In this document: positions 1 through 64,000 of the stretch, in pieces | Layout of the letters: every line of letters starts with the position of its first letter | Position numbering within the stretch: the first letter of the stretch is position 1 | Origin: Streptomyces sp. WZ.A104 | GTDB taxonomy: Bacteria; Actinomycetota; Actinomycetes; Streptomycetales; Streptomycetaceae | Assembly (NCBI RefSeq): GCF_002382885.1 | Contig: NZ_NWVL01000003.1 | Location: forward strand, 124,001 to 188,000 | DNA: 64,000 nt | Reading direction: 5' to 3' | Program-made: the position numbers and the translations under genes | Notes under the pieces: model-generated | What the model saw: only the letters and a program-made list of their open reading frames with translations | Told to the model about the DNA's origin: nothing | Databases searched by the model: none

Positions 1-491
1 GTGTAGGCGAATTTATCGGAACCGTTCTTTCCCGGTATCCTGATGGTCAATGACAGTGTCACGATATTTCTGTCATTGATGTAGTCCGGGTCGGTTATGT
101 CGTCGATGTCGAGTTTTACCGCGAACTCGTTCTTGCGGGTTTCGAACTCGGCATCGGGGAAGGGTAGCTGGCTTACCGTGTCTCCTGGCTTGAGTTCCCC
201 GACCGTTTCGGGGTCGGGGTCGGCGGAGAGCTGGAAATCGGCGCCCTTGAGCGTCTCCTCGCCGATGACCCGACCCGTGAGGGCGACCGGCCCGTCAGGC
301 TTGAAGGAGATCGCGTCCGGTTCGTCCCTGCCGGTCTTCCCCGCCGCATCCGTCTTTCGTGATGCCGGGGACGAGTCCGAGATCTGTACGGCCCCTACGT
401 TCTGTGCTCCCGTTCCGCAGGCGGTAAGGGAGAGTGCGGCGGCGATGCCCAGAGTTATGGGCATGCGGAGCCGGCGCATGAGTGATTTCAC
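1..491 (-). CDS. Lipoprotein, 3' end beyond window
   Basis: I translated this by hand because the gene runs off the left edge. A GTG start at 491 preceded by GACGGGGCGAAC fits better than the ATG at 479, which has no Shine-Dalgarno. The N-terminus has basic residues, a hydrophobic stretch and a lipobox Leu-Thr-Ala-Cys, so it should be a diacylated lipoprotein on the outer face of the membrane. The roughly 140 residues after the Cys are hydrophilic, rich in Asp, Glu, Lys and Pro, and look like a beta-rich extracellular domain. I recognise no family. About 163 codons are visible and the stop lies outside. Confidence 0.75.
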   Translation of the reverse strand, partial: MKSLMRRLRMPITLGIAAALSLTACGTGAQNVGAVQISDSSPASRKTDAAGKTGRDEPDAISFKPDGPVALTGRVIGEETLKGADFQLSADPDPETVGELKPGDTVSQLPFPDAEFETRKNEFAVKLDIDDITDPDYINDRNIVTLSLTIRIPGKNGSDKFAY

Positions 492-801
492 GTTCGCCCC
501 GTCTGGTGCTGTTCGGTACCTGTGTGACCTGTGTGACCTGGGTGCATTACGGGGGCAATGGAACGCTCGACGGGTGGTGAGCGTAATGATCAAACAAGCC
601 AACGTCTGGCCTGTTTACCGGTGTTGGCGCACCTGGTGGACCCTGCGAACGCCGGTGGAGCCCAGCGTGATCGACTGCGAGAGCCGGCTCGCGTCGGCGA
701 CGAACCGCGGGCCGTCAAGCTGTCGGACCCCTGCCGCCGCCTTCGGCGCACCGGCGTTCTCGGCCCCTCCACGGGGCTTCTCCACCCCTCGACGGGACTT
801 C
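492..801. other. Intergenic region with short tandem repeats, no gene seen
   Basis: This 310-base stretch separates two leftward genes and should hold the promoter of the lipoprotein gene. At 520-537 there are two exact copies of the 9-mer CTGTGTGAC followed by a degenerate third copy to 544, close upstream of the GTG start, so binding by a regulator is possible. At about 765-820 there is a diverged CCCCTC/GACGGG-type direct repetition. Open frames here do not resemble any protein family I know. Confidence 0.5.
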
Positions 802-1359
802 TCAGCCCCTCCGTCGGACGGTGTGGCCGGGGGACCACGCGCCGAACCACTGCTCGGCGCCGAACTCCTCGAACCGCTCCAACTCGGTGAAGCCCAGCTT
901 CTCCGCGAGGCGTACCGAGCGGGCGTTGGCGGTCTGGGTGCAGAGCACCACCGGTTCGCCGGGCAGCGCGTCGGCGAACCAGCCGAGCGCCGCCGCGCAC
1001 GCCTCGGCGGCGTACCCGTGGCCCCAGGCGCGGGGCAGGAGAAGGTAGCCGATCTCGGCCTCCTCGCCATCGGGACGCAGTCGGCCCGGGCGGTTCGCGT
1101 CGCGCCGGTCGAGGGTGACCGTGCTGATCATCGCCCCGTCGAGATCGATCACGAAGAGGCCTGGGCGCTGTCCGGGCGCCTCGGGCATCACGCGGTCGAG
1201 CTCGGCGCGGGGGCGGGCGCCGCCGAGGTAGGTGTACACCTCCGGCGAGGAGAACAACTCGACGAACGTCGTACGGTCCCGGGACTCGGCGGTGCGGAGC
1301 ACGAGGCGTCCTGTCGGTATCGGGGCGGGCGGCCAGGCGACGGGTCCGAGGGCGGTCAT
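802..1359 (-). CDS. GNAT family N-acetyltransferase (RimJ/RimL-like)
   Basis: A 185-residue acetyltransferase of the GNAT fold. The N-terminal TGRLVLRTAESRD, the central EIGYLLLPRAWGHGYAAEA segment (acetyl-CoA pyrophosphate-binding loop) and the C-terminal NARSVRLAEKLGF are the standard RimJ/RimL-type landmarks. Such enzymes acetylate protein N-termini, amino acids or small toxic compounds; the substrate cannot be told here. The start at 1359 is chosen because it puts the conserved RLVLR strand about 20 residues in, with GGTAGG upstream as a weak ribosome site. Longer upstream extensions in this frame run through the neighbouring gene and are spurious. Confidence 0.85.
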   Translation of the reverse strand: MTALGPVAWPPAPIPTGRLVLRTAESRDRTTFVELFSSPEVYTYLGGARPRAELDRVMPEAPGQRPGLFVIDLDGAMISTVTLDRRDANRPGRLRPDGEEAEIGYLLLPRAWGHGYAAEACAAALGWFADALPGEPVVLCTQTANARSVRLAEKLGFTELERFEEFGAEQWFGAWSPGHTVRRRG

Positions 1360-1385
1360 GGCCGTCAACCTACCGAAGGAGGAGC

Positions 1386-1943
1386 TCAGTCGGTCCGGCC
1401 CGCCACCGCTGCCCGGTAGAGCCGCAGATCGCTGCGGCGGACCTGGCGCACCCCCGCCAGGTCCTCGTGCGGCTCGGCGTGGCAGCCCGGGGGCCGCTCC
1501 GGTGTGCGGGCCGTCGGTGCGGGGCACCGGAGCCGGTACCAGGGCTGGAGGGGCAGCCAGAGGAGCCCGTACAGCCAGCGCAGCACCAGGCGGCGGAAGC
1601 CTGGGCGGCCCGCGTCGGGCAGCCGGATCACCCGGACCCCCATGATCAGCTTTCCGGCGCTCGCCCGGACGACCATGGTCAGCAGCACCTGGTTGGCGAA
1701 CGACAGCACGATCAGCTGGGCGACCAGCAGGGCGACCGCCCGCCCCGTCCCGCCGGAGTCCAGACAGGACCGCACCAGCAGCCCGACGGCCAGCAGACAC
1801 AGATAGCAGTCGAGCCCGACCGCGAGATAGCGCCGCATGTCACCCGTGCCCCTGGGTATGCGGGGCTGCCCGTGGAGCCCGGGAGCGGGGCGTGCCGGGG
1901 GGTGCGGATACCCGGGATGTTCCGGGCGCCACGGCTTCGTCAT
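1386..1943 (-). CDS. RDD family membrane protein
   Basis: A 185-residue protein with a Pro-rich cytoplasmic N-terminus, then RRYLAVGLDCYLC with the characteristic Arg and Asp of RDD proteins. A second hydrophobic segment (ALLVAQLIVLSFANQVLL) and a third (WLYGLLWLPLQPWY) follow. The motif SAGKLIMGVRVIR is the usual RDD signature between membrane segments. RDD proteins are small inner-membrane proteins of mostly unknown role, some linked to ion or osmolyte movement. It lies 26 bases upstream of the acetyltransferase on the same strand and may be co-transcribed with it. Confidence 0.85.
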   Translation of the reverse strand: MTKPWRPEHPGYPHPPARPAPGLHGQPRIPRGTGDMRRYLAVGLDCYLCLLAVGLLVRSCLDSGGTGRAVALLVAQLIVLSFANQVLLTMVVRASAGKLIMGVRVIRLPDAGRPGFRRLVLRWLYGLLWLPLQPWYRLRCPAPTARTPERPPGCHAEPHEDLAGVRQVRRSDLRLYRAAVAGRTD

Positions 1944-2109
1944 GGGGGCATCATGACTGATCGTCAGGCGAAGTGTCCCTGTTCCTGACGGGTAACTCCC
2001 GTGCCCCCACGTTGTTTACAGCACCCTTACGTTCTGCTTGCTTTCGGGAGACATGGTGCCCGCGCCGCCCGGGGCGCTGTGTGGACAGCCCTCGAAGATC
2101 ATCGGTTGA

Positions 2110-3668
<1,559 letters not shown>

Positions 3669-3759
3669 CGCTCAGTTCCCCGTTCCAGCGGTATCGCTCC
3701 GTCGTCCTTCTGCTACGGCACGGGGGGCGGCCCGCCGACAGGCCGTTCAGTGACTCGGT

Positions 3760-3789
3760 GGCCCCTTTGGGTCATGACCCAAAGCGGCC
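3760..3789. promoter_or_regulatory. Long palindrome, probable operator
   Basis: Positions 3765-3784 form a perfect 20-base palindrome, CTTTGGGTCATGACCCAAAG. With one mismatched pair the symmetry extends to 3760-3789. It lies 92 bases upstream of the truncated LuxR-type gene (leftward) and about 125 bases upstream of the small secreted peptide gene (rightward). This is the position expected for an operator read in both directions. No T-run follows, so a terminator is unlikely. Confidence 0.55.
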
Positions 3790-3914
3790 CGCCGATTCCC
3801 TTCCCCCCAAGGTTCACCAGCGGCGATGCTACTTCGAGGCGGACGGGTCCGCCAGGAAACACCTCTCAGTCGCAACCGTTCTCCGTGGATTCACCTGCCG
3901 AAAGGACGCCGATC

Positions 3915-4097
3915 ATGCTCCATGCCCGTATCGCCAAGGCTGCTGCTCTCACCGTGCTCGCCGCCACGGCGCTGCTCGCACCCGCCGGCGTGATCACCGC
4001 CACCGACACCGCCGACGCGGCCGTCTCCGCGTCCGCCGTCACGGCGGAGGGGACCGCGTCCGCCGATGTGCCCCGGGCGGACATGGGCTGGCAGTGA
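3915..4097 (+). CDS. Small secreted peptide, 60 residues
   Basis: An ATG at 3915 preceded by AAAGGA (3902-3907) opens a 60-residue protein. It has a textbook Sec signal peptide: MLHARIAK, then AAALTVLAATALLAPAG, then a likely Ala-x-Ala-type cleavage near TADAA. The predicted mature part is only about 25 residues, rich in Ala, Ser, Thr and Val, ending DMGWQ. I recognise no family. Its stop overlaps the possible GTG start of the LysR gene (GTGA at 4094-4097), so the two may be translated together. Confidence 0.55.
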   Translation: MLHARIAKAAALTVLAATALLAPAGVITATDTADAAVSASAVTAEGTASADVPRADMGWQ

Positions 4098-5014
4098 TAC
4101 CGGTGGATCTGAGACAGCTCACCACCTTTCACCGTGTCGCGACGCTGCTGAGCTTCACCCGGGCCGCAGCCGAGCTGAAATACGCACAGTCCAGCGTCAC
4201 CGCCCAGGTCAAGGGGCTGGAAGTGGCCCTGGGCGTCGAGCTCTTCGAAAGGCTGCGGGGCGGCATCCGGCTCACCCCCGCCGGGGAGCGGCTCGTTCCG
4301 TACGCGGAGCGGATCCTGTCTCTCGTCGACGAGGCCCGGGACAGCACCACCGGCTGGGCGGAGCCCTCCGGGGTGCTCACCGTCGGGACGACCGAGAGCC
4401 TCACCTCGTACCGCATGCCGCCGGTGCTGGAGTTCTTCCACCACCGCTACCCACTGCTCCAGCTCGCGTTGCGGCCCAGCCAGTGTGCCCAGACCTGTGA
4501 GGCGCTGCGGCAGGGCGCCTTCGACATGGGGTTCCTCATGGAGGCGGACACGGAGCACCCGGGTGTGCAGACCCAGGTGCTGGGGCGGGAACCGCTGGTC
4601 GCGGTCGCCGCGCCCGGCCACCCCCTCGCGTCGGTGCGCCGGGTGAGCACGGGGGAGCTGCGCGGGGCGCGGGTCCTGGCGCCCGAGGCGGGGTGCGCGT
4701 ACCGGGGAATGCTGGAGGCCGAGCTCAACTCCGGCGCCGCACGGCCCGTACAGCTGCTGGAGTTCGGGAACATCGAGTCGGTCAAGCGCGGACTCGCGGC
4801 CGGTCTCGGGGTCAGCGTGCTGCCCGAGATGACGGTGTCCGACGCGGTCGCCGCCGGAACCCTGACGGTCCTCGACTGGGAGCCGCCGTTCGAGGTGTAC
4901 ACGCAGATCGCGTGGCGCCGGGGCCGTCGGCTCACCCGGGAGATGCGGGTGTTCCTCGACCGTACGGTCCAGTTCATGGCACAGGACCGGCCCCAGTTGC
5001 AACTGGTGGGCTGA
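4094..5014 (+). CDS. LysR family transcriptional regulator
   Basis: A 306-residue LysR-type regulator. The N-terminal winged helix-turn-helix is clear (DLRQLTTFHRVATLLSFT, AAAELKYAQSSVTAQVKGLE, GVELFERLRGGIRLTPAGE). The C-terminal periplasmic-binding-like effector domain starts near residue 95 (GVLTVGTTESLTSYRMPPVL). The start could be GTG 4094, overlapping the upstream stop, or GTG 4103; the latter gives the usual family N-terminus xDLRQL. It is the nearest intact regulator to the NRPS-PKS cluster and lies convergent to the ASADH homologue, so it is a reasonable candidate cluster regulator, but nothing in the sequence proves this. Confidence 0.9.
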   Translation: MIPVDLRQLTTFHRVATLLSFTRAAAELKYAQSSVTAQVKGLEVALGVELFERLRGGIRLTPAGERLVPYAERILSLVDEARDSTTGWAEPSGVLTVGTTESLTSYRMPPVLEFFHHRYPLLQLALRPSQCAQTCEALRQGAFDMGFLMEADTEHPGVQTQVLGREPLVAVAAPGHPLASVRRVSTGELRGARVLAPEAGCAYRGMLEAELNSGAARPVQLLEFGNIESVKRGLAAGLGVSVLPEMTVSDAVAAGTLTVLDWEPPFEVYTQIAWRRGRRLTREMRVFLDRTVQFMAQDRPQLQLVG

Positions 5015-5052
5015 GCAGGCGCCTTGCAGCGGCTGCCGTGATTCTCAGGACC

Positions 5053-5088
5053 GGCCACCGGTACGTCTTCGGCGTGCCGGTGGCCTTT
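5053..5088. terminator. Hairpin terminator between convergent genes
   Basis: A stem of 13 pairs (5053-5065 with 5073-5085, one G-T wobble) around a 7-base loop TCTTCGG is followed by TTTC. It sits between the end of lysR and the end of the ASADH-like gene, as expected for a two-way terminator. Confidence 0.7.
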
Positions 5089-5093
5089 CGCGT

Positions 5094-6143
5094 TCACAGG
5101 TGCCCCTTGGCGACCAGTGTCTCCATGATCTGGAGGGCGTTGAGCGCGGCACCCACCCGGAGGTTGTCGGTGACCAGCCAGAGCAGGAAGCTGTTCGGGT
5201 TGGTGGGGGAGATCCTGATCCGGCCCAGATGCAGATGGTTCGGATCGCCGAGGGTGGCGGGGGTGAGGATGTCGCCGTGCATCCCGTCGCCGTGGACGGT
5301 CACATCGGGCAGCCCGCCCAGCAACAGGCACAGTTCCGCACGGTCCACCGGCTTCAGGCACTCGACCCACATCGCCGCGGAATGGCCGTTGACCACCGGG
5401 ACCCGGACACAGGTCGCCGTGATGTCGAGGCCGGGCAGGCCCAGGATCTTGCGGGACTCCTGGAGCAGCTTGCGCTCCTGGAGGGTGAAGCCGTCGTCCA
5501 GCACCCGGCCGATCTGCGGCACCACGTTGAAGGCCAGCCCGGGCGAGAACTCCTCGGCGGGCATCGTCGCCTGGGGGTCCTGGAGGGCGAGCCGGGACGC
5601 CTCCTGAAGCTCCTCGATGCCGGAGTGACCGCTGCCGGACGCCGCCTGGTACGTACTCACGGAGATCTGGCGCACCCCCCAGCGGCGCTCCACGTCCTGG
5701 ACGACCCGGACCAGCGGGATCGTGACGGAGTTCGGGTTGGCGATCACCCCGGCCGCCGGGCGGCGGTCCAGCTCCGCGGAGTTGACCTGCGGGACGACCA
5801 GCGGGACGTCAGCGCTCATCCGGAAGGCGAAGGTGTTGTCGATCACCAGGGTGCCGTGGGCGACCGCGACCGGTACCCAGGCCCTGCTGACGGCGTGCCC
5901 GGCGGAGAAGAACACCACGTCCGCGTCGCCGAAGTGGAAGCCGGTCAGCTCGCCCACCCGGTACTCCCGGTCCCCGACCCGGATCTCCCGCCCGGCCGAG
6001 CGTGCGGAGGCCAGGAGGTGCAGTGCCCGGTAGCGCAGCCCCCGGTCCTCGATGACGTCGAGCAGGGTGCCGCCCACCGCGCCGGTCGCGCCGACGACGG
6101 CGATGCGCGGGGCAAGGGGGTCGTCGACCAGAGGCATGGGCAT
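5094..6143 (-). CDS. Aspartate-semialdehyde dehydrogenase homologue with Ser for the catalytic Cys
   Basis: About 349 residues from ATG 6143 (start uncertain; no strong ribosome site). Rossmann motif VVGATGAVGGTLL, dimer and phosphate-site elements, STYQAASGSG (active-site Gln) and RVPVVNGHSAAM (active-site His) are those of ASADH, which reduces aspartyl phosphate to the semialdehyde. The nucleophile motif, normally ANPNC(S/T)T, reads ANPNSVT: the Cys is Ser at about residue 139 (codon 5727-5729). Classical reductive dephosphorylation through a thioacyl intermediate is therefore unlikely. It lies just outside and divergent from the NRPS-PKS operon, and may be a repurposed precursor enzyme or a non-catalytic paralogue. 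The housekeeping asd is expected elsewhere. Confidence 0.85.
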   Translation of the reverse strand: MPMPLVDDPLAPRIAVVGATGAVGGTLLDVIEDRGLRYRALHLLASARSAGREIRVGDREYRVGELTGFHFGDADVVFFSAGHAVSRAWVPVAVAHGTLVIDNTFAFRMSADVPLVVPQVNSAELDRRPAAGVIANPNSVTIPLVRVVQDVERRWGVRQISVSTYQAASGSGHSGIEELQEASRLALQDPQATMPAEEFSPGLAFNVVPQIGRVLDDGFTLQERKLLQESRKILGLPGLDITATCVRVPVVNGHSAAMWVECLKPVDRAELCLLLGGLPDVTVHGDGMHGDILTPATLGDPNHLHLGRIRISPTNPNSFLLWLVTDNLRVGAALNALQIMETLVAKGHL

Positions 6144-6463
6144 CGCCGATCGAGTAGGGCGGTGGACGGGGTCCGGGGCAGCGGCCTTCCGGACGGTCGG
6201 GCGGCGCCGAGTGGGGGAATCCGGGGAGAGCGAGGGGCTGATCATCCCCCCGCGCGGGTCCGGTCGGCAATCGGTGGCACATGCGGATCGCCGATGGCTT
6301 CCATTGGTGCCGCCGATCGGGGGCGCAGCTGATCGGAATCACCGAAGCCGACGATCGGATCTGCCCGTCGGGCCGACGTTGACCTCGCCGTTTCGTGTGG
6401 CGAAGGGTGGAGGGCGGAACGGTCCCGGGCGACCGGGAGTTCACCGATCGAATGGGTGGGTTG
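6144..6463. other. Divergent promoter region ahead of the NRPS-PKS operon
   Basis: These 320 bases separate the leftward ASADH homologue from the rightward flavin reductase and should hold the main promoter of the cluster. A TTGACC at 6379-6384 could be a -35 box, but I see no convincing -10 partner. Several CCGATCGG/GATCGCCGATGG-like short inverted words occur between 6260 and 6360. No open frame here looks like a protein. Confidence 0.4.
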
Positions 6464-7096
6464 ATGCAGCAGGCCGTCAAGGTCGTCGGAATCGGAGGGT
6501 CCTCCCGGCCGGGTTCCACGGCGGAGCGGGGACTCCGTGTCGTGCTGGCCGAAGCGGCCCGGCTGGGTGCGGACGTCACCCTGATCGCCGGCGCCGACCT
6601 GGTGATGCCCCTCTACGATCCGCGCGCCGCGTCCCCGGAGCCCCGGGCACGGCGCATGCTGGCCGCGATCGCCGGGGCCGACGGGGTCGTCCTCGCCAGC
6701 CCGGCGTACCACGGGACGGTGTCGGGGCTGCTGAAGAACGCCCTGGACCACATCGAACAGCTGCGGGACGACGAACGGCCGTATCTGACGGGGCGCGCCG
6801 TCGGCTGCCTGGCCGTGGGGCAGGGCTGGCAGGGCGCGGTGACCACCCTGGCCACCCTGCGGGACGTGGTGCACGCGCTCCGGGGCTGGCCGACACCGCT
6901 GGGTGTGGCGCTGAACAGCGCGACGGCGGGGTTCACCGCGAGCGGCGAGTGCGACGACCCGCACATCCAGCGGCAGTTGAACGAGGTCGCCGCCCAGGTC
7001 GTCGAGTTCGGCGAGGCGCACCGGGCGCTGCGGGCCGCGGCACCCACCGCGCGGGCCGCCGTACCCACATCACTCACAGCGCTCCAGGCGGGGTGA
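6464..7096 (+). CDS. NADPH-dependent FMN reductase
   Basis: A 210-residue flavodoxin-fold reductase. VVGIGGSSRPGSTAERGLR is the FMN phosphate loop, and LASPAYHGTVSGLLKNALD is the second flavin-binding loop of the NADPH:FMN reductase family. It reduces free FMN for a partner monooxygenase. The likely partner is the luciferase-like enzyme at 16090, since that family uses FMNH2 supplied in trans. ATG 6464 is preferred over ATG 6452 because of the GGGTGGG just upstream. It is the first gene of the long rightward operon, and the thioesterase gene begins 2 bases after its stop. Confidence 0.9.
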   Translation: MQQAVKVVGIGGSSRPGSTAERGLRVVLAEAARLGADVTLIAGADLVMPLYDPRAASPEPRARRMLAAIAGADGVVLASPAYHGTVSGLLKNALDHIEQLRDDERPYLTGRAVGCLAVGQGWQGAVTTLATLRDVVHALRGWPTPLGVALNSATAGFTASGECDDPHIQRQLNEVAAQVVEFGEAHRALRAAAPTARAAVPTSLTALQAG

Positions 7097-7098
7097 CC

Positions 7099-7881
7099 AT
7101 GGACACCGAGGCGAGCTGGATCCGGTGCTTCCACCCGAAGCCACAGGCCGCGCACACCCTGGTCTGCTTTCCGCACGCGGGTGGTTCGGCCAGCTACTAC
7201 CACGGCCTCTCGGAGGTCCTGGACCCGGACATCGAGATGCTGGTGATCCAGTACCCGGGCCGGGAGAACCGGTTGTTCGAGGAGCCCGTCAGCTCCCTCC
7301 ACGCACTGGCCGACTCCGTGGCCGAGGTACTGCCCACCCGTCTCGGAGGCGCCCGGCGACCGGTCCTGTTCGGCCACAGCATGGGGGCGATCGTCGCCTT
7401 CGAGGCCGCGAGGCGGCTGGAGCGGGCGGGTGCCGTGATTCCCGAAGCGCTTGTCGCGTCGGCGTGTTCGGCCCCCTCGGGGCACCGCCCGGAGCGGGCG
7501 CTGCGGGCGGACGAGCAGCCCGACAGCGAGGTGCTCGCCCGGATCATGGGACTGGGCGGCACCGCCCGGGGCGTCGCCGAGCACGCCGAGCTGATCGAGC
7601 TGGTGCTCCCGGCGATCCGGGCCGACCTGGCCGCCCTCGGTTCCTACCGGGCGGCCGACGGCGCGACGGTGGGCTGCCCGGTCACCGTGTTCGTCGCGGA
7701 CGGCGACCACGAAGTGCGGCCCGCGGACGCCCGGTTGTGGGGAAGGCACACCACCGCCGGCGAACCCGGGGTGCACGTCTTCGAAGGGGATCACTTCTAT
7801 CTGAGCAAGCGGCCCGAAGGCTTTGTCGATCTGCTCCAGGAAACTGTGCGCACCTCTCGCCCGGAGAACTCACTCGGATGA
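7099..7881 (+). CDS. Type II thioesterase
   Basis: A 260-residue alpha/beta hydrolase of the external thioesterase type. FPHAGGSASYYHGL near residue 25 is the oxyanion region and GHSMGAIVAFEAARRLE carries the nucleophilic Ser. Late VADGDHEVRP and EGDHFYL supply the Asp and His. These proteins clear wrongly loaded acyl groups from carrier domains of NRPS and PKS lines. The stop overlaps the ATG of the first NRPS gene (ATGA at 7878-7881). Confidence 0.95.
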   Translation: MDTEASWIRCFHPKPQAAHTLVCFPHAGGSASYYHGLSEVLDPDIEMLVIQYPGRENRLFEEPVSSLHALADSVAEVLPTRLGGARRPVLFGHSMGAIVAFEAARRLERAGAVIPEALVASACSAPSGHRPERALRADEQPDSEVLARIMGLGGTARGVAEHAELIELVLPAIRADLAALGSYRAADGATVGCPVTVFVADGDHEVRPADARLWGRHTTAGEPGVHVFEGDHFYLSKRPEGFVDLLQETVRTSRPENSLG

Positions 7882-9570
7882 CAGCCACCATGGGATTCGT
7901 GGAAGAGGAGCTCGCCCAGGTGTGGGCCGAGCTGCTGGAGGTCACCGGCGCCCCGGTGGACCTGGACTCGGAGTTCGCCGGTCTCGGCGGCGGGCCGGAG
8001 CAGGCACGGCTCCTCGCCGCCCGTATCGACGAGGACCTCGGCGTGGACGTCCCCGCCGCCGAACTGCTCGGCGCGGGCACGCTGGCGGAGATGGCCCGCC
8101 TGGTGCGTGCCGCCATGGGCCGGGGCGCGGCGGGCCCGTCCCAGGGAGGTCCCGGGGCCGCCGGGCCCACCGGCCCCCGTCCCGGGGCCCGGCAGGAACG
8201 GCCCCAGCTGTCGTTCGCGCAGCAGCGGCTGTGGTTCATGCAGCAGATCGACCCCGACACCACCCTCTACAACGTGCCGACCGTGCTGCGTCTGCGCGGA
8301 GCCCTGGACCGGGCCGCGCTCGGCCGGGCCCTCGACGCCCTGGTCGCGCGCCACGAGGTGCTGCGCACGACGTACGCGGCGCCGTCCGGGCTCCCGTACC
8401 AGGTCATCGCGGACCCGGTGCCGCTTGAGCTGCCGTACACCGACCTGACGGGCGCCGCCGACCCGGAGGCCGAGGCGGAGCGCGTCGCGGCCGAGGAGGG
8501 CGCGGCCGTCTTCGACCTGGCCGCCGGGCCGCCGCTGCGGGTCCGGTTGGTGCGGGTCGGCGCGGACGAGCACCGGCTGATCGTGACGTTCCACCATGTG
8601 GCCGTCGACGGCTGGTCGGTGGAGATCCTCTTCCGCGAACTGGGGCAGCTGTACGGCGACGGCGAACCGCCCGCCGAGGTGCCGCTGCACTACGCCGACT
8701 ACGCCTCCTGGCAGCGCGACCGGCTCCGGGGCGAGACCCTGGACGCCCTCGTGGACCACTGGCGCGAGGCACTGGGCGACGACCCGAAGGCGCTCGCCGT
8801 GCCGACCGACAAGCCGCGGGGCACCGCACGCGGCTTCCGGGGGGCCGTCACGACACGCCAGCTCCGGCCGGAACTCGTGTCCGCCGTCCGTGAGTTCAGT
8901 CGTGGCGAGCGCGTCACTCCGTACATGACCCTGCTCGCCACCCTGCACACCCTGCTCGCCGGGTGGTCGGGCGCGGAGGACATCACGGTCGGCACCCCCG
9001 TCGCGGGACGGGACCGGCCCGAGCTCCAGGATCTGGTCGGCTGCCTGATCAACATGGTTCCGGTCCGGGTGCGGCTGGACGGCGGCCCCGGCTTCCGCGA
9101 GCTGCTGGCCCGGGTCCGTACGGCGGTGCTGGACGCCTCCGCCCACCAGGAGCTGCCCTTCGACAAGCTGGTCGAGGCGCTGGTCTCCCGGCGCAGCCGC
9201 GACTTCATGCCGGTCTTCCGGGTGATGTTCAGCTTCCTCAAGGAGCAGCCCGAGCCGGTGTTCGCCGGGCTCGACGGGTGCTCGCTGGACCTCACGGGCC
9301 CGCAGGACACCGCGAAGTACGACCTCAGCCTGTACGCGCAGGAGCGCGGCGACGGCCTGGCGCTGACCCTCGAATACGACACCGATCTGTTCGGCCCCGA
9401 CACCCCGGCCGCGCTGCTGGCCGCCTACGAACGGACGCTGGCCGAAGCCATTTCCCGGCCCGGGACACCGGTGACGGAGCTGGCGGCGGCGCGGTTCGCC
9501 GCCGGTACCGCGTCCGGACCGCAGAGCCCGCAGCCCCGCACCGAGTCCGGCACCGAGAGGAACACCCACC

Positions 9571-9581
<11 letters not shown>
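7878..9581 (+). CDS. NRPS: degenerate PCP plus condensation domain
   Basis: A 567-residue protein with a carrier-like domain (residues 10-75), a Gly/Pro/Ala linker (about 76-105) and a full condensation domain (about 108-545). The C domain has LSFAQQRLWFMQQ, the catalytic FHHVAVDGWS (HHxxxDG at 239-245) and the later DITVGTPVAGRDRPE, so it should form amide bonds. The carrier domain keeps the fold-like DSEF..LGGG...A pattern, but the phosphopantetheine Ser is Pro (residue 40, codon 7995-7997), so it cannot be loaded. With the A-PCP protein that follows it makes one split C-A-PCP module. It overlaps that gene by 11 bases. Confidence 0.9.
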
Positions 9582-11465
<1,884 letters not shown>

Positions 11466-11469
<4 letters not shown>

Positions 11470-14400
11470 CGTACGAGACGGATCTGCCACTGCCCGAGCA
11501 GGCGGTGGCCATCATCGGAATGAGCGGCCGCTTCCCGGGCGCCGCGGACGTCGACGAACTGTGGCGGCTGGTGGCGGCGGGCGAGGAGGGGCGCAGTACC
11601 TACACCGACGAGGAGCTGGCCGCGGCCGGAGTCCCCGAGCAGCTGCGGGACGACCCGGCGTACGTGAAGTCCGGTTTCCCCCTGGACGGGTTCGACCGCT
11701 TCGACGCCGACTTCTTCGGTGTCACCCGGTCCGAGGCCGAACTCATGGACCCCCAGCACCGGTTGCTGCTTGAGACGGCCTGGCAGGCGCTGGAGCGGGC
11801 CGGTTACCCGGCGAGGACGTTCGAGGGGCGGACCGGGGTGTTCGCCGGTACGTCGGGCAGCGGCTACCTCCAGGAGCGCATCGCCCCGCGCGGCGCCTTT
11901 GACGGCCTGGTCTCCGACGAGATCCAGGTGGCGATCGGCAACGACCCCGGGATGCTCGCGCTGCGCCTCTCGTACAAGCTCGGTCTGACCGGCCCCAGCT
12001 TCACCGTGCAGAGCGCCTGTTCGTCGTCGCTGGTGAGCGTCCACCTCGCCGTCCAGTCCCTGCTCAGCCGCGAGGCCGACCTCGCGCTGGCGGGCGGGGT
12101 CGCGGTGCGGGAGTTCGAGCCGCGCGGATACCGGTACGAGGAGGGCGCGATCCTCTCCACGGACGGTCACTGCCGCCCGTTCGACGCCGACGCCTCCGGC
12201 ACCGTCTCCGGTGACGGGGTGGCCCTGGTCGTCCTCAAGCGGCTGGAGGACGCCGTCGCCGACGGCGACCACATCCACGCGGTGATCCGCGGCAGCGCGG
12301 TCAACAACGACGGCTCCGCGAAGATCGGCTTCACCGCGCCTTCCCCGCACGGTCAGGCCGAGGTGATCGCCGAGGCGCTGGCGGTCGCCGGGGTCGAGCC
12401 CCGTACGGTGCAGTACGTCGAGGCGCACGGCACCGCCACCCCGCTCGGCGACCCGATCGAGGTCCAGGCGCTCACCGAGGCGTTCCAGCCCGACGCCCCC
12501 GCCGGATCGGTCCACCTGGGCTCGGTCAAGTCCAACGTCGGCCACCTCGACGCGGCGGCCGGGGTCACCGGCCTCATCAAGGCGGCCCTGGCGCTGGAGC
12601 ACCGCTTCATCCCGCCGACGGCCCACTTCCGCGCCCCCAACCCCGCACTCGGCCTCGACAAGGGCCCCTTCCGGGTCGACGCCGAAGGCGTGCCGTGGCC
12701 CGCGACGGAGCTGCCGCCGCGCGCCGGGGTGAGCGCCTTCGGAATCGGCGGCACCAACGCGCACGTCGTCCTCGAAGCAGCGCCCGCCCGCAGCACGGAG
12801 GCCCCCGACGGCGACTGGCAGGTGCTGCCGCTGTCCGCCCGTACGCCCGAAGCCCTCGACACCGCCGCCGCGCGCCTCGCGACGGCGCTCACGGCCGACG
12901 ACGGGACGCGGCAGGACCCCGCCGGGTTCGCCGACGCCGCCTACACCCTCCAGATCGGGCGCGCCGCCCTCCCGTACCGCCGCACGGTCGTCGCGGACAG
13001 CCGCGCCGCCGCGGCCGCCGCCCTGGAGCGGCCCGCGCCCGCCGCGTCCGCCGTGCCGGACGAGGCGCCCGGTGTGGTGTTCGTCTTCCCGGGCCAGGGC
13101 GCCCAGTACGCCGGTATGGGCGCGGAGCTGTACCGCACCGAGCCGGTGTTCCGCGAGGCGCTCGACCGGTGCGCCGAGATCCTGCTGCCCCACCTGGGCT
13201 GGGACGTACGGGAGGTGGCCTTCGCCACCGGCGGGGACGAGGCCCAGGAGCGGCTGCGCCGGACCCTGTACACCCAGCCGACCGTCTTCAGCCTCGACTA
13301 CGCCGTCGCCCAGCTGCTGATGTCGTGGGGCGTGCGCCCCGACGCGATGACCGGGCACAGCCTCGGCGAGCTCGTATCGGCCTGCCTGGCCGGGGTGTTC
13401 AGCCTGGAGGACGCGCTGCGCGTGGTCGCCCGGCGCGCCGCGCTCATGCAGGACCTGCCGCCCGGCCGGATGCTGTCCGTCCTGCTGGACGAGGCGGCCC
13501 TGACCGAGGCGCTGGACGGCCGCGCGACGATCGCCGCCGTCAACGCACCCGCCTCCTGCGTCGTCGCGGGCACCCCCGAAGAGGTCGCCGAGGCCCGCCG
13601 GGTGCTGGAGGAGCGGGGCGTGTCCGTACGGGAGCTGGAGACCTCGCACGCCTTCCACACCGCCCTGGTCGAACCGGCGCTGCCCGGCCTCGCGGAGGTG
13701 CTGCGCTCGGTGCGGCTCAACACCCCGAAGATTCCCTTCCTGTCCAATGTGACGGGCACCTGGATCACCGACGAGCAGGCCACCGACCCCGACTACTGGG
13801 TCTCCCACACCCGTGCCCCGGTCCGCTTCTCCGACGGGATCGCCGCCCTCGCCGAGCGCGGCGACGCCGTGGTCCTGGTCGAGGCCGGCCCGGGCAGCCA
13901 GCTCAGCGGACTGGTCCGGACCCACCCGGAGCCCTCGCCCGTCGTCACCCTGCTGCGCAAGCCGCGCGGCGAGGAGCGCACCGCCGAGGCCCGCACCGTC
14001 CGCGAAGGCCTTGCCGAGCTGTGGCGGCACGGGGTGGCCGCCGACTGGGCCGCCCTGCACGACGACCGGGCCCGCGGCCGGGTCCCGCTGCCCGCCTACC
14101 CCTTCCAGGGCCGCGGCCACCTGCTTCCGAAGCCGGAGACGGCGGCCGCCGGGAACGTACGCACCGACCCCGAGCGGTGGACGTACGCACCGGTCTGGCA
14201 CCCCGCACCGCTCCCCGGGGCGGCCCCGGAGGACGCCCCGCTCAGCTGGCTGGTGCTCCAGGACGACACCGGTCTCACCGACGCTCCGACCGCCGCCCTG
14301 CGCACCAGGGGCCACACCGTCACCACCGTGCGGAAGGCGACCGCCTACGCCCGCACCTCCGAGCACGGCTTCGACGCGGACCCCGCCGACGCGGACCACC

Positions 14401-16097
14401 TCGGCCGGGTCGTCGAGGAGCTGCGGCGCACGGGAGCGGCCCCCGACCGCGTGCTGCACGCCTGGGCCGTCACCGGCCCCGGGGACAACGCCGGTGACGC
14501 GGCGGGCCGTTACGCCACCGGCCTGGACACCGGGTTCCACAGCCTCGTCGCCCTCGCCCAGGCGCTCGGCGGCAGCGGGGAGGACCGCCCGGTGCGGATC
14601 GACGTCCTCACCGACAGCCTCCAGGACGCGTACGGGACGGCCGTGATCCGGCCCGAGCGGGCCACCCTGTACGGCGCGGTGACCGTGCTGCCGCAGGAGT
14701 ACGCGTGGCTGACCTGCCGCAGCGTCGACGTCACCCTCCCCGCCACCGACGCCGACCGCGCACGCGTCGCCGCGCAGCTGGACGCCGAACTCGCGGGGGA
14801 GGGGCGGGAGAGCCTCGTCGCCTACCGGGGCGCCCAGCGCCTCCTGCGCGCCTTCGCACCGGTCGGGCTGGAGCCCGTACCCACCGGGCGGGCCTGGCGT
14901 GCGGGCGCCGGGTACCTCGTCACCGGGGCGTCCGGCGAAACCGGACTGGTCTTCGCCGAGCAGATCGCCGCGAGCGGGGCGCGCGCCCTGCTCATCGGCG
15001 ACCCGGACTTCCCGGCCGAGAGCGAGTGGGACGCCTGGCGCGGCGGCACGGCGGGCGACGACGACCGGGTACGCGCCCGGGTCGCCCGGCTCGCCGCACT
15101 GCGCGCCGCCCACCCCGAGGCCGTCGTCTACCGCACCGCCGACCTGGCCGACCCCGGCCAGGCCCGTACCGCCGTCGAGGCGGCGCGGACCGTGCTGGGC
15201 GCGGTCGACGGCGTCCTGCACCTCGCCGACGCCCGGGGCTCCGGCCTGACCGCGCTCAAGACGCGGCCGGACTTCGAAGCCGTCCTCGCGGCCCGGGTGA
15301 GGTCGACCCTGCTGCTCGACGAACTGCTGGCGGACGACCCGCTCGACTTCTTCCTCACCGCGTCGGCCACCACCGGCATCGTCGGCGGCTTCGGACAGGC
15401 CGAGAACTGCGCCGCCGCCGCCTTCCTCGACGCCTTCGCCCAGGCCGCCACCGCCGCCGGCCGGCCCACCCTCGCCCTCGACTGGTCGCAGTGGGACTGG
15501 GACGACTGGTTCGAGCAGCAGATGGCGGGCCTGCCCGAGGTGCGGGAGCTGTACGAGCGGCTGCGCCTCGCCCAGGGCATCCCGGCCGCCGACGGCCTGG
15601 CGCTCGCCCGCGCCGCGCTCTTCGGCGCCCTGCCCCAGGTCGTCGTCTCCAGGGCCGACTTCCAGGACGTCCTGGCCGACCAGTCCGGGCTGACCGCGAC
15701 CTCGTTCACCGACTCGCTGGGCGGTGGCCGGGGCCGCGGAGACGACGACTGGGACCCGGCCACGGTCTGGCCGGACGACGAACTCGCCCAGGCCGTGGCC
15801 CGGGTGTGGCACGAGATGCTCGGCGTCTCCCCGATCGGGCCGGACGACGACTTCTACGACCTGGGCGGCAACTCGCTGTTCGCCATCCAGATCGTCGGGC
15901 GGCTGCGGCAGGCCCACGGCGACTTCCCGATGAGCGCCGTCTTCGAGGCGCCGACCGTACCGGGGCTCGCCGCCGCGATCCGCTCCCACCAGGCCGAATC
16001 GATCGGCCTGGACGAGTTCGAGGCACTGCTGCGCGAGGTCGAGAGCCTCTCCGCGGGCGAGGCCGAGGCAAAGCTGAAGGGTGACGACCATGTCTGA
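11466..16097 (+). CDS. Type I PKS module: KS-AT-KR(inactive)-ACP
   Basis: A 1543-residue module. KS (about 12-435) has the QSACSSSL Cys 185, EAHGTATPLGD and NVGHLDAAAG His. AT (about 535-860) has GHSLGE with Ser 632 and HAFH at 728, the malonyl-CoA signature. A KR-like region (about 1130-1400) has lost its chemistry: the cofactor loop is TGASGETG, the Lys position reads ARVRST, and GQANYAAANAF has become GQAENCAAAAF, replacing Tyr by Asn (1314) and the later Asn by Ala. ACP (about 1425-1500) has LGGNSLF with Ser 1470. I infer one malonate extension with the beta-ketone kept. It overlaps both neighbours. Confidence 0.92.
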
Positions 16098-17352
16098 CGA
16101 GTCCGAGGCCGCACGCAGGCTCAAGGAGCGGATGTCCTCGCTCTCGCCCGAGCAGCGCGCCGTCCTGGAGCGGTCCCTGCGCGAGCGCAACGTCAAGGCG
16201 CCCTCGGCCGTGGACCCCGGCCCCGGTACGAAGGCGGCCGCCAGATCCGCCGCGCCGCGCCGCGGGCGGCGGCCCGGCAGCACCATGGACTTCAGCCTGT
16301 TCTTCTTCTCGGGAGACGGCACGGCCAAGGGCCCGGGCAAATACCAGCTGCTGCTGGACAGCGCCCGGCACGCCGACGCCAACGGCTTCGACGGCATCTG
16401 GGTCCCCGAGCGCCACTTCGTGGACTTCGGCGGCCTCTACCCGAACCCGTCGCTGCTGGCCTCCGCCATCGCCGTACTCACCGAGAACATCCAGATCCGC
16501 GCGGGCAGTTGCGTCCTGCCCCTGCACCACCCGGTGCGGGTGGCCGAGGAGTGGGCGGTCGTCGACAACCTGTCCGGCGGCCGGGCCGCGATCTCGGCGG
16601 CCTCCGGCTGGCACCCGGACGACTTCCTCCTGGCCCCGGGGGACGGGCAGCAGCGCTACCCGCGCCGCAAGGACGAGATGTTCGAGTCGATCGACACCGT
16701 CCAGCGGCTGTGGGCGGGCGAGAGCGTCGAACTCCCGCGCGCCGACGGATCGTCGCAGACCGTACGCACCCTGCCGCGCCCCCTCCAGCCCAGGCTCCCG
16801 GTGTGGGTGTCGGCGCAGGGCAGCATCGAGACGTTCGTCCGGGCCGGGGAGATCGGCGCGTACGTACTGACCGGGCTGGTCGCCCAGCGCCCCGCCGACC
16901 TGAAGGACAAGACGGCGGCCTACCGCGAGGCGCTCGCGGGGGCCGGGTACGACCCGGCGGAGGGCCGGGTCACCGCGATGGTCCACACCTACGTGGGCTC
17001 CGACGACGACGAGGCCAGGGAGACCGTACGGGGGCCGCTGACGGCGTACCTCAAGACCTTCCTGGAACAGCAGGACAGCTTCGGCAGCGAGTTCTCCAAG
17101 CTCAACGACGCCGAGCGCGACGTCATGCTCAACGCCACCTTCGAGCGCTACTTCGACCAGCTGGCCCTGCTCGGAACGCCCGACAAGTGCGAGTCCCTGA
17201 TCGAGGACCTGGTCGACATCGGCGTCGACGAGGTCGCCTGCCTGGTCGACTTCGGACTCGACCCCGGCCAGGTGCTCAAGGGCCTGGACCACCTCACCGA
17301 ACTCAAGGACCGCTACCGCCACCGGGGCGAGACCGAAGGAGAGAAGTCGTGA
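16090..17352 (+). CDS. Luciferase-like FMNH2-dependent monooxygenase of NRPS/PKS clusters
   Basis: A 420-residue protein. Residues 1-60 are a basic linker with a helical LKERMSSLSPEQRAVLERSL segment that resembles the N-terminus of the next NRPS and may serve docking. From residue 60, MDFSLFFFSGDG, DGIWVPERHFVDFGG, LPLHHPVRVAEEWAVVDNLS and GRAAISAASGWHPDDF are hallmarks of the luciferase-like subfamily found in or beside NRPS-PKS proteins. It needs reduced FMN and O2, probably from the reductase at 6464. Because the next module selects glycine and ends in a thioesterase, I infer alpha-hydroxylation of a carrier-bound glycyl residue. The ATG 16090 is preferred (GAAGGG upstream) over the GTG 9 bases earlier. 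Confidence 0.9.
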   Translation: MSDESEAARRLKERMSSLSPEQRAVLERSLRERNVKAPSAVDPGPGTKAAARSAAPRRGRRPGSTMDFSLFFFSGDGTAKGPGKYQLLLDSARHADANGFDGIWVPERHFVDFGGLYPNPSLLASAIAVLTENIQIRAGSCVLPLHHPVRVAEEWAVVDNLSGGRAAISAASGWHPDDFLLAPGDGQQRYPRRKDEMFESIDTVQRLWAGESVELPRADGSSQTVRTLPRPLQPRLPVWVSAQGSIETFVRAGEIGAYVLTGLVAQRPADLKDKTAAYREALAGAGYDPAEGRVTAMVHTYVGSDDDEARETVRGPLTAYLKTFLEQQDSFGSEFSKLNDAERDVMLNATFERYFDQLALLGTPDKCESLIEDLVDIGVDEVACLVDFGLDPGQVLKGLDHLTELKDRYRHRGETEGEKS

Positions 17353-20300
17353 CCGGACTCGCGGACCGGCTGGCCGGTCTCACCCCCGCCCAGCGCGCCC
17401 TGCTCGACCGGCGGATGCGCGAGCGTACCGCCGGCACCGTCACCAACGCGCCCGTACCCCGCCGCAAGCGGGAGAACCGCGTGCCGCTCACCGTGGACCA
17501 GGAACGCATCTGGCTCATCCACCAGTTCGACCCCGAAGACCCCGTCTACAACGTGTACTTCGCCTCACGGCTCCACGGCGAGCTGGACACGGACGCCCTC
17601 CAGCGCGCCGTGGACGCCTTCGTACAGCGGCACGAGGCGATGCGCACCACCTTCGAGCAGGACGGCCACGCCCCCGTCCAGGTGATCCACCCGTCCATGG
17701 CGGTGCCGCTGCGCCACCAGGACCTGCGGTCCGTGCCCGAGGAGCGGCGCGAGGCGGAGATGACGCTGCTGGCGACCGAGGAGCTGCGCACCCCGTTCGA
17801 CCTGGTGAAGGGGCCGCTGCTGCGGATCGCCCTGCTGCGCCTCGGCGACCGGGAGCACGTCCTCGTCGGCACGGTCGACCACCTGGTGTGGGACCGCGGC
17901 TCGATGGGCATCTTCAACGCCGAGATCGCCGAGTTCTACTCGGCGTTCGCCACCGGCCGCGAACCCCGGCTCGCACCGGTCGAGGTGCACTACCCGGACT
18001 ACTCCGAGTGGCAGCCGCAGTGGCTGCGCGAGGAGGTCCGGCGCAAGCACCTGCCGTACTGGAAGAAGCAGCTCGAAGGCGCCGACCTGGTCCTGGAGCT
18101 GCCGACGGACCGCCCCCGCCCCCCGCTCCAGACGGCGAACGGCGCCCGCTACCAGTTCCCGCTGACCCCCGAGCTGACCCAGGCCGTCCGCGACCTCGCC
18201 AAGCGCGAGGACGTCACGGTCAACATCGCGCTGCTCGCCGCCTGGCAGCTGATCCTGCACCGGCTCACCGGACAGCAGGACATCGTGGTCGGCACCACCT
18301 CCTCGACCCGCAGCAGGCCCGAGACCGAGCCGATGATCGGCTACTTCCTGACCATGCTGCCGCTGCGCACCACGGTCCGGCCGGAGATGACCGTACGGGA
18401 ACTGCTCCAGGCGACCCGCACCACGATGATGGGCGCCTTCGACCACCACGACATCCCCTTCGGGACGCTGCTGGACGAGCTCGACCTCGACCGCGACCCC
18501 AGCCGCACGCCGATCTACCAGACGTCGTTCATCCTCGTGGACTTCCTCCACGAGGAGGAGACCCCGATGGCCGGGCTGCGGGTCGAGGAGCTCATGCTCG
18601 ACAACGCCACCGCCAAGGACGACGTGCTGCTCGGCTTCTTCGACGACCCGGCACTGGCGGACGACCACTTCCACGGGATGCTGGAATACAACACCGACCT
18701 GTTCGACGAGAGCACGATGGCCAGGACGGCCCGGCAGATCGTGCGCGTCCTGGAGCAGATGTCGAAGGACGCCGGACGCAGCGTGCGTGACCTGTCGCTG
18801 CTCGGCCCCGACGAGGCACAGACGCTGCTGGTGGAGTGGAACCGGACCGGGACGCCCCGCGAGGAAGGCGTCGCGCTGGACACCCTGGTACGCCGTCAGG
18901 CCCTGGCCACCCCCGGGGCGGTCGCCGTCTCCTGCGGCGACGAACGGCTCACCTACGCCGAACTGCTGGAGCGAGCAGGCCGGTTGGCATCCCACCTCCA
19001 GGAGCGTGGCGTGCGGCCCGAGACCGTCGTCGGGGTGTGCCTGGAGCGCTCCGTCGACCTGGTCGTCGCCCTGCTCGGCGTGGTCATGTCCGGCGGCGCC
19101 TACCTGCCGCTGGACGCGGGCTACCCGGCGCAGCGCCTGGCCACCATGACCGGCGACGCCGGGGCGGCGTTCCTGCTGACCCGCTCCGAGCTGCTGGAGA
19201 GCCTGGCCGGCTGCCCCGGAGAGCGGATCTGCCTGGACACGGACGCGGAGACCGTCGCCGCCGCCCCGGCCGTCCCGGCGGAGCCCGCGGCGGGCGAGGA
19301 CAGGCTCGCCTACGTCATCTACACCTCCGGGTCCACCGGCCGCCCCAAGGGTGTCGAGGTCACCCACCGCAACCTGGCCAACCTGCTGCTGGCGATGGCC
19401 GCCGAGACCGGCCTCGGCCCCGGCGACACGCTCACCGCCGTCACCCCGGTCACCTTCGACATCGCGGGCCTGGAGCTGTACGCCCCGCTCATCAGCGGCG
19501 CCCGCGTCCACGTCGTACGCAAGGAGGAGGCCGTCGACGGCCGCCGCCTCGCCGCCCTCCTCGACGAGACCGGCGCCACCGTCATGCAGGCCACCCCCGC
19601 GACCTGGCAGCTCCTCGTGGAGGCCGGATGGCGGAGCGACGGCTCCCTGCGGGTCCTGGTCGGCGGCGAGGCGCTCCCCCCGGCCCTGGCCGAGCGGCTC
19701 GTCGCCGGGCCCGGCCGTACCTGGAACGTCTACGGCCCGACCGAGACGACCATCTGGTCCACCGCGCACCGCCTGGACAGCGGCACCGAGCAGGTCTCCA
19801 TCGGCCGCCCCCTCGACAACACCCGCGTGTACGTCCTCGACGAGCGCCTGGAGCCCGTCCCGGTGGGCATCCCCGGCGATCTGTACCTGGGCGGCACCGG
19901 AGTCGCGCGCGGCTACCGCGGTCGCCCCGCGCTCACCGCCGAGCGGTTCATACCCGACCCCTTCGGCACCACGCCCGGCGCCCGGCTGTACGCCACCGGC
20001 GACAAGGCCCGGCTCCGCGAGGACGGCACGCTCGTCTTCCTCGGCCGGGACGACGGCCAGGTCAAACTGCGCGGCTTCCGCATCGAACTGGGCGAGATAG
20101 AGGCCCGGTTGGCGGAGCATCCGGCGGTGCGCCGCGCGGTCGCCCTCGTCCGCGAGGACCGGCCCGGCGACAAGCGGCTGACCGGATACGTCGTGGCGGC
20201 GGACGGCGACGGCGGGGCCCCGGGGGCCGAGGAGCTGCGCGAGCACCTGCGCCGCTTCCTGCCCGACTACATGGTCCCGTCCGCGATCGTCACCCTGGAC

Positions 20301-21428
20301 GCCTTCCCGCTGAACACCAGCGGGAAGATCGACCGCAGGGCCCTGCCCGAGCCGGTGATCGAGCGGGACGCGGCGAGCTACGTACCGCCGCGCGACGCGA
20401 TCGAGCTGGAGGTCGCGCACATCTGGGAGGACGTGCTCGGGGTCCGGCCGATCGGACTGCACGACCGGTTCTTCGACCTGGGCGGCCACTCCCTGCTCGT
20501 ACTGCGGCTGATGGCCGAGATCGAGAAGAGGTTCGGGCAGCAGCTGCCGATGGCCGCGATCTTCCGGGGCGCCACCGTCGAACGGTTCGCCCGGATGCTG
20601 CGCGAGGGCTACCAGGACGAGGCGGACGTCCACCTCGTGGAGATCGGCTCCGGCACCACCGGCACCCCCGTCTTCTTCGCCCACCCGGCGGGCAGCGAGG
20701 TGGTCTGCTACATGCCCTTCGCCGGTCTCATGGCGGGCGGCGACCGCCCGCTGTACGCGCTGGCCTCCCCGCCGCCCGCCGACGGCGTGCTGCCGTACGC
20801 CGACTTCGGGGCGCGGGCGGCGGCCTACGCGGACCTCATCCGCGAAGTGCAGCCCGAGGGCCCGTACACGGTGGCCGGCTGGTGCTACGGCGGCACCAAC
20901 GCCTTCGCCGTCGCCGGGGAGCTGGAGCGGACGGGGGCGGAGGTGTCCGTCGTGATGATGGACTCGCACCCGCCCGCCGAGGTCGCCGAGGGCTCCGAGC
21001 CCGACCCCGCCGACATCGTCGAGGCCGTCGCGGCCAACCTCCAGTGGGACTACGGCGACGCGCTGAAGTCCGTGGAGGAGCTGCGGGAGATGACCCCCGA
21101 CGAGCACCTCGACTACCTCCTCGCCATCGCCCGCGCCTCCGACTACCTGCCGCCGGACGCCGGACGCGAGCAGGTCCGCGACATCCTCGACCTCTGGGTC
21201 GCCAACCTGCGGCTCGTCTGGAACTTCCGTCCCCTGCACGTCAGGGGCCGGGTGACGCTGATCCGCGCGGCCGAGGAGACGTACGACTCGACCGAGGCGT
21301 GGCGCGAGCTGACCACCGGCGGCGACCTCGATGTCCGGGTGGTCGAGGGCAACCACTACACCATGATGCGCCACCCGTACATCGAGGGCGTCGCCACGAT
21401 TCTGAACGAGGTGGTCGAGAGTGCTTGA
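17349..21428 (+). CDS. NRPS termination module C-A(Gly)-PCP-TE
   Basis: A 1359-residue protein. An N-terminal helical stub (LTPAQRALLDRRMRER) precedes the C domain (about 45-480), whose active motif is DHLVWDRG: the second His (178) and the Asp are kept, but the first His is Asp and the Gly is Arg. The A domain (about 510-1000) has intact cores and the specificity residues D-I-L-Q-L-G-V-I-W-K, nearly identical to the well-known glycine code DILQLGLIWK. The PCP (Ser 1048, GGHS) is intact. The TE (about 1105-1355) reads GWCYGG, so its nucleophile is Cys 1179 rather than Ser, with a later Asp (MMDSHPP) and His (EGNHYTM). It should add Gly and release the product. GTGA overlap with the gene before. 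Confidence 0.94.
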   Translation: MTGLADRLAGLTPAQRALLDRRMRERTAGTVTNAPVPRRKRENRVPLTVDQERIWLIHQFDPEDPVYNVYFASRLHGELDTDALQRAVDAFVQRHEAMRTTFEQDGHAPVQVIHPSMAVPLRHQDLRSVPEERREAEMTLLATEELRTPFDLVKGPLLRIALLRLGDREHVLVGTVDHLVWDRGSMGIFNAEIAEFYSAFATGREPRLAPVEVHYPDYSEWQPQWLREEVRRKHLPYWKKQLEGADLVLELPTDRPRPPLQTANGARYQFPLTPELTQAVRDLAKREDVTVNIALLAAWQLILHRLTGQQDIVVGTTSSTRSRPETEPMIGYFLTMLPLRTTVRPEMTVRELLQATRTTMMGAFDHHDIPFGTLLDELDLDRDPSRTPIYQTSFILVDFLHEEETPMAGLRVEELMLDNATAKDDVLLGFFDDPALADDHFHGMLEYNTDLFDESTMARTARQIVRVLEQMSKDAGRSVRDLSLLGPDEAQTLLVEWNRTGTPREEGVALDTLVRRQALATPGAVAVSCGDERLTYAELLERAGRLASHLQERGVRPETVVGVCLERSVDLVVALLGVVMSGGAYLPLDAGYPAQRLATMTGDAGAAFLLTRSELLESLAGCPGERICLDTDAETVAAAPAVPAEPAAGEDRLAYVIYTSGSTGRPKGVEVTHRNLANLLLAMAAETGLGPGDTLTAVTPVTFDIAGLELYAPLISGARVHVVRKEEAVDGRRLAALLDETGATVMQATPATWQLLVEAGWRSDGSLRVLVGGEALPPALAERLVAGPGRTWNVYGPTETTIWSTAHRLDSGTEQVSIGRPLDNTRVYVLDERLEPVPVGIPGDLYLGGTGVARGYRGRPALTAERFIPDPFGTTPGARLYATGDKARLREDGTLVFLGRDDGQVKLRGFRIELGEIEARLAEHPAVRRAVALVREDRPGDKRLTGYVVAADGDGGAPGAEELREHLRRFLPDYMVPSAIVTLDAFPLNTSGKIDRRALPEPVIERDAASYVPPRDAIELEVAHIWEDVLGVRPIGLHDRFFDLGGHSLLVLRLMAEIEKRFGQQLPMAAIFRGATVERFARMLREGYQDEADVHLVEIGSGTTGTPVFFAHPAGSEVVCYMPFAGLMAGGDRPLYALASPPPADGVLPYADFGARAAAYADLIREVQPEGPYTVAGWCYGGTNAFAVAGELERTGAEVSVVMMDSHPPAEVAEGSEPDPADIVEAVAANLQWDYGDALKSVEELREMTPDEHLDYLLAIARASDYLPPDAGREQVRDILDLWVANLRLVWNFRPLHVRGRVTLIRAAEETYDSTEAWRELTTGGDLDVRVVEGNHYTMMRHPYIEGVATILNEVVESA

Positions 21429-22695
21429 GCTGCTCAAGGACCGGACGTACATCCGCTACTGGCTGGCCGTCGTCGCGTCCTTCCTCGGTGACGCCATCAC
21501 CAAGATCACCCTGATCTACGTGGCGGCCACCGAGACCTCGGACCCGGTGCTGTACGTGTCCCTCGTGGTCATCGCCCAGCTGCTGCCCTCCGGGGTTCTG
21601 GGGGCGTTCGTCGGCCCGCTGGCCGACCGCTTCCCGGCGCGCCTCCTCATGGTCGGCTCCGACATCGTCCGGGTGGGGCTGGTCCTGGCGATGATCCCGG
21701 CCCGCGACTCACCGACGCTGCTGCTCGTCCTGATCCTGCTCACCGGCATCGCCAAGGCGTTCTTCGAGACGGCCCGCATCACCGCGATCCCGCTGATCGT
21801 CCGGGGGCACAACATCCCGACGGCGGTCGCGCTGTTCCAGTCCACCAACCACACCCTGAACCTGGTCGGCCCCGCCCTCGGCGGGCTGCTGCTCGCGTTC
21901 TCCAGCGTCTCGGTCGTCTTCGTCATCGACGCGGTGACGTTCGTGATCTCCGCGATCCTGCTGGCCAGCATGGCCGTGCTGCGCGAGGTCCCGGTGCCCG
22001 GCAAGGACAGCGGCCGCGAGTCCTACTGGAAGTCGCTGGCCACCGGTGTCTCCGGGGTGCTCGCCGTGCCGTCGCTGCGCTTCCTCGCGATCATCCTGGT
22101 GCCGGTGATGCTCGTCCTCGGGCTCTTCACCACCAACCTCAACTCCCAGCTCCTCAACGTCTTCGACCTGTCCGCCTTCAACTTCGGCCTGGCGCAGGCG
22201 GCGTTCGGGGCGGGCTGTGTGATCGGGGCGCTGACCGGCCCGCCGCTGGTGCGCCGGTACTCCGACCGGGGGCTGCTCATCGGCTCCATCGTGCTGTTCG
22301 GCGTCTCCCTGCTGCTCCTCGCGCCGACCGGCTGGCTGCGGGACTCGCTGGGCCTGGGCGTCGTCCTGGCCTGGTGCGTGGTGGCGGGGATCGGCTCCGG
22401 CCTCTTCCAGGTTCCGGTGGCCAACACCCTGATCAGCGACCTGCCCGAGGAGATGCGCGGACGGGGCGTCGGACTGCTCAACGCCCTGATGATCAACTTC
22501 ACCATCCTCGGCGTGGTCCTGGGCGGCCTGGCCGCGGACCTGATGGGCATCGCCCTGTCGATCATCGTGGCCGGCGGACTGCTGCTGCCCGCCGCGGCCC
22601 TGCTCGCCGTCGCGTCGGCGCGCGGCAGGCCCGGCGGGGGCGACAAGGACAGCCGGACCAGCGGCGACGCCGCCGAGACGGAGGCGGTCTCATGA
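21421..22695 (+). CDS. MFS transporter, probable product exporter
   Basis: A 424-residue major facilitator protein with about 12 hydrophobic segments. The loop GPLADRFPARLLMVGSD between segments 2 and 3 is the family motif A, repeated in weaker form at GPPLVRRYSDRG. The similarity is to the enterobactin-exporter/macrolide-efflux type of MFS. It starts on a GTG overlapping the end of the termination module by 8 bases and its stop overlaps the next NRPS start. It is therefore embedded in the operon and probably exports the product and gives self-protection. Confidence 0.9.
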   Translation: MLELLKDRTYIRYWLAVVASFLGDAITKITLIYVAATETSDPVLYVSLVVIAQLLPSGVLGAFVGPLADRFPARLLMVGSDIVRVGLVLAMIPARDSPTLLLVLILLTGIAKAFFETARITAIPLIVRGHNIPTAVALFQSTNHTLNLVGPALGGLLLAFSSVSVVFVIDAVTFVISAILLASMAVLREVPVPGKDSGRESYWKSLATGVSGVLAVPSLRFLAIILVPVMLVLGLFTTNLNSQLLNVFDLSAFNFGLAQAAFGAGCVIGALTGPPLVRRYSDRGLLIGSIVLFGVSLLLLAPTGWLRDSLGLGVVLAWCVVAGIGSGLFQVPVANTLISDLPEEMRGRGVGLLNALMINFTILGVVLGGLAADLMGIALSIIVAGGLLLPAAALLAVASARGRPGGGDKDSRTSGDAAETEAVS

Positions 22696-25600
22696 CGGCC
22701 GCCGAGCAGCACCTTCCGCTCAGCCCCGCCCAGCGGCGGCTGTGGGCGCTGGCCCAGGTACGGCCGGACGACCCCTTCTTCAGCATCCCGTTCGCCGTCG
22801 GCATCGACGGGCCGCTCGACACGAAGGCCCTCGGACGCGCTCTCGACGAGCTGGTGCGCCGTCACCCCGCCCTGCGGACCCGGATCGTGCTTGGCGCCGA
22901 CGGCGAGCCCGTCGCCCGCGTCGGGACGCCCGCGCCGGTGGAGCTGCCCGTCGTGGACGCGGGGGACACCTCGGCCGCCCTGTCCGAGGCGTTCGCCCGC
23001 GAGCCGTTCACGGTGGACGGCGGCCCCCTGCTGCGGGCCCGGCTGCTGCGGCTGGACGACACCACCCACCGGCTGCTCGTCGGCGTCCACCACATCGTCT
23101 TCGACGGGGCGTCGCTGGACGTCTTCACCGGCGAACTGACCGCCCTGTACGACGCGTTCGCCCAGGGCAGGCCGTCGCCGTTGCCGGAGCCCGCCGTGGA
23201 CCACGGCGCGTTCCTGGCCCGGCGTGCGGAGCAGGACGAACGGGCCGCCGCCGCGAACCTGGCGTACTGGACGCGGCGGCTGGCCGACGCCCCCGAGGTG
23301 CTGGAACTGCCCCTCGCCCGGCCCCGCCCGGCACGCGCGGGACACGCGGGGGAGCGGCGTACGGCCGTGGTCCCGCAGGAGGTGGTGGAGCCGCTGCGAC
23401 GGCTCGCCCGGGCCGAGCGGTGCAGCCTGTTCATGGTCCTCAAAGCCGCGTGCGACGTGGTCCTCAGCCAGTACGGCGGCACCGACGTGCTCACCGGCAT
23501 GGCCCTCTCGGGCCGGGACACCACCGAGAGCGCCGGGCTCGTCGGCTACCTCACCCGGCCCGTGGTGCTGCGCGGCGACCTGTCCGGCGACCCGGAGTTC
23601 CGCGAGCTGCTGCACGGGGTGCGCGGTGACCTGCTGGACGCGCTGGACCACACCGACCTGCCGGTCGACGAGGTCATGGACCGGCTCGGCATCACCCGTG
23701 ACCCGAGCTACCACCCGCTCTACCAGGTCATGTACACGCACCAGCCCGCGGCGCCCGTACGGCGGGCGGCGGACGCGGTGTTCACGGTGGGGGAGCTGCG
23801 GCTGCCGACCATGAAGACCGACCTGGCCATCGACACCGTCGAGACGGACGAGGGCCTGCTCGCCCTGGTCGACTACCGCACCGCCCTCTTCGAGGACGCG
23901 ACGGCCGAAGCGCTGCTGGTCCGGCTGCGCACGGTGCTGGAACGCGCGGGCGCCGACCCGTCCGCAAGGGTGTCAGCGCTGCTGCGGCCCACGGCCGCCG
24001 AGCGGCGGCTGCTGACCGAGGAGTGGAACCCGGCGGGCGGGGCGGACGGCTCCGGTGCCGCCGAAGGTGCCGGTGCCGGTGAAGGCGCCGCCGGGAGCGC
24101 CGGAGATGTCCTGCACACCCTGGTGGCGGATCAGATCGCCCGTACCCCGGACGCGGTCGCCGTGGCGGACGGCGCGCGCACCTGGACCTACCGCGAACTC
24201 GACGACGCGGCGGGCCGGGTGGCGGCCCGGCTGCTGGCCGGTGGCCTCGCGCCGGAGGACCCGGTGGGCGTCTGCGCCCCCAAGTCCTTCGCCCTGGCCG
24301 CCGCCCAGCTGGGCGTGCTCAGGGCGGGCGGGGTGTGCGTACCGCTGGACCCCGAGCTGCCCGCCTTCCTGCTGCGGCTGGCCGTGGCGGACGCGGGTCT
24401 GTCGACCGTTCTCGCGGACGCGTACTCCTCCTCGCTCTTCGACCACACGCAGGTCCGGCTGACCGAACTGGACGAGAGCGCGGGGGAGCCGGGTGCCACC
24501 GACCCGACCGCGCCCCTGCCCGCCGTCGCGCCCGCCGACGCGGCCTGGGTGCTGCGCACCTCCGGCGTCACGGGCGAGCCGAAGGCCGTACTCGCCGAAC
24601 ACCGCAACCTCGTCTCCCGGCTGCGCTGGGCCCACCGGGAACTGCCCGCCGGGGCTCTGGAGGCGGTGGCTCAGCTCAGCCCGCCGGACTCGCCGGGCGC
24701 GGTCTTCGAGCTCTTCGCCCCGCTCACCCGGGGCGGCCGGGCGGTCGTTCCGGACGGCACGCGCCACACGGACAGCGGGCCTGCGGACACGGTGTACGCC
24801 GCACCCTCCGCCCTCGCCGGTCTCCTCGGCGAGGGCCGGGGCACCGCACCGGCCACGGTCCTCGCCGGGGGCGAGCTCCTCGCCCCCGCCACCCTGCGCG
24901 CGGCGTACGCCGCCGGGGCCGGCCGGGTCCACCACCTCTACACCGCGGCCGAGACCGCGGGCCCCGCCATCGGCGGGCCCGCCGCCCCGGCCCCCGGGGA
25001 CGGCACACCCGTCCCGCTCGGGCTCCCGGCGGACTGCACGGCGTACGTCCTCGGCCCGCGCGGGGAGCTGGTCGCGCCGGGCGTCGTCGGGGAACTCCAC
25101 ATCGGCGGCGCCGCCGTCACCCGGGGCTACCTGAACGACGCACGCCGTACGGCGGAGCGCTTCCTGCCCGACCCGTACGGGAAGCCGGGCGGGCGCCTGT
25201 TCGCCACCGGCGACCTCGTACGGCACACACCCGACGGGCGGCTGGTGTTCGCCGGGCGGGCCGGGGAGCAGACCCGGGCGCGCGGGGTGCGGGTGGCCGC
25301 CGCCGACATCGAGGCGGCGCTGCTGGCCCACCCCGGCGTCGTACGCGCCCACGTCACCACGCGGGCGGCCGAGGGCATCGACGCGGCGGTCACCGTCCGG
25401 CCCGGGACGGGCCCGGCCGCCGTCGAACTCCACGGCCACCTGCGCGAACTGCTGCCCGGCTACATGCTGCCCGCCCGCATCGGCGTCCTGGACCGGCTGC
25501 CGCTGCTGCCCGGCGGCCGCCCGGACGGCCCCGCCGTCGCCCGGGCGCTGGAGCAGGCGCTCGCCGAGGAGGCGAAGGCGGCAGTACAGGGGGCCCGGCC

Positions 25601-25931
25601 GCCGGTGAGCGAGTCCGAACAGCGCGTCGCCACCGCATGGCGGGAGGTCCTCGGCCGCACGGTCGGCCACGACGAGAGCTTCTTCGACGCGGGCGGCAAC
25701 TCGCTGCTGCTGATCCGGCTGCGCGACCGGCTGCGGACCGCGCTGGAGTGCCAGGTCGACGTGGTCGACCTCTTCCGGCACTCCACGGTGCGGGCCATGG
25801 CCGCCTACCTGGGCCGCCAGGACCCCGGCCGCGCGAACCCGCCCGAAGCCGGGGCACAGGAGCGCGGCCAGGCCCGGCTGCGGGCCATGCGCGCCCGGAA
25901 CCGGGAGCGCACGCCGGGACGGCCGCGATGA
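22692..25931 (+). CDS. NRPS: C-A(degenerate)-PCP
   Basis: A 1079-residue protein. The C domain (about 10-440) is complete, with LSPAQRRLWALAQ and HHIVFDG (133-139). The A domain (about 470-975) is clearly decayed. The A3 loop reads RTSGVTGEPKAV, the amino-binding Asp235 position aligns with Pro (SPPDSPGAVFELFAPL), and A5 reads YTAAETAG. A8 lacks the usual KIRG, and the catalytic A10 Lys is gone (GGRPDG for NGKxDR). The PCP is intact (GGNS, Ser 1004). I infer that this PCP is loaded in trans, the stand-alone A protein at 27316 being the obvious candidate. Gene overlap on both sides (4 bases each). Confidence 0.9.
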   Translation: MTAAEQHLPLSPAQRRLWALAQVRPDDPFFSIPFAVGIDGPLDTKALGRALDELVRRHPALRTRIVLGADGEPVARVGTPAPVELPVVDAGDTSAALSEAFAREPFTVDGGPLLRARLLRLDDTTHRLLVGVHHIVFDGASLDVFTGELTALYDAFAQGRPSPLPEPAVDHGAFLARRAEQDERAAAANLAYWTRRLADAPEVLELPLARPRPARAGHAGERRTAVVPQEVVEPLRRLARAERCSLFMVLKAACDVVLSQYGGTDVLTGMALSGRDTTESAGLVGYLTRPVVLRGDLSGDPEFRELLHGVRGDLLDALDHTDLPVDEVMDRLGITRDPSYHPLYQVMYTHQPAAPVRRAADAVFTVGELRLPTMKTDLAIDTVETDEGLLALVDYRTALFEDATAEALLVRLRTVLERAGADPSARVSALLRPTAAERRLLTEEWNPAGGADGSGAAEGAGAGEGAAGSAGDVLHTLVADQIARTPDAVAVADGARTWTYRELDDAAGRVAARLLAGGLAPEDPVGVCAPKSFALAAAQLGVLRAGGVCVPLDPELPAFLLRLAVADAGLSTVLADAYSSSLFDHTQVRLTELDESAGEPGATDPTAPLPAVAPADAAWVLRTSGVTGEPKAVLAEHRNLVSRLRWAHRELPAGALEAVAQLSPPDSPGAVFELFAPLTRGGRAVVPDGTRHTDSGPADTVYAAPSALAGLLGEGRGTAPATVLAGGELLAPATLRAAYAAGAGRVHHLYTAAETAGPAIGGPAAPAPGDGTPVPLGLPADCTAYVLGPRGELVAPGVVGELHIGGAAVTRGYLNDARRTAERFLPDPYGKPGGRLFATGDLVRHTPDGRLVFAGRAGEQTRARGVRVAAADIEAALLAHPGVVRAHVTTRAAEGIDAAVTVRPGTGPAAVELHGHLRELLPGYMLPARIGVLDRLPLLPGGRPDGPAVARALEQALAEEAKAAVQGARPPVSESEQRVATAWREVLGRTVGHDESFFDAGGNSLLLIRLRDRLRTALECQVDVVDLFRHSTVRAMAAYLGRQDPGRANPPEAGAQERGQARLRAMRARNRERTPGRPR

Positions 25932-27319
25932 CGACAGCGGCAGGACGAACGGCGGAGCCGGCACGGACCGCGGAACCGGCACGGACCACGACGGGGGACA
26001 GCGCGCACATGACGACGAGCACATCGCCCGGGCCCGCGCCCGGCCTGGGCCAGGGGTACGCCGACGACCGTGCCGCCACCGTCGGCTTCCTCGCCCGGAG
26101 CGAGGAAGCGCTGCGCGCCGCAGGCCCGGACCGGGTGGCGGCCGCCCCGCTGCACTCGGCCGCCCGCCGCGCCCGGCGGCGGTTCATGGAACGCCACGCG
26201 GCCGCCCTCTACGCCGAACTGACCGATGAGCGGCGTGAGTTCCTCAGGCTGGACGACCTCGCCGCCCGGGCGGACGCCCTGGTGCCCGGACTCGTACCGA
26301 CGAAGAGCCAGGCCGAGGAGGAGCGGCGCAGGCCGCAGCGCGACAAGGAGGGCCGGGAGACCGACCACGGGATCTTCTTCTGGGGCCTCCTGCGGGACGC
26401 CGTGGCCGGGCCGCACCTCCTGGAGGCGATGCGCAGGCCGACCCCGAAGGCGCTGGCCGCACTGCCCGGCTTCCGGGCCACCGGCCACGCCGACCTCGGC
26501 CTCGTCTCCGTGACGCGCCGGGGCGGCACGGGCGAGGTCACCGTGCACAACACACGGTTCCTCAACGCCGAGGACGACCTGCTGGTCGCCGCACTGGAGG
26601 CGGCCGTCGACCTGGTGCTGCTGGACGACTCGATCCGGGTGGGCGTGATGCGCGGCGCGCCGATGACCCACCCGCGCTACGCCGGGCGCCGGGTGTTCAG
26701 CGCGGGCATCAACCTCACCCGCCTCTACGAGGGCGAGATCTCGCTCATCGACTTCTTCCTGGGGCGCGAACTCGGCTACATCAACAAGATCTTCCGGGGG
26801 CTCAGCGTCCCGGACGACGGCACCGGCTGGCTTCCGGAATCCGTCGAGAAGCCCTGGATCGCCGCCGTGGACACCTTCGCGATCGGCGGCGGGGCACAGA
26901 TCCTGCTCGTCTTCGACCGGGTGATCGCCGCCGACGACGCCTACTTCACCCTCCCGGCCCTGCGCGAGGGGATCATCCCGGGCGCCGCCAACCTGCGGCT
27001 GCCCCGGGTCGCGGGCAACCGGCTGGCCCGGCAGGCGATCTTCGCCGACCGGCGGATCGACGCCGCATCGCCCGAGGGGCGGCTGCTGTGCGACGAGGCG
27101 GTCCCCGCGGACCGGCTGGACGCGGCGGTGGAGGCCGCGGCGGCCGAGCTGGCCAACCCGGCCGTCGTCAACAACCGCCGTGTCCTGCACGCCCACGAGG
27201 AGCCCGAGGACGAGTTCCGGCACTACATGGCGACATACGCCGTGGAGCAGTGCAGACGTCTGACCAGCAGCGACCTGGTGGAAAACCTGGAACGCACATG
27301 GATATCGAGGAACCGATGA
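25928..27319 (+). CDS. DpgC-like cofactor-independent oxygenase (enoyl-CoA hydratase fold)
   Basis: A 463-residue crotonase-fold protein related to DpgC, which converts 3,5-dihydroxyphenylacetyl-CoA to the glyoxylate with O2 and no cofactor. The helical N-terminal region, GRRVFSAGINLTRLYEGEI, FAIGGGAQILLVFDRVIAAD and EGIIPGAANLRLPRVAGNRL follow the DpgC pattern. None of the usual partners (type III PKS DpgA, DpgB, DpgD) is present, so the substrate differs. An acyl-thioester made or held on one of the flanking NRPS proteins is likely. The N-terminus has a repeated REPAR/TAEPART-like stretch; ATG 26009 is an alternative start. ATGA overlap with the NRPS before. Confidence 0.88.
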   Translation: MTTAAGRTAEPARTAEPARTTTGDSAHMTTSTSPGPAPGLGQGYADDRAATVGFLARSEEALRAAGPDRVAAAPLHSAARRARRRFMERHAAALYAELTDERREFLRLDDLAARADALVPGLVPTKSQAEEERRRPQRDKEGRETDHGIFFWGLLRDAVAGPHLLEAMRRPTPKALAALPGFRATGHADLGLVSVTRRGGTGEVTVHNTRFLNAEDDLLVAALEAAVDLVLLDDSIRVGVMRGAPMTHPRYAGRRVFSAGINLTRLYEGEISLIDFFLGRELGYINKIFRGLSVPDDGTGWLPESVEKPWIAAVDTFAIGGGAQILLVFDRVIAADDAYFTLPALREGIIPGAANLRLPRVAGNRLARQAIFADRRIDAASPEGRLLCDEAVPADRLDAAVEAAAAELANPAVVNNRRVLHAHEEPEDEFRHYMATYAVEQCRRLTSSDLVENLERTWISRNR

Positions 27320-28923
27320 CCACCACCGACAGCCTCCCCGGCACCCTGCCCCACCGCACGATGTACCAGTGGTTCGAGGAATCCGCCCTGCGGCTGCCCG
27401 GCCACCCCGCGCTGGAGATCGGCGACGAGGTCCTCACCTACGCCGAACTGCGCCGCCTCGCCCTCACCCTGGCCGCCCGCATCGTGCACAAGCACGGCGG
27501 GCTGCCCGACCGGGTCGCGCTCGCCGCCACCCGCTCGGTGGGCGCGTACGCCGGATATCTGGCGATCCAGCGGCTCGGCGCGGCCGTGGTGCCGCTGAAC
27601 CCGGACTACCCGCAGCAGCGCAACCTCGACATCGCCCAGCGCGCCGGGGTCACCGTCGCTCTCGTCGACGACCGGGCCGCGGGCCTCTTCGGGCTGCTTC
27701 CCGAGCGGCACCGGCCGACCGTGCTGGAGCTGGCCGAGGACGAGCGCGCCGACCCGGACCTGCTGGAAGGGGCGCTCCAGGAGACGCTGCCGCCGGTCCC
27801 CGCCGACCTCGGACGCGAGGCCTACCTCCTGTTCACCTCGGGGTCCACCGGCCAGCCCAAGGGCGTGCCGATCCTGCACCGCCAGTTCTCCCCGTACCTC
27901 GAACACAACATCCCGCGCTACGAGATCGGCCCGGGCAGCCGCCTCACCCAGGTCTTCGGCCTGACCTTCGACGCGCACGCCTTCGACCTCTTCGCGACCT
28001 GGGGCGGCGGCGGCACCCTGGTCGTCCCGACGGCGGCCGACCTCTACTCGCCGGTCGACTTCATCGTGGAGCGGGAGCTGACCCACTGGTTCTCGGTGCC
28101 GTCGGTGGTGCGCGAGGCCCAGCGGCTCGGCAACCTCCCGCTGGGGCGCTGCGTCACCCTCAAGCACAGCCTGTTCGGCGCCGAGCCGGTCACCGTCCAG
28201 CACGTCGCGCTGTGGCGGGAGGTGGCCCCGAACTCGGCGATCCACAACATGTACGGCCCGACCGAGGTGACCATCTGCTGCTCCAACCACCTCCTGACCG
28301 GCCCCAGTTCGAGCTGGGCCGAGTTCAGCGGCGGCACGGTGCCGATCGGCACGATGTACCCGGGCATGGAAGGCGTCCTGCTGGACGAGGACGGGCGGGA
28401 GGCGGACGAGGGCGAGCTGTGCGTACGCGGCCCGCAGCGCTTCGACGGCTATCTCGACCCGCGCGAGAACACCGGCCGCTTCCTCCGGTACGAGGAGGGC
28501 GGCCGGGCCACCGTGTACGACGGCTCCGGCCCGCTCACCGACCGCCACTGGTACCGCACCGGTGACCGGGTCCGCCGCGAGGGCGGGGTCATGGTGCACT
28601 GCGGCCGGCTCGACCAGCAGGTCAAGATCCGCGGCCACCGGGTGGAGATCGGCGAGGTGGAGGCGGTCGTCCGCCGCCACCCGGCGATCGTCGACGTCGC
28701 CGTGATCGCGCTCCCGACGGCGGAGGGGGAGACCGAGCTGGTCGCCGCCTACGCGGGCCGGGAGACGGACCCGGCGCGGTTCGACGCCTGGCTGCGCGAG
28801 CAGGTCCCGCTGCACATGGTGCCCGCGCGGATCACCCGGCTGGACGGCCTGCCGCTCAACGACAACGGAAAGACGGACCGCAACGCACTGGCGCGGATCC
28901 TCGGCACCCCGGAGGGGTCATGA
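27316..28923 (+). CDS. Stand-alone adenylation domain
   Basis: A 535-residue single-domain amino acid adenylating enzyme. All cores are intact: YLLFTSGSTGQPKGVP, FDAHAFDLF, NMYGPTEVT, YRTGD, VKIRGHRVEIGEVE and DNGKTDR with the catalytic Lys. The residues lining the pocket read D-A-F-F-L-G-M-I-C-K, which I cannot assign to a substrate; Asp235 points to an alpha-amino acid. It carries no PCP. Its position beside an NRPS whose own A domain is dead (22692) suggests it charges that PCP in trans. Its start overlaps the stop of the DpgC-like gene; an ATG at 27298 is a possible alternative. Confidence 0.9.
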   Translation: MTTTDSLPGTLPHRTMYQWFEESALRLPGHPALEIGDEVLTYAELRRLALTLAARIVHKHGGLPDRVALAATRSVGAYAGYLAIQRLGAAVVPLNPDYPQQRNLDIAQRAGVTVALVDDRAAGLFGLLPERHRPTVLELAEDERADPDLLEGALQETLPPVPADLGREAYLLFTSGSTGQPKGVPILHRQFSPYLEHNIPRYEIGPGSRLTQVFGLTFDAHAFDLFATWGGGGTLVVPTAADLYSPVDFIVERELTHWFSVPSVVREAQRLGNLPLGRCVTLKHSLFGAEPVTVQHVALWREVAPNSAIHNMYGPTEVTICCSNHLLTGPSSSWAEFSGGTVPIGTMYPGMEGVLLDEDGREADEGELCVRGPQRFDGYLDPRENTGRFLRYEEGGRATVYDGSGPLTDRHWYRTGDRVRREGGVMVHCGRLDQQVKIRGHRVEIGEVEAVVRRHPAIVDVAVIALPTAEGETELVAAYAGRETDPARFDAWLREQVPLHMVPARITRLDGLPLNDNGKTDRNALARILGTPEGS

Positions 28924-31472
28924 CTGATACGGCCGAAGCTACGGACCCGGCCGCCCGCCTGGAGTGGTGGCGCACCGAACTGGCGGGCCTCGACCCCCTG
29001 GAGCTGCCCGCCGACCGCCCGCGCCCCTCGGTGCGCGAGCCCGGTACGGCCCGCCGCACGCACACCGTCCCGGCCGCCACGGCGGACGCCCTGCGCAAGG
29101 CCGCGGCCGGATACGGCGCGCCGCTGCCGGTGGTGCTGCTCGCGGCGTACCAGCTGCTGCTGGGGCGCTGGAGCCGCCGGCAGGACGTGGCCGTCGGCAC
29201 GCCCGTGGCGGAGGAACTCGCCGTCATACGCACCGATCTGGCGGCGGCGACCTTCGGGGACCTGGTGGACCGGGTCGGTGCGGCGCTGCGCGGGGCCCAG
29301 GACCGGAGCGTCCCGTTCCAGCAGCTCGTCACCGCCCTCGTACCGGAACCGGACAGCGGCCACCACCCGCTGGTACAGGCTCTGTTCACCGGACCGGAGG
29401 GCGGTGGAGCCCCCCTCGCCGGCACCTGCCCGCCCGACCTCCAGCTGACCCACGAGGACGACGGGACCGGGCTTCGGCTCCACCTCGACCACAGCACCGC
29501 GCTCTTCGACGCGGCGACCGCCGAGCGGTTCGCCGGGAACCTCCTCACCCTGCTCACCACCGTCGCCCGGCACCCCGGCAGCGCGCTGGGCGACCTCGAC
29601 CTGCTCGACGGGGCCGAGCGGCGCCTGCTGCTCACCGAGTGGAGCGCCGGCCCCGCCGCCCGCCCGGCCGACCGCCAGGTCGCCGAGCTGGTGGCCGAGC
29701 AGGCCGGGCGGACCCCCCAAGCGGTCGCCGTGGTCTTCGGCGACGAGGAGGTCACGTACGGCGGTCTCAACGCCCGCGCCAACCGGCTGGCCCACCACCT
29801 GAGGTCGCTCGGGGTCGCGCCGGACGTTCCCGTCGGCGTCTGCCTGGAGCGCGGCCCCGAGCTGATCGTCGCGCTGCTCGCGGTCCTGAAAGCGGGCGGG
29901 GCATACGTACCGCTCGACCCCGAACACCCCCTGGACCGAATCGACTTCGTCCTGCGCGACACCGCCGCACCCGTCGTCGTCACCCAGGAGACCCTGCGCG
30001 GACGGCTCGCCGCCGAGGGCCGCGCCCTCGTCACCGTCGACACCGACCGCGAGGCGATCGCCACCGCCGACGCGGCGGACCCCGCCTCCACCACCGGGCC
30101 GGACGACCTCGCCTACGTCCTCTACACCTCCGGGTCGACCGGCACCCCCAAGGGCGTCGCCATCACGCTCGGTTCACTGACCGGCCTGCTCCTGGGGATG
30201 CGGGAGGTCTTCCCGGCGCCCGCGAGCGACCGGGTCCTGTTCACCACCTCGGCCACCTTCGACATCGCGAACGTCGAGGTGTTCCTGCCGCTGGTCACCG
30301 GGGGCCGGATCATCGGCGCCGACCGCGAACAGGTCCACACCCCCGGCGCTCTCGCCGCCCTCGTCGACCGGCACGACGTCACCCTCGTCCAAGCCACCCC
30401 GTCGGCGTGGCGGCCGCTCCTGGACGCCCTCGGCGACCGGCCGGGACCGCGCGACCTGACCGTCTTCACCGCCGGGGAGGCGCTCCCCGCCGACCTGGCC
30501 GCGAAGATGCTGCGCGCGGGCCGCCGGGTCGTCAACGGATACGGCCCGACCGAGACCACGGTCTACGCGACGGTCGCCGAGATCCGCGACGCGGCGGGCC
30601 CCGTACCGATCGGCCGCCCCACCCCGGGCACCGAGGTGTACGTCGTGGACGAGGCCGACCGGCCGGTGCCCGTCGGCGTACCCGGTGAACTCCTCATCGG
30701 CGGCCGGGGCGTGGCACGCGGCTACCTGGGCCGCCCGGAGCTGACCGGGGAGCGGTTCACCGCGCACCCCTTCCCCGGGCACGCGGCCGACGGGGCGTCC
30801 GCCCGGGTGTACCGCACCGGGGACCTGGTGCGGTGGCTGCCCGACGGGAACCTGGAGTTCCTCGGGCGCCTGGACCACCAGGTGAAGGTGCGCGGCTTCC
30901 GCATCGAGCTGGGCGAGATCGAGTCCGCGCTCCTGGCCCACGCAGATGTGGACGCCTGCGTGGTGACCGTCCGCGAGGACGTTCCCGGCGGCGTCCCCGG
31001 CGAGAAGGCGCTCGTCGCGTACTGCGTACCGGCACAGGGCCGCACCCCGGGCGTGGGCGCCCTGCGCGACTGGTGCGGGCGCGGGCTGCCCGGCTACATG
31101 GTGCCTGGCGCGTTCGTCTTCCTCGACCGGCTGCCGCTGACCACCAGCGGCAAGACCGACCGCACCGCGCTGCCCGCCCCGGACGGCGAACGGACCGGCC
31201 TGGAAGCCGAGTTCGTGGCACCCCGTACCCCCGCGGAGCGCGCCGTCGCCCGCGTGTGGGCGGACGCGCTGTGGGCGGACGAGGTCGGCGCCCACGACGA
31301 CTTCTTCGAACTCGGCGGCGACTCGCTGACCGCGACCCGGACGGCGCTGCGGCTCCAGGAGGAATTCGGCCTGGAGATCCCGGTGCGGGTGCTGTTCACC
31401 TGCTCGACGGTCGAGACGCTGGCGAAGGCCCTGACCACGGCGCGCCGCGCAGGCGGATTCCCGGCGGCCTGA
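28920..31472 (+). CDS. NRPS: half condensation domain-A-PCP
   Basis: An 850-residue protein. It opens with the C-terminal lobe of a condensation domain (LEWWRTELAGLDPLELPADRP, DVAVGTPVAEE, residues 10-245). The N-terminal lobe with the HHxxxDG motif is missing, so it cannot condense. The A domain (about 255-745) is intact; its specificity residues read D-I-V-Q-F-A-G-V-Y-K, for which I have no match. The PCP (GGDS, Ser 802) is intact. This pattern fits a loading module or one aided by a C domain in trans. It is the last gene of the tightly overlapping operon; a 175-base gap follows. Confidence 0.9.
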   Translation: MTDTAEATDPAARLEWWRTELAGLDPLELPADRPRPSVREPGTARRTHTVPAATADALRKAAAGYGAPLPVVLLAAYQLLLGRWSRRQDVAVGTPVAEELAVIRTDLAAATFGDLVDRVGAALRGAQDRSVPFQQLVTALVPEPDSGHHPLVQALFTGPEGGGAPLAGTCPPDLQLTHEDDGTGLRLHLDHSTALFDAATAERFAGNLLTLLTTVARHPGSALGDLDLLDGAERRLLLTEWSAGPAARPADRQVAELVAEQAGRTPQAVAVVFGDEEVTYGGLNARANRLAHHLRSLGVAPDVPVGVCLERGPELIVALLAVLKAGGAYVPLDPEHPLDRIDFVLRDTAAPVVVTQETLRGRLAAEGRALVTVDTDREAIATADAADPASTTGPDDLAYVLYTSGSTGTPKGVAITLGSLTGLLLGMREVFPAPASDRVLFTTSATFDIANVEVFLPLVTGGRIIGADREQVHTPGALAALVDRHDVTLVQATPSAWRPLLDALGDRPGPRDLTVFTAGEALPADLAAKMLRAGRRVVNGYGPTETTVYATVAEIRDAAGPVPIGRPTPGTEVYVVDEADRPVPVGVPGELLIGGRGVARGYLGRPELTGERFTAHPFPGHAADGASARVYRTGDLVRWLPDGNLEFLGRLDHQVKVRGFRIELGEIESALLAHADVDACVVTVREDVPGGVPGEKALVAYCVPAQGRTPGVGALRDWCGRGLPGYMVPGAFVFLDRLPLTTSGKTDRTALPAPDGERTGLEAEFVAPRTPAERAVARVWADALWADEVGAHDDFFELGGDSLTATRTALRLQEEFGLEIPVRVLFTCSTVETLAKALTTARRAGGFPAA

Positions 31473-31647
31473 CCGGAGGGCAGCGCACGCCCCGCGGACT
31501 GTCACGACGACAGCCCGCAGACCCGCCACACCCTTCTCCCACCCGACTTACCACCACATTCCCCGACATCACCCGTACTCACCTACGCCCATGCGCCTCG
31601 GCGCAGGCCCCTGCCCCGCACGGGGCCCGGAACACAGAGGTTGCCCC

Positions 31648-32892
31648 ATGAGTGACAAGCCGGTGCTTCTCGTCGTCTACGACACGGGGAGCCTCGCACC
31701 GACCAGGCTGGCCGAAGCCGCCCGGGACAACGGCTGCTCGCTGGTCTTCGTGACGGCCGGAACCGACCACGCGCGGGAGATGATCCCCACGCTGGAGACG
31801 GTCGGTTCCGTCGTGGACGCGGCGGGCCGCACCGAGGCGGAGCTCGTGGCGGAACTGCGCGCGCTCGGCCCGGCGGGCATCATCACCTTCAGCGAGTTCC
31901 AGATCGCCCCGACCGTACGGCTCGCCGACGCACTCGGGCTGCGCTACCACCGGCCCGCCGACGTCGACGCGATCACCCACAAGGACCTCCAGCGGCAGCG
32001 CTTCGCCGAGGCGGGCGTCGACAGCGTCCGCTTCCGTACGATCACCGGCACCGAACAGGCCGACGAGGCAATCGCGTACGTCGGACTGCCCGCCATCATC
32101 AAGCCGGTGATCGGCGCCTCCAGCCGCAACACCCAGGCCGTGGCGACGGCCGAGGAGTGCCACGCGGCCCTGGCCCAGATGTTCTCCGGCGACGACGGCC
32201 CCGCCGAGACCGCGGTGATGCTGGAGGAGCTGCTCGTCGGCCGGGAGACCCCGGCCCCCTGGGGCGACTACATCGCGGTGGACTGCGTCGCCGACGGCGA
32301 CGACGTCCGGCCGGTCTTCGTGACCAGCAAGTTCGCACTGGCCGAGCCCTTCCGCGAGCGCGGCGGCTACGGCGGCTTCTCCGTCGTGCCGCAGGACGAG
32401 GAACTGGCCGTACGGGACCTGGCGTGCCGCGCGGTACGCGCCCTGAACATCCACGGCGTCGCCGACGTCGAGATCAAGCTGACCGCCGAAGGCCCCCGGG
32501 TCATCGAGGTCAACGGCCGCCTCGGCGCCTGGGTCGACGACCTCGCGATCCGCTCGGGCACCTCCGACCCCGCCCGGGTGGCGGTCGCCGCCGCGCTCGG
32601 CCTGCCGTACGAGACACCCGAGGTCAAACAGGACGGCCCGATCGCCTTCCACTACCTGATCGTGCCGCCGGTCGGGGCCCGCAAGGTGGCCTCGATCCGC
32701 AACGTCTCCGCCCTGCGCCGACTGCCCGACGTGGACCGCGTCACCGTGCTGGCCGAACCGGGCGCCGCCGCCGACTGGCGCATCGGCGCACGCGGCAACA
32801 CGGCGGCCGTCATCGGCTCCGCCGCGAACCACCGGCAACTGGCCGCGACCGTCGCCGCCATCGAGAACGTGGACTGGATCACCTATGAGTGA
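31648..32892 (+). CDS. ATP-grasp ligase
   Basis: A 414-residue ATP-grasp enzyme, the superfamily that joins a carboxylate, through an acyl phosphate, to an amine or thiol. Landmarks are AIIKPVIGASSRNTQAV (nucleotide Lys and flexible loop), VMLEELLVGRE, VADVEIKLTAEGPRVIEVNGRLG (the metal-binding Glu and Asn). An N-terminal pre-ATP-grasp Rossmann-like part (LLVVYDTG...) comes first. It may form a peptide or amide bond in building or tailoring the cluster product. The next gene starts inside its 3' end (8-base overlap), tying it to the HAD phosphatase. Confidence 0.88.
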   Translation: MSDKPVLLVVYDTGSLAPTRLAEAARDNGCSLVFVTAGTDHAREMIPTLETVGSVVDAAGRTEAELVAELRALGPAGIITFSEFQIAPTVRLADALGLRYHRPADVDAITHKDLQRQRFAEAGVDSVRFRTITGTEQADEAIAYVGLPAIIKPVIGASSRNTQAVATAEECHAALAQMFSGDDGPAETAVMLEELLVGRETPAPWGDYIAVDCVADGDDVRPVFVTSKFALAEPFRERGGYGGFSVVPQDEELAVRDLACRAVRALNIHGVADVEIKLTAEGPRVIEVNGRLGAWVDDLAIRSGTSDPARVAVAAALGLPYETPEVKQDGPIAFHYLIVPPVGARKVASIRNVSALRRLPDVDRVTVLAEPGAAADWRIGARGNTAAVIGSAANHRQLAATVAAIENVDWITYE

Positions 32893-33586
32893 GTTCGTCA
32901 TCTTCGACCTGGACGGCGTCCTGGTCGACACCCAGGACGCCGAGAACGGCGGGCTCGCGTACATCGGCGAGCTGATGGGTCTTCCCCTCGGCAAGGACCA
33001 GCGGGACGAGCTGTTCTCCGGAAAGAAGATGCAGGAGTGCCTCGACCTCATGGAGGAGATCACCGGCACCCCGCCGCCCGCCGGAGCCATGGCGCTCGCC
33101 CGCGCCAAGTGCGACGAGCTGATCGGCTCCTGGCTGGAGCCCATCGAGGGGGTCGCCCACGCCCTGGAGCAGCTGAGCGCGACCCCCAGCACCGGCATGT
33201 GCGTCGCCTCCAACAGTCCGCCGGACATCATGGCGGACCGCCTCGGCAAGGCGGGCATCCTGCACCACTTCGAGGGCCGGCTCTTCTCCGCGTACGACAT
33301 CAACGCCTGGAAGCCCGACCCGAAGCTGTTCCTGTGGGCGGCCGCCGAGTGCGCCGCCGACGTGGACGACTGCATCGTCGTCGAGGACAGCCCGGTCGGT
33401 GTGGACGCCGCACTCGGCGCCGGGATGCGGGTCCTCCAGTACACCGCCGACCCCGCCGTCGGCCCGCACCGCGACGGCGTCCGCACCTTCCCCTCCCTGC
33501 GCGAACTGCCCGGCCTGGTCCGCGAAGCGCACCGGCTCGCGCCCCCCACCTCGCTCGCCACCGCACCCCTCGGAGGTACGTCATGA
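32885..33586 (+). CDS. HAD-superfamily phosphatase
   Basis: A 233-residue haloacid-dehalogenase-type hydrolase of the beta-phosphoglucomutase/phosphatase subgroup. Motif I is FDLDGVLVDTQ with the nucleophilic Asp, motif II is VASNSPP, motif III is WKPDPKLF and motif IV is IVVEDSPVG. An alpha-helical cap lies between motifs I and II. It probably removes phosphate from a small intermediate. It overlaps both neighbours (ATGAGTGA with the ATP-grasp gene; ATGA with the dehydrogenase), so the three are a translationally coupled unit that I assign to the cluster. Confidence 0.88.
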   Translation: MSEFVIFDLDGVLVDTQDAENGGLAYIGELMGLPLGKDQRDELFSGKKMQECLDLMEEITGTPPPAGAMALARAKCDELIGSWLEPIEGVAHALEQLSATPSTGMCVASNSPPDIMADRLGKAGILHHFEGRLFSAYDINAWKPDPKLFLWAAAECAADVDDCIVVEDSPVGVDAALGAGMRVLQYTADPAVGPHRDGVRTFPSLRELPGLVREAHRLAPPTSLATAPLGGTS

Positions 33587-34716
33587 ACCAGCCCCGCAAG
33601 ATCATGGTCCTGGGCGCCGGAGACCTCGGCCGCCGCGTCTTCCACGAACTCGCCCACAGCACCGGCGAGCGGCACGTCCAACTGGTCGGCCGGGATGAGG
33701 AAGTGGCGCTGCGAGCCACGAACCTGACCCGCTTCTGCGCCGTACAGCGCGGCTACGCGCCCACCGTCAGCCACGCCCTGACGGACCTGACCGACGTGGC
33801 GCGCACCGCCGAACGCATCGCGGCCTTCGCACCGGACGTCATCTTCCTCGCCGCCAGCTACCAGTCGTGGTGGGTCATCTCCACCCTGGAGGCCTCCGCC
33901 TTCCAGCGCGTGTACGCCGCCAACTACGGCCCCTGGCTGCCGATGCACCTGGTCCCGGTGATGAAGGCCATGGAAGCCGTCAAGCTCTCCGGGACCGAGG
34001 CCGTCGTCGTCAACGCGGCCTACCCCGACGCCGTGCACCCGGCGCTCACCGCGATCGGCCTCTCGCCCCACATCGGCATCGGCAACGTCGCCAACAACGT
34101 GCCCGGCATCACCGCGGCCGCCGCCGACGAGCTCGGCCGCTCCACCGCCGACGTCGAGGTGCGGCTCGTCGCCCACCACTACGTCTCGCACCGCCTGTCG
34201 CGCCACGGCAACAGCGGCCCGGCCGCGATGGGCCTCGGCATCCGCCTCGACGGCCGCGACGTGACGGCCGAGCTCGACACCGCCGCCCTCCTCCGCAGGC
34301 TCCCCGCCCAGTACCGCCGAACCGGCGGTCTGGCCGGCCAGACCATGACGGCGGCCTCGGCGCTGAGCGTCCTGGAGCCGCTGGCCGACGGGCGGGACGC
34401 GGTCGTCCACGCGCCCGGCACGGACGGCGCGCTGGGCGGCTTCCCCGTGGCGATCGAGTCCGGAAAGTTCCGGCCACTGCTGCCGGACGGCATGACCGAC
34501 GAGGAGGCCCACGCGATCAACCTGTCGGGCCAGGCGCAGGACGGCATCCGCGAGATACGCGCGGACGGCACCGTCGTCTTCGAGCCCGCGTCGATGGCCG
34601 TCATGACCGAAGAACTGGGCTACGACTGCGCCGAGATGAAGCTGTCGGAGGCGGAGGGCCGGGCGCGGGAGATCAGCGAGCGGTTCGCGGCGTACCGGGC
34701 CAGGACGACGGGCTGA
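33583..34716 (+). CDS. NAD(P)-binding Rossmann dehydrogenase, saccharopine-dehydrogenase-like
   Basis: A 377-residue protein with an N-terminal dinucleotide fold (IMVLGAGDLGRRVF), VQLVGRDEE at the end of beta-2, and APDVIFLAASYQSWW. The rest is an unfamiliar catalytic domain with HHYVSHRLSRHG and a C-terminal helical part. The general plan is that of saccharopine-dehydrogenase-like or malate/opine-type oxidoreductases, but I do not recognise a characterised subfamily. The gene order with a ligase and a phosphatase suggests a small route making or altering a building block. Start ATG 33583 has GGAGG six bases upstream. Confidence 0.75.
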   Translation: MNQPRKIMVLGAGDLGRRVFHELAHSTGERHVQLVGRDEEVALRATNLTRFCAVQRGYAPTVSHALTDLTDVARTAERIAAFAPDVIFLAASYQSWWVISTLEASAFQRVYAANYGPWLPMHLVPVMKAMEAVKLSGTEAVVVNAAYPDAVHPALTAIGLSPHIGIGNVANNVPGITAAAADELGRSTADVEVRLVAHHYVSHRLSRHGNSGPAAMGLGIRLDGRDVTAELDTAALLRRLPAQYRRTGGLAGQTMTAASALSVLEPLADGRDAVVHAPGTDGALGGFPVAIESGKFRPLLPDGMTDEEAHAINLSGQAQDGIREIRADGTVVFEPASMAVMTEELGYDCAEMKLSEAEGRAREISERFAAYRARTTG

Positions 34717-34776
34717 CGGTACGGACACCGCGCACCCACCCCACTGTCACCACCACAGGGAAGGCACAGGCACACA

Positions 34777-35763
34777 GTGAAACTGCTGCTGCTCGGCGGT
34801 ACGGGCTTCGGGGGCCGCGCGGTCGCCGAGGCCGCACGCGACCGGGGCTGGGACGTCACCGTCCTCCACCGGGGCAAGCACCCGGCCCCACCCGGCGTAC
34901 GGGTCCTGACCGGCGACCGCACACAACCCGACGGCCTCACCGCCCTCACCACCGGCGAGTGGGACGCGGTCGTCGACACCTGGTCGTCCGCCCCCACGGT
35001 CGTACGGGACGCGGCCCGGCTGCTCGCCGACCGGGCGGCCCGCTACGCGTTCGTCTCCAGCCGCTCGGTGTACGCCTGGCCCGCCCCGGCGGGCCTGGAC
35101 GAGTTCGGCCCCCTGGCCGAGGGGGACCCCGACGCCGGGGCGACGGACTTCCCGGCCGACAAACGCGGCGCGGAGCTGGCCGTGCTCCGGGAGTTCGGCG
35201 AGGAGCGAACCCTGATCGTCAGGCCCGGCCTGATCCTCGGCCCGCACGAGACCCCCGGACGCCTGACCTGGTGGCTGGATCGGGTGGCCCGGGGCGGCCC
35301 GGTCCTAGCCCCCGGCCCGAGGGACACCCCGCTCCAGTACGTCGACGCCCGCGACCTCGCGACCTGGCTGCTCGACGCCCTGACCGCCGGACTGCACGGC
35401 CCCTACAACCTGGTGGGCCCCCGCGACCACGGCACGATGGGCGACCTGCTGGACGCCTGCGTACGGGCCACGGGATCCACCGCCGAACTGCGCTGGGCCA
35501 CCCCGGAGGCCATCGAGGCAGCAGGTGTCGGAGGCTGGCGCGACCTCCCCATCTGGGCCCCACCGGGCAGCGACCTCCACGCGGCGATACACGCGGGAGA
35601 CGTGACCAGGGCACTGGCCACGGGCCTGCGCTGCCGCCCCCTCCAGGACACCGTCCACGACACCTGGACCTGGCGCCGCGCCCTGCCCGAGGACACGGCA
35701 CCACCCCTCGCGGACGGCCTGTCCCCGGAGCGGGAGGAGGAGGTGCTGGCGGGGCTCGGGTGA
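34777..35763 (+). CDS. NAD-dependent epimerase/reductase (extended SDR-like)
   Basis: A 328-residue protein starting with the fingerprint [14 protein letters not shown], then VLHRGKHP, and [21 protein letters not shown] carries the Ser/Tyr region. Later [10 protein letters not shown] and [11 protein letters not shown] are typical of the NAD-dependent epimerase family that acts as isoflavone-reductase-like enzymes in Streptomyces. It starts on GTG 34777 after AGGGAAGG. It is convergent with msrA 16 bases away and belongs, I think, to the core chromosome rather than the cluster, although it is separated from the dehydrogenase gene by only 60 bases. Confidence 0.8.
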
Positions 35764-35779
35764 GGGGAGGCGCGGACGG

Positions 35780-36445
35780 TCAGGTGCCGGTCGGGGCGAC
35801 GCCGACCGGGCAGGACACCCCCGTACCGCCGATGCCGCAGTAGCCGCCCGGGTTCTTGTCCAGATACTGCTGGTGATACGCCTCCGCAGGCCAGAACGGG
35901 CGGCCCTCGGCAGGCAGGATCTCCGTGGTGATCTCCTTGTGCCCCGAGGCCGTCAGGACCTTCTGGTACGCCTCACGGGAAGCCTCGGCGGCCGCCGCCT
36001 GCGCGGGGGAGTGGGTGTAGAGCGCCGAGCGGTACTGGGTGCCCACGTCGTTGCCCTGGCGGAAGCCCTGCGTCGGGTTGTGCGACTCCCAGAACAGCTT
36101 CAGCAGCTCCTCGTACGTGACGACCGCCGGGTCGAAGACCACGCGGACCGCCTCCGTGTGCCCGGTCAGCCCCGAGCAGGCCTCCTCGTACGTGGGGTTC
36201 TCCGTGTAGCCGCCCTGATAGCCGACGAGCGTCGTCCAGACGCCCTCCGTCTGCCAGAACTTCCGCTCCGCACCCCAGAAACAGCCCAGCGCGAAGTCCG
36301 CCACCTCCAGGCCCTCCGGATACGGCCCCACCAAGGGGTTGCCGAGGACCGTGTGACGGGAGGGGACGGTGAATTCGGGCACGGGGCGGCCACGCAGGGC
36401 CTGCTCGGGGGTGGGGAGCTCGGGGGTACGGCGGTTCAGGAACAT
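35780..36445 (-). CDS. msrA: Peptide methionine (S)-S-oxide reductase
   Basis: A 221-residue MsrA, which reduces methionine-S-sulfoxide in proteins with thioredoxin. The catalytic [11 protein letters not shown] motif is near residue 52, and [26 protein letters not shown] follows in the expected order. The C-terminal [13 protein letters not shown] supplies the resolving cysteines. The start ATG 36445 has GGAGGAG seven bases upstream. The N-terminal 45 residues before the catalytic domain are usual for actinobacterial MsrA. Confidence 0.97.
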
Positions 36446-36594
36446 GCGGATGGCTCCTCCGGGGTCGGGTTCGCTCCGTACAACGCGGGAACGGCCGCCG
36501 GGATTCCGGGGCGTACGGACGCCGCCTCCGCCGCCAGGGTCCGCGCGAAGGCCCGGGTCCGTGCCGTCTCCCGGCCGCGGTGCCGCGCCGGCCC

Positions 36595-37698
36595 TCAGTG
36601 CGGCAGCGTCGCCGGGCTGCCGCCGTTCGCCTCGTAGCCCGCGACCGCCAGCGCCCGGTAGACCGTGTACTGCGCGGCCGGGTCCGGGCCCGCCGTCCAC
36701 GGCAGGGCGCCCACATGGCCGTCGATGCGGACCAGCTGGTGCATCGCCTCCGACCAGCGCTCCATGTGGACCAGGAACAGCACCAGCAGGTGGCGGACGT
36801 GGGCGAGCATCGGGTCGTCCGGGCGGGCCGCGTGGACCGCGAACATCGCGCCCTCCACCGCCTTGGTCACCACCTGGCTGCGGTAGAAGCCCTGTACGAG
36901 GTTGACCTCCGGCAGGTGCTCGTACACCGCGAACAACGGCAGCGCGGCCAGCAGCGAGCCCTGCGGGGCACGGGCGGCGGCGGCCGTGGCGAAGGCGTCG
37001 GCGTCCTCGCGGGAGCCGTGCCACTTCTCGCAGTGGAAGTGCAGGGCCGCGAGGTGCGCGCCGAAGTGCGCCGGGGCCCGGTCGATGATCTTCGCCCAGA
37101 GCTGGTCGAACTGCTCGGGGGCGTAGCCCAGGCCCCGGGCCACCGCCAGTTCCACGATGTAGGGGACGGGGTCGCCGGGGGCGAGGAGGGCCGCCTCGCC
37201 GCAGACCGTACGGGCCTCCTCCAGGATGATCCGGAAGTCGTCGCTCCCGGCCGACGAGGAGCGCCACGCCTGCTGTACCAGGAACTCCGCGTGCACCGCC
37301 GCGCCGCCCGCGTCCTTCGGGGACTCCGCACGCCAGGCGCGCAGCCACGCCCCGCCCTTCCCCGGCTGCTGCGCCAGCTCCAGCGAGGCCGCACCCGCGA
37401 AGGCCTGGACGCGCTGCCAGCGGACCTCGCCCTCCTTCGGCGTACCGGCGAGCAGCTGGGAGGCGGCCCGCCAGTCCTGGGTGGCCTGGACGACGTCGAG
37501 GACGTCCAGGAGGTCCTGATCGGGGCCGGGCATCCGGACGTCCAGCTCCTCCTGGCGGGCGAAGCCGTACGTGTCGGGGTCGGCGGCGTCCGGCGAACCC
37601 GGGGCGACCTGGCGGATACCGCCCCGGCGGCGCATGACCCAGGGGCCGATCACGGCGGCCAGCATGCACATCGCGAGCAGGAACAACAGAATCTCCAT
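36595..37698 (-). CDS. Membrane-anchored tetratricopeptide-like protein of unknown function
   Basis: About 367 residues from ATG 37698, or 370 from ATG 37707; the ribosome site GGGG favours neither strongly. [25 protein letters not shown] is one N-terminal membrane anchor with the bulk in the cytoplasm. The rest is alpha-helical with repeated Trp, Ala and Leu patterns reminiscent of TPR helices ([37 protein letters not shown]). It has no recognisable catalytic motif. It lies divergent from the gamma-lyase gene with 67 bases between, in a conserved core neighbourhood. Confidence 0.8.
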
Positions 37699-37765
37699 GG
37701 CTCCCATTGTCCCCGGAGCGGCGAGTGGGCGGTGAGGGCCCTCGTGACGAACTACGCTCGGGGCC

Positions 37766-38911
37766 ATGAGCGACCAGCACAGCTTCGAGACCCTCGCCAT
37801 CCACGCGGGGAACACCGCCGACCCCCTCACCGGCGCCGTGGTTCCGCCCATCTACCAGGTGTCCACGTACAAGCAGGACGGCGTGGGCGGACTGCGCGGC
37901 GGCTACGAGTACAGCCGCAGCGCCAACCCGACCCGCACCGCCCTGGAGGAGAACCTGGCGGCCCTGGAAGGCGGCCGCCGCGGTCTCGCCTTCGCCTCCG
38001 GTCTCGCCGCCGAGGACTGCCTCCTGCGTACGCTGCTGACCCCCGGCGACCACGTGGTCATCCCCAACGACGCCTACGGCGGCACGTTCCGGCTGTTCGC
38101 GAAGGTCGCCGCGCGGTGGGGTGTGGAGTTCTCGGTGGCCGACACCTCGGACGTGGCGGCCGTCCGGGCCGCGCTCACCCCGCGCACCAAGGCCGTCTGG
38201 GTCGAGACCCCCTCCAACCCGCTACTCGGCATCACCGACATCGCCGCCGTCGCCCAGGTCGCCCGGGAGGCCGGGGCCCGCCTCGTCGTCGACAACACCT
38301 TCGCCTCCCCCTACCTCCAGCAGCCGCTGTCCCTCGGCGCGGATGTCGTCGTGCACTCCACCACCAAGTACATGGGCGGCCACTCCGACGTCGTCGGCGG
38401 CGCGCTCGTCGTCAGCGACCCGGAGCTGGCCGAGGAGCTGGCGTTCCACCAGAACGCCATGGGCGCGGTCGCCGGTCCCTTCGACGCCTGGCTCGTACTG
38501 CGCGGCATCAAGACGCTCGCCGTCCGCATGGACCGGCACACCGAGAACGCCACCAAGGTCGCCGACCTGCTGACCCGCCACCCCAAGGTCACCCAGGTCC
38601 TCTACCCGGGCCTGCCCGAGCACCCCGGCCACGAGGTCGCCGCCAAGCAGATGAAGGCGTTCGGCGGAATGGTCTCCTTCCGCGTCGCGGGCGGCGAGGA
38701 GGCGGCGGTCGAGGTCTGCAACCGGGCCAAGCTGTTCACGCTCGGTGAGTCCCTCGGTGGTGTGGAGTCGCTGGTCGAGCACCCGGGCCGGATGACGCAC
38801 GCCTCCGTCGCGGGCTCCCTGCTGGAGGTCCCGGCCGACCTGGTCCGGCTCTCCGTCGGCATCGAGAACGGCGACGACCTGCTCGCCGACCTCACGCAGG
38901 CGCTGGGCTGA
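37766..38911 (+). CDS. Cystathionine gamma-lyase/synthase, PLP-dependent
   Basis: A 381-residue Cys/Met metabolism PLP enzyme. [22 protein letters not shown] and [11 protein letters not shown] are N-terminal substrate elements, [13 protein letters not shown] and [15 protein letters not shown] surround the cofactor, and the Schiff-base Lys is in [30 protein letters not shown] near the C-terminus binds the substrate carboxylate. Sequence alone does not separate gamma-lyase (cysteine from cystathionine) from gamma-synthase. In actinobacteria this neighbourhood gene serves reverse transsulfuration. Confidence 0.95.
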
Positions 38912-38933
38912 TCACGCGGCACTGCGACGCACC

Positions 38934-38963
38934 CGGGCGCCCGCCCGAACCGGCGGGCGCCCG
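38934..38963. terminator. GC-rich hairpin terminator
   Basis: Twelve perfect pairs (38934-38945 with 38952-38963; CGGGCGCCCGCC arm) around the loop CGAACC, between the convergent gamma-lyase and DUF1059 genes. Confidence 0.75.
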
Positions 38964-38968
38964 CACGC

Positions 38969-39160
38969 TCAGACGCTGACCTTCTCGTCCTCCAGCATTT
39001 CCCGGATCTGACCGCGCAGTTCAGGGCTGTCCTCATGTCCGTGGACGGACACGGCGTGTTCGCTCGCGGCCCGTACCACCTCGTCCTCCTCGCCGGAAAT
39101 GGTGAGTGAGCAGTTCATCTCGCTCGGGTACTTACGGCAGTCGGCGATCTTTCTGGTCAT
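38969..39160 (-). CDS. DUF1059 small protein
   Basis: A 63-residue protein from ATG 39160. It starts MTRKIADCRKYPSEMNCSLTI with two Cys, followed by GEEDEVVRAASEHAVSVHGH and a charged helical tail. This is the DUF1059 pattern (small, acidic, Cys in the first 20 residues, conserved His pair), whose function is not established. The longer open frame starting at 39238 has no better ribosome site and adds unlike sequence. Confidence 0.85.
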   Translation of the reverse strand: MTRKIADCRKYPSEMNCSLTISGEEDEVVRAASEHAVSVHGHEDSPELRGQIREMLEDEKVSV

Positions 39161-39248
39161 CACGGCCTCCCAGGCTCGTACGACGACCGACTCCTCCAGG
39201 GTAGGCCGGTCGCGGTCGGTACCCCAACGGCTCGGCACCCCGACGGCT

Positions 39249-39515
39249 TCACCAGCCCTCCAGCGGCGGCGTCACCCGCGCCGGCTCCCGCTCCCACGGC
39301 TGCTCGATCCCGGCCCACACCAGGAACACCGCGAGCGCCGCGCCCAGCAGCCACCCCGCCGTCCGGTGCACCGCCCGCCGCAGCCGCAGCCGCCGCCCGC
39401 CCCGCCGTACCGCCCGCGCCGCCAGGTCCGGCGGCAGCACCGGATGCGGGCCGTCCAGCATCCGGCGGACCTGCTCGGCCCGTGAGTCCCCCCGCGGTTC
39501 CCGGTCGGCGTTCAC
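39249..39515 (-). CDS. Small single-pass membrane protein, sigma-like partner
   Basis: An 88-residue protein: a cytoplasmic N-terminus (RAEQVRRMLDGPHPVLPPDLAARA), an Arg-rich stretch, one membrane helix (TAGWLLGAALAVFLVWAGI) and a short outside tail. Its start overlaps the stop of the sigma-like gene upstream (ATGA at 39512-39515). The arrangement resembles a sigma factor with a membrane-bound partner, but it lacks a clear zinc-binding anti-sigma motif. Confidence 0.75.
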   Translation of the reverse strand: MNADREPRGDSRAEQVRRMLDGPHPVLPPDLAARAVRRGGRRLRLRRAVHRTAGWLLGAALAVFLVWAGIEQPWEREPARVTPPLEGW

Positions 39516-40006
39516 GGCGTCCCCCGGGGCACCGGAGCCGGCCGCGCGCTCCCGCCCCGCGAACCCGGTGAGCGCAGCGCCGCCACCGCACGGGCGCAGA
39601 CCGCGCGGACCCGGTCGGCCGGGAGTCCGAGCAGCGCCGCCGTCCGCTCCTCGTCGACCTCCTCGTACATCCGCAGCACGAGCACGAGCCGTTCGACGGG
39701 GGTGAGCCGCCCCAGCACCCCGCCGCGCGGCCGCCGGTGCTGCCGGGCCTCCCGGGCGAAGCGGAGGGCCAGCTCCCGGCGGGCCAGGTCGTAGGGGTCG
39801 CCGCCGTGCGAACGGTCCCAGTCGGCGTACGTACGGGCCAGCGCCGCGGACAGCAGCCGCCGGGCCCGTACGTTCGCGCCCGGCGGTTCGGGGGGCTCGG
39901 CGGTGAGCAGCGTCGCGGTGTGCAGCAGACGTCCGCCCGCGCCCGCCACGAAGGCCTCGAACTCCTGGGCGCGGAGCCGGTCCCGGTGTTCGGCCCGCTC
40001 GCTCAT
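39512..40006 (-). CDS. ECF sigma-like protein
   Basis: A 164-residue protein from ATG 40006. The C-terminal half (LTPVERLVLVLRMYEEVDEERTAALLGLPADRVRAVCARAVAALR, positions about 110-155) is sigma region 4 with its helix-turn-helix. The N-terminal half (FEAFVAGAGGRLLHTATLLT...ARRLLSAALARTYADW) resembles sigma region 2 but is poorly conserved. It may recruit RNA polymerase or have become a plain DNA-binding protein. Confidence 0.75.
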   Translation of the reverse strand: MSERAEHRDRLRAQEFEAFVAGAGGRLLHTATLLTAEPPEPPGANVRARRLLSAALARTYADWDRSHGGDPYDLARRELALRFAREARQHRRPRGGVLGRLTPVERLVLVLRMYEEVDEERTAALLGLPADRVRAVCARAVAALRSPGSRGGSARPAPVPRGTP

Positions 40007-40081
40007 GACCTCATCCGAGCCCCGGCACACCGCCCCGGTCAAGAGTCAGGATGCCGCGGGCGCCCGGACCGGCGCCGGGCG

Positions 40082-40612
40082 TCAGTCGGACTGTGCCGAC
40101 TGGTACGCGGCCTGCCGGGCCGCGAGCGAGGCGTTGAACCGGGTGAGCAGGGCGCAGAACGTGTCCCGCTCCTCCTCCGACCACCCGTCCGTGACCTGCG
40201 ACATCAGCTCACGCCGGGAGGCGCGTACCTCGTTGAGGCGGGCCTGACCGCGCGGCGAGAGCTGGAGCACGACGGCCCGGCCGTCCTCCGGGTGCGAGGT
40301 GCGCTTGACCAGTCCGGTGTCGACGAGCGGCGCGACCTGCCGCGTCACCGTCGAGGAGTCGATGCCCATCCCGGCCGCCAGGGCTTTGACGCCCATCGGG
40401 CCTTCCCGGTCCAGCCGGTTCAGCAGCAGGTAGGCCGCCCGGTCCATCGAGTTGCGGACCTGGCCGACACCGCCGAGGCGGGTCTGTTCGGCGCGGCGGG
40501 CGAAGACCGCCACCTGGTGCTGGAGCGAGTCCAGCAGGCGGTCGGGGCCCGGGTGTTCGGGGACGGCGCCCCCGGAAGGAGACGCAGCAGTCGTCATGTC
40601 CTGAGGGGGCAT
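40082..40612 (-). CDS. MarR family transcriptional regulator
   Basis: A 176-residue winged-helix protein. DRAAYLLLNRLDREGPMGVKALAAGMGIDSSTVTRQVAPLVDTGLVKRTSHPEDGRA spans the MarR recognition helix and the beta-wing (DGR). Dimer helices lie on both sides. Start ATG 40612 is taken; ATG 40597 with AGGAC close by is possible. It is divergent from ilvA across a 158-base region. Confidence 0.9.
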   Translation of the reverse strand: MPPQDMTTAASPSGGAVPEHPGPDRLLDSLQHQVAVFARRAEQTRLGGVGQVRNSMDRAAYLLLNRLDREGPMGVKALAAGMGIDSSTVTRQVAPLVDTGLVKRTSHPEDGRAVVLQLSPRGQARLNEVRASRRELMSQVTDGWSEEERDTFCALLTRFNASLAARQAAYQSAQSD

Positions 40613-40770
40613 GGCCGGGGGCTCTCTTCATGCGGTGTCGGATGGAGTGGGGGACAGAGTACGCGGCCCCGGGGCAACGCGTACCAGTGCCGCACAAACC
40701 TGCGGACAACACCGCAGGCCGCCATGAGACAAGTCTGCCGCGCACGGTCGGAGCTGCAAGACTTGCGGGC

Positions 40771-42000
40771 ATGAGCTTCCGCGCGACCGCCCCCCACCCG
40801 CCCCTGATCCTCGACGATGTCCGTGGCGCGCAGAAAATGCTGTCCGGGGTGGCCCGGGTGACCGCTCTGGAGGGCAGCCGGCATCTGAGCGAGCTGGTCG
40901 GCGCCCCCGTCCACCTCAAGTGCGAGAACCTCCAGCGCACCGGCTCCTTCAAACTGCGCGGCGCCTACGTCCGGATCTCGGGGCTCACCCCGGTGGAGCG
41001 GGCGGCCGGGGTGGTCGCCGCCAGCGCCGGGAACCACGCCCAGGGCGTCGCGCTCGCCTCCTCCCTGCTCGGCGTGCGTTCCACCGTCTTCATGCCTGTC
41101 GGGGCGCCCCTGCCGAAGGTCGCGGCGACCCAGGAGTACGGGGCCGAGGTGCGGCTGCACGGCCAGGTCGTCGACGAGACGCTGGCCGCCGCCCAGGAGT
41201 ACGCGGAGCGGACCGGCGCGGTCTTCATCCACCCCTTCGACCACCCGGACATCATCGCGGGCCAGGGCACCGTCGGCCTGGAGATCCTGGAGCAGTGCCC
41301 GGAGGTCCGCACCATCGTCGTCGGGCTCGGCGGCGGCGGTCTCGCCGCGGGCATCGCCGTCGCCGTGAAGGCGCTGCGCCCCGACGTCCGGATCGTCGGT
41401 GTCCAGGCCGAGGGGGCCGCCGCCTATCCGCCCTCGCTGGCCGCCGGGCACCCCGTCTCCCTCGACGACCCGGTCACCATGGCCGACGGCATCAAGGTGG
41501 GCCGCCCCGGCGACGTAACGTTCGCGCTGATCCGGGAGCTGGTCGACGAGGTCCGCACCGTCACCGAGGACGAGCTGTCCAGCGCCCTGCTGCTCTGCCT
41601 GGAGCGGGCCAAGCTGGTCGTCGAGCCGGCCGGGGCCAGTCCGGTGGCGGCGCTGCTCAGCGACCCGAAGGCCTTCCGGGGTCCGGTGGTGGCCCTGCTG
41701 TCGGGCGGCAACGTGGACCCGCTGCTGATGCAGCGCATCCTGCGGCACGGGATGTCCGCGGCGGGCCGCTACCTGAGCCTGCGGCTGCGGCTCACCGACC
41801 GCCCGGGGGCGCTGGCCGCCCTGCTGGCCGCGCTGACGGTGGCCGACGCGAACGTGCTCGACATCGGTCACGTGCGCACCGACCCGCGTCTCGGCCTGAC
41901 CGAGGTGGAGGTCGACCTCCACCTGGAGACCAAGGGGCCCCGCCACTGCGAGGAGGTCGAGGCGGCGCTGCGCGCGGAGGGGTACCGGGTCATCGGCTGA
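40771..42000 (+). CDS. ilvA: Threonine ammonia-lyase
   Basis: A 409-residue PLP enzyme of fold type II that deaminates threonine to 2-oxobutanoate for isoleucine. The Schiff-base Lys is in GSFKLRGA, SAGNHAQGV is the carboxylate loop, GLGGGGLAAG binds the phosphate, and EPAGASPVAAL follows. A C-terminal ACT-like domain (SLRLRLTDRPGALAALLAAL...DIGHVRTDPRLGL) suggests the catabolic/regulated shorter form rather than the two-ACT-domain E. coli IlvA. The gene is followed by two palindromes. Confidence 0.95.
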   Translation: MSFRATAPHPPLILDDVRGAQKMLSGVARVTALEGSRHLSELVGAPVHLKCENLQRTGSFKLRGAYVRISGLTPVERAAGVVAASAGNHAQGVALASSLLGVRSTVFMPVGAPLPKVAATQEYGAEVRLHGQVVDETLAAAQEYAERTGAVFIHPFDHPDIIAGQGTVGLEILEQCPEVRTIVVGLGGGGLAAGIAVAVKALRPDVRIVGVQAEGAAAYPPSLAAGHPVSLDDPVTMADGIKVGRPGDVTFALIRELVDEVRTVTEDELSSALLLCLERAKLVVEPAGASPVAALLSDPKAFRGPVVALLSGGNVDPLLMQRILRHGMSAAGRYLSLRLRLTDRPGALAALLAALTVADANVLDIGHVRTDPRLGLTEVEVDLHLETKGPRHCEEVEAALRAEGYRVIG

Positions 42001-42035
42001 CCGTCCGGTTCCGGCCGGTTGGCCCGATCTCGTTG

Positions 42036-42051
42036 TTCACCGCGCGGTGAA
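42036..42051. promoter_or_regulatory. Perfect 16-base palindrome, operator-like
   Basis: TTCACCGCGCGGTGAA is fully self-complementary and lies 76 bases upstream of the ABC transporter ATPase gene, after ilvA. Its form is that of a TetR-type operator. The regulator is not identified; the nearest one encoded is the MarR protein at 40082. Confidence 0.5.
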
Positions 42052-42052
42052 G

Positions 42053-42078
42053 CCCCGCCGATCCTAGGATCGGCGGGG
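42053..42078. terminator. Perfect 26-base palindrome, ilvA terminator or second operator
   Basis: A perfectly self-complementary stretch centred on CCTAGG with 10-base GC-rich arms (CCCCGCCGAT). It begins one base after the preceding palindrome. As RNA it would form an 11-pair stem with a 4-base loop just after ilvA. No T-run follows, so an operator role is equally possible. Confidence 0.45.
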
Positions 42079-42126
42079 AAACCACGTACGGGTGCGGTCA
42101 GCCGCGAGTGACGGGGGAGTCCTTTT

Positions 42127-43128
42127 ATGCCAGGTGCCATCCATGCCGAAGGTCTGGTGAAGACCTTCGGCGACGTACGAGCCCTGGACGGCGTCGACTT
42201 CGACGTTCCCGAGGGCACCGTCCTCGGCCTCCTCGGCCCCAACGGCGCGGGCAAGACGACCGCCGTCCGGGTCCTGACCACCCTCCTGCGCCCCGACAGC
42301 GGCAGCGCCTTCGTGGCCGGGATCGACGTGCTGAGGAAGCCCAACGAGGTACGCCGCTCGATCGGGCTCTCCGGGCAGTTCGCCGCGGTCGACGAGTATC
42401 TGACCGGCCGGGAGAACCTCCAGATGGTCGGGCAGCTCTACCAGATGAGCGGCCGGGCCGCGAAGGCCCGCGCGGGCGAGCTGCTGGAGCGGTTCAACCT
42501 CGCCGACGCCGCCGACCGCACCGCCAAGACGTACTCCGGCGGTATGCGCCGCCGTCTCGACCTCGCGGCCGCGCTCGTCGTCTCGCCGCCCGTGATGTTC
42601 ATGGACGAGCCGACGACCGGCCTCGACCCGCGCAACCGGCAGCAGCTGTGGGACGTCATCGAGGACCTGGTGGCGGGCGGTACGACCCTGCTGCTGACCA
42701 CGCAGTATCTGGAGGAGGCCGACCGCCTCGCCCACGACATCTGCGTCATCGACCACGGCAAGGTCATCGCCCGCGGCACCTCCGACCAGCTCAAGGCCCG
42801 CACCGGCGGCGAGCGCGTCGAGGTCGTCGTGCACCGCCCCGACGAGATCGAGCCCGCCCGGTCCGTCCTGACCGCGCTCGGCAAGGGCGAGGTCACCGTC
42901 GTCCGGCTCTCCCGCAAGCTGACCGTCCCGGTGACCGGCGGGGCGAAGCTGCTGGCCGAGATCATCCGCGACCTGGACGGCCACGGGGTGGAGATCGACG
43001 ACATCGCCCTGCGCCGCCCGACCCTGGACGACGTGTTCCTCTCCCTCACCGGCCACGCGGCCGAGGTGCAGGAGCAGGAGCAGGAGCAGGAGAACGAGGA
43101 CCCCGAGGACAAGGAGGACGCCCGGTGA
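42127..43128 (+). CDS. ABC transporter ATPase, DrrA type
   Basis: A 333-residue ATPase of the daunorubicin-resistance type. Walker A is GPNGAGKTT, the Q-loop is at GLSGQFAAVDEYLTG, the signature is YSGGMRRRLDLA, and Walker B is VMFMDEPTTGLDPRNR. The C-terminal DrrA-specific extension ends in a run of QE pairs (EVQEQEQEQENED). It powers export by the permease encoded next, whose GTG overlaps its stop. The substrate is unknown. Confidence 0.93.
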   Translation: MPGAIHAEGLVKTFGDVRALDGVDFDVPEGTVLGLLGPNGAGKTTAVRVLTTLLRPDSGSAFVAGIDVLRKPNEVRRSIGLSGQFAAVDEYLTGRENLQMVGQLYQMSGRAAKARAGELLERFNLADAADRTAKTYSGGMRRRLDLAAALVVSPPVMFMDEPTTGLDPRNRQQLWDVIEDLVAGGTTLLLTTQYLEEADRLAHDICVIDHGKVIARGTSDQLKARTGGERVEVVVHRPDEIEPARSVLTALGKGEVTVVRLSRKLTVPVTGGAKLLAEIIRDLDGHGVEIDDIALRRPTLDDVFLSLTGHAAEVQEQEQEQENEDPEDKEDAR

Positions 43129-43988
43129 GCGTCACCACCAAGGACGCCCCCGTCCTGGCGCCCCGCCTCTCCGGCGGGGTCGTCCAGTCCGTCAGGGACT
43201 CCCTCGTCGTCGCCAAGCGGAACCTGATCCGCATGTCCCGCATTCCGGAGATGCTTCTTTTCGGAGTCATCCAGCCGGTGATGTTCGTCGTGCTGTTCAC
43301 GTACGTCTTCGGCGGCTCGATGAGCATCGGCGGCACGACCGATCCGAACGTCTACAAGAACTTCCTGATGGCGGGCATCTTCGCGCAGACCGTCACCTTC
43401 GCCACGGCGGGTTCGGCGGCGGGCATCGCCGACGACATGCAGAAGGGCCTCATCGACCGCTTCCGGTCCCTGCCGATGGCGCGCGGCGCGGTCCTCACCG
43501 GCCGCACGGTCGCCGACCTCGCCCAGACGTGCATCACCCTCCTCGTCCTGGCGGTCGTCGCGCTGATCGTCGGCTGGCGCACCGGCTCGGCCGAGCCGAC
43601 CAACGCCGGACGGGTCCTGGCAGCCTTCGGCCTGCTGCTCCTCCTGGGGTACGCCTTCACCTGGATCGGCGCCCTGATCGGGCTGTCGGTCCGCACCCCG
43701 GAGGCCGCGACCTCGGGCGGGATCATCTGGCTGTTCCCGGTGACGTTCATCTCGAACGCGTTCGTCGACTCCAGCCAGATGACGCCCTGGCTGCGGCATG
43801 TCGCCGACTGGAACCCCTTCAGCGCCACCGTCCAGGCCTGCCGCGAGCTGTTCGGCAACCCGGGAGTGGTGGACTCCAGCGCCTGGCCCATGCAGCACCC
43901 CGTCTGGGCGTCGCTGCTCTGGTCAGTGCTGATCGTCGTGGTCTTCCGCACTCTCGCGGTCCGCAAGTACCGGCGGTCCAGCCGCTGA
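43125..43988 (+). CDS. ABC-2 type permease, DrrB type
   Basis: A 287-residue membrane protein with six hydrophobic segments. LLFGVIQPVMFVVLFTYVFGGS opens the ABC-2 domain and GLIDRFRSLPMARGAVLTGR is the cytoplasmic coupling loop usual in DrrB proteins. It pairs with the ATPase. The GTG 43125 start overlaps the upstream stop and has AAGGAGG (43111-43117) at good spacing. The gene is followed by a strong hairpin. Confidence 0.93.
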   Translation: MSVTTKDAPVLAPRLSGGVVQSVRDSLVVAKRNLIRMSRIPEMLLFGVIQPVMFVVLFTYVFGGSMSIGGTTDPNVYKNFLMAGIFAQTVTFATAGSAAGIADDMQKGLIDRFRSLPMARGAVLTGRTVADLAQTCITLLVLAVVALIVGWRTGSAEPTNAGRVLAAFGLLLLLGYAFTWIGALIGLSVRTPEAATSGGIIWLFPVTFISNAFVDSSQMTPWLRHVADWNPFSATVQACRELFGNPGVVDSSAWPMQHPVWASLLWSVLIVVVFRTLAVRKYRRSSR

Positions 43989-44000
43989 CGCGAGGCGCGC

Positions 44001-44059
44001 ACACGGCGACGCGGGTGTGCCGATCCCTCGGAAGGGACTGCACACCCGCGTCGCCGTGT
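44001..44059. terminator. 20-pair hairpin, two-way terminator
   Basis: Arms 44001-44020 and 44040-44059 pair perfectly over 20 bases (ACACGGCGACGCGGGTGTGC). The 19-base loop itself holds a small CCCT/AGGG stem. It lies between the convergent permease and greA genes. Confidence 0.9.
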
Positions 44060-44081
44060 CGTGTCGTGGTGGGGGCGTCTC

Positions 44082-44579
44082 TCAGCCCGTGTACGGCTTC
44101 GCCGCCAGGATCTTCACCGTGGCGGTCTTGCCGTTCGGCAGCTCGTACTCCGCGTCCTCACCCGTGCGCTTGCCGTTCACGCCGATACCGAGCGGGGACT
44201 GCGGGGAGTACGTCTCGATCTCCGTGCTGGCGTACTCACGGGAGGCGAGCAGGAAGGTCATCGTGTCGTCCTCGTCGCCGTCGAAGGCGATCGTGACGAC
44301 CATGCCGGGCTCGACCACGCCGTCGTCGGCCGGCGCCTCGCCGACCTTCGCGTGCTCCAGGAGCTGGGTGAGCTGGCGCACCCGCAGCTCCATCTTGCCC
44401 TGCTCCTCCTTGGCCGCGTGGTACCCGCCGTTCTCCCGGAGGTCACCCTCCTCACGGGCCGCCGCGATCTTGACGGCGATCTCCGTGCGCGCGGGACCAG
44501 ACAGGTACTCCAGCTCGGCCTTGAGCTGGTTGTACGCCTCCTGCGTGAGCCAGGTGACGTTTTCGCTGGTCTGAGTCAC
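44082..44579 (-). CDS. greA: Transcription elongation factor GreA
   Basis: A 165-residue GreA. The N-terminal coiled coil reads WLTQEAYNQLKAELEYL...REEGDLRENGGYHAAKEEQGKMELRVRQLTQLLE with the two acidic tip residues (EGDLREN) that stimulate RNA cleavage by stalled polymerase. The C-terminal FKBP-like domain has SPLGIGVNGKRTGEDAEYELPNG. GTG 44579 is chosen because GAGGAG lies six bases upstream. Confidence 0.96.
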   Translation of the reverse strand: MTQTSENVTWLTQEAYNQLKAELEYLSGPARTEIAVKIAAAREEGDLRENGGYHAAKEEQGKMELRVRQLTQLLEHAKVGEAPADDGVVEPGMVVTIAFDGDEDDTMTFLLASREYASTEIETYSPQSPLGIGVNGKRTGEDAEYELPNGKTATVKILAAKPYTG

Positions 44580-44763
44580 AGGTGCTCCTCGTCGGTGCTG
44601 GGAATACAAAGCATCGCCCTACCCAGAAGCATGTGCCTCCACGGGTGGGCGAAACCACGAGCCTAACAATTCCGTAGGAAAAGGGGGAGAAGGTAAACGT
44701 CACACGCCCGACCCGGCCGCAGTTTCGTGTGCGTCGTCGCAGGTCAGCGGGGGTGTGGCCGGA

Positions 44764-45180
44764 TCAGCCGGTCGGGCCGTCGTCGGCGGTGCAGCCCATC
44801 GGCTCGACCGCGGTCGCCCGGGAACGCGTCACGACGGTCACCAGCTCGTCGATCCGCTTCTCGGCCCCGTCGAAGCGGACCTCCTTGCGGCCCACCTCGG
44901 AACCGTCCTCGCTCAGCGCCCGCACCACGCAGTAGCCGTGGCCGTCGCGGTCCTTGCGGACCTCCAGGTGGACGTCGGCCCGGGTGTCGGAGACGACCTC
45001 GAACTTGATCATCTCGCCGCTGATGCCCTGACCGCCCACATAGTGGACGCCCATCCAGCCGACCAGGCCGAGCAGGGCCACGCCCAGGACCGATCCGACG
45101 ATCTTCAGCTTGCGGTCCGCGCGCTGGTCCTCGGTGCGGCCGTACCGCCCCTCGGGCGTGGTCCCGCGAACCGCCGTCAT
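44764..45180 (-). CDS. DUF4307 membrane protein
   Basis: A 138-residue protein from ATG 45180 (GGAGGG upstream). It has a short basic cytoplasmic part, one membrane helix (IVGSVLGVALLGLVGWMGVHYV), then an outside beta-rich domain (EMIKFEVVSDTRADVHLEVRKD..GYCVVRALSEDGSEVGRKEV). This is the actinobacterial DUF4307 family, regularly found beside mca and greA. Function unknown. Confidence 0.9.
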   Translation of the reverse strand: MTAVRGTTPEGRYGRTEDQRADRKLKIVGSVLGVALLGLVGWMGVHYVGGQGISGEMIKFEVVSDTRADVHLEVRKDRDGHGYCVVRALSEDGSEVGRKEVRFDGAEKRIDELVTVVTRSRATAVEPMGCTADDGPTG

Positions 45181-45332
45181 GATCGTTCCCTCCGGGTCGG
45201 GCATCGAGGAATTTTCCGGCCCCTCGGTCAGTCACTATAGAAGTCGCCCGCGCGTCACACGACCGCGCCCCACACCGACGTCACGCGGGCCGGCACCTCT
45301 TTGGCAGAGACCGGATCGACCAGAGCGACCGA

Positions 45333-46232
45333 ATGACTGAGGATCGAGCTTTGACTGAGCAGCTGCGACTGATGGCCGTTCACGCCCACCCCGACGACGA
45401 GTCGAGCAAGGGCGCGGCCACCATGGCCAAGTACGTGTCCGAGGGGGTGGACGTGCTGGTCGTGACCTGCACGGGAGGCGAGCGCGGCTCCATCCTCAAC
45501 CCGAAGCTCCAGGGTGACGCGTACATCGAGAAGAACATCCACGAGGTCCGCAAGAAGGAGATGGACGAGGCCCGCGAGATCCTGGGCGTCCAGCAGGAGT
45601 GGCTCGGCTTCGTCGACTCGGGGCTGCCCGAGGGCGACCCGCTGCCGCCGCTGCCCGAGGGCTGCTTCGCCCTGGAGGACCCCGAGTCGGCGGCGGGACG
45701 CCTGGTGGCGAAGATCCGCGCGTTCCGGCCGCAGGTCATCACCACGTACGACGAGAACGGCGGCTACCCGCACCCCGACCACATCATGACGCACAAGATC
45801 ACGATGATCGCGTTCGACGGTGCGGCCGACAAGGAGAAGTTCCCCGAGGACGAGTTCGGCCCGGTTTATGAGCCGCGGAAGCTCTACTACAACCAGGGCT
45901 TCAACCGGCCGCGCACCGTCGCCCTGCACGAGGCGCTCCTCGCCCGCGGCCTGGAGTCCCCCTACGGCGAGTGGCTGGAGCGCTGGAAGGAGTTCGAGCG
46001 CGTCGAACGCACCCTGACCACGCACGTTCCCTGCGACGATTTCTTCGAGATCCGCGACAAGGCGCTGATCGCGCACGCCACGCAGATCGACCCCGAGGGC
46101 GGCTGGTTCCGGGTCCCGATGGACATCCAGCGCGAGGTCTGGCCGACCGAGGAGTACGAGCTGGCGAAGTCTCTGGTCGACACCTCCCTCCCCGAGAGCG
46201 ACCTCTTCGCGGGCATCCGCGACAATGCCTGA
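45333..46232 (+). CDS. mca: Mycothiol S-conjugate amidase
   Basis: A 299-residue zinc amidase that cleaves mycothiol S-conjugates to a mercapturic acid and GlcN-inositol, clearing electrophiles and drugs. The metal site is seen in VHAHPDDESSKGAA and in ENGGYPHPDHIMTH; CTGGERGS follows the first strand. Length and motifs favour Mca over the deacetylase MshB. The start may be ATG 45333 or TTG 45351; the second gives the usual LTEQLRLMAVHAHPDD N-terminus. Confidence 0.95.
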   Translation: MTEDRALTEQLRLMAVHAHPDDESSKGAATMAKYVSEGVDVLVVTCTGGERGSILNPKLQGDAYIEKNIHEVRKKEMDEAREILGVQQEWLGFVDSGLPEGDPLPPLPEGCFALEDPESAAGRLVAKIRAFRPQVITTYDENGGYPHPDHIMTHKITMIAFDGAADKEKFPEDEFGPVYEPRKLYYNQGFNRPRTVALHEALLARGLESPYGEWLERWKEFERVERTLTTHVPCDDFFEIRDKALIAHATQIDPEGGWFRVPMDIQREVWPTEEYELAKSLVDTSLPESDLFAGIRDNA

Positions 46233-46470
46233 TATGTACGCGACCCAGGCACTGACGCACCTCGTCCCGCTCGCCGCCGAGCTCGACAAGAACAAGGTCA
46301 CCCCCGGCGTCCTCGGCTTCCTCGTCTTCGCGGCGCTCGCCGTCGGCGTGTGGGCGCTGATGAAGTCGATGAACCGCCACATGGGCAGGGTGAACTTCGA
46401 GGAGGCCCCCGACCCGGAGGCGGCCACGGCCGCACCCGCAGGGAACGGGGCGGCCTCGCCCGGGAAGTAG
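46225..46470 (+). CDS. Small membrane protein downstream of mca
   Basis: An 81-residue protein whose ATG lies inside the last codons of mca (8-base overlap). One membrane helix (VLGFLVFAALAVGVWALM) and a short Ala/Pro/Glu-rich tail are seen. This partner regularly follows mca in Streptomyces; no function is known. Confidence 0.85.
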   Translation: MPDMYATQALTHLVPLAAELDKNKVTPGVLGFLVFAALAVGVWALMKSMNRHMGRVNFEEAPDPEAATAAPAGNGAASPGK

Positions 46471-46499
46471 CGCGCGGCACAGGCCCCGCGCGTACGGGA

Positions 46500-46529
46500 A
46501 GGGCGTCCGGCCCCGCGGCCGGACGCCCT
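46500..46529. terminator. GC-rich hairpin terminator
   Basis: Thirteen perfect pairs (46500-46512 with 46517-46529; arm AGGGCGTCCGGCC) and a 4-base loop CCGC, just after the mca operon and before the convergent STAND ATPase gene. Confidence 0.8.
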
Positions 46530-46604
46530 CACCTCGTACGCTCATGGCCGGCCCGCGCCGCTGCCCGTACGGTCACGGCCGCGACGGCACCGCGGCCCGT
46601 ACGG

Positions 46605-49600
46605 TCAGTGCGTGGACGGCACCCTCGGGACGCCCATGATCTGGCCCGCGCGCCGGGTCGGGGTCAGGCCCAGCCGCCAGGCCTGCCAGCCGTCCTCCAG
46701 GTCCACGCCCCGCTCCAGCGCCAGCGCGAACGCCGCCGCGGACTGCTCCAGCCTGCTGTCCCGCGCCGGGTGCCGGGCCTCGATCAGCTCGGCCAGCTCC
46801 TGCTGCGCGACCACCGTGCCCACCTCGCTGCCCCCGGGCGAGGCGTACGGCAGCAGCGTGCAGCGCAGGAACCGGGCCCAGTCGCCGCCCCGCGCGTCCC
46901 CGTACGAGGCGAACAGCTCCGCCGCCTCACCGCACAGCTCCAGCGCCTGCGGCGCCCGCCCGTTGCCCGCGTCGATCAACGCCAGCTCCACGCACGCCCA
47001 CGCCTGACCGTACGGCACCTTGATCCGCCGGAAATCGGCCCGCGCGTCCATCAGCAGCTGCCGGGCGAACCCCGAATTGCGCAGGTTGCCCGTCTGCGCG
47101 GCCCGCTGGTCCCGCGTCACCCGGCCCGAATGGTGCCGGGCGCACGCCAGCCCGTACACGTCCCGCATCCGGGAGAACATCGTCCGGGCCCGCTCCAGCT
47201 CCCGCACCGCCTGATCGGTGTCCCCGTCCTCCTCCAACGCCTGACCCAGGTAGTACAGGGTCCACGCCTCACCGCGCGCGTCCTCGTTGTCCCGGTGCCG
47301 GGCCAGGGCGTCGCGCAGCTGCTCCAGGGCGGCGGCCGGGTCGTCGTCCAGCAGCCGGGCCCGGGCCAGCTGGGTGATCGCCCAGGCCTCACCGCGCCCG
47401 TCGCGGGTGCGCCCGTACAGCTCCAGCGCCGTACTCAGCGCCTCCTCGGCCGCCGCCACCTCGCCCGTGCGCAGCCGCACCTGCCCCAGCTGGAACTGCG
47501 TCCAGGCCTCACCGTGCAGCGAATCGCCCTCCCGGTGCAGCCGCAGCGCGTCGTCCAGCAGCGTGAGCGCCTTCGCCAGATCGCCCCGGTCGCGCTCCAC
47601 GGCGGCCAGCGCGTGCAGGGTCCAGGCCCGGTCCTCGGCCTGCGCCTGCGAGGACTGGAGGGCCAGCGCCTCGCCGAGCCGGGCCGCCGCCTCGGTCAGG
47701 TTGCCCTGGTGGTGCAGGGTGATGCCGAGCGAGCAGAGGGCCAGCGCCTCGCCCGCGTCGTTCCGCGCCTCGTGGTAGAGGCCGACGACGGAGGACAAAG
47801 TGGTGCGGGCCTTGTCCAGCTCGCCGAGCTGCCGGGCCGCGATGCCGGTACGCCACTGCACCGAGCGCTCCAGCAGGCCCTGGTCCACGGACTGGGTCAG
47901 CTCGCTGATCTCGCCCAGGCGGTAGAGGTCGCCGCGCAGCAGGCAGTAGTCGCACAGGGCGCCCAGCAGATGCAGCACCGTGCCCTGGTCGACGCCCTCC
48001 GCGTGCCGCAGCGCCGCCGTGATGAAGCTCGACTCGTCGTCCAGCCAGCGCAGCGCCGAGTCCAGCGAACCGAAGCCGTGCGAGCCGAACCGGCCCGCAC
48101 GGGTCGACATCTTCCCGTCGACCATCCGGATCACCGCGTCGGCCAGCTCCGCGTAGTTCGTCAGCAGCCGTTCCTGCGCGGCCGTCCGCTCGGCGGGCGG
48201 CTCCTCGTCCAGCAGCCGGGCCAGCGCGAAGGCCCGTACGAGATCGTGCAGCCGGTAGCGCGAGCCCCGTACGCGGGTGAGCAGCCCGGCCCGCGCCAGC
48301 ACCGTCAGCAGCCGTTCCGCCTCCTGCTCGTCCGCCGCGAGCAGGGCCGCTGCCGCTGCCGCCCCCAGGCTCGCCCGGCCCGCCAGCGCGAGCCGCCGCA
48401 GCAGCCGCCGGGCCTGCTCCCCCTGGTCCGTGTAGCGCAGCCACAAGGCCCGCTCCACGGGGGCCACCGGCCCGGACGCCCCTGGGGGCGACCCTGCCGC
48501 CAGGTCCTTTGCCAGGGTGTGGCGGCTACGGGCCCCGAGCGCGGAACCGGCCACCCGCAGGGCCAGCGGCAGCCCGCCGCACAGCTCCACGACGGCGTCC
48601 GTCGACGGGTAGTCGTACGGCCCCGTCTCCTCCTCCCCGGCGACCTCGCGCAGCAGCTCCTCCGCCCCTGCCGCGTCCAGCGGGCCGACCGGCAGCTGGT
48701 GCACCCGGGCAGGCAGGTCCCCGGGCAGCTCCAGCGGCTCCCTGGCGGTGACGATCACCAGGCTGTCCGAGTGCTCCGGCACCAGGGTGCGCACCTGCCC
48801 GGCGTCCGTCGCGTCGTCCAGCACGATCGTGACCGGGGTCCCCGTGAGGTGCTGGTGGTACAGCTCGGCGAGCCGCCGCACCTGCTGCTCGGCCGACGCG
48901 CCCTCCCGGAACAGCAGCTGCTCGCGCGGCGCGCCCAGCCGGTTCAGCAGATGCAGCAGGGCGTCCCGGGTCGGCAGCGGGCTCTCCCCGGCCACCTGGC
49001 CGCGCAGATCGACCACGCACGCGCCCCGGAACTGGTCCCTGAGCGTGTGCGCCGCCCGCACCGCGAGCGTGGTGCGCCCCGACCCCGGCTCCCCGTGCAG
49101 CACCACGACGGTCGGGCGGGTCCGTGTGGAGGCGCGGGCCGCGTGCACCCACCGGGCGATCTGCGCCAGCTCCGCCCGCCGCCCCGCGAACGGCCCCTCG
49201 GCCTGCGGGAGATGGCCGAAGGTCTGCTCCAGCACCACCCGGGTGCGGGCCGCCGCACTGCGGTCCACGCCGCGCAACTGCCGTACGGCGGGGGAGGCCG
49301 GCTTCTTCGGGGAGCGGGCGGCCGGGGCCAGCATCCGCTGCTGGTCCAGATACGGGCGGATGCCGCGCACATCCAGGGCGCTCAGCCACTGGAGCCGCAA
49401 CTGCTCGGCCCCGCCCGGCTGTCCGGCCGCCCCGGCCCGGCGGTGCGCGGCGGGCCAGTGCGAGGCGGTCACCTTCGCCACGGTCGTCGCCGCACCGGCC
49501 ACCGCGACGGCCGCGCCCGCACCGAGCGCCAGCGCGGTCTCCGTGCCGAGCGCGACATCGGCGGTGAACGCGGCGGCGGCGGCGACTCCGGTGACCAGCA

Positions 49601-49844
49601 GGGGAGTTCCCAGCGAAGCCCGGCTGAAGCGCTCCGACAGCGGCCGCGCTCCCGCCGCCGCCGAGTCCAGCGCCCGGGTGTACGCGGCGTACTCCTCGGC
49701 CGCGCCCGCGGCGATGGTGTCGAGCGCCGCCCGGGCCCGCGCCATCAGCGCACCGGCGTCCGTCCGGCCACCGGTGCGCCGCGCCTCCTCCTCCACGGCG
49801 CGCACCAACAGCCTTTCGGCTTCCGCGCGATGGCTGTCCCGCAT
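46605..49844 (-). CDS. STAND (NB-ARC) ATPase with TPR repeats
   Basis: A 1079-residue protein. Residues 1-130 are helical with a hydrophobic hairpin (LGTPLLVTGVAAAAAFTADVALG...ALALGAGAAVAVAGAA). Then comes an NB-ARC domain with Walker A LHGEPGSGRTTLA near 250, Walker B TIVLDDATD, and GGLPLALRVAGSAL (GLPL motif). A winged-helix part (YRLHDLVRAFALARLL) follows. From about 560 to the end there are many TPR units of the AEAAARLGEALAL type. This is the sensor half of AfsR-like SARP regulators without their DNA-binding domain. A signalling or phage-defence-like role is possible. Confidence 0.88.
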   Translation of the reverse strand: MRDSHRAEAERLLVRAVEEEARRTGGRTDAGALMARARAALDTIAAGAAEEYAAYTRALDSAAAGARPLSERFSRASLGTPLLVTGVAAAAAFTADVALGTETALALGAGAAVAVAGAATTVAKVTASHWPAAHRRAGAAGQPGGAEQLRLQWLSALDVRGIRPYLDQQRMLAPAARSPKKPASPAVRQLRGVDRSAAARTRVVLEQTFGHLPQAEGPFAGRRAELAQIARWVHAARASTRTRPTVVVLHGEPGSGRTTLAVRAAHTLRDQFRGACVVDLRGQVAGESPLPTRDALLHLLNRLGAPREQLLFREGASAEQQVRRLAELYHQHLTGTPVTIVLDDATDAGQVRTLVPEHSDSLVIVTAREPLELPGDLPARVHQLPVGPLDAAGAEELLREVAGEEETGPYDYPSTDAVVELCGGLPLALRVAGSALGARSRHTLAKDLAAGSPPGASGPVAPVERALWLRYTDQGEQARRLLRRLALAGRASLGAAAAAALLAADEQEAERLLTVLARAGLLTRVRGSRYRLHDLVRAFALARLLDEEPPAERTAAQERLLTNYAELADAVIRMVDGKMSTRAGRFGSHGFGSLDSALRWLDDESSFITAALRHAEGVDQGTVLHLLGALCDYCLLRGDLYRLGEISELTQSVDQGLLERSVQWRTGIAARQLGELDKARTTLSSVVGLYHEARNDAGEALALCSLGITLHHQGNLTEAAARLGEALALQSSQAQAEDRAWTLHALAAVERDRGDLAKALTLLDDALRLHREGDSLHGEAWTQFQLGQVRLRTGEVAAAEEALSTALELYGRTRDGRGEAWAITQLARARLLDDDPAAALEQLRDALARHRDNEDARGEAWTLYYLGQALEEDGDTDQAVRELERARTMFSRMRDVYGLACARHHSGRVTRDQRAAQTGNLRNSGFARQLLMDARADFRRIKVPYGQAWACVELALIDAGNGRAPQALELCGEAAELFASYGDARGGDWARFLRCTLLPYASPGGSEVGTVVAQQELAELIEARHPARDSRLEQSAAAFALALERGVDLEDGWQAWRLGLTPTRRAGQIMGVPRVPSTH

Positions 49845-49975
49845 AAGGGTCCCCCTCCGAGAGCTGTGTTCCGAAGCGTCGGCTTCCGAAGCGTCAAGTG
49901 CCTGCGGTCAGGGTCAAGTGTCATGCGTGGCGCGCTCCGGCGCGAGGGGCCCTGAGCAGGGGGAGGGTCAAGAAA

Positions 49976-50007
49976 GAGGCGGGAACAGGGAGAGGCGGGA
50001 ACAGGGA
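49976..50007. repeat. 16-base tandem repeat, two copies plus a remnant
   Basis: Two exact copies of GAGGCGGGAACAGGGA stand head to tail, followed by a degenerate third (GAGCCGGGAGAGA). They lie in the 188-base gap between two leftward genes, upstream of the STAND ATPase gene. Confidence 0.7.
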
Positions 50008-50032
50008 GAGCCGGGAGAGAAGGGCGGGCTGG

Positions 50033-51151
50033 TCACCCGGCGAGATCGCCCCCGCCCGGCAGCCGCAGCTCAAGCGCGTCGCGTACGGCGCGCTCCTCGC
50101 GGGCCCCGTCGTCCTCGCCGATGCTGTTCGTGAGCTTCTCGAACTCCTGCGGCGTACGCGCCTTCGCCGCGGCGCTCATGACGCCCGACAGCTGTTCGAG
50201 GCGGTCCGCGAACGCGGTCACCGGGTCCTCGGCCTCGGCCGGGAGGCCGCCCGTGACCCGCAGTATCCGTGCCGACTCATCCGTCCCGGCCGCCATCCGC
50301 CCCGCCCAGGCGGTCGCCCCGGCGAGGTCGTCGTCCGCCGCCGTGGCGGGCCTGCTGACCCGGGCCTCGCTGGCGGGACGCAGCGCCATCAGATAGGCGA
50401 ACTGGGCCTCGTCCCAGTCCTCCAGATCCTGCCGCAGCGACTCCTCCAGCGGACCGGCGGTGGAGCCCAGCCAGCACAGCACCGTGCGGTTGCCGCTCGC
50501 CCAGCCGGCGGAGTCCGGGTGGTAGTAGAACATCTGGGACCGGGGCAGGGCCGTGGTGTCCAGCGCGAAGTCGTGCAACAGGGGAGCACATCCCTTGTTC
50601 GCCGCATGGGCGACGGCGGCGGCCCCGGGGAACGCCTTGCCCGTCAGCTCGAACGACCCGTAGACCTGCCCCTGGTGGGGCTCGTCGCACGGGACGATCT
50701 CCGCCGACATGGTCTTCAGCCGGTCCCCGCCGGGGGTGGGCAGCCCGGAGGCCGGGGTGAAGCAGTCCTCCTCGGCCAGGTCGTAGAGCGACGTCGCCGT
50801 CCGGTCCCCGGGAGTGAAGGGGTTCGGCCCCTCACCCGTCCAGGCGGTGAACCGGACCCCGCCGACCACCAGCAGCAGCGCGGACAGGGCCACCACCGCG
50901 CCGCCCACGGCGGTCCCGGCGACGGCGAGACCCTTGCCGCGCTTGCCGGTGCGCGGGAGCCGCACCAGCGCGACGATCCCGAGGACCAGCCCCACCGGCG
51001 CGAGGCAGACCAGCAGCGACAGCACGAGCGAGGCGACCGCGAGCCCGCTGAGCGGCTGCCGGGGCACCGGCTGCCAGGGGCCGTGGGGGCCCGCCGCCGG
51101 AGGCGCGGGGGGCACCGGGGAATGCGGGGGCGGAGTCGGCGGCACGGTCAT
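50033..51151 (-). CDS. DUF4190 / septum-formation-domain membrane protein
   Basis: A 372-residue protein. After a Pro-rich cytoplasmic N-terminus there are two membrane helices in the DUF4190 pattern (LAVASLVLSLLVCLAPVGLVLGIVALVRL and LAVAGTAVGGAVVALSALLLVVG). The outside part carries a septum-formation-like domain (DLAEEDCFTPASG.., VPCDEPHQGQVYGSFEL, with paired Cys) found in many actinobacterial surface proteins. The role is unknown. ATG 51151 with AGGACC upstream is chosen over a longer frame. Confidence 0.85.
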   Translation of the reverse strand: MTVPPTPPPHSPVPPAPPAAGPHGPWQPVPRQPLSGLAVASLVLSLLVCLAPVGLVLGIVALVRLPRTGKRGKGLAVAGTAVGGAVVALSALLLVVGGVRFTAWTGEGPNPFTPGDRTATSLYDLAEEDCFTPASGLPTPGGDRLKTMSAEIVPCDEPHQGQVYGSFELTGKAFPGAAAVAHAANKGCAPLLHDFALDTTALPRSQMFYYHPDSAGWASGNRTVLCWLGSTAGPLEESLRQDLEDWDEAQFAYLMALRPASEARVSRPATAADDDLAGATAWAGRMAAGTDESARILRVTGGLPAEAEDPVTAFADRLEQLSGVMSAAAKARTPQEFEKLTNSIGEDDGAREERAVRDALELRLPGGGDLAG

Positions 51152-51526
51152 GGTCCTGTGCCCTTTCGTGTCGGTGAGCAGGGCAGAAGTCCGTGTGGGG
51201 CCGGGGTGCCCGCACGTTAGCACCGCCCTCTCTCGCACTCCTGTCCGACCCCACCCCCTTTCGCCTGCCCGTTCACGGCAGCGCCGGGCCACCGACGTCG
51301 GCGTCTATCGGCCGCCGTCCCGGCTGTCGTCGACGAGGAACAGCGTGCGTGGTGCACGAGGGTCGTGCCGATCACGTCGCCGCCGCCCGCCCGCGGCGAC
51401 AAGAAGCCGGGTCATGGAGCTCCCCCGGGTCGCACCCCGGTACGGCCACCGGAACTGCTTCGGCGCACGCACCGGGGCGAGCCGTGCAGGCATGTGGTGC
51501 AGGCAAGTCGTGCCGAGGGACCGCGA
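51152..51526. other. Intergenic region, nothing recognised
   Basis: A 375-base stretch between the septum-domain gene and the decayed radical SAM fragment, both leftward. Short open frames occur on both strands but none looks like a protein family, and I see no strong hairpin. The boundary between core chromosome and the metallophore operon probably lies here. Confidence 0.4.
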
Positions 51527-51996
51527 TCAGGACCGGGGGGTCTTCAGACCCGAAATGCCGAGCGGTTCGCTGCCCATGTGCTTCTGGGCGCGCTTGTTCT
51601 CGCTGTGCAGGTCGGCGTAGTACTCGCGGTCCAGGCCGATGACGTTCTTGGAGAAGAGCATCCAGGACAGGGTGTCGCGGTGCTTGAAGCCCAGCCGCGT
51701 CAGCTGGATGCGGTTGGTGGGCAGGCGGTGCAGCAGGCCGATGTCCTCGGCCGCCGTGAGCACCGGCTCGAAGAGGTGCGCCATCTCCTGGTAGCCGAAG
51801 CGGTTCAGCTCGTTGAGGTCCAGGTCGAAGGAGTCCAGGACCAGCCGCTTCCGGATGATCTCCTCGTCGTTGAGGACGAATCCGGTGAGCGGGGTCAGTT
51901 CGTGGTTCCTGGCCTTGGTGATGTAGTCCGCGACCTCGGTGAGGCTCGGCTTCACGTTCCCGACCGTGTAGTCGACCGAGCTGGTGTAGCTGCGCG
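51527..51996 (-). pseudogene. HemN-like radical SAM protein, C-terminal remnant
   Basis: About 155 residues (from about 51996 down to TGA 51527) match the C-terminal HemN domain: NHELTPLTGFVLNDEEIIRKRL, LNRFGYQEMAHLFEPVLTAAEDIGLL, RIQLTRLGFKHRDTLSWMLF. The radical SAM barrel with its CxxxCxxC motif, some 300 residues, is missing. The frame upstream, to 52183, is Arg-rich and unlike any protein. The fragment lies directly downstream of the MFS gene on the same strand, so it is probably the remains of a ninth operon gene. Confidence 0.7.
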
Positions 51997-52196
51997 CCCC
52001 GCGAAGCCCCCGGCGGCCGAGCCGGTGTCCCCGGCGGCGGTCACGGGGGCCTGACGCACGGCCTCCGGGCGCTCGACGGCTTCGGTGCCGGAACGGACCC
52101 CTGCTGGTCAACGCCGCGTTTCCGCAAGGCGGGCCATGTGCCTCCGCGTGCCTACGGGCCGTACGCCCGCAGCCCGTGGGCACGCCTCCACTCCGG

Positions 52197-53510
52197 CTAC
52201 GCGGCCCGGCCCTCGCTCATGTCCCCATGCCGGGCGGCGACACGGGCGAAGACGAGCGCCGCCAGCGTCAGGGCACCGAGTGCGGCGGCCGTGCCCGGAT
52301 AGCCGCCGAGTGCCAGTCCCACGCCGCCGAGACCGGCTCCGACGAACACACCGAGGCTCATGCCGGCGGAGTTGATGCTCAGCGCGGTGCCGCGCAGCGA
52401 GCCGCAGCGGCGTACGAGGAGCGTGGTGACGCAGGCGGCGACCGTGGCGTGACCGGCGCCGACGAGGGCGGTCAGCGGGAGGGCGAGGAACAGGGAGTGG
52501 GTGAAGAACACGCCCACGAGTGCTGCCAGTGCCACCAGCAGGGCCAGGGTCATCAGCCGCTCGGTGGGGACCTTCGGCCGGTCGGCGCTCAGCAGACGCC
52601 CGGCGACGAGGTTCCCGAGGAAGAACGCGGTGCCGCTCAACGTCCAGACGATGGCGAACGGCCCGGGGGACAGCGCGAAGCGCTCGTCGTAGAAGGCCGC
52701 CAGGTAGGCGAGGTACCCCATGAACGCCGCCGTCCGCAGCATGGCGACGAACAGGAGCGGCACCACGCCCGGAAGCGCGCCCAGCAGTCTGAACGACGCC
52801 AGGTAGCCCGGCCGGTCCGCCTTGTTCGCCCTGGCCGCGCTGTCCTGCCCCGCCGGGTGAGGGCGACGGCCCCGGAGGAAGAAGTACGCGGCGAGTACGG
52901 CCGCGACGGCGGCGATCACCCACAGGTCGCCCTGCCAGCCCCAGAGCACGGCGGGCAGGGCGACCAGGGGCGCGGCGAGCAGCGCTGTGAGGGACTGGGT
53001 GGCGGTGATGAGGGTCGCCGCCCGGCCGGAGGCCGCGTCGCTGTCGAATCGGTCGGCCGCCGCCGCGGTGAGCGCCGGGTTCAGTACGGCCGTACCTGCG
53101 CCGACGAGCAGGCAGAACGCCGCCAGCAACAGGAAATCGCCGGTCGCGCCGAGGGCCGCCGAGAGGGCGAGCACGGCCAGCCCGCCCGCGGCCGCCCATT
53201 CCTTGCGTACGCGGTCGATCAGGGGAGCGAGGGCGGTTCCCACCGCGAGCGCGGCCAGGCCGCCCAGACCGCGCAGCTGGCCGAGCGCGGCGACACCGCT
53301 GTCCGCCGTGTCGGCGATGGGGACGAGGAACGTGCTGTAGATCGTGAAGGGCACCAGCCCGATGGCTGAGGCGAGCATGAGCGGCCACAGCAGGCGGGTC
53401 ATCTTCCAGTCGCCCGGTACGGCCGCCACGCTCGCGGCCGGCTCCGCCGCGGCCCCGTCGGCCGCCTTGTCCGTGTCCACCGGGCCCGGGTCCTTGGTCT
53501 CGCTGCTCAT
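52197..53510 (-). CDS. MFS exporter of the metallophore operon
   Basis: A 437-residue major facilitator protein with an Ala/Asp-rich cytoplasmic N-terminus and about 12 membrane helices. GTALAPLIDRVRKEWAAAG is the motif A loop. It is the last intact gene of the Zur-box operon and overlaps the DUF364 gene by 4 bases. By analogy with known metallophore systems (for example the staphylopine exporter CntE) I infer that it exports the chelator made by the three upstream enzymes. Confidence 0.85.
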   Translation of the reverse strand: MSSETKDPGPVDTDKAADGAAAEPAASVAAVPGDWKMTRLLWPLMLASAIGLVPFTIYSTFLVPIADTADSGVAALGQLRGLGGLAALAVGTALAPLIDRVRKEWAAAGGLAVLALSAALGATGDFLLLAAFCLLVGAGTAVLNPALTAAAADRFDSDAASGRAATLITATQSLTALLAAPLVALPAVLWGWQGDLWVIAAVAAVLAAYFFLRGRRPHPAGQDSAARANKADRPGYLASFRLLGALPGVVPLLFVAMLRTAAFMGYLAYLAAFYDERFALSPGPFAIVWTLSGTAFFLGNLVAGRLLSADRPKVPTERLMTLALLVALAALVGVFFTHSLFLALPLTALVGAGHATVAACVTTLLVRRCGSLRGTALSINSAGMSLGVFVGAGLGGVGLALGGYPGTAAALGALTLAALVFARVAARHGDMSEGRAA

Positions 53511-54328
53511 GTGCCCGCCGCCCGGTACCGGTACAGCGCGGTCTCGTCGGCGCTGAACTGTGAGAACGGGAAGGGCTCGGCGGAGAGCGCGGTGACGCCC
53601 GCGCCGAGGAAGGCACGTGCGACGGCGCTGCCGGTCTGCGCGTACACCACCAGCGGAATCTCCTGCTTGCGGCAGTGCTCCAGGATGACGTCGAAGCTGC
53701 CGTTGCTGAGGGTCATGCCGGTGGCGACCACGGCGTCCGCCTCGGCGAGGACCTGGTTCATGTCGTCGGTGACGGGGTCGCCCCAGTTGGTGGTGCGCAG
53801 GTTGAAGTCGCAGGGCAGCGGGGTGCCGCCCTGTTCGCGTATCGCGGCGACGAGCGGGTTGACGACGCCGATGAGCGCGACCTTGGCACCGGTGGCGATG
53901 TCCAGCAGTCCCGCGACGGCCGCGTCCCTGGCCTCGGCCCGCGTCTCGGGTGTGCCGGTCGGCAGGACGACGGGTTCGGCGGCGGGCGCGCTGCGATGCG
54001 GCTGAACGCGACCGAGGTAGGCGTCGAGGGCGGCGACGCGCACGGGCGCCGAATCGTGCCGGATGAGGGTGTCGAGGGTGTGGCCCGAGGCGTCCGCGCA
54101 GAACTCGGGGGCGAGGGATCCGGCCTCGAAGGAAGAGGCCCCGAAGGCGTCCCCGGACCTCAGCAGCAGGTAGTGGTTGCGGTAGGTGACCTGGCTGCCG
54201 GCGAGCCGGGTGGTGTGGTGGAGCCAGAAAGCGCTGGTGACGGCGAGCTCCTGGGGCAGCGGCCCGTAGGCGCCTTCGAGAACCGCTTGCCGGAGGTCTG
54301 CCACGGAGTGCGGCTGTGAGGGAGACAT
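53507..54328 (-). CDS. DUF4213/DUF364 domain protein
   Basis: A 273-residue protein. The N-terminal half (WLHHTTRLAGSQVTYRNHYLLLRSGDAFG...EPEFCADASGHTLD type) is DUF4213-like. The C-terminal half is a Rossmann-like DUF364 domain (KVALIGVVNPLVAAIREQG, ADAVVATGMTLSNGSFDVILEHCRKQ, VVYAQTGSAV). The DUF364 family is labelled as possible heavy-metal chelation on structural grounds; no reaction is established. Its place between a PLP enzyme and an exporter in a Zur-box operon suggests a biosynthetic or metal-handling step. AAAGGACC precedes ATG 54328. Confidence 0.85.
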   Translation of the reverse strand: MSPSQPHSVADLRQAVLEGAYGPLPQELAVTSAFWLHHTTRLAGSQVTYRNHYLLLRSGDAFGASSFEAGSLAPEFCADASGHTLDTLIRHDSAPVRVAALDAYLGRVQPHRSAPAAEPVVLPTGTPETRAEARDAAVAGLLDIATGAKVALIGVVNPLVAAIREQGGTPLPCDFNLRTTNWGDPVTDDMNQVLAEADAVVATGMTLSNGSFDVILEHCRKQEIPLVVYAQTGSAVARAFLGAGVTALSAEPFPFSQFSADETALYRYRAAGT

Positions 54329-54394
54329 GTCGGGTCCTTTCGTCCGGGGGGTGATGGATTCGCAGGGAGGGCTGTGACCAAGGGGAGGAGGGCG

Positions 54395-55429
54395 CTAGAC
54401 CGCGCCGGGTACCAGCAGCGGTTCGCCGCGCACCAGCGCGCTGTCGTTCGGCGGCCAGTCCATCGCGGACCAGGGGTGCCGCAGCCCGTCCCGCGTCATG
54501 ACCTCGTGGGGCCGCATGGAGCCCAGACCGATGGCCTTGGGGTGGTTGGCGTAGGCGCTGTCGACGTAGCGGTGCCCGGTGTCGGCGGCGAGGAAGACGT
54601 ACGTCCGGGAGTCGTCGCGCTCGCGCTCCCAGAGCGTGGCCAGGTAGGCGGCGCCGGCGGACAGTCCGGCGAAGATACCGCTGGCGCGCAGGAGTTCGAC
54701 GGCACCGGACATGGCGTAGTCGAAGTTGACCCAGTGGATACGGTCGTACAGGTCGTGCCGGACGTTCCGGAAGGGGATGGAGCTGCCGATCCCCGCGATG
54801 ATCATGTCAGGGTCCAAGACGTGCTCGGCACCGAAGGTGACGCTGCCGAAGGGCTGCACGCCGACGAGGGTGACCTCCCGGCCCGCCTCGCGCAGATACG
54901 TGGCGATGGCGCCGGTGGACGCTCCGGTGCCGACCCCTCCGACGATGGACAGAGGTCCGTCCGGGACCTCCTTGCCGATCAGGTCGGCGACGTCGCGGTA
55001 GCCGAGGTAGTGGATCGAGTCGTGGTACTGCCGCATCCAGTGGTAGCCGGGGTTCTCGCGCAGCAGTTCACCGATGCGCTCCACGCGCAGGTTCTGGTCC
55101 AGGCGCAGGTTCTTGGACGGCCGGACCTGTTCGAGCGTGGCGCCCAGGATCTCCAGCTGGACGCGGAGTGTACGGTCCACCGTCGTCGACCCGACGACGT
55201 GGCAGTTCAGGCCGTAGCGGTGGCAGGCGAGGGCCAGTGCGTGGGCGTAGATGCCGCTGGAGCTGTCGACGAGCGTGTCACCGGGCTCGACCTGCCCGGT
55301 CTCCAGCAGGTGGCGTACGGCGCCGAGCGCCGAGTAGAGCTTCATGGTCTCGAAGCGCAGACAGACCGCTCCAGGAGGGACGGCCACCACGTCGGGCTCC
55401 TTGACGGCCTCCGCTATGTGCTCATGCAT
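54395..55429 (-). CDS. PLP enzyme of the cysteine-synthase fold (SbnA-like)
   Basis: A 344-residue fold-type-II PLP enzyme. A gap-free alignment by eye to cysteine synthase puts K30 (FETMKLYSALG) at the Schiff-base position. DSSSGIYAHALALA takes the place of the TSGNTG substrate loop, its Asn replaced by Ile. IVGGVGTGASTGAI is the phosphate-binding Gly loop. The changed loop suggests a substrate other than O-acetylserine plus sulfide, perhaps beta-replacement with an amine, as SbnA does in 2,3-diaminopropionate synthesis. AGGAGGAG precedes ATG 55429. It probably makes the chelator backbone. Confidence 0.85.
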   Translation of the reverse strand: MHEHIAEAVKEPDVVAVPPGAVCLRFETMKLYSALGAVRHLLETGQVEPGDTLVDSSSGIYAHALALACHRYGLNCHVVGSTTVDRTLRVQLEILGATLEQVRPSKNLRLDQNLRVERIGELLRENPGYHWMRQYHDSIHYLGYRDVADLIGKEVPDGPLSIVGGVGTGASTGAIATYLREAGREVTLVGVQPFGSVTFGAEHVLDPDMIIAGIGSSIPFRNVRHDLYDRIHWVNFDYAMSGAVELLRASGIFAGLSAGAAYLATLWERERDDSRTYVFLAADTGHRYVDSAYANHPKAIGLGSMRPHEVMTRDGLRHPWSAMDWPPNDSALVRGEPLLVPGAV

Positions 55430-55445
55430 GTCTCTCTCCTCCTGG

Positions 55446-56213
55446 TCAGGCGGCAGGCCGACGGTTCAGCTTGAAGAAGTACGCCTGGCAGTTGTCGCCC
55501 TCCCAGGTCTGGCGGTGCAGGACCTCCGGCTGGAACCCGGCGTCGACGGCGTACGCGACGATGCGCTTGAGCTCCGAGGTGTTGGACACGACCAGGTAGA
55601 TCTCGCCGTCGGGCGCGAGCAGGTCCCGGTCGACGATCTGGTCGAAGAAGCGGACGACGATCTCGGCGCCCACACAGACGTTGCGGACCACCGTCGGGTC
55701 GTCGCTGGTCCGCACGCTCACCGCGGGCGGGTTGAAGGTGATGACGTCTAGGCGGGCGGAGGAGGGGAACTCCTCGAAGAGGTTGGAGACCAGCGGACGG
55801 AAGGCGGTGCCGGGGCGGTCCCCGACGACGCGCTCGTAGTGGGCGGCGGCGGTGGCGACGCTGTCCGGGTGGACGTCGGCGGCGTAGATCTCGCGGGCGC
55901 CGGCCGTGCCGGCGATCACGGCCTCGACGCCGAGGCCGGCACCGATGGCCGCGTAGGCGCGGCCCTTGAGCGGGATGGTGCCGTCCAGCAGCCGGTCGTG
56001 GACGATACGGCTGGTGTCGCCTGGCTTGAAGACGCCGGGCGGCAGGTCGAACGTCCAGCCGTTGTACGCGTACGTGCGGTGCGTGTGGATGTCGGACTTG
56101 GAGCTGTTGATGGCGAGGATCTCGTCCTGCGGCAGCGTGTCGGGCAGCGCGTCGAGCAGTGCCCGGGCGTCGCCCCGCGCAGCCGGGTCGCCCGCTGCGG
56201 TCAGGTCGGTCAT
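55446..56213 (-). CDS. PrmC/HemK-like SAM methyltransferase
   Basis: A 255-residue class I methyltransferase. AAIGAGLGVEAVIAG is the SAM-binding loop, REIYAADVHPDSVATAAAHYE the acidic motif, and DVITFNPPAVSV contains the NPP motif of enzymes methylating amide or ring nitrogens (NPPY in HemK). LLAPDGEIYLVVSNTSE follows. It is too divergent and too short at the N-terminus for release-factor methylation, and its operon position points to N-methylation in the chelator route. GGAGG lies upstream of ATG 56213. Confidence 0.85.
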   Translation of the reverse strand: MTDLTAAGDPAARGDARALLDALPDTLPQDEILAINSSKSDIHTHRTYAYNGWTFDLPPGVFKPGDTSRIVHDRLLDGTIPLKGRAYAAIGAGLGVEAVIAGTAGAREIYAADVHPDSVATAAAHYERVVGDRPGTAFRPLVSNLFEEFPSSARLDVITFNPPAVSVRTSDDPTVVRNVCVGAEIVVRFFDQIVDRDLLAPDGEIYLVVSNTSELKRIVAYAVDAGFQPEVLHRQTWEGDNCQAYFFKLNRRPAA

Positions 56214-56253
56214 GTGTCCTCCGTGGTCGGGGGTGTGGTGGGTCGTGAGTCCT

Positions 56254-57822
56254 TCAGGCGCCGGAGACGGACGGGGCGGCCTGATCGGTGGCCTTGAGTG
56301 CCCTGCCGAGATCCATGGCGTGGACGAGCTGCCGGGTGAGGGCGGCCCGGGGGGCCCGCAGTACCTGCTGCGGCGTGCCGGTCTCGACGACGTGCCCGCT
56401 GTCGATGACGACGATGCGGTGGGCGACGGCGGCGAGGAGTTCCAGGTCGTGGCTGACCCAGAGCAGCGCGGTGCCGTGCCGTTCACGCAGGGCGGCGAGC
56501 TCGGCGAGGACGGCGTCGGTCGCGTCGGCGTCCAGGGCGGTGGTGATCTCGTCGCAGACGAGCACGTCGGGTTCGGCGAGTACGGCGCGGGCGAGCGCGG
56601 CACGTTGCAGCTCGCCCCCCGACAGGCCACCCGGTCGGCGTGCGACGGTGTCGGCGGCGAGCCCGAGACGGTCCAGCATCCGAAGGGCCGTGTGCCTCGC
56701 CTCGTCGGGTGTGAGTCCCCGCAGCCGTACGGCGGTCCGGGCGACCTGTTCGGCGACCGGGCGCCGCTCGTCGAAGGAGGAGCGCACTTCCTGCCAGACG
56801 TACTGCACCCGCCGCTTCTGCTCGGCGGTGCGGCGGCGCAGCACCGGCAGCCGGTCGCCGTCCAGCAGCACGTCGCCGCGGTGGCGTTCGTGGAGTCCGG
56901 CGGCGCAGCGGGCCAGCGTGGTCTTGCCGCTGCCGGACAGCCCGGCCACGCCGACGCAGGCCCCGGCGGGCAGTTGGAGGCCGACCCCGTGCAGCACGGG
57001 GCCCCGGCGGCGGCTGTGGAGGTGGGCGGAGAGGTTCCTCACGTCGAGGACCGGGGGGCCGTCGCCGTCGCGGGGGGCGTGTCGCGTGGTGGCCACCCCG
57101 CGCCGGGCGGGCAGGGCGTCGGCGGGGCCCCCCGACGCGGTCACCCGCCCCCGGTGCAGGACGACCACGTGGTCGGCCAGGGCCCGGACGAGGTCGTGGT
57201 CGTGGCTGAGGAGCAGGATCGCCAGGCCGGTGCGCGCGAGCTCCGCCAGCTCCCCGGCCAGCCTCAGCCGGGTCACCGTGTCCAGGCCGGTGCTCGGCTC
57301 GTCGAGGACGAGCACCCGGGGGCGGCACACCAGCGTCTGGGCGAGTGCCACACGCTGGCGCTGCCCGCCCGAGAACTGGTGCGGGAAGCGCCGCTCGGTG
57401 TCCCGTCCCGGCGGCAACTGGGCCGCGTCCAGCGCTTCGGCGACGGCCGCCGTAGCGGTGGAGGCGGAGTGGTGCAGACGGGCGAGCTCGGCGAGGACGG
57501 CTCCGGTGCGGCGGGCCGGGTTCAGGGCGCCGCCCGGGTGCTGGGGCATGTAAGCGACCACCCGCCCGCGCAGCCCGGCGGCGGCCTTCGTGATGCCGTC
57601 CTCAGCCACGACGGTCACGCCGTCGGCCGTCACCCCGCCGGTCAGGCGTACCCCCGGGCCCGCCTCACCGAGCAGGGCGAGGGCGGCCGTGGTCTTGCCG
57701 CTGCCGGACGGGCCGACGAGCGCGGTGACCCGGCCCTCGTACAGGTCGAGGTCGACCGCGTCGAGGAGCACGCTGTCCCCGGCGCGCGCGGTCAGTGACC
57801 GCACGGAGACGATCGGGGTCAT
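56254..57822 (-). CDS. ABC importer ATPase, two fused domains (DppD-DppF type)
   Basis: A 522-residue fusion of two nucleotide-binding domains of the peptide/nickel/opine importer family. Domain 1 has Walker A GPSGSGKTT, signature FSGGQRQRVAL and Walker B VLVLDEPSTGLD. Domain 2 (from about 270) has GLSGSGKTT, signature LSGGELQRAAL and VLVCDEITTALD. It energises uptake through the two permeases upstream. The start overlaps the stop of the second permease (57819-57822). Confidence 0.92.
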   Translation of the reverse strand: MTPIVSVRSLTARAGDSVLLDAVDLDLYEGRVTALVGPSGSGKTTAALALLGEAGPGVRLTGGVTADGVTVVAEDGITKAAAGLRGRVVAYMPQHPGGALNPARRTGAVLAELARLHHSASTATAAVAEALDAAQLPPGRDTERRFPHQFSGGQRQRVALAQTLVCRPRVLVLDEPSTGLDTVTRLRLAGELAELARTGLAILLLSHDHDLVRALADHVVVLHRGRVTASGGPADALPARRGVATTRHAPRDGDGPPVLDVRNLSAHLHSRRRGPVLHGVGLQLPAGACVGVAGLSGSGKTTLARCAAGLHERHRGDVLLDGDRLPVLRRRTAEQKRRVQYVWQEVRSSFDERRPVAEQVARTAVRLRGLTPDEARHTALRMLDRLGLAADTVARRPGGLSGGELQRAALARAVLAEPDVLVCDEITTALDADATDAVLAELAALRERHGTALLWVSHDLELLAAVAHRIVVIDSGHVVETGTPQQVLRAPRAALTRQLVHAMDLGRALKATDQAAPSVSGA

Positions 57823-58637
57823 CGGTCGGCCTCCTGCGAACGGCGGGAGCGGGCAAGCCGGCCATCGGCGAGCAGGTTGAGCCCCACGGTGAACATGACG
57901 AGCATCAGGGCGGGCGCCAGTACGGCCCACGGCTGGAGGAGCAGGCCCTCGCGGCTGCGAGAGATGCTCACCGCCCAGTCGGGAGCCGTCGGGTCAAGCC
58001 CCAGGCCGAGGAAGTTGGCCGAGCCCACGAGAAACACGGCGAGGGTGATGCGGGTGCCGATGTCGGCGGCGACCGGAGCGAGCACCGAGCGTGCCACGTA
58101 GTCCAGTTGGATACGGAGCCGGGACTCGCCCTGCACCCGCAGTGCCTCGGCCACGGGACTGCTCGCCGCGTCCAGGGCCGCGGCCCGCACCAGCCGTGCC
58201 ACCGGCGGGACGTTGACAGCCGCGATCGCGAGAGTGATGGCGGCGGGCGAGCCGCGCCAGCCCACCGCGATCACACTGATCACGAGCAGCGTGGGCAGCG
58301 GCAGCAGCACATCGAGGGGACGGATCAGCAGCTCGTCGGCCCAGCGGCGGCGGGCCGTCGCGGCCAGCAGACCGATGAGTCCGCCTGCCAGGCAGGCGAC
58401 GGCGACCGCGCCGAGCGCCATGCCGAGCGCGCTGCGCCCGCCGTGCAGGAGCAGGGCCAGCACGTCACGCCCCAACCCGTCCGTCCCCAGCGGGCTTTCG
58501 CCCCCGCCCGGGGCGTACGGGGCATACGCGCCCGGCACGGCGGGATCGGCGACGAGCGGTCCGAAGAGGGCGGCACCCAGCGGCAGCGCCAGCAGCAGCC
58601 CGCCGACCGACACCATGGGCTTGGCCGTGGCCTTCAC
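57819..58637 (-). CDS. ABC importer permease (DppC/NikC type)
   Basis: A 272-residue permease. An early loop SPLGTDGLGRDVLALLLHGGR is the hallmark of DppC-type subunits, and the EAA-type coupling region is EALRVQGESRLRIQLDYV. About six membrane helices are seen. Overlaps of 4 bases with both the first permease and the ATPase gene show coupled translation. Confidence 0.92.
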   Translation of the reverse strand: MKATAKPMVSVGGLLLALPLGAALFGPLVADPAVPGAYAPYAPGGGESPLGTDGLGRDVLALLLHGGRSALGMALGAVAVACLAGGLIGLLAATARRRWADELLIRPLDVLLPLPTLLVISVIAVGWRGSPAAITLAIAAVNVPPVARLVRAAALDAASSPVAEALRVQGESRLRIQLDYVARSVLAPVAADIGTRITLAVFLVGSANFLGLGLDPTAPDWAVSISRSREGLLLQPWAVLAPALMLVMFTVGLNLLADGRLARSRRSQEADR

Positions 58638-59581
58638 CGAAGGACCTCCGTTCGCGGGACGAGTCGATGGCAGACCAGATCCGCCACCAGGCTGAACAGC
58701 AGGGCCGCCACCGCCACCACCAGGGCCAAGCCCTGCACGGTGGGCACATCGCGGGCTTCCACGGCACGGACGAGGGCGGTCGCCACACCGGGGATCGCGA
58801 ATACCGCCTCGACGACCAGCACCCCGCCCACCAGGTTGTCGCCCACCCGGGCCAGTTCCTGGACCCCGGGCACAGCGGCGTTGGGCAGGACATGGCGCAG
58901 CAGCAGCGTCCGGCGCGGCACGCCGAGGCGCCGCGCCTGGACGACGTAGTCCGCCTTGAGGACCGTCACCATGCCCGCCCGCACCTGCCGCGACAGCAGG
59001 CAGACCATGCGGGCCGCCACCACCGTGACCGGCATGACCAGCAGCGCGGGCTCGACCAGGAGGTCCGCCGCGCCCACGCCGACCCAGGTGGCGGGCAGCC
59101 AGCCCAGCCTCAGCGACAGGCCGGCCACGAGCAGCAGCGCCAGCAGGAAGTCCGGTACGGCGTTGAGCGCGAGCGTCACGGACGTGACCGCCCGGTCGAG
59201 GCGCCCGCCCTCGCGCAGCCCGGAGGCGATGCCGAGCAGCACCGCGAGCGGCACGACGACAACGAGGGTCACCGCGGCCAGCACCAGCGTGGGGCCGGCC
59301 GAGTCGGTCAGGATGTCCAGCACCGGGCCGCCGCTCACCAGCGAGGTGCCCAGGTCGCCGGTGAGCAGGCCCTGGGCCCAGTCGGTGAAGCGTTCCAGGG
59401 CCGGCCGGTCCAGCCCGAGCTGCTCGCGCAGCGCCGCCACCCGCTCGGGCGTGGCGTCCTCGTTGTTGCGGACATCGGCCGCGTCACCGGGCAGCAGCGA
59501 CGTCAACGCGAACACCAGCACCGCGAGCAGGGCCAGCTGGACGGCTCCGACGGCGAGTCGTTGCAGGGCGTACCCGCGCAT
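58634..59581 (-). CDS. ABC importer permease (DppB/NikB type)
   Basis: A 315-residue permease. LLPGDAADV near residue 30, REQLGLDRPALERFTDWAQGLLTGDLGTSL, and the coupling loop QARRLGVPRRTLLLRHVLPNA are DppB/NikB features. It begins two bases after the stop of the substrate-binding lipoprotein and pairs with the DppC-type permease. Confidence 0.92.
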   Translation of the reverse strand: MRGYALQRLAVGAVQLALLAVLVFALTSLLPGDAADVRNNEDATPERVAALREQLGLDRPALERFTDWAQGLLTGDLGTSLVSGGPVLDILTDSAGPTLVLAAVTLVVVVPLAVLLGIASGLREGGRLDRAVTSVTLALNAVPDFLLALLLVAGLSLRLGWLPATWVGVGAADLLVEPALLVMPVTVVAARMVCLLSRQVRAGMVTVLKADYVVQARRLGVPRRTLLLRHVLPNAAVPGVQELARVGDNLVGGVLVVEAVFAIPGVATALVRAVEARDVPTVQGLALVVAVAALLFSLVADLVCHRLVPRTEVLR

Positions 59582-59583
59582 CC

Positions 59584-61146
59584 TCAGGCCAGCCACACCT
59601 TGTCGAAGCGGGCGGAGTCCAGGGTGTTGGGAGGGGCGTCCTCGACGCCCCGCACCCGGGAGGAGACGGCGTTCAGCCAGTCCGGGTGACCCCAGACCAG
59701 CAGACCGCCCTCGTCGTGGACGGTCCGCTGGAGCTTTCCGTACAGCTCTGTTCGCTCGGCCTCGTCCGTCGTGGACCGGGCCTTGGCGAAGGTCGCGTCG
59801 AAGTCCTTGCGGCGCCAGCCGGAGGCGTTGAAGGCGGACTTCGTCAGCAGGCGGTCGTTGATGTAGGTGGGGACGGTCATGGCGCCCGAGCGGTGGCTGC
59901 CCATCACGCCCTTGGTGAGCTGGTCCCTGAAGTACGTCTCCGACGAACCGCGCGTGACCTTCACCCGCAGTCCGGCGTCGGCGGCCTGCTCGGCGAAGAG
60001 GGTCGCCGCCTCCACGAAACCGCTGGCGACGGAGGAGGTGTAGATGGACAGCGGCTTGTTGAGCACGCCGGCCTTCTTCAGCAGTGCACGGGCTTCCTCG
60101 ACATCGCGCTTCCGCTGCGGAACGTCCTGCGGGTAGTACTGGTAGCCCTTGCCGAACATGTCGTTGCCGACCACACCCTGGCCCGCCAGGACGACTTCGA
60201 CCAGCTTCTCCCGGTCGGCGAGCAGCTTGAAGGCCAGCGTCACGTCCGGGTCGGTGAACGGCTCCTGGTCGCACTTCATGACGATGGCATGGGCGGTACT
60301 GCCCTTGGCGGCGACGATCCGGACAGACTTGTCGGCCTGTGCGGTACGGGCGAAGGTCGGCGTCATCTCGTAGCCGTACTCCGCCTCGCCGGCGCGCAGG
60401 GCGTTGCCGCGCGCGTCGGCCTCGGCGGACAGGATCCGCAGCTCGTCCACGTAGGCCCCGCCGTCCCAGTGGTCGTCGAAGCGCTCGGCGACGAAGGAGC
60501 GGCCGGCCTCGAAGGACTTCAGGCGGAAGGCGCCGGTGCCGACCGGCTCGGCGGGGTCGGAGTAACGGGTGCTGACGATCGACGTGCCCAACGTGGCGAG
60601 CATGGAGGGCAGTTCGGCGTTCGGCCGGACCAGCTGGAGTTCGACGGTGTTCCTGCCGATGCCCCGGCTCTTCTTCAGGTCGATGACCGACAGCAGGCCC
60701 TGCGCGAAGTGGTTGGTCGCCTTGGGGTCGAGGATGCGGTCGAAGCTGAACAGGACGTCCTCGGGAGTGAGCTTCTTCCCGTCGTGGAACGTGGCGTCCC
60801 GCAGGGTGAAGCGCCACACCGTCGCGTCGGCGTCGGCCTCCCACTTCTCGGCCAGCCTCGGCACCGGCGCCATGTTCCCGTCCAGCTCCACGAGCCGGTC
60901 GAACAGCGCCTTCGTGCGCGCCATGTCGATGGCCAGGGCCTCGGCGTGCGGGTCGATCGTCTCCTGTTCGCCGCCTCCGGTGAACAGTGCCCGCAGCTGC
61001 CCGCCGCGCCTGGGCTCCGCCTTGCCGTCCACCGAGCCGCCACCGGAGCCGGAGCCGGCCCCGCAGCCGGTGAGGGCCAGGGCCCCGGCTGTACCGGCCG
61101 CGCCGGCCAGGGCGAGGAATTCTCGGCGGTTACGGAATGTCGACAT
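59584..61146 (-). CDS. Substrate-binding lipoprotein of the importer (SBP family 5)
   Basis: A 520-residue binding protein of the peptide/nickel family. The N-terminus NRREFLALAGAAGTAGALALTGC has a twin-Arg motif and a lipobox, so it is probably Tat-exported and lipidated. WRFTLRDATFHDGKKLTPEDVLFSFDRI is the family signature. The relatives NikA and CntA bind metal-chelator complexes. It is the first gene after the Zur-type box; GGGAG precedes ATG 61146. I infer that it captures the metal-loaded chelator. Confidence 0.92.
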   Translation of the reverse strand: MSTFRNRREFLALAGAAGTAGALALTGCGAGSGSGGGSVDGKAEPRRGGQLRALFTGGGEQETIDPHAEALAIDMARTKALFDRLVELDGNMAPVPRLAEKWEADADATVWRFTLRDATFHDGKKLTPEDVLFSFDRILDPKATNHFAQGLLSVIDLKKSRGIGRNTVELQLVRPNAELPSMLATLGTSIVSTRYSDPAEPVGTGAFRLKSFEAGRSFVAERFDDHWDGGAYVDELRILSAEADARGNALRAGEAEYGYEMTPTFARTAQADKSVRIVAAKGSTAHAIVMKCDQEPFTDPDVTLAFKLLADREKLVEVVLAGQGVVGNDMFGKGYQYYPQDVPQRKRDVEEARALLKKAGVLNKPLSIYTSSVASGFVEAATLFAEQAADAGLRVKVTRGSSETYFRDQLTKGVMGSHRSGAMTVPTYINDRLLTKSAFNASGWRRKDFDATFAKARSTTDEAERTELYGKLQRTVHDEGGLLVWGHPDWLNAVSSRVRGVEDAPPNTLDSARFDKVWLA

Positions 61147-61221
61147 GCTGCTCCCAGGAATCACGTGGCGTGGGCCCCGGGTTCCGGCCGCAGGACGGGG
61201 CGGCGGGTGCGGGGCTTCGCC

Positions 61222-61250
61222 AGCATCCTGTAAATGAAAATGATTGTCAA
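61222..61250 (-). promoter_or_regulatory. Promoter of the metallophore operon
   Basis: On the minus strand TTGACA (61250-61245) is a perfect -35 box. Seventeen bases on, GATGCT (61227-61222) fits the loose Streptomyces -10. The -35 overlaps the Zur-type palindrome, so repressor binding would block RNA polymerase. The gene start is 75 bases downstream of the -10. Confidence 0.6.
61235..61249. promoter_or_regulatory. Zur-type box
   Basis: TGAAAATGATTGTCA is a 7-1-7 palindrome with one mismatched pair, in an otherwise GC-rich setting. It agrees with the actinobacterial Zur consensus (TGAAAATSATTTTCA type; the M. tuberculosis box is TGAAAATCATTTTCA). Zinc-loaded Zur should repress the operon on the left. 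I saw no second copy in the window. Confidence 0.75.
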
Positions 61251-61523
61251 CGTCGTGTCGTGGGTGCCTCACGTCAGTGATCGGGCGCGGGCGGGGGAGT
61301 TCTTCACGGCATCGCCGAGGGGCTCGGCGCCGCGATGTGCCGATTCCGCTGTCGGTCGGCCACTCCGCATGCCGTTGGGGCCGGTGCAACTCTGCTGACG
61401 CGAGCAGCTCTCGCCGGTTGCGGTCGTCCACAGTGTGATCACGATCATGGTTGACACCGGAACCGCGGCTGTATTCACTTGCAGCGCAAATCTGAACATC
61501 GAGTGGAGCTGGGGTGGGGGAGC

Positions 61524-64000
61524 ATGCAAAAGCGCTGGTGGGGCAGGTCTGATGGGGGCAGAGGACGAAGACCGCGGGGGCGTGTCAGGGCATTCTCCGG
61601 AATCACCGCGGCAGCGCTGATGGCCGGGCTGCCCGCCTTTGAGGTCAGCGCACCGACCCCCGCGCAAGCAGCTGTCGCCGAGGACGCCACGGAGGTCGGT
61701 CATCTGACCGCCGCGCAGCGCGCGGCCGCCTCCGGTGATCCGGTCGAGGTGACTGCGGAGCGGACCGAGTACTCGACGACCACCGCGAACCCCGACGGAA
61801 CGTACACGCTGGTCCAGTCCGCGGTCCCGCAGCGGGCGAAGGGCGTTGACGGCTCCTGGCGCGACGTCGATGCCACGCTGGAGCGCCGCTCCGACGGGTC
61901 CGTCGGGCCGAAGGCGGCTGTGGTCGACCTGTCCTTCTCCGGAGGCGGCGACGGCGACGGACTCATTCGCCTGGGCAGTGAGCAGGGCTCACTGCGGCTC
62001 GACTGGCCGGGCACGTTGCCCGAGCCCCGGCTCGACGGACCGAAGGCGATCTACCCGGACGTCCTCAAGGGCGTGGACCTGGAGCTCACCGCCACGGCCG
62101 AGGGCTACCGCGAAGTGCTCGTGGTCAAGTCCGCCGAGGCGGCCGCCGATCCGGCACTCGACCAGGTGAAGCTGGCCGCCTCCGGCTCGGAGCTGCGGAT
62201 CGTGCCTGGCGCCGGTGGAGGGCTGCGGGCCGTCGACGACGACGGCAACACCGTGTTCAAGGGCCCCGCCGGGCAGATGTGGGACTCCGCAGGCGATGCG
62301 GGGCCGCGGACGCAGCTGGTCTCGGACGCCACCGAACCGGCCCCGGACGCGCCGTCCGACCCGGTGGAGGAGAGCACCCAGCCCGGCCCCGGCGACACGA
62401 GCGCCGTCATGCCGGTCCAGATCGAGGACGACGCCATCGCGGTCCGGCCCGACCTGGACCTGCTGCGCGGCAAGGACACCGTGTACCCCGTGTACATCGA
62501 CCCGTCGGTCGGTCTGGGCGCGTCCGAACGAACCGTGCTGTCCTCCGATGGTGACAAGTTCTGGCAGTTCAACGGTGACTACGGAGTCGGGCGCTGCAGT
62601 GTCTCCGGCCCCTACTACTGCGGTAACAACTACACCAACCGCATGTACTTCGAGTTCTCGCCGTCGAAGCTGTCGGGCAAGCACGTGCTCGACGCCACCT
62701 TCCGCGCGTACGAGACCTGGTCGTTCAGCTGCAGCGCCAAGTGGGTCGACCTGGAGCGCACCAACAACATCTCCGAGGGCACCCGGTGGCCCGGGCCGAC
62801 CCAGCTGGACCAGATGGGTGACCGCCATGTGTCGGCGGGCCGTGGCAGCCAGTGCAGCCCGGGTCAGCCGGACAAGTGGATCGAGTTCAACGACAACCCG
62901 GACGAGCCCGACGAGAACCTCACCCCCACGGTGCGCAAGTTCGCCGACGGCAAGATCTCCCGGCTGACGCTGATGCTCCGTGCCAAGGACGAGTCCGACC
63001 CGGCGGCCTGGAAGCGGTTCGACGACAACGCCGAGCTCAAGGTCGACTACGCCTTCAAACCGGGCGTGCCCACTGATGTCGGTGTGATCCCGGGCGACGG
63101 GACCACCGCGTACTGCAAGAAGTCGTCGTCCGACCCGCTGATCGTCACGCGCAAGGACCCGATGGTCCAGGCGCGGGTGCAGACGAAGGTCGAGCACAAC
63201 ATGGGCGACGCGGAGGGCTCGCTGCAGGCCGAGTTCGTCATCCAGCGCGGCGACGACGCCGACTGGCACCAGGTCTGGTCCGGCTACCGGCCCAGCAGCG
63301 GCTGGGACCCGGACGGCACCCTGGAGAAGATGCGCACCACCAACCGCGCCGACGGCGGCCTGTACCGGCTTAGGGCGCGTACCCAGTCGCACTGGTCCTA
63401 CGGCGGGAAGTCCGGTGACCTGTGGTCGTCGTACTCGCCATGGTGCTACCTCAAGATCGACTCGACGGCACCCAAGGCGCCGCAGATCAGCGCCGGCTCC
63501 CCGTACACCGAGTGCACCACCAACCTGTGCGAAGGCCGGGGCGGCCCCGGCATGCCGGGCCGCTTCACCTTCAAGCCCAATGCCGCGGACACCGACATCA
63601 CCGGCTACCGCTGGCGGCTGCTGACCACGTCCGCGAAGGACACCAGGACGGTGACGGGCTCCACGGTCACCGTTCCCGACATCACGCCCTCACTCGCCGG
63701 CACGCAGGTGCTGTCGGTGGAGGCCAAGGACGTACGCAACCGCTGGGGATCGCCGTCCGAGTTCACCTTCAAGGTGTCCCCGGCCGCCGGTGCGGTAGGC
63801 CGTTGGCACTTCGACGACGGCGCACCCAACTCCGGTGTGACCGTGGCCAAGGACACCGCCACTGAGGGCACTCGCCACGACGCCACTCTGCGGACCACCC
63901 ATGCCGGCTGGTCCACGCTGGCGCGCCGCGGCGACGCCGACTACTCGCTGTGGCTCAACGACGGCAGTGCCGAGAGCGCCCGCGACGGCCATGCGGCGAC
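61524..64000 (+). CDS. Large secreted surface protein, 5' part
   Basis: About 825 codons are in the window and the frame is open at the right edge. ATG 61524 follows GGGGGAG. A long Arg-rich Sec signal peptide (MQKRWWGRSD..., FSGITAAALMAGLPAF, cleavage near AQAAVA) is followed by the usual Streptomyces wall-protein domain (TLVQSAVPQRAKGVDGSWRDVD, IYPDVLKGVDLELTATAEGYREVLVVKS). Next comes a DNRLRE-like region with paired Cys and Trp (RMYFEFSPSKLSGKHVLDATF). The last part begins a LamG-like segment (GRWHFDDG). Such proteins often end in RHS/toxin-type modules, which cannot be seen here. A TTGACA at 61451 may be its -35 box. Confidence 0.85.
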   Translation, partial: MQKRWWGRSDGGRGRRPRGRVRAFSGITAAALMAGLPAFEVSAPTPAQAAVAEDATEVGHLTAAQRAAASGDPVEVTAERTEYSTTTANPDGTYTLVQSAVPQRAKGVDGSWRDVDATLERRSDGSVGPKAAVVDLSFSGGGDGDGLIRLGSEQGSLRLDWPGTLPEPRLDGPKAIYPDVLKGVDLELTATAEGYREVLVVKSAEAAADPALDQVKLAASGSELRIVPGAGGGLRAVDDDGNTVFKGPAGQMWDSAGDAGPRTQLVSDATEPAPDAPSDPVEESTQPGPGDTSAVMPVQIEDDAIAVRPDLDLLRGKDTVYPVYIDPSVGLGASERTVLSSDGDKFWQFNGDYGVGRCSVSGPYYCGNNYTNRMYFEFSPSKLSGKHVLDATFRAYETWSFSCSAKWVDLERTNNISEGTRWPGPTQLDQMGDRHVSAGRGSQCSPGQPDKWIEFNDNPDEPDENLTPTVRKFADGKISRLTLMLRAKDESDPAAWKRFDDNAELKVDYAFKPGVPTDVGVIPGDGTTAYCKKSSSDPLIVTRKDPMVQARVQTKVEHNMGDAEGSLQAEFVIQRGDDADWHQVWSGYRPSSGWDPDGTLEKMRTTNRADGGLYRLRARTQSHWSYGGKSGDLWSSYSPWCYLKIDSTAPKAPQISAGSPYTECTTNLCEGRGGPGMPGRFTFKPNAADTDITGYRWRLLTTSAKDTRTVTGSTVTVPDITPSLAGTQVLSVEAKDVRNRWGSPSEFTFKVSPAAGAVGRWHFDDGAPNSGVTVAKDTATEGTRHDATLRTTHAGWSTLARRGDADYSLWLNDGSAESARDGHAA

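What the first reader, a model, noticed from the sequence alone, without database searches (positions are those of the whole stretch)
6464..34716. Unmatched hybrid NRPS-PKS cluster with many non-canonical domains
In one compact operon there are a dead PCP, a dead KR, a dead A domain, a half C domain, a C domain with an altered HHxxxDG, a Cys-type TE, a stand-alone A protein, a luciferase-like monooxygenase and a DpgC-like oxygenase without DpgA/B/D. An ATP-grasp/HAD/dehydrogenase set follows. I know no described cluster with this set. Module use must be non-collinear and partly in trans.
Basis: partly seen in the sequence, partly recalled or inferred. Interest (0 to 1): 0.8.

Follow-up and report, generated by a model that had tools for sequence, protein, structure and literature searches.

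The report
Conserved unusual NRPS-PKS gene cluster
A Streptomyces gene cluster encodes an assembly line for an unknown small molecule, and because relatives in three genera share its 'broken' parts it looks like an unusual working design rather than a damaged one.

Summary
The cluster is larger than stated (about 4100-35763). It is not unmatched: nine other public genomes (six Streptomyces, one Sphaerisporangium, two Saccharothrix) carry it, though ten paper searches found no characterised product and no curated cluster set was available.

The odd residues are shared by every ortholog that has the gene. Substitution rates sort them: the Ser-less carrier and the half C domain evolve loosely, like relics; the dead KR, dead A, Cys thioesterase and altered C domain stay within the range of intact domains.

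Best explanation: a split line. A Thr-type residue is extended by malonyl-CoA. Because the KR is dead, the β-ketone survives, which the MupA-family luciferase-like monooxygenase needs to α-hydroxylate the chain. Glycine is added and a Cys thioesterase releases the product. A stand-alone A protein loads the carrier beside the dead A domain.

The DpgC-like enzyme is optional (6 of 10 clusters). It keeps the residues I recall as catalytic but groups apart from canonical DpgC proteins, without DpgA/DpgB in its cluster. The ATP-grasp/HAD/dehydrogenase trio is a separable unit of unknown chemistry.

The parts
4100..5014 (+). LysR-family regulator (ORF opens at 3758; HTH starts near 4109; true start not fixed)
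   Evidence: Pfam HTH_1/LysR_substrate; seen in 6 of 10 clusters
5094..6245 (-). Aspartate-semialdehyde dehydrogenase-like protein, third paralogue in the genome
   Evidence: NCBIfam PRK14874, 346 bits against cut-off 223; the two other genomic copies are 39-40% identical; seen in 5 of 10 clusters
6464..7096 (+). NADPH-dependent FMN reductase, probable partner of the LLM
   Evidence: PF03358 (on the longer ORF from 6395); seen in 6 of 10 clusters
7099..7881 (+). Type II thioesterase (name from reading and cluster context; NCBIfam gave only weak alpha/beta-hydrolase hits, Pfam was not run on it)
   Evidence: Translation; NCBIfam; orthologs
7878..9581 (+). T*-C: Ser-less carrier domain plus intact condensation domain (HHVAVDG)
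   Evidence: Pfam; no Ser at the carrier site in 8 of 8 orthologs, window included; T* dN/dS 0.51-0.75 against C 0.19-0.36
9571..11469 (+). A-T; specificity residues DVWNVAMVH, Thr-like (code names recalled)
   Evidence: Pfam; code identical in 10 of 10
11466..16097 (+). PKS KS-AT(HAFH, malonyl-type)-KR*-ACP
   Evidence: Pfam; KS Cys, AT and ACP motifs intact, KR Tyr to Asn in 10 of 10
16081..17352 (+). Luciferase-like monooxygenase, MupA/Atu3671 family
   Evidence: TIGR04020 E=2.9e-134; nearest solved structure PuwE 6ket, E=1.7e-100; 10 of 10 clusters
17349..21428 (+). C(DHLVWDR)-A(DILQLGVIW, Gly-like)-T-TE(Cys)
   Evidence: Pfam; variant residues in 10 of 10; nearest solved TE ABBFA_003403 4zxh
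21421..22695 (+). MFS transporter
   Evidence: PF07690
22692..25931 (+). C(HHIVFDG)-A*(inactive)-T
   Evidence: Pfam; A10 Lys absent in 10 of 10
25928..27319 (+). DpgC-like dioxygenase, grouped apart from canonical DpgC
   Evidence: NF042432 513 bits; tree and residues; 6 of 10 clusters
27316..28923 (+). Stand-alone adenylation protein (DAFFLGMIC)
   Evidence: Pfam; A3, A5 and A10 intact; 10 of 10 clusters
28920..31472 (+). half-C-A-T (DIVQFAGVY)
   Evidence: Best Pfam C stretch from profile position 191; half C dN/dS 0.70-0.78; 8 of 10 clusters
31648..32892 (+). ATP-grasp ligase (BacD-like amino-acid ligase superfamily)
   Evidence: Pfam; nearest solved BacD 3wnz, E=4e-8
32885..33586 (+). HAD hydrolase
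   Evidence: PF13419
33583..34716 (+). Dehydrogenase-like protein (GxGDLG N-terminus), unnamed family
   Evidence: No Pfam or NCBIfam hit; profile against PDB weak
34777..35763 (+). NAD-dependent epimerase/dehydratase-family protein
   Evidence: PF01370; 8 of 10 clusters, beside the A and C-A*-T genes in Sphaerisporangium

Best explanation
A hybrid NRPS-PKS cluster for a small, so far uncharacterised peptide-polyketide. Core line (genes present in 10 of 10 clusters): A-T loads a Thr-type residue. The one-module PKS extends it with malonyl-CoA and, because its KR is inactive, leaves a β-ketone. The MupA-family LLM, supplied with FMNH2 by the cluster's FMN reductase, hydroxylates the α-carbon on the ACP. 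The C-A-T-TE adds a glycine-type residue and releases the chain through a Cys thioesterase. A second line feeds in amino-terminal residues: the stand-alone A protein loads, in trans, the T domain next to the dead A domain. The T*-C and half-C-A-T proteins together act as one further extension (half-C-A-T initiates, the C of T*-C condenses). T* and the half C are relics. The DpgC-like enzyme is an optional oxygenase that alters the unit handled by the stand-alone A protein. The ATP-grasp/HAD/dehydrogenase unit makes or attaches a separate building block. Shown by sequence: gene content, dead or variant residues, conservation, co-occurrence, relaxed or constrained evolution. Inferred: substrates, order of modules, in-trans loading, the α-hydroxylation step, the role of DpgC and of the trio. 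The product is not known.
For: Nine orthologous clusters, odd residues shared, coupled genes (7 of 11 junctions overlap by 4 bases). LLM is 10 of 10 and above the TIGR04020 cut-off. Published in vitro work on MupA, the namesake, requires MupA, an FMN reductase, the cognate ACP and a β-keto substrate, and saw no conversion of the β-hydroxy substrate (PMC10952193, passages), which gives the dead KR a reason. The related cluster in G020 pairs an LLM with a shorter PKS where nothing aligns to the KR motifs. A10 Lys is lost in the cis A domain (10 of 10) and present in the stand-alone A (10 of 10). T*-C and half-C-A-T are both present in 8 and both absent in 2 clusters. dN/dS sets T* and the half C apart from the other domains. 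Specificity residues are constant: DVWNVAMVH 10 of 10; DILQ(L/I)GV(I/V)W 10 of 10.
Against: No product, no biochemistry, no expression data. Specificity names rest on recalled codes. The two Saccharothrix clusters keep C-A*-T but lack T*-C, so how residues are joined there is unclear. FMN reductase was found in only 6 of 10 clusters. The ten clusters are not ten independent events: several are close relatives (the window, ISL-100, ISL-96 and S. albidochromogenes; the two Saccharothrix). dN/dS of dead A (0.33-0.55) and dead KR (0.29-0.52) overlaps that of intact domains such as the C of C-A*-T (0.23-0.46) and the stand-alone A (0.22-0.51), short domains are noisy (the intact T of C-A*-T reaches 0.69 against S. 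roseolus), four species pairs only, no test of significance. Absence calls cover only the fetched regions at E <= 1e-8.
Confidence: 0.6

Rival explanations
1. A decaying cluster: the inactive domains are damage and no product is made.
For: T* and the half C evolve loosely (dN/dS 0.51-0.78); DpgC is missing in some strains, with a 59-residue remnant in ISL-100; ISL-96's A-T gene appears split.
Against: No stop codon in the window's cluster genes; KS, AT, ACP, C, A, T and TE motifs intact and constrained; similar layout in three genera; the odd residues are shared by the orthologs rather than scattered.
Confidence: 0.08
2. A known, already characterised product family that my tools could not name.
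For: No curated cluster database was available; only open-licence papers were searched; the cluster occurs in ten genomes.
Against: Ten paper searches named none, but asked about single enzymes, one search was blunt ('HAD' also matches the verb), and the lists were capped. The nearest layouts looked into (ichizinone gene table; chalkophomycin passages) differ.
Confidence: 0.25
3. The LLM acts as a Baeyer-Villiger enzyme on the β-ketoacyl chain rather than as an α-hydroxylase, so the product carries an inserted ester or a shortened chain.
For: Flavin monooxygenases as a group do this chemistry too (introduction of PMC10952193).
Against: TIGR04020 membership with MupA, and the nearest solved relative is PuwE, whose monooxygenase is assigned to a 3-amino-2-hydroxy-acyl unit (PMC4219810).
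Confidence: 0.12
4. The Cys thioesterase closes a strained four-membered ring, as SulM (β-lactam) and ObiF (β-lactone) do.
For: Cys nucleophile in 10 of 10 clusters; a Thr-type residue is in the chain; the loop after the seventh strand, where SulM and ObiF have their Asp, also carries acids in 10 of 10 (residues 1309, 1310, 1313).
Against: The SulM Gln-Cys-Asn motif is Trp-Cys-Tyr here. The acid after the sixth strand is also kept (Asp 8, Glu 2 of 10). The best solved match is ABBFA_003403, which PMC11298585 calls AB3403 and describes as Cys with Asp after the sixth strand; no entry named SulM or ObiF is among 47 matches up to E=10. My first estimate of 0.08 was raised because I had wrongly read the seventh-strand loop as lacking a conserved acid.
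Confidence: 0.12

Closest known systems
Mupirocin α-hydroxylation bimodule (MupA)
   Same: LLM of the same NCBIfam family acting in trans on a PKS; needs a β-keto ACP substrate and an FMN reductase
   Different: Here a single PKS module with its own AT inside an NRPS line; KR dead rather than acting after hydroxylation; FMN reductase encoded in the cluster (6 of 10); no KS0 bimodule seen
Puwainaphycin PuwE
   Same: Monooxygenase closest among solved structures (6ket); PKS-NRPS junction
   Different: puwE is described as a fused PKS-aminotransferase-oxygenase-NRPS gene; no aminotransferase here; amino-acid rather than fatty-acid starter (inferred)
DpgABCD pathway (3,5-dihydroxyphenylglycine)
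   Same: DpgC-like dioxygenase with the residues I recall as catalytic kept
   Different: No DpgA/DpgB found in the cluster; grouped apart in the tree; position 320 Leu instead of Ala
AB3403 (A. baumannii NRPS, 4zxh)
   Same: Nearest solved thioesterase; Cys nucleophile, acid after the sixth strand
   Different: Different assembly line; described as uncharacterised in PMC11298585
Ichizinone cluster (ich)
   Same: Streptomyces single-module NRPS genes, one-module PKS, stand-alone FMN-dependent LLM, type II TE, MFS
   Different: KS-ACP PKS without AT, MbtH, cyclase; no DpgC-like, stand-alone A or ATP-grasp in the gene table read

Membership tests
Hybrid NRPS-PKS biosynthetic cluster | A, T, C and KS, AT, ACP domains with intact active-site motifs in one gene set | tested here: met
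   Pfam; motifs
Hybrid NRPS-PKS biosynthetic cluster | Makes a peptide-polyketide product | not testable with these tools
   No metabolite data
MupA/Atu3671 LLM family (TIGR04020) | Score above the curated cut-off | tested here: met
   447.5 against 244.45 bits
MupA/Atu3671 LLM family (TIGR04020) | Partner PKS module whose KR lacks the catalytic Tyr, so that a β-ketone can remain | tested here: met
   Tyr to Asn in 10 of 10; inactivity itself is inferred
MupA/Atu3671 LLM family (TIGR04020) | α-hydroxylation of ACP-bound β-ketoacyl | not testable with these tools
   Needs assay
DpgC, (3,5-dihydroxyphenyl)acetyl-CoA 1,2-dioxygenase | NCBIfam equivalog cut-off 530 | tested here: not met
   513.1 bits
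DpgC, (3,5-dihydroxyphenyl)acetyl-CoA 1,2-dioxygenase | DpgA and DpgB alongside | tested here: not met
   None at E <= 1e-5 in the window or the orthologous regions; present in 11 of 12 stretches around other DpgC homologues, the query's own stretch included
DpgC, (3,5-dihydroxyphenyl)acetyl-CoA 1,2-dioxygenase | DpgD alongside | not tested
   No search made for DpgD itself
DpgC, (3,5-dihydroxyphenyl)acetyl-CoA 1,2-dioxygenase | Residues E189, I235, R254, G296, Q299, A319 (roles and numbers recalled) | tested here: met
   All kept in 6 of 6
SulM/ObiF strained-ring thioesterases | Cys nucleophile | tested here: met
   10 of 10
SulM/ObiF strained-ring thioesterases | Triad Asp after the seventh strand (position II) | tested here: inconclusive
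   Acids are kept both after the sixth strand (1205) and after the seventh (1309, 1310, 1313); no structure
SulM thioesterase | Gln-Cys-Asn motif | tested here: not met
   Trp-Cys-Tyr in 10 of 10
Bacilysin-type ATP-grasp amino-acid ligase (BacD) | Equivalog score | tested here: not met
   38.7 bits against 850; only superfamily-level similarity

The most novel reading that the evidence does not exclude
The DpgC-like enzymes of this cluster and of two other loci (in G021 and G023) form a second functional class of cofactor-free DpgC dioxygenases. They no longer serve the 3,5-dihydroxyphenylglycine pathway but oxidise another aryl- or alkyl-acetyl thioester, possibly carrier-bound, to supply an arylglycine- or α-keto-type unit that the stand-alone A protein and the C-A*-T carrier insert in trans. 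Some strains make a DpgC-free congener by losing the gene.
Probability: 0.3. Interest if true: 0.65.

Novelty: new variant of a known kind. Interest (0 to 1): 0.5.

Why it matters
It gives ten natural versions of one split assembly line, including versions without DpgC, without the T*-C plus half-C-A-T pair, and without the FMN reductase. That makes questions about non-collinear NRPS-PKS lines directly testable: whether dead A domains are served in trans, whether a dead KR is kept to feed an α-hydroxylase, and whether DpgC chemistry exists outside the dihydroxyphenylglycine pathway. It also points to a metabolite family for which I found no described product.

Tried and rejected
Considered and rejected: (a) a lone decaying cluster: nine orthologs share the features. 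(b) Sphaerisporangium lacking C-A*-T and the stand-alone A: my first reading from 10-kb flanks was wrong; they lie on the opposite strand upstream. (c) β-lactone/β-lactam closure by the Cys TE: not favoured, but not excluded. (d) Chalkophomycin and ichizinone as the same cluster: the ichizinone gene table lacks the diagnostic genes; the chalkophomycin text has no mention of luciferase or ATP-grasp (I saw passages and only the start of its table).

Led nowhere: plasmid searches with DpgC and the dehydrogenase (alphaproteobacterial and cyanobacterial relatives, three of the four rows opened lie beside alanine racemase and HAD genes). Structure prediction of the dehydrogenase gave mean pLDDT 52.6 and was not used for a fold search. 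A profile search of PDB gave only Rossmann-level hits. A first DpgC tree used wrong reading frames for five rows and was discarded; one search replaces it. A comparison with G225 showed a dehydrogenase and an ATP-grasp homologue in another setting.

Rows dropped: the ISL-100 DpgC remnant was left out of the tree; G020 and S. atriruber are not counted among the ten clusters; for the half-C-A-T gene the SxLuteola and G020 rows are other NRPS genes and are not counted; orthologs under 40% identity or above E=1e-8 were not taken.
Full report
What was checked. The window lies in a genome of 8.1 Mb in 188 contigs. The cluster genes have no internal stop. From the FMN reductase at 6464 to the half-C-A-T gene ending at 31472, consecutive genes are coupled: of eleven junctions nine overlap by 4 to 11 bases, one by 17, one has a 2-base gap. 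Then 175 bases separate the ATP-grasp/HAD/dehydrogenase genes, which overlap each other.

The listed oddities are real; see the observation check. Two need qualification. The altered C motif keeps the second His and the Asp. The DpgC-like protein scores 513.1 bits against an equivalog cut-off of 530.

Relatives. A search of 295 Streptomyces genomes with the dehydrogenase found a match in 19. So the cluster was seen in 3 of 295, own genome included; a cluster without this dehydrogenase would have been missed. The scan of named genomes returned ten loci, nine with the NRPS genes: Streptomyces sp. ISL-100, ISL-96, CG 926, MUM 178J, S. roseolus, S. albidochromogenes, Sphaerisporangium album, Saccharothrix luteola and Saccharothrix sp. 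ALI-22-I; the tenth is S. atriruber. Full regions were compared. Of six neighbouring window ORFs (including Gdh, cystathionine synthase and GreA), none matches these regions (one 32% match, to G020, a related but different cluster), so the cluster is a discrete unit.

Gene content over the ten clusters, window included, fetched regions only. A-T, PKS, LLM, C-A-T-TE, MFS, C-A*-T, stand-alone A, ATP-grasp, HAD, dehydrogenase: 10 of 10. T*-C and half-C-A-T: 8 of 10, both absent in the two Saccharothrix. Epimerase-family gene: 8. Type II TE: 7. DpgC-like: 6 (absent in ISL-100, which keeps a 59-residue remnant, ISL-96, CG 926 and Sphaerisporangium). FMN reductase and LysR: 6 each. Asd-like: 5. In Sphaerisporangium the C-A*-T, stand-alone A and epimerase genes form a separate divergent group, which supports their acting together. 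The ten are not independent samples; several are close relatives.

Are the dead domains decay or design? The odd residues are shared: carrier without Ser 8 of 8; KR Tyr to Asn 10 of 10; TE Cys 10 of 10; C motif DHLVWDR 10 of 10; A10 Lys missing in C-A*-T 10 of 10; half C 8 of 8. Counting dN/dS of the window against S. albidochromogenes, ISL-100, CG 926 and S. roseolus: T* 0.51-0.75 and half C 0.70-0.78, against 0.19-0.36 for the C next to T* and 0.17-0.39 for the A next to the half C. Dead A is 0.33-0.55 and dead KR 0.29-0.52, above KS (0.14-0.20) but overlapping intact domains such as the C of C-A*-T (0.23-0.46) and the stand-alone A (0.22-0.51). Cys TE is 0.15-0.49 and the variant C 0.12-0.35. 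So T* and the half C behave as relics or linkers, KR* and A* look like retained scaffolds, and the TE and variant C like working parts. Against this: short domains are noisy (the intact T of C-A*-T reaches 0.69 with S. roseolus), there are four pairs only, and I made no significance test.

Mechanism. The LLM belongs to the MupA/Atu3671 family, and its nearest solved relative is PuwE. Passages of PMC10952193 report that α-hydroxylation needs MupA, an FMN reductase, the cognate ACP and a β-keto substrate, and that the β-hydroxy substrate was not converted. A dead KR beside this LLM, with a cluster-borne FMN reductase in 6 of 10, fits that requirement. In the related cluster G020, which also pairs a PKS (41% identical) and an LLM (44%), nothing aligns to the KR motifs. 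Specificity residues, read by recalled GrsA numbering and named from recall, are DVWNVAMVH (Thr-like) for A-T and DILQLGVIW (Gly-like) for C-A-T-TE, nearly invariant in the family. The AT carries HAFH (malonyl-type, recalled; one ortholog reads RAFH). C-A*-T has lost the A10 Lys while the stand-alone A protein keeps it in all ten, so in-trans loading is the simplest reading. The joint presence or absence of T*-C and half-C-A-T suggests one split extension step.

Release. The Cys TE is nearest to ABBFA_003403 (4zxh) among solved structures. PMC11298585 (passages) places the triad Asp of the ring-closing SulM and ObiF after the seventh strand (position II) and that of AB3403 after the sixth (position I). 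Here the acid after the sixth strand is kept (Asp in 8, Glu in 2), but acids are also kept in the loop after the seventh, so sequence alone does not settle the triad. No entry named SulM or ObiF is among 47 matches up to E=10. A strained-ring product is not favoured, nor excluded.

The DpgC-like enzyme. Around 13 other DpgC homologues in 12 stretches, DpgA and DpgB are present in 11 stretches and absent in one, L126. In the tree the six cluster proteins, L126 and one of two neighbouring copies in L125 are separated from the 11 remaining proteins by a branch with support 100/99; the L125 copy does lie near DpgA/DpgB, beside a canonical DpgC. The residues I recall as catalytic are all kept; position 320 is Ala in 11 of 11 of the canonical side, Leu in 6 of 6 cluster proteins and Met in the other two. 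The window genome has no DpgA-like protein above 36% identity. The stand-alone A reads DAFF at its first four code positions in all six DpgC-bearing clusters; of the four without DpgC, ISL-100 and ISL-96 still read DAFF, CG 926 DAIF and Sphaerisporangium DVAF. This hints that the two act on the same unit, on very few cases.

The trio. The ATP-grasp resembles BacD-type ligases only at superfamily level. In S. atriruber the trio sits with a dehydroquinate-synthase-like protein, cupin, SDR, aminotransferase and glutamine-synthetase-like genes. I cannot say what it makes.

Known or new. Ten paper searches named no such cluster; four of them asked about single enzymes. They cover open-licence papers only, with capped lists, and no curated cluster database was at hand, so a known product remains possible (I put it at one in four). 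Papers seen as passages: PMC12144821, PMC3849588, PMC11085572, PMC4219810, PMC11298585, PMC10952193, PMC8739492; all others as listings only.

Noticed in passing
L040/L051 (S. atriruber): ATP-grasp/HAD/dehydrogenase trio in a different setting with dehydroquinate-synthase-like, cupin, SDR, DegT aminotransferase, class II amidotransferase, WelO5-like, glutamine-synthetase-like and Rieske genes.
   Followed up: partly
G020, L097-L098 and L061: A related but different NRPS-PKS cluster with LLM (44%), PKS (41%), stand-alone A (43%), ATP-grasp (68%), dehydrogenase and HAD.
   Followed up: partly
L089:11685-13435 (Sphaerisporangium album): Short prephenate-dehydratase-like protein, cupin and branched-chain aminotransferase between the two arms of the cluster; possibly makes a non-proteinogenic amino acid for the stand-alone A.
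   Followed up: partly
L125:7559-10309: Two DpgC-type genes side by side, one on the canonical and one on the non-canonical side of the tree.
   Followed up: partly
L126:7986-9374: DpgC-type gene directly after a 2489-aa NRPS reading frame, no DpgA or DpgB in the 17 kb fetched.
   Followed up: partly
window 5094-6245: Third aspartate-semialdehyde dehydrogenase paralogue of the genome, 39-40% to the other two; precursor supply or self-resistance copy.
   Followed up: partly
L060:12646-13941 and L059-L066: Distant dehydrogenase (42-44%) and HAD pairs recur in other Streptomyces; in L060 a transaldolase-like gene lies between them.
   Followed up: partly
L077 (ISL-96), A-T gene: Ortholog of the A-T gene matches in two pieces in different frames, a frameshift or sequencing error.
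   Followed up: no
L082/L083 (MUM 178J), C-A*-T gene: About 460 bases separate two matching parts inside the dead A domain.
   Followed up: no
window 36595-37851 (-): 418-aa ORF with 95% GC at third positions but no Pfam match; not found in the other cluster regions.
   Followed up: no
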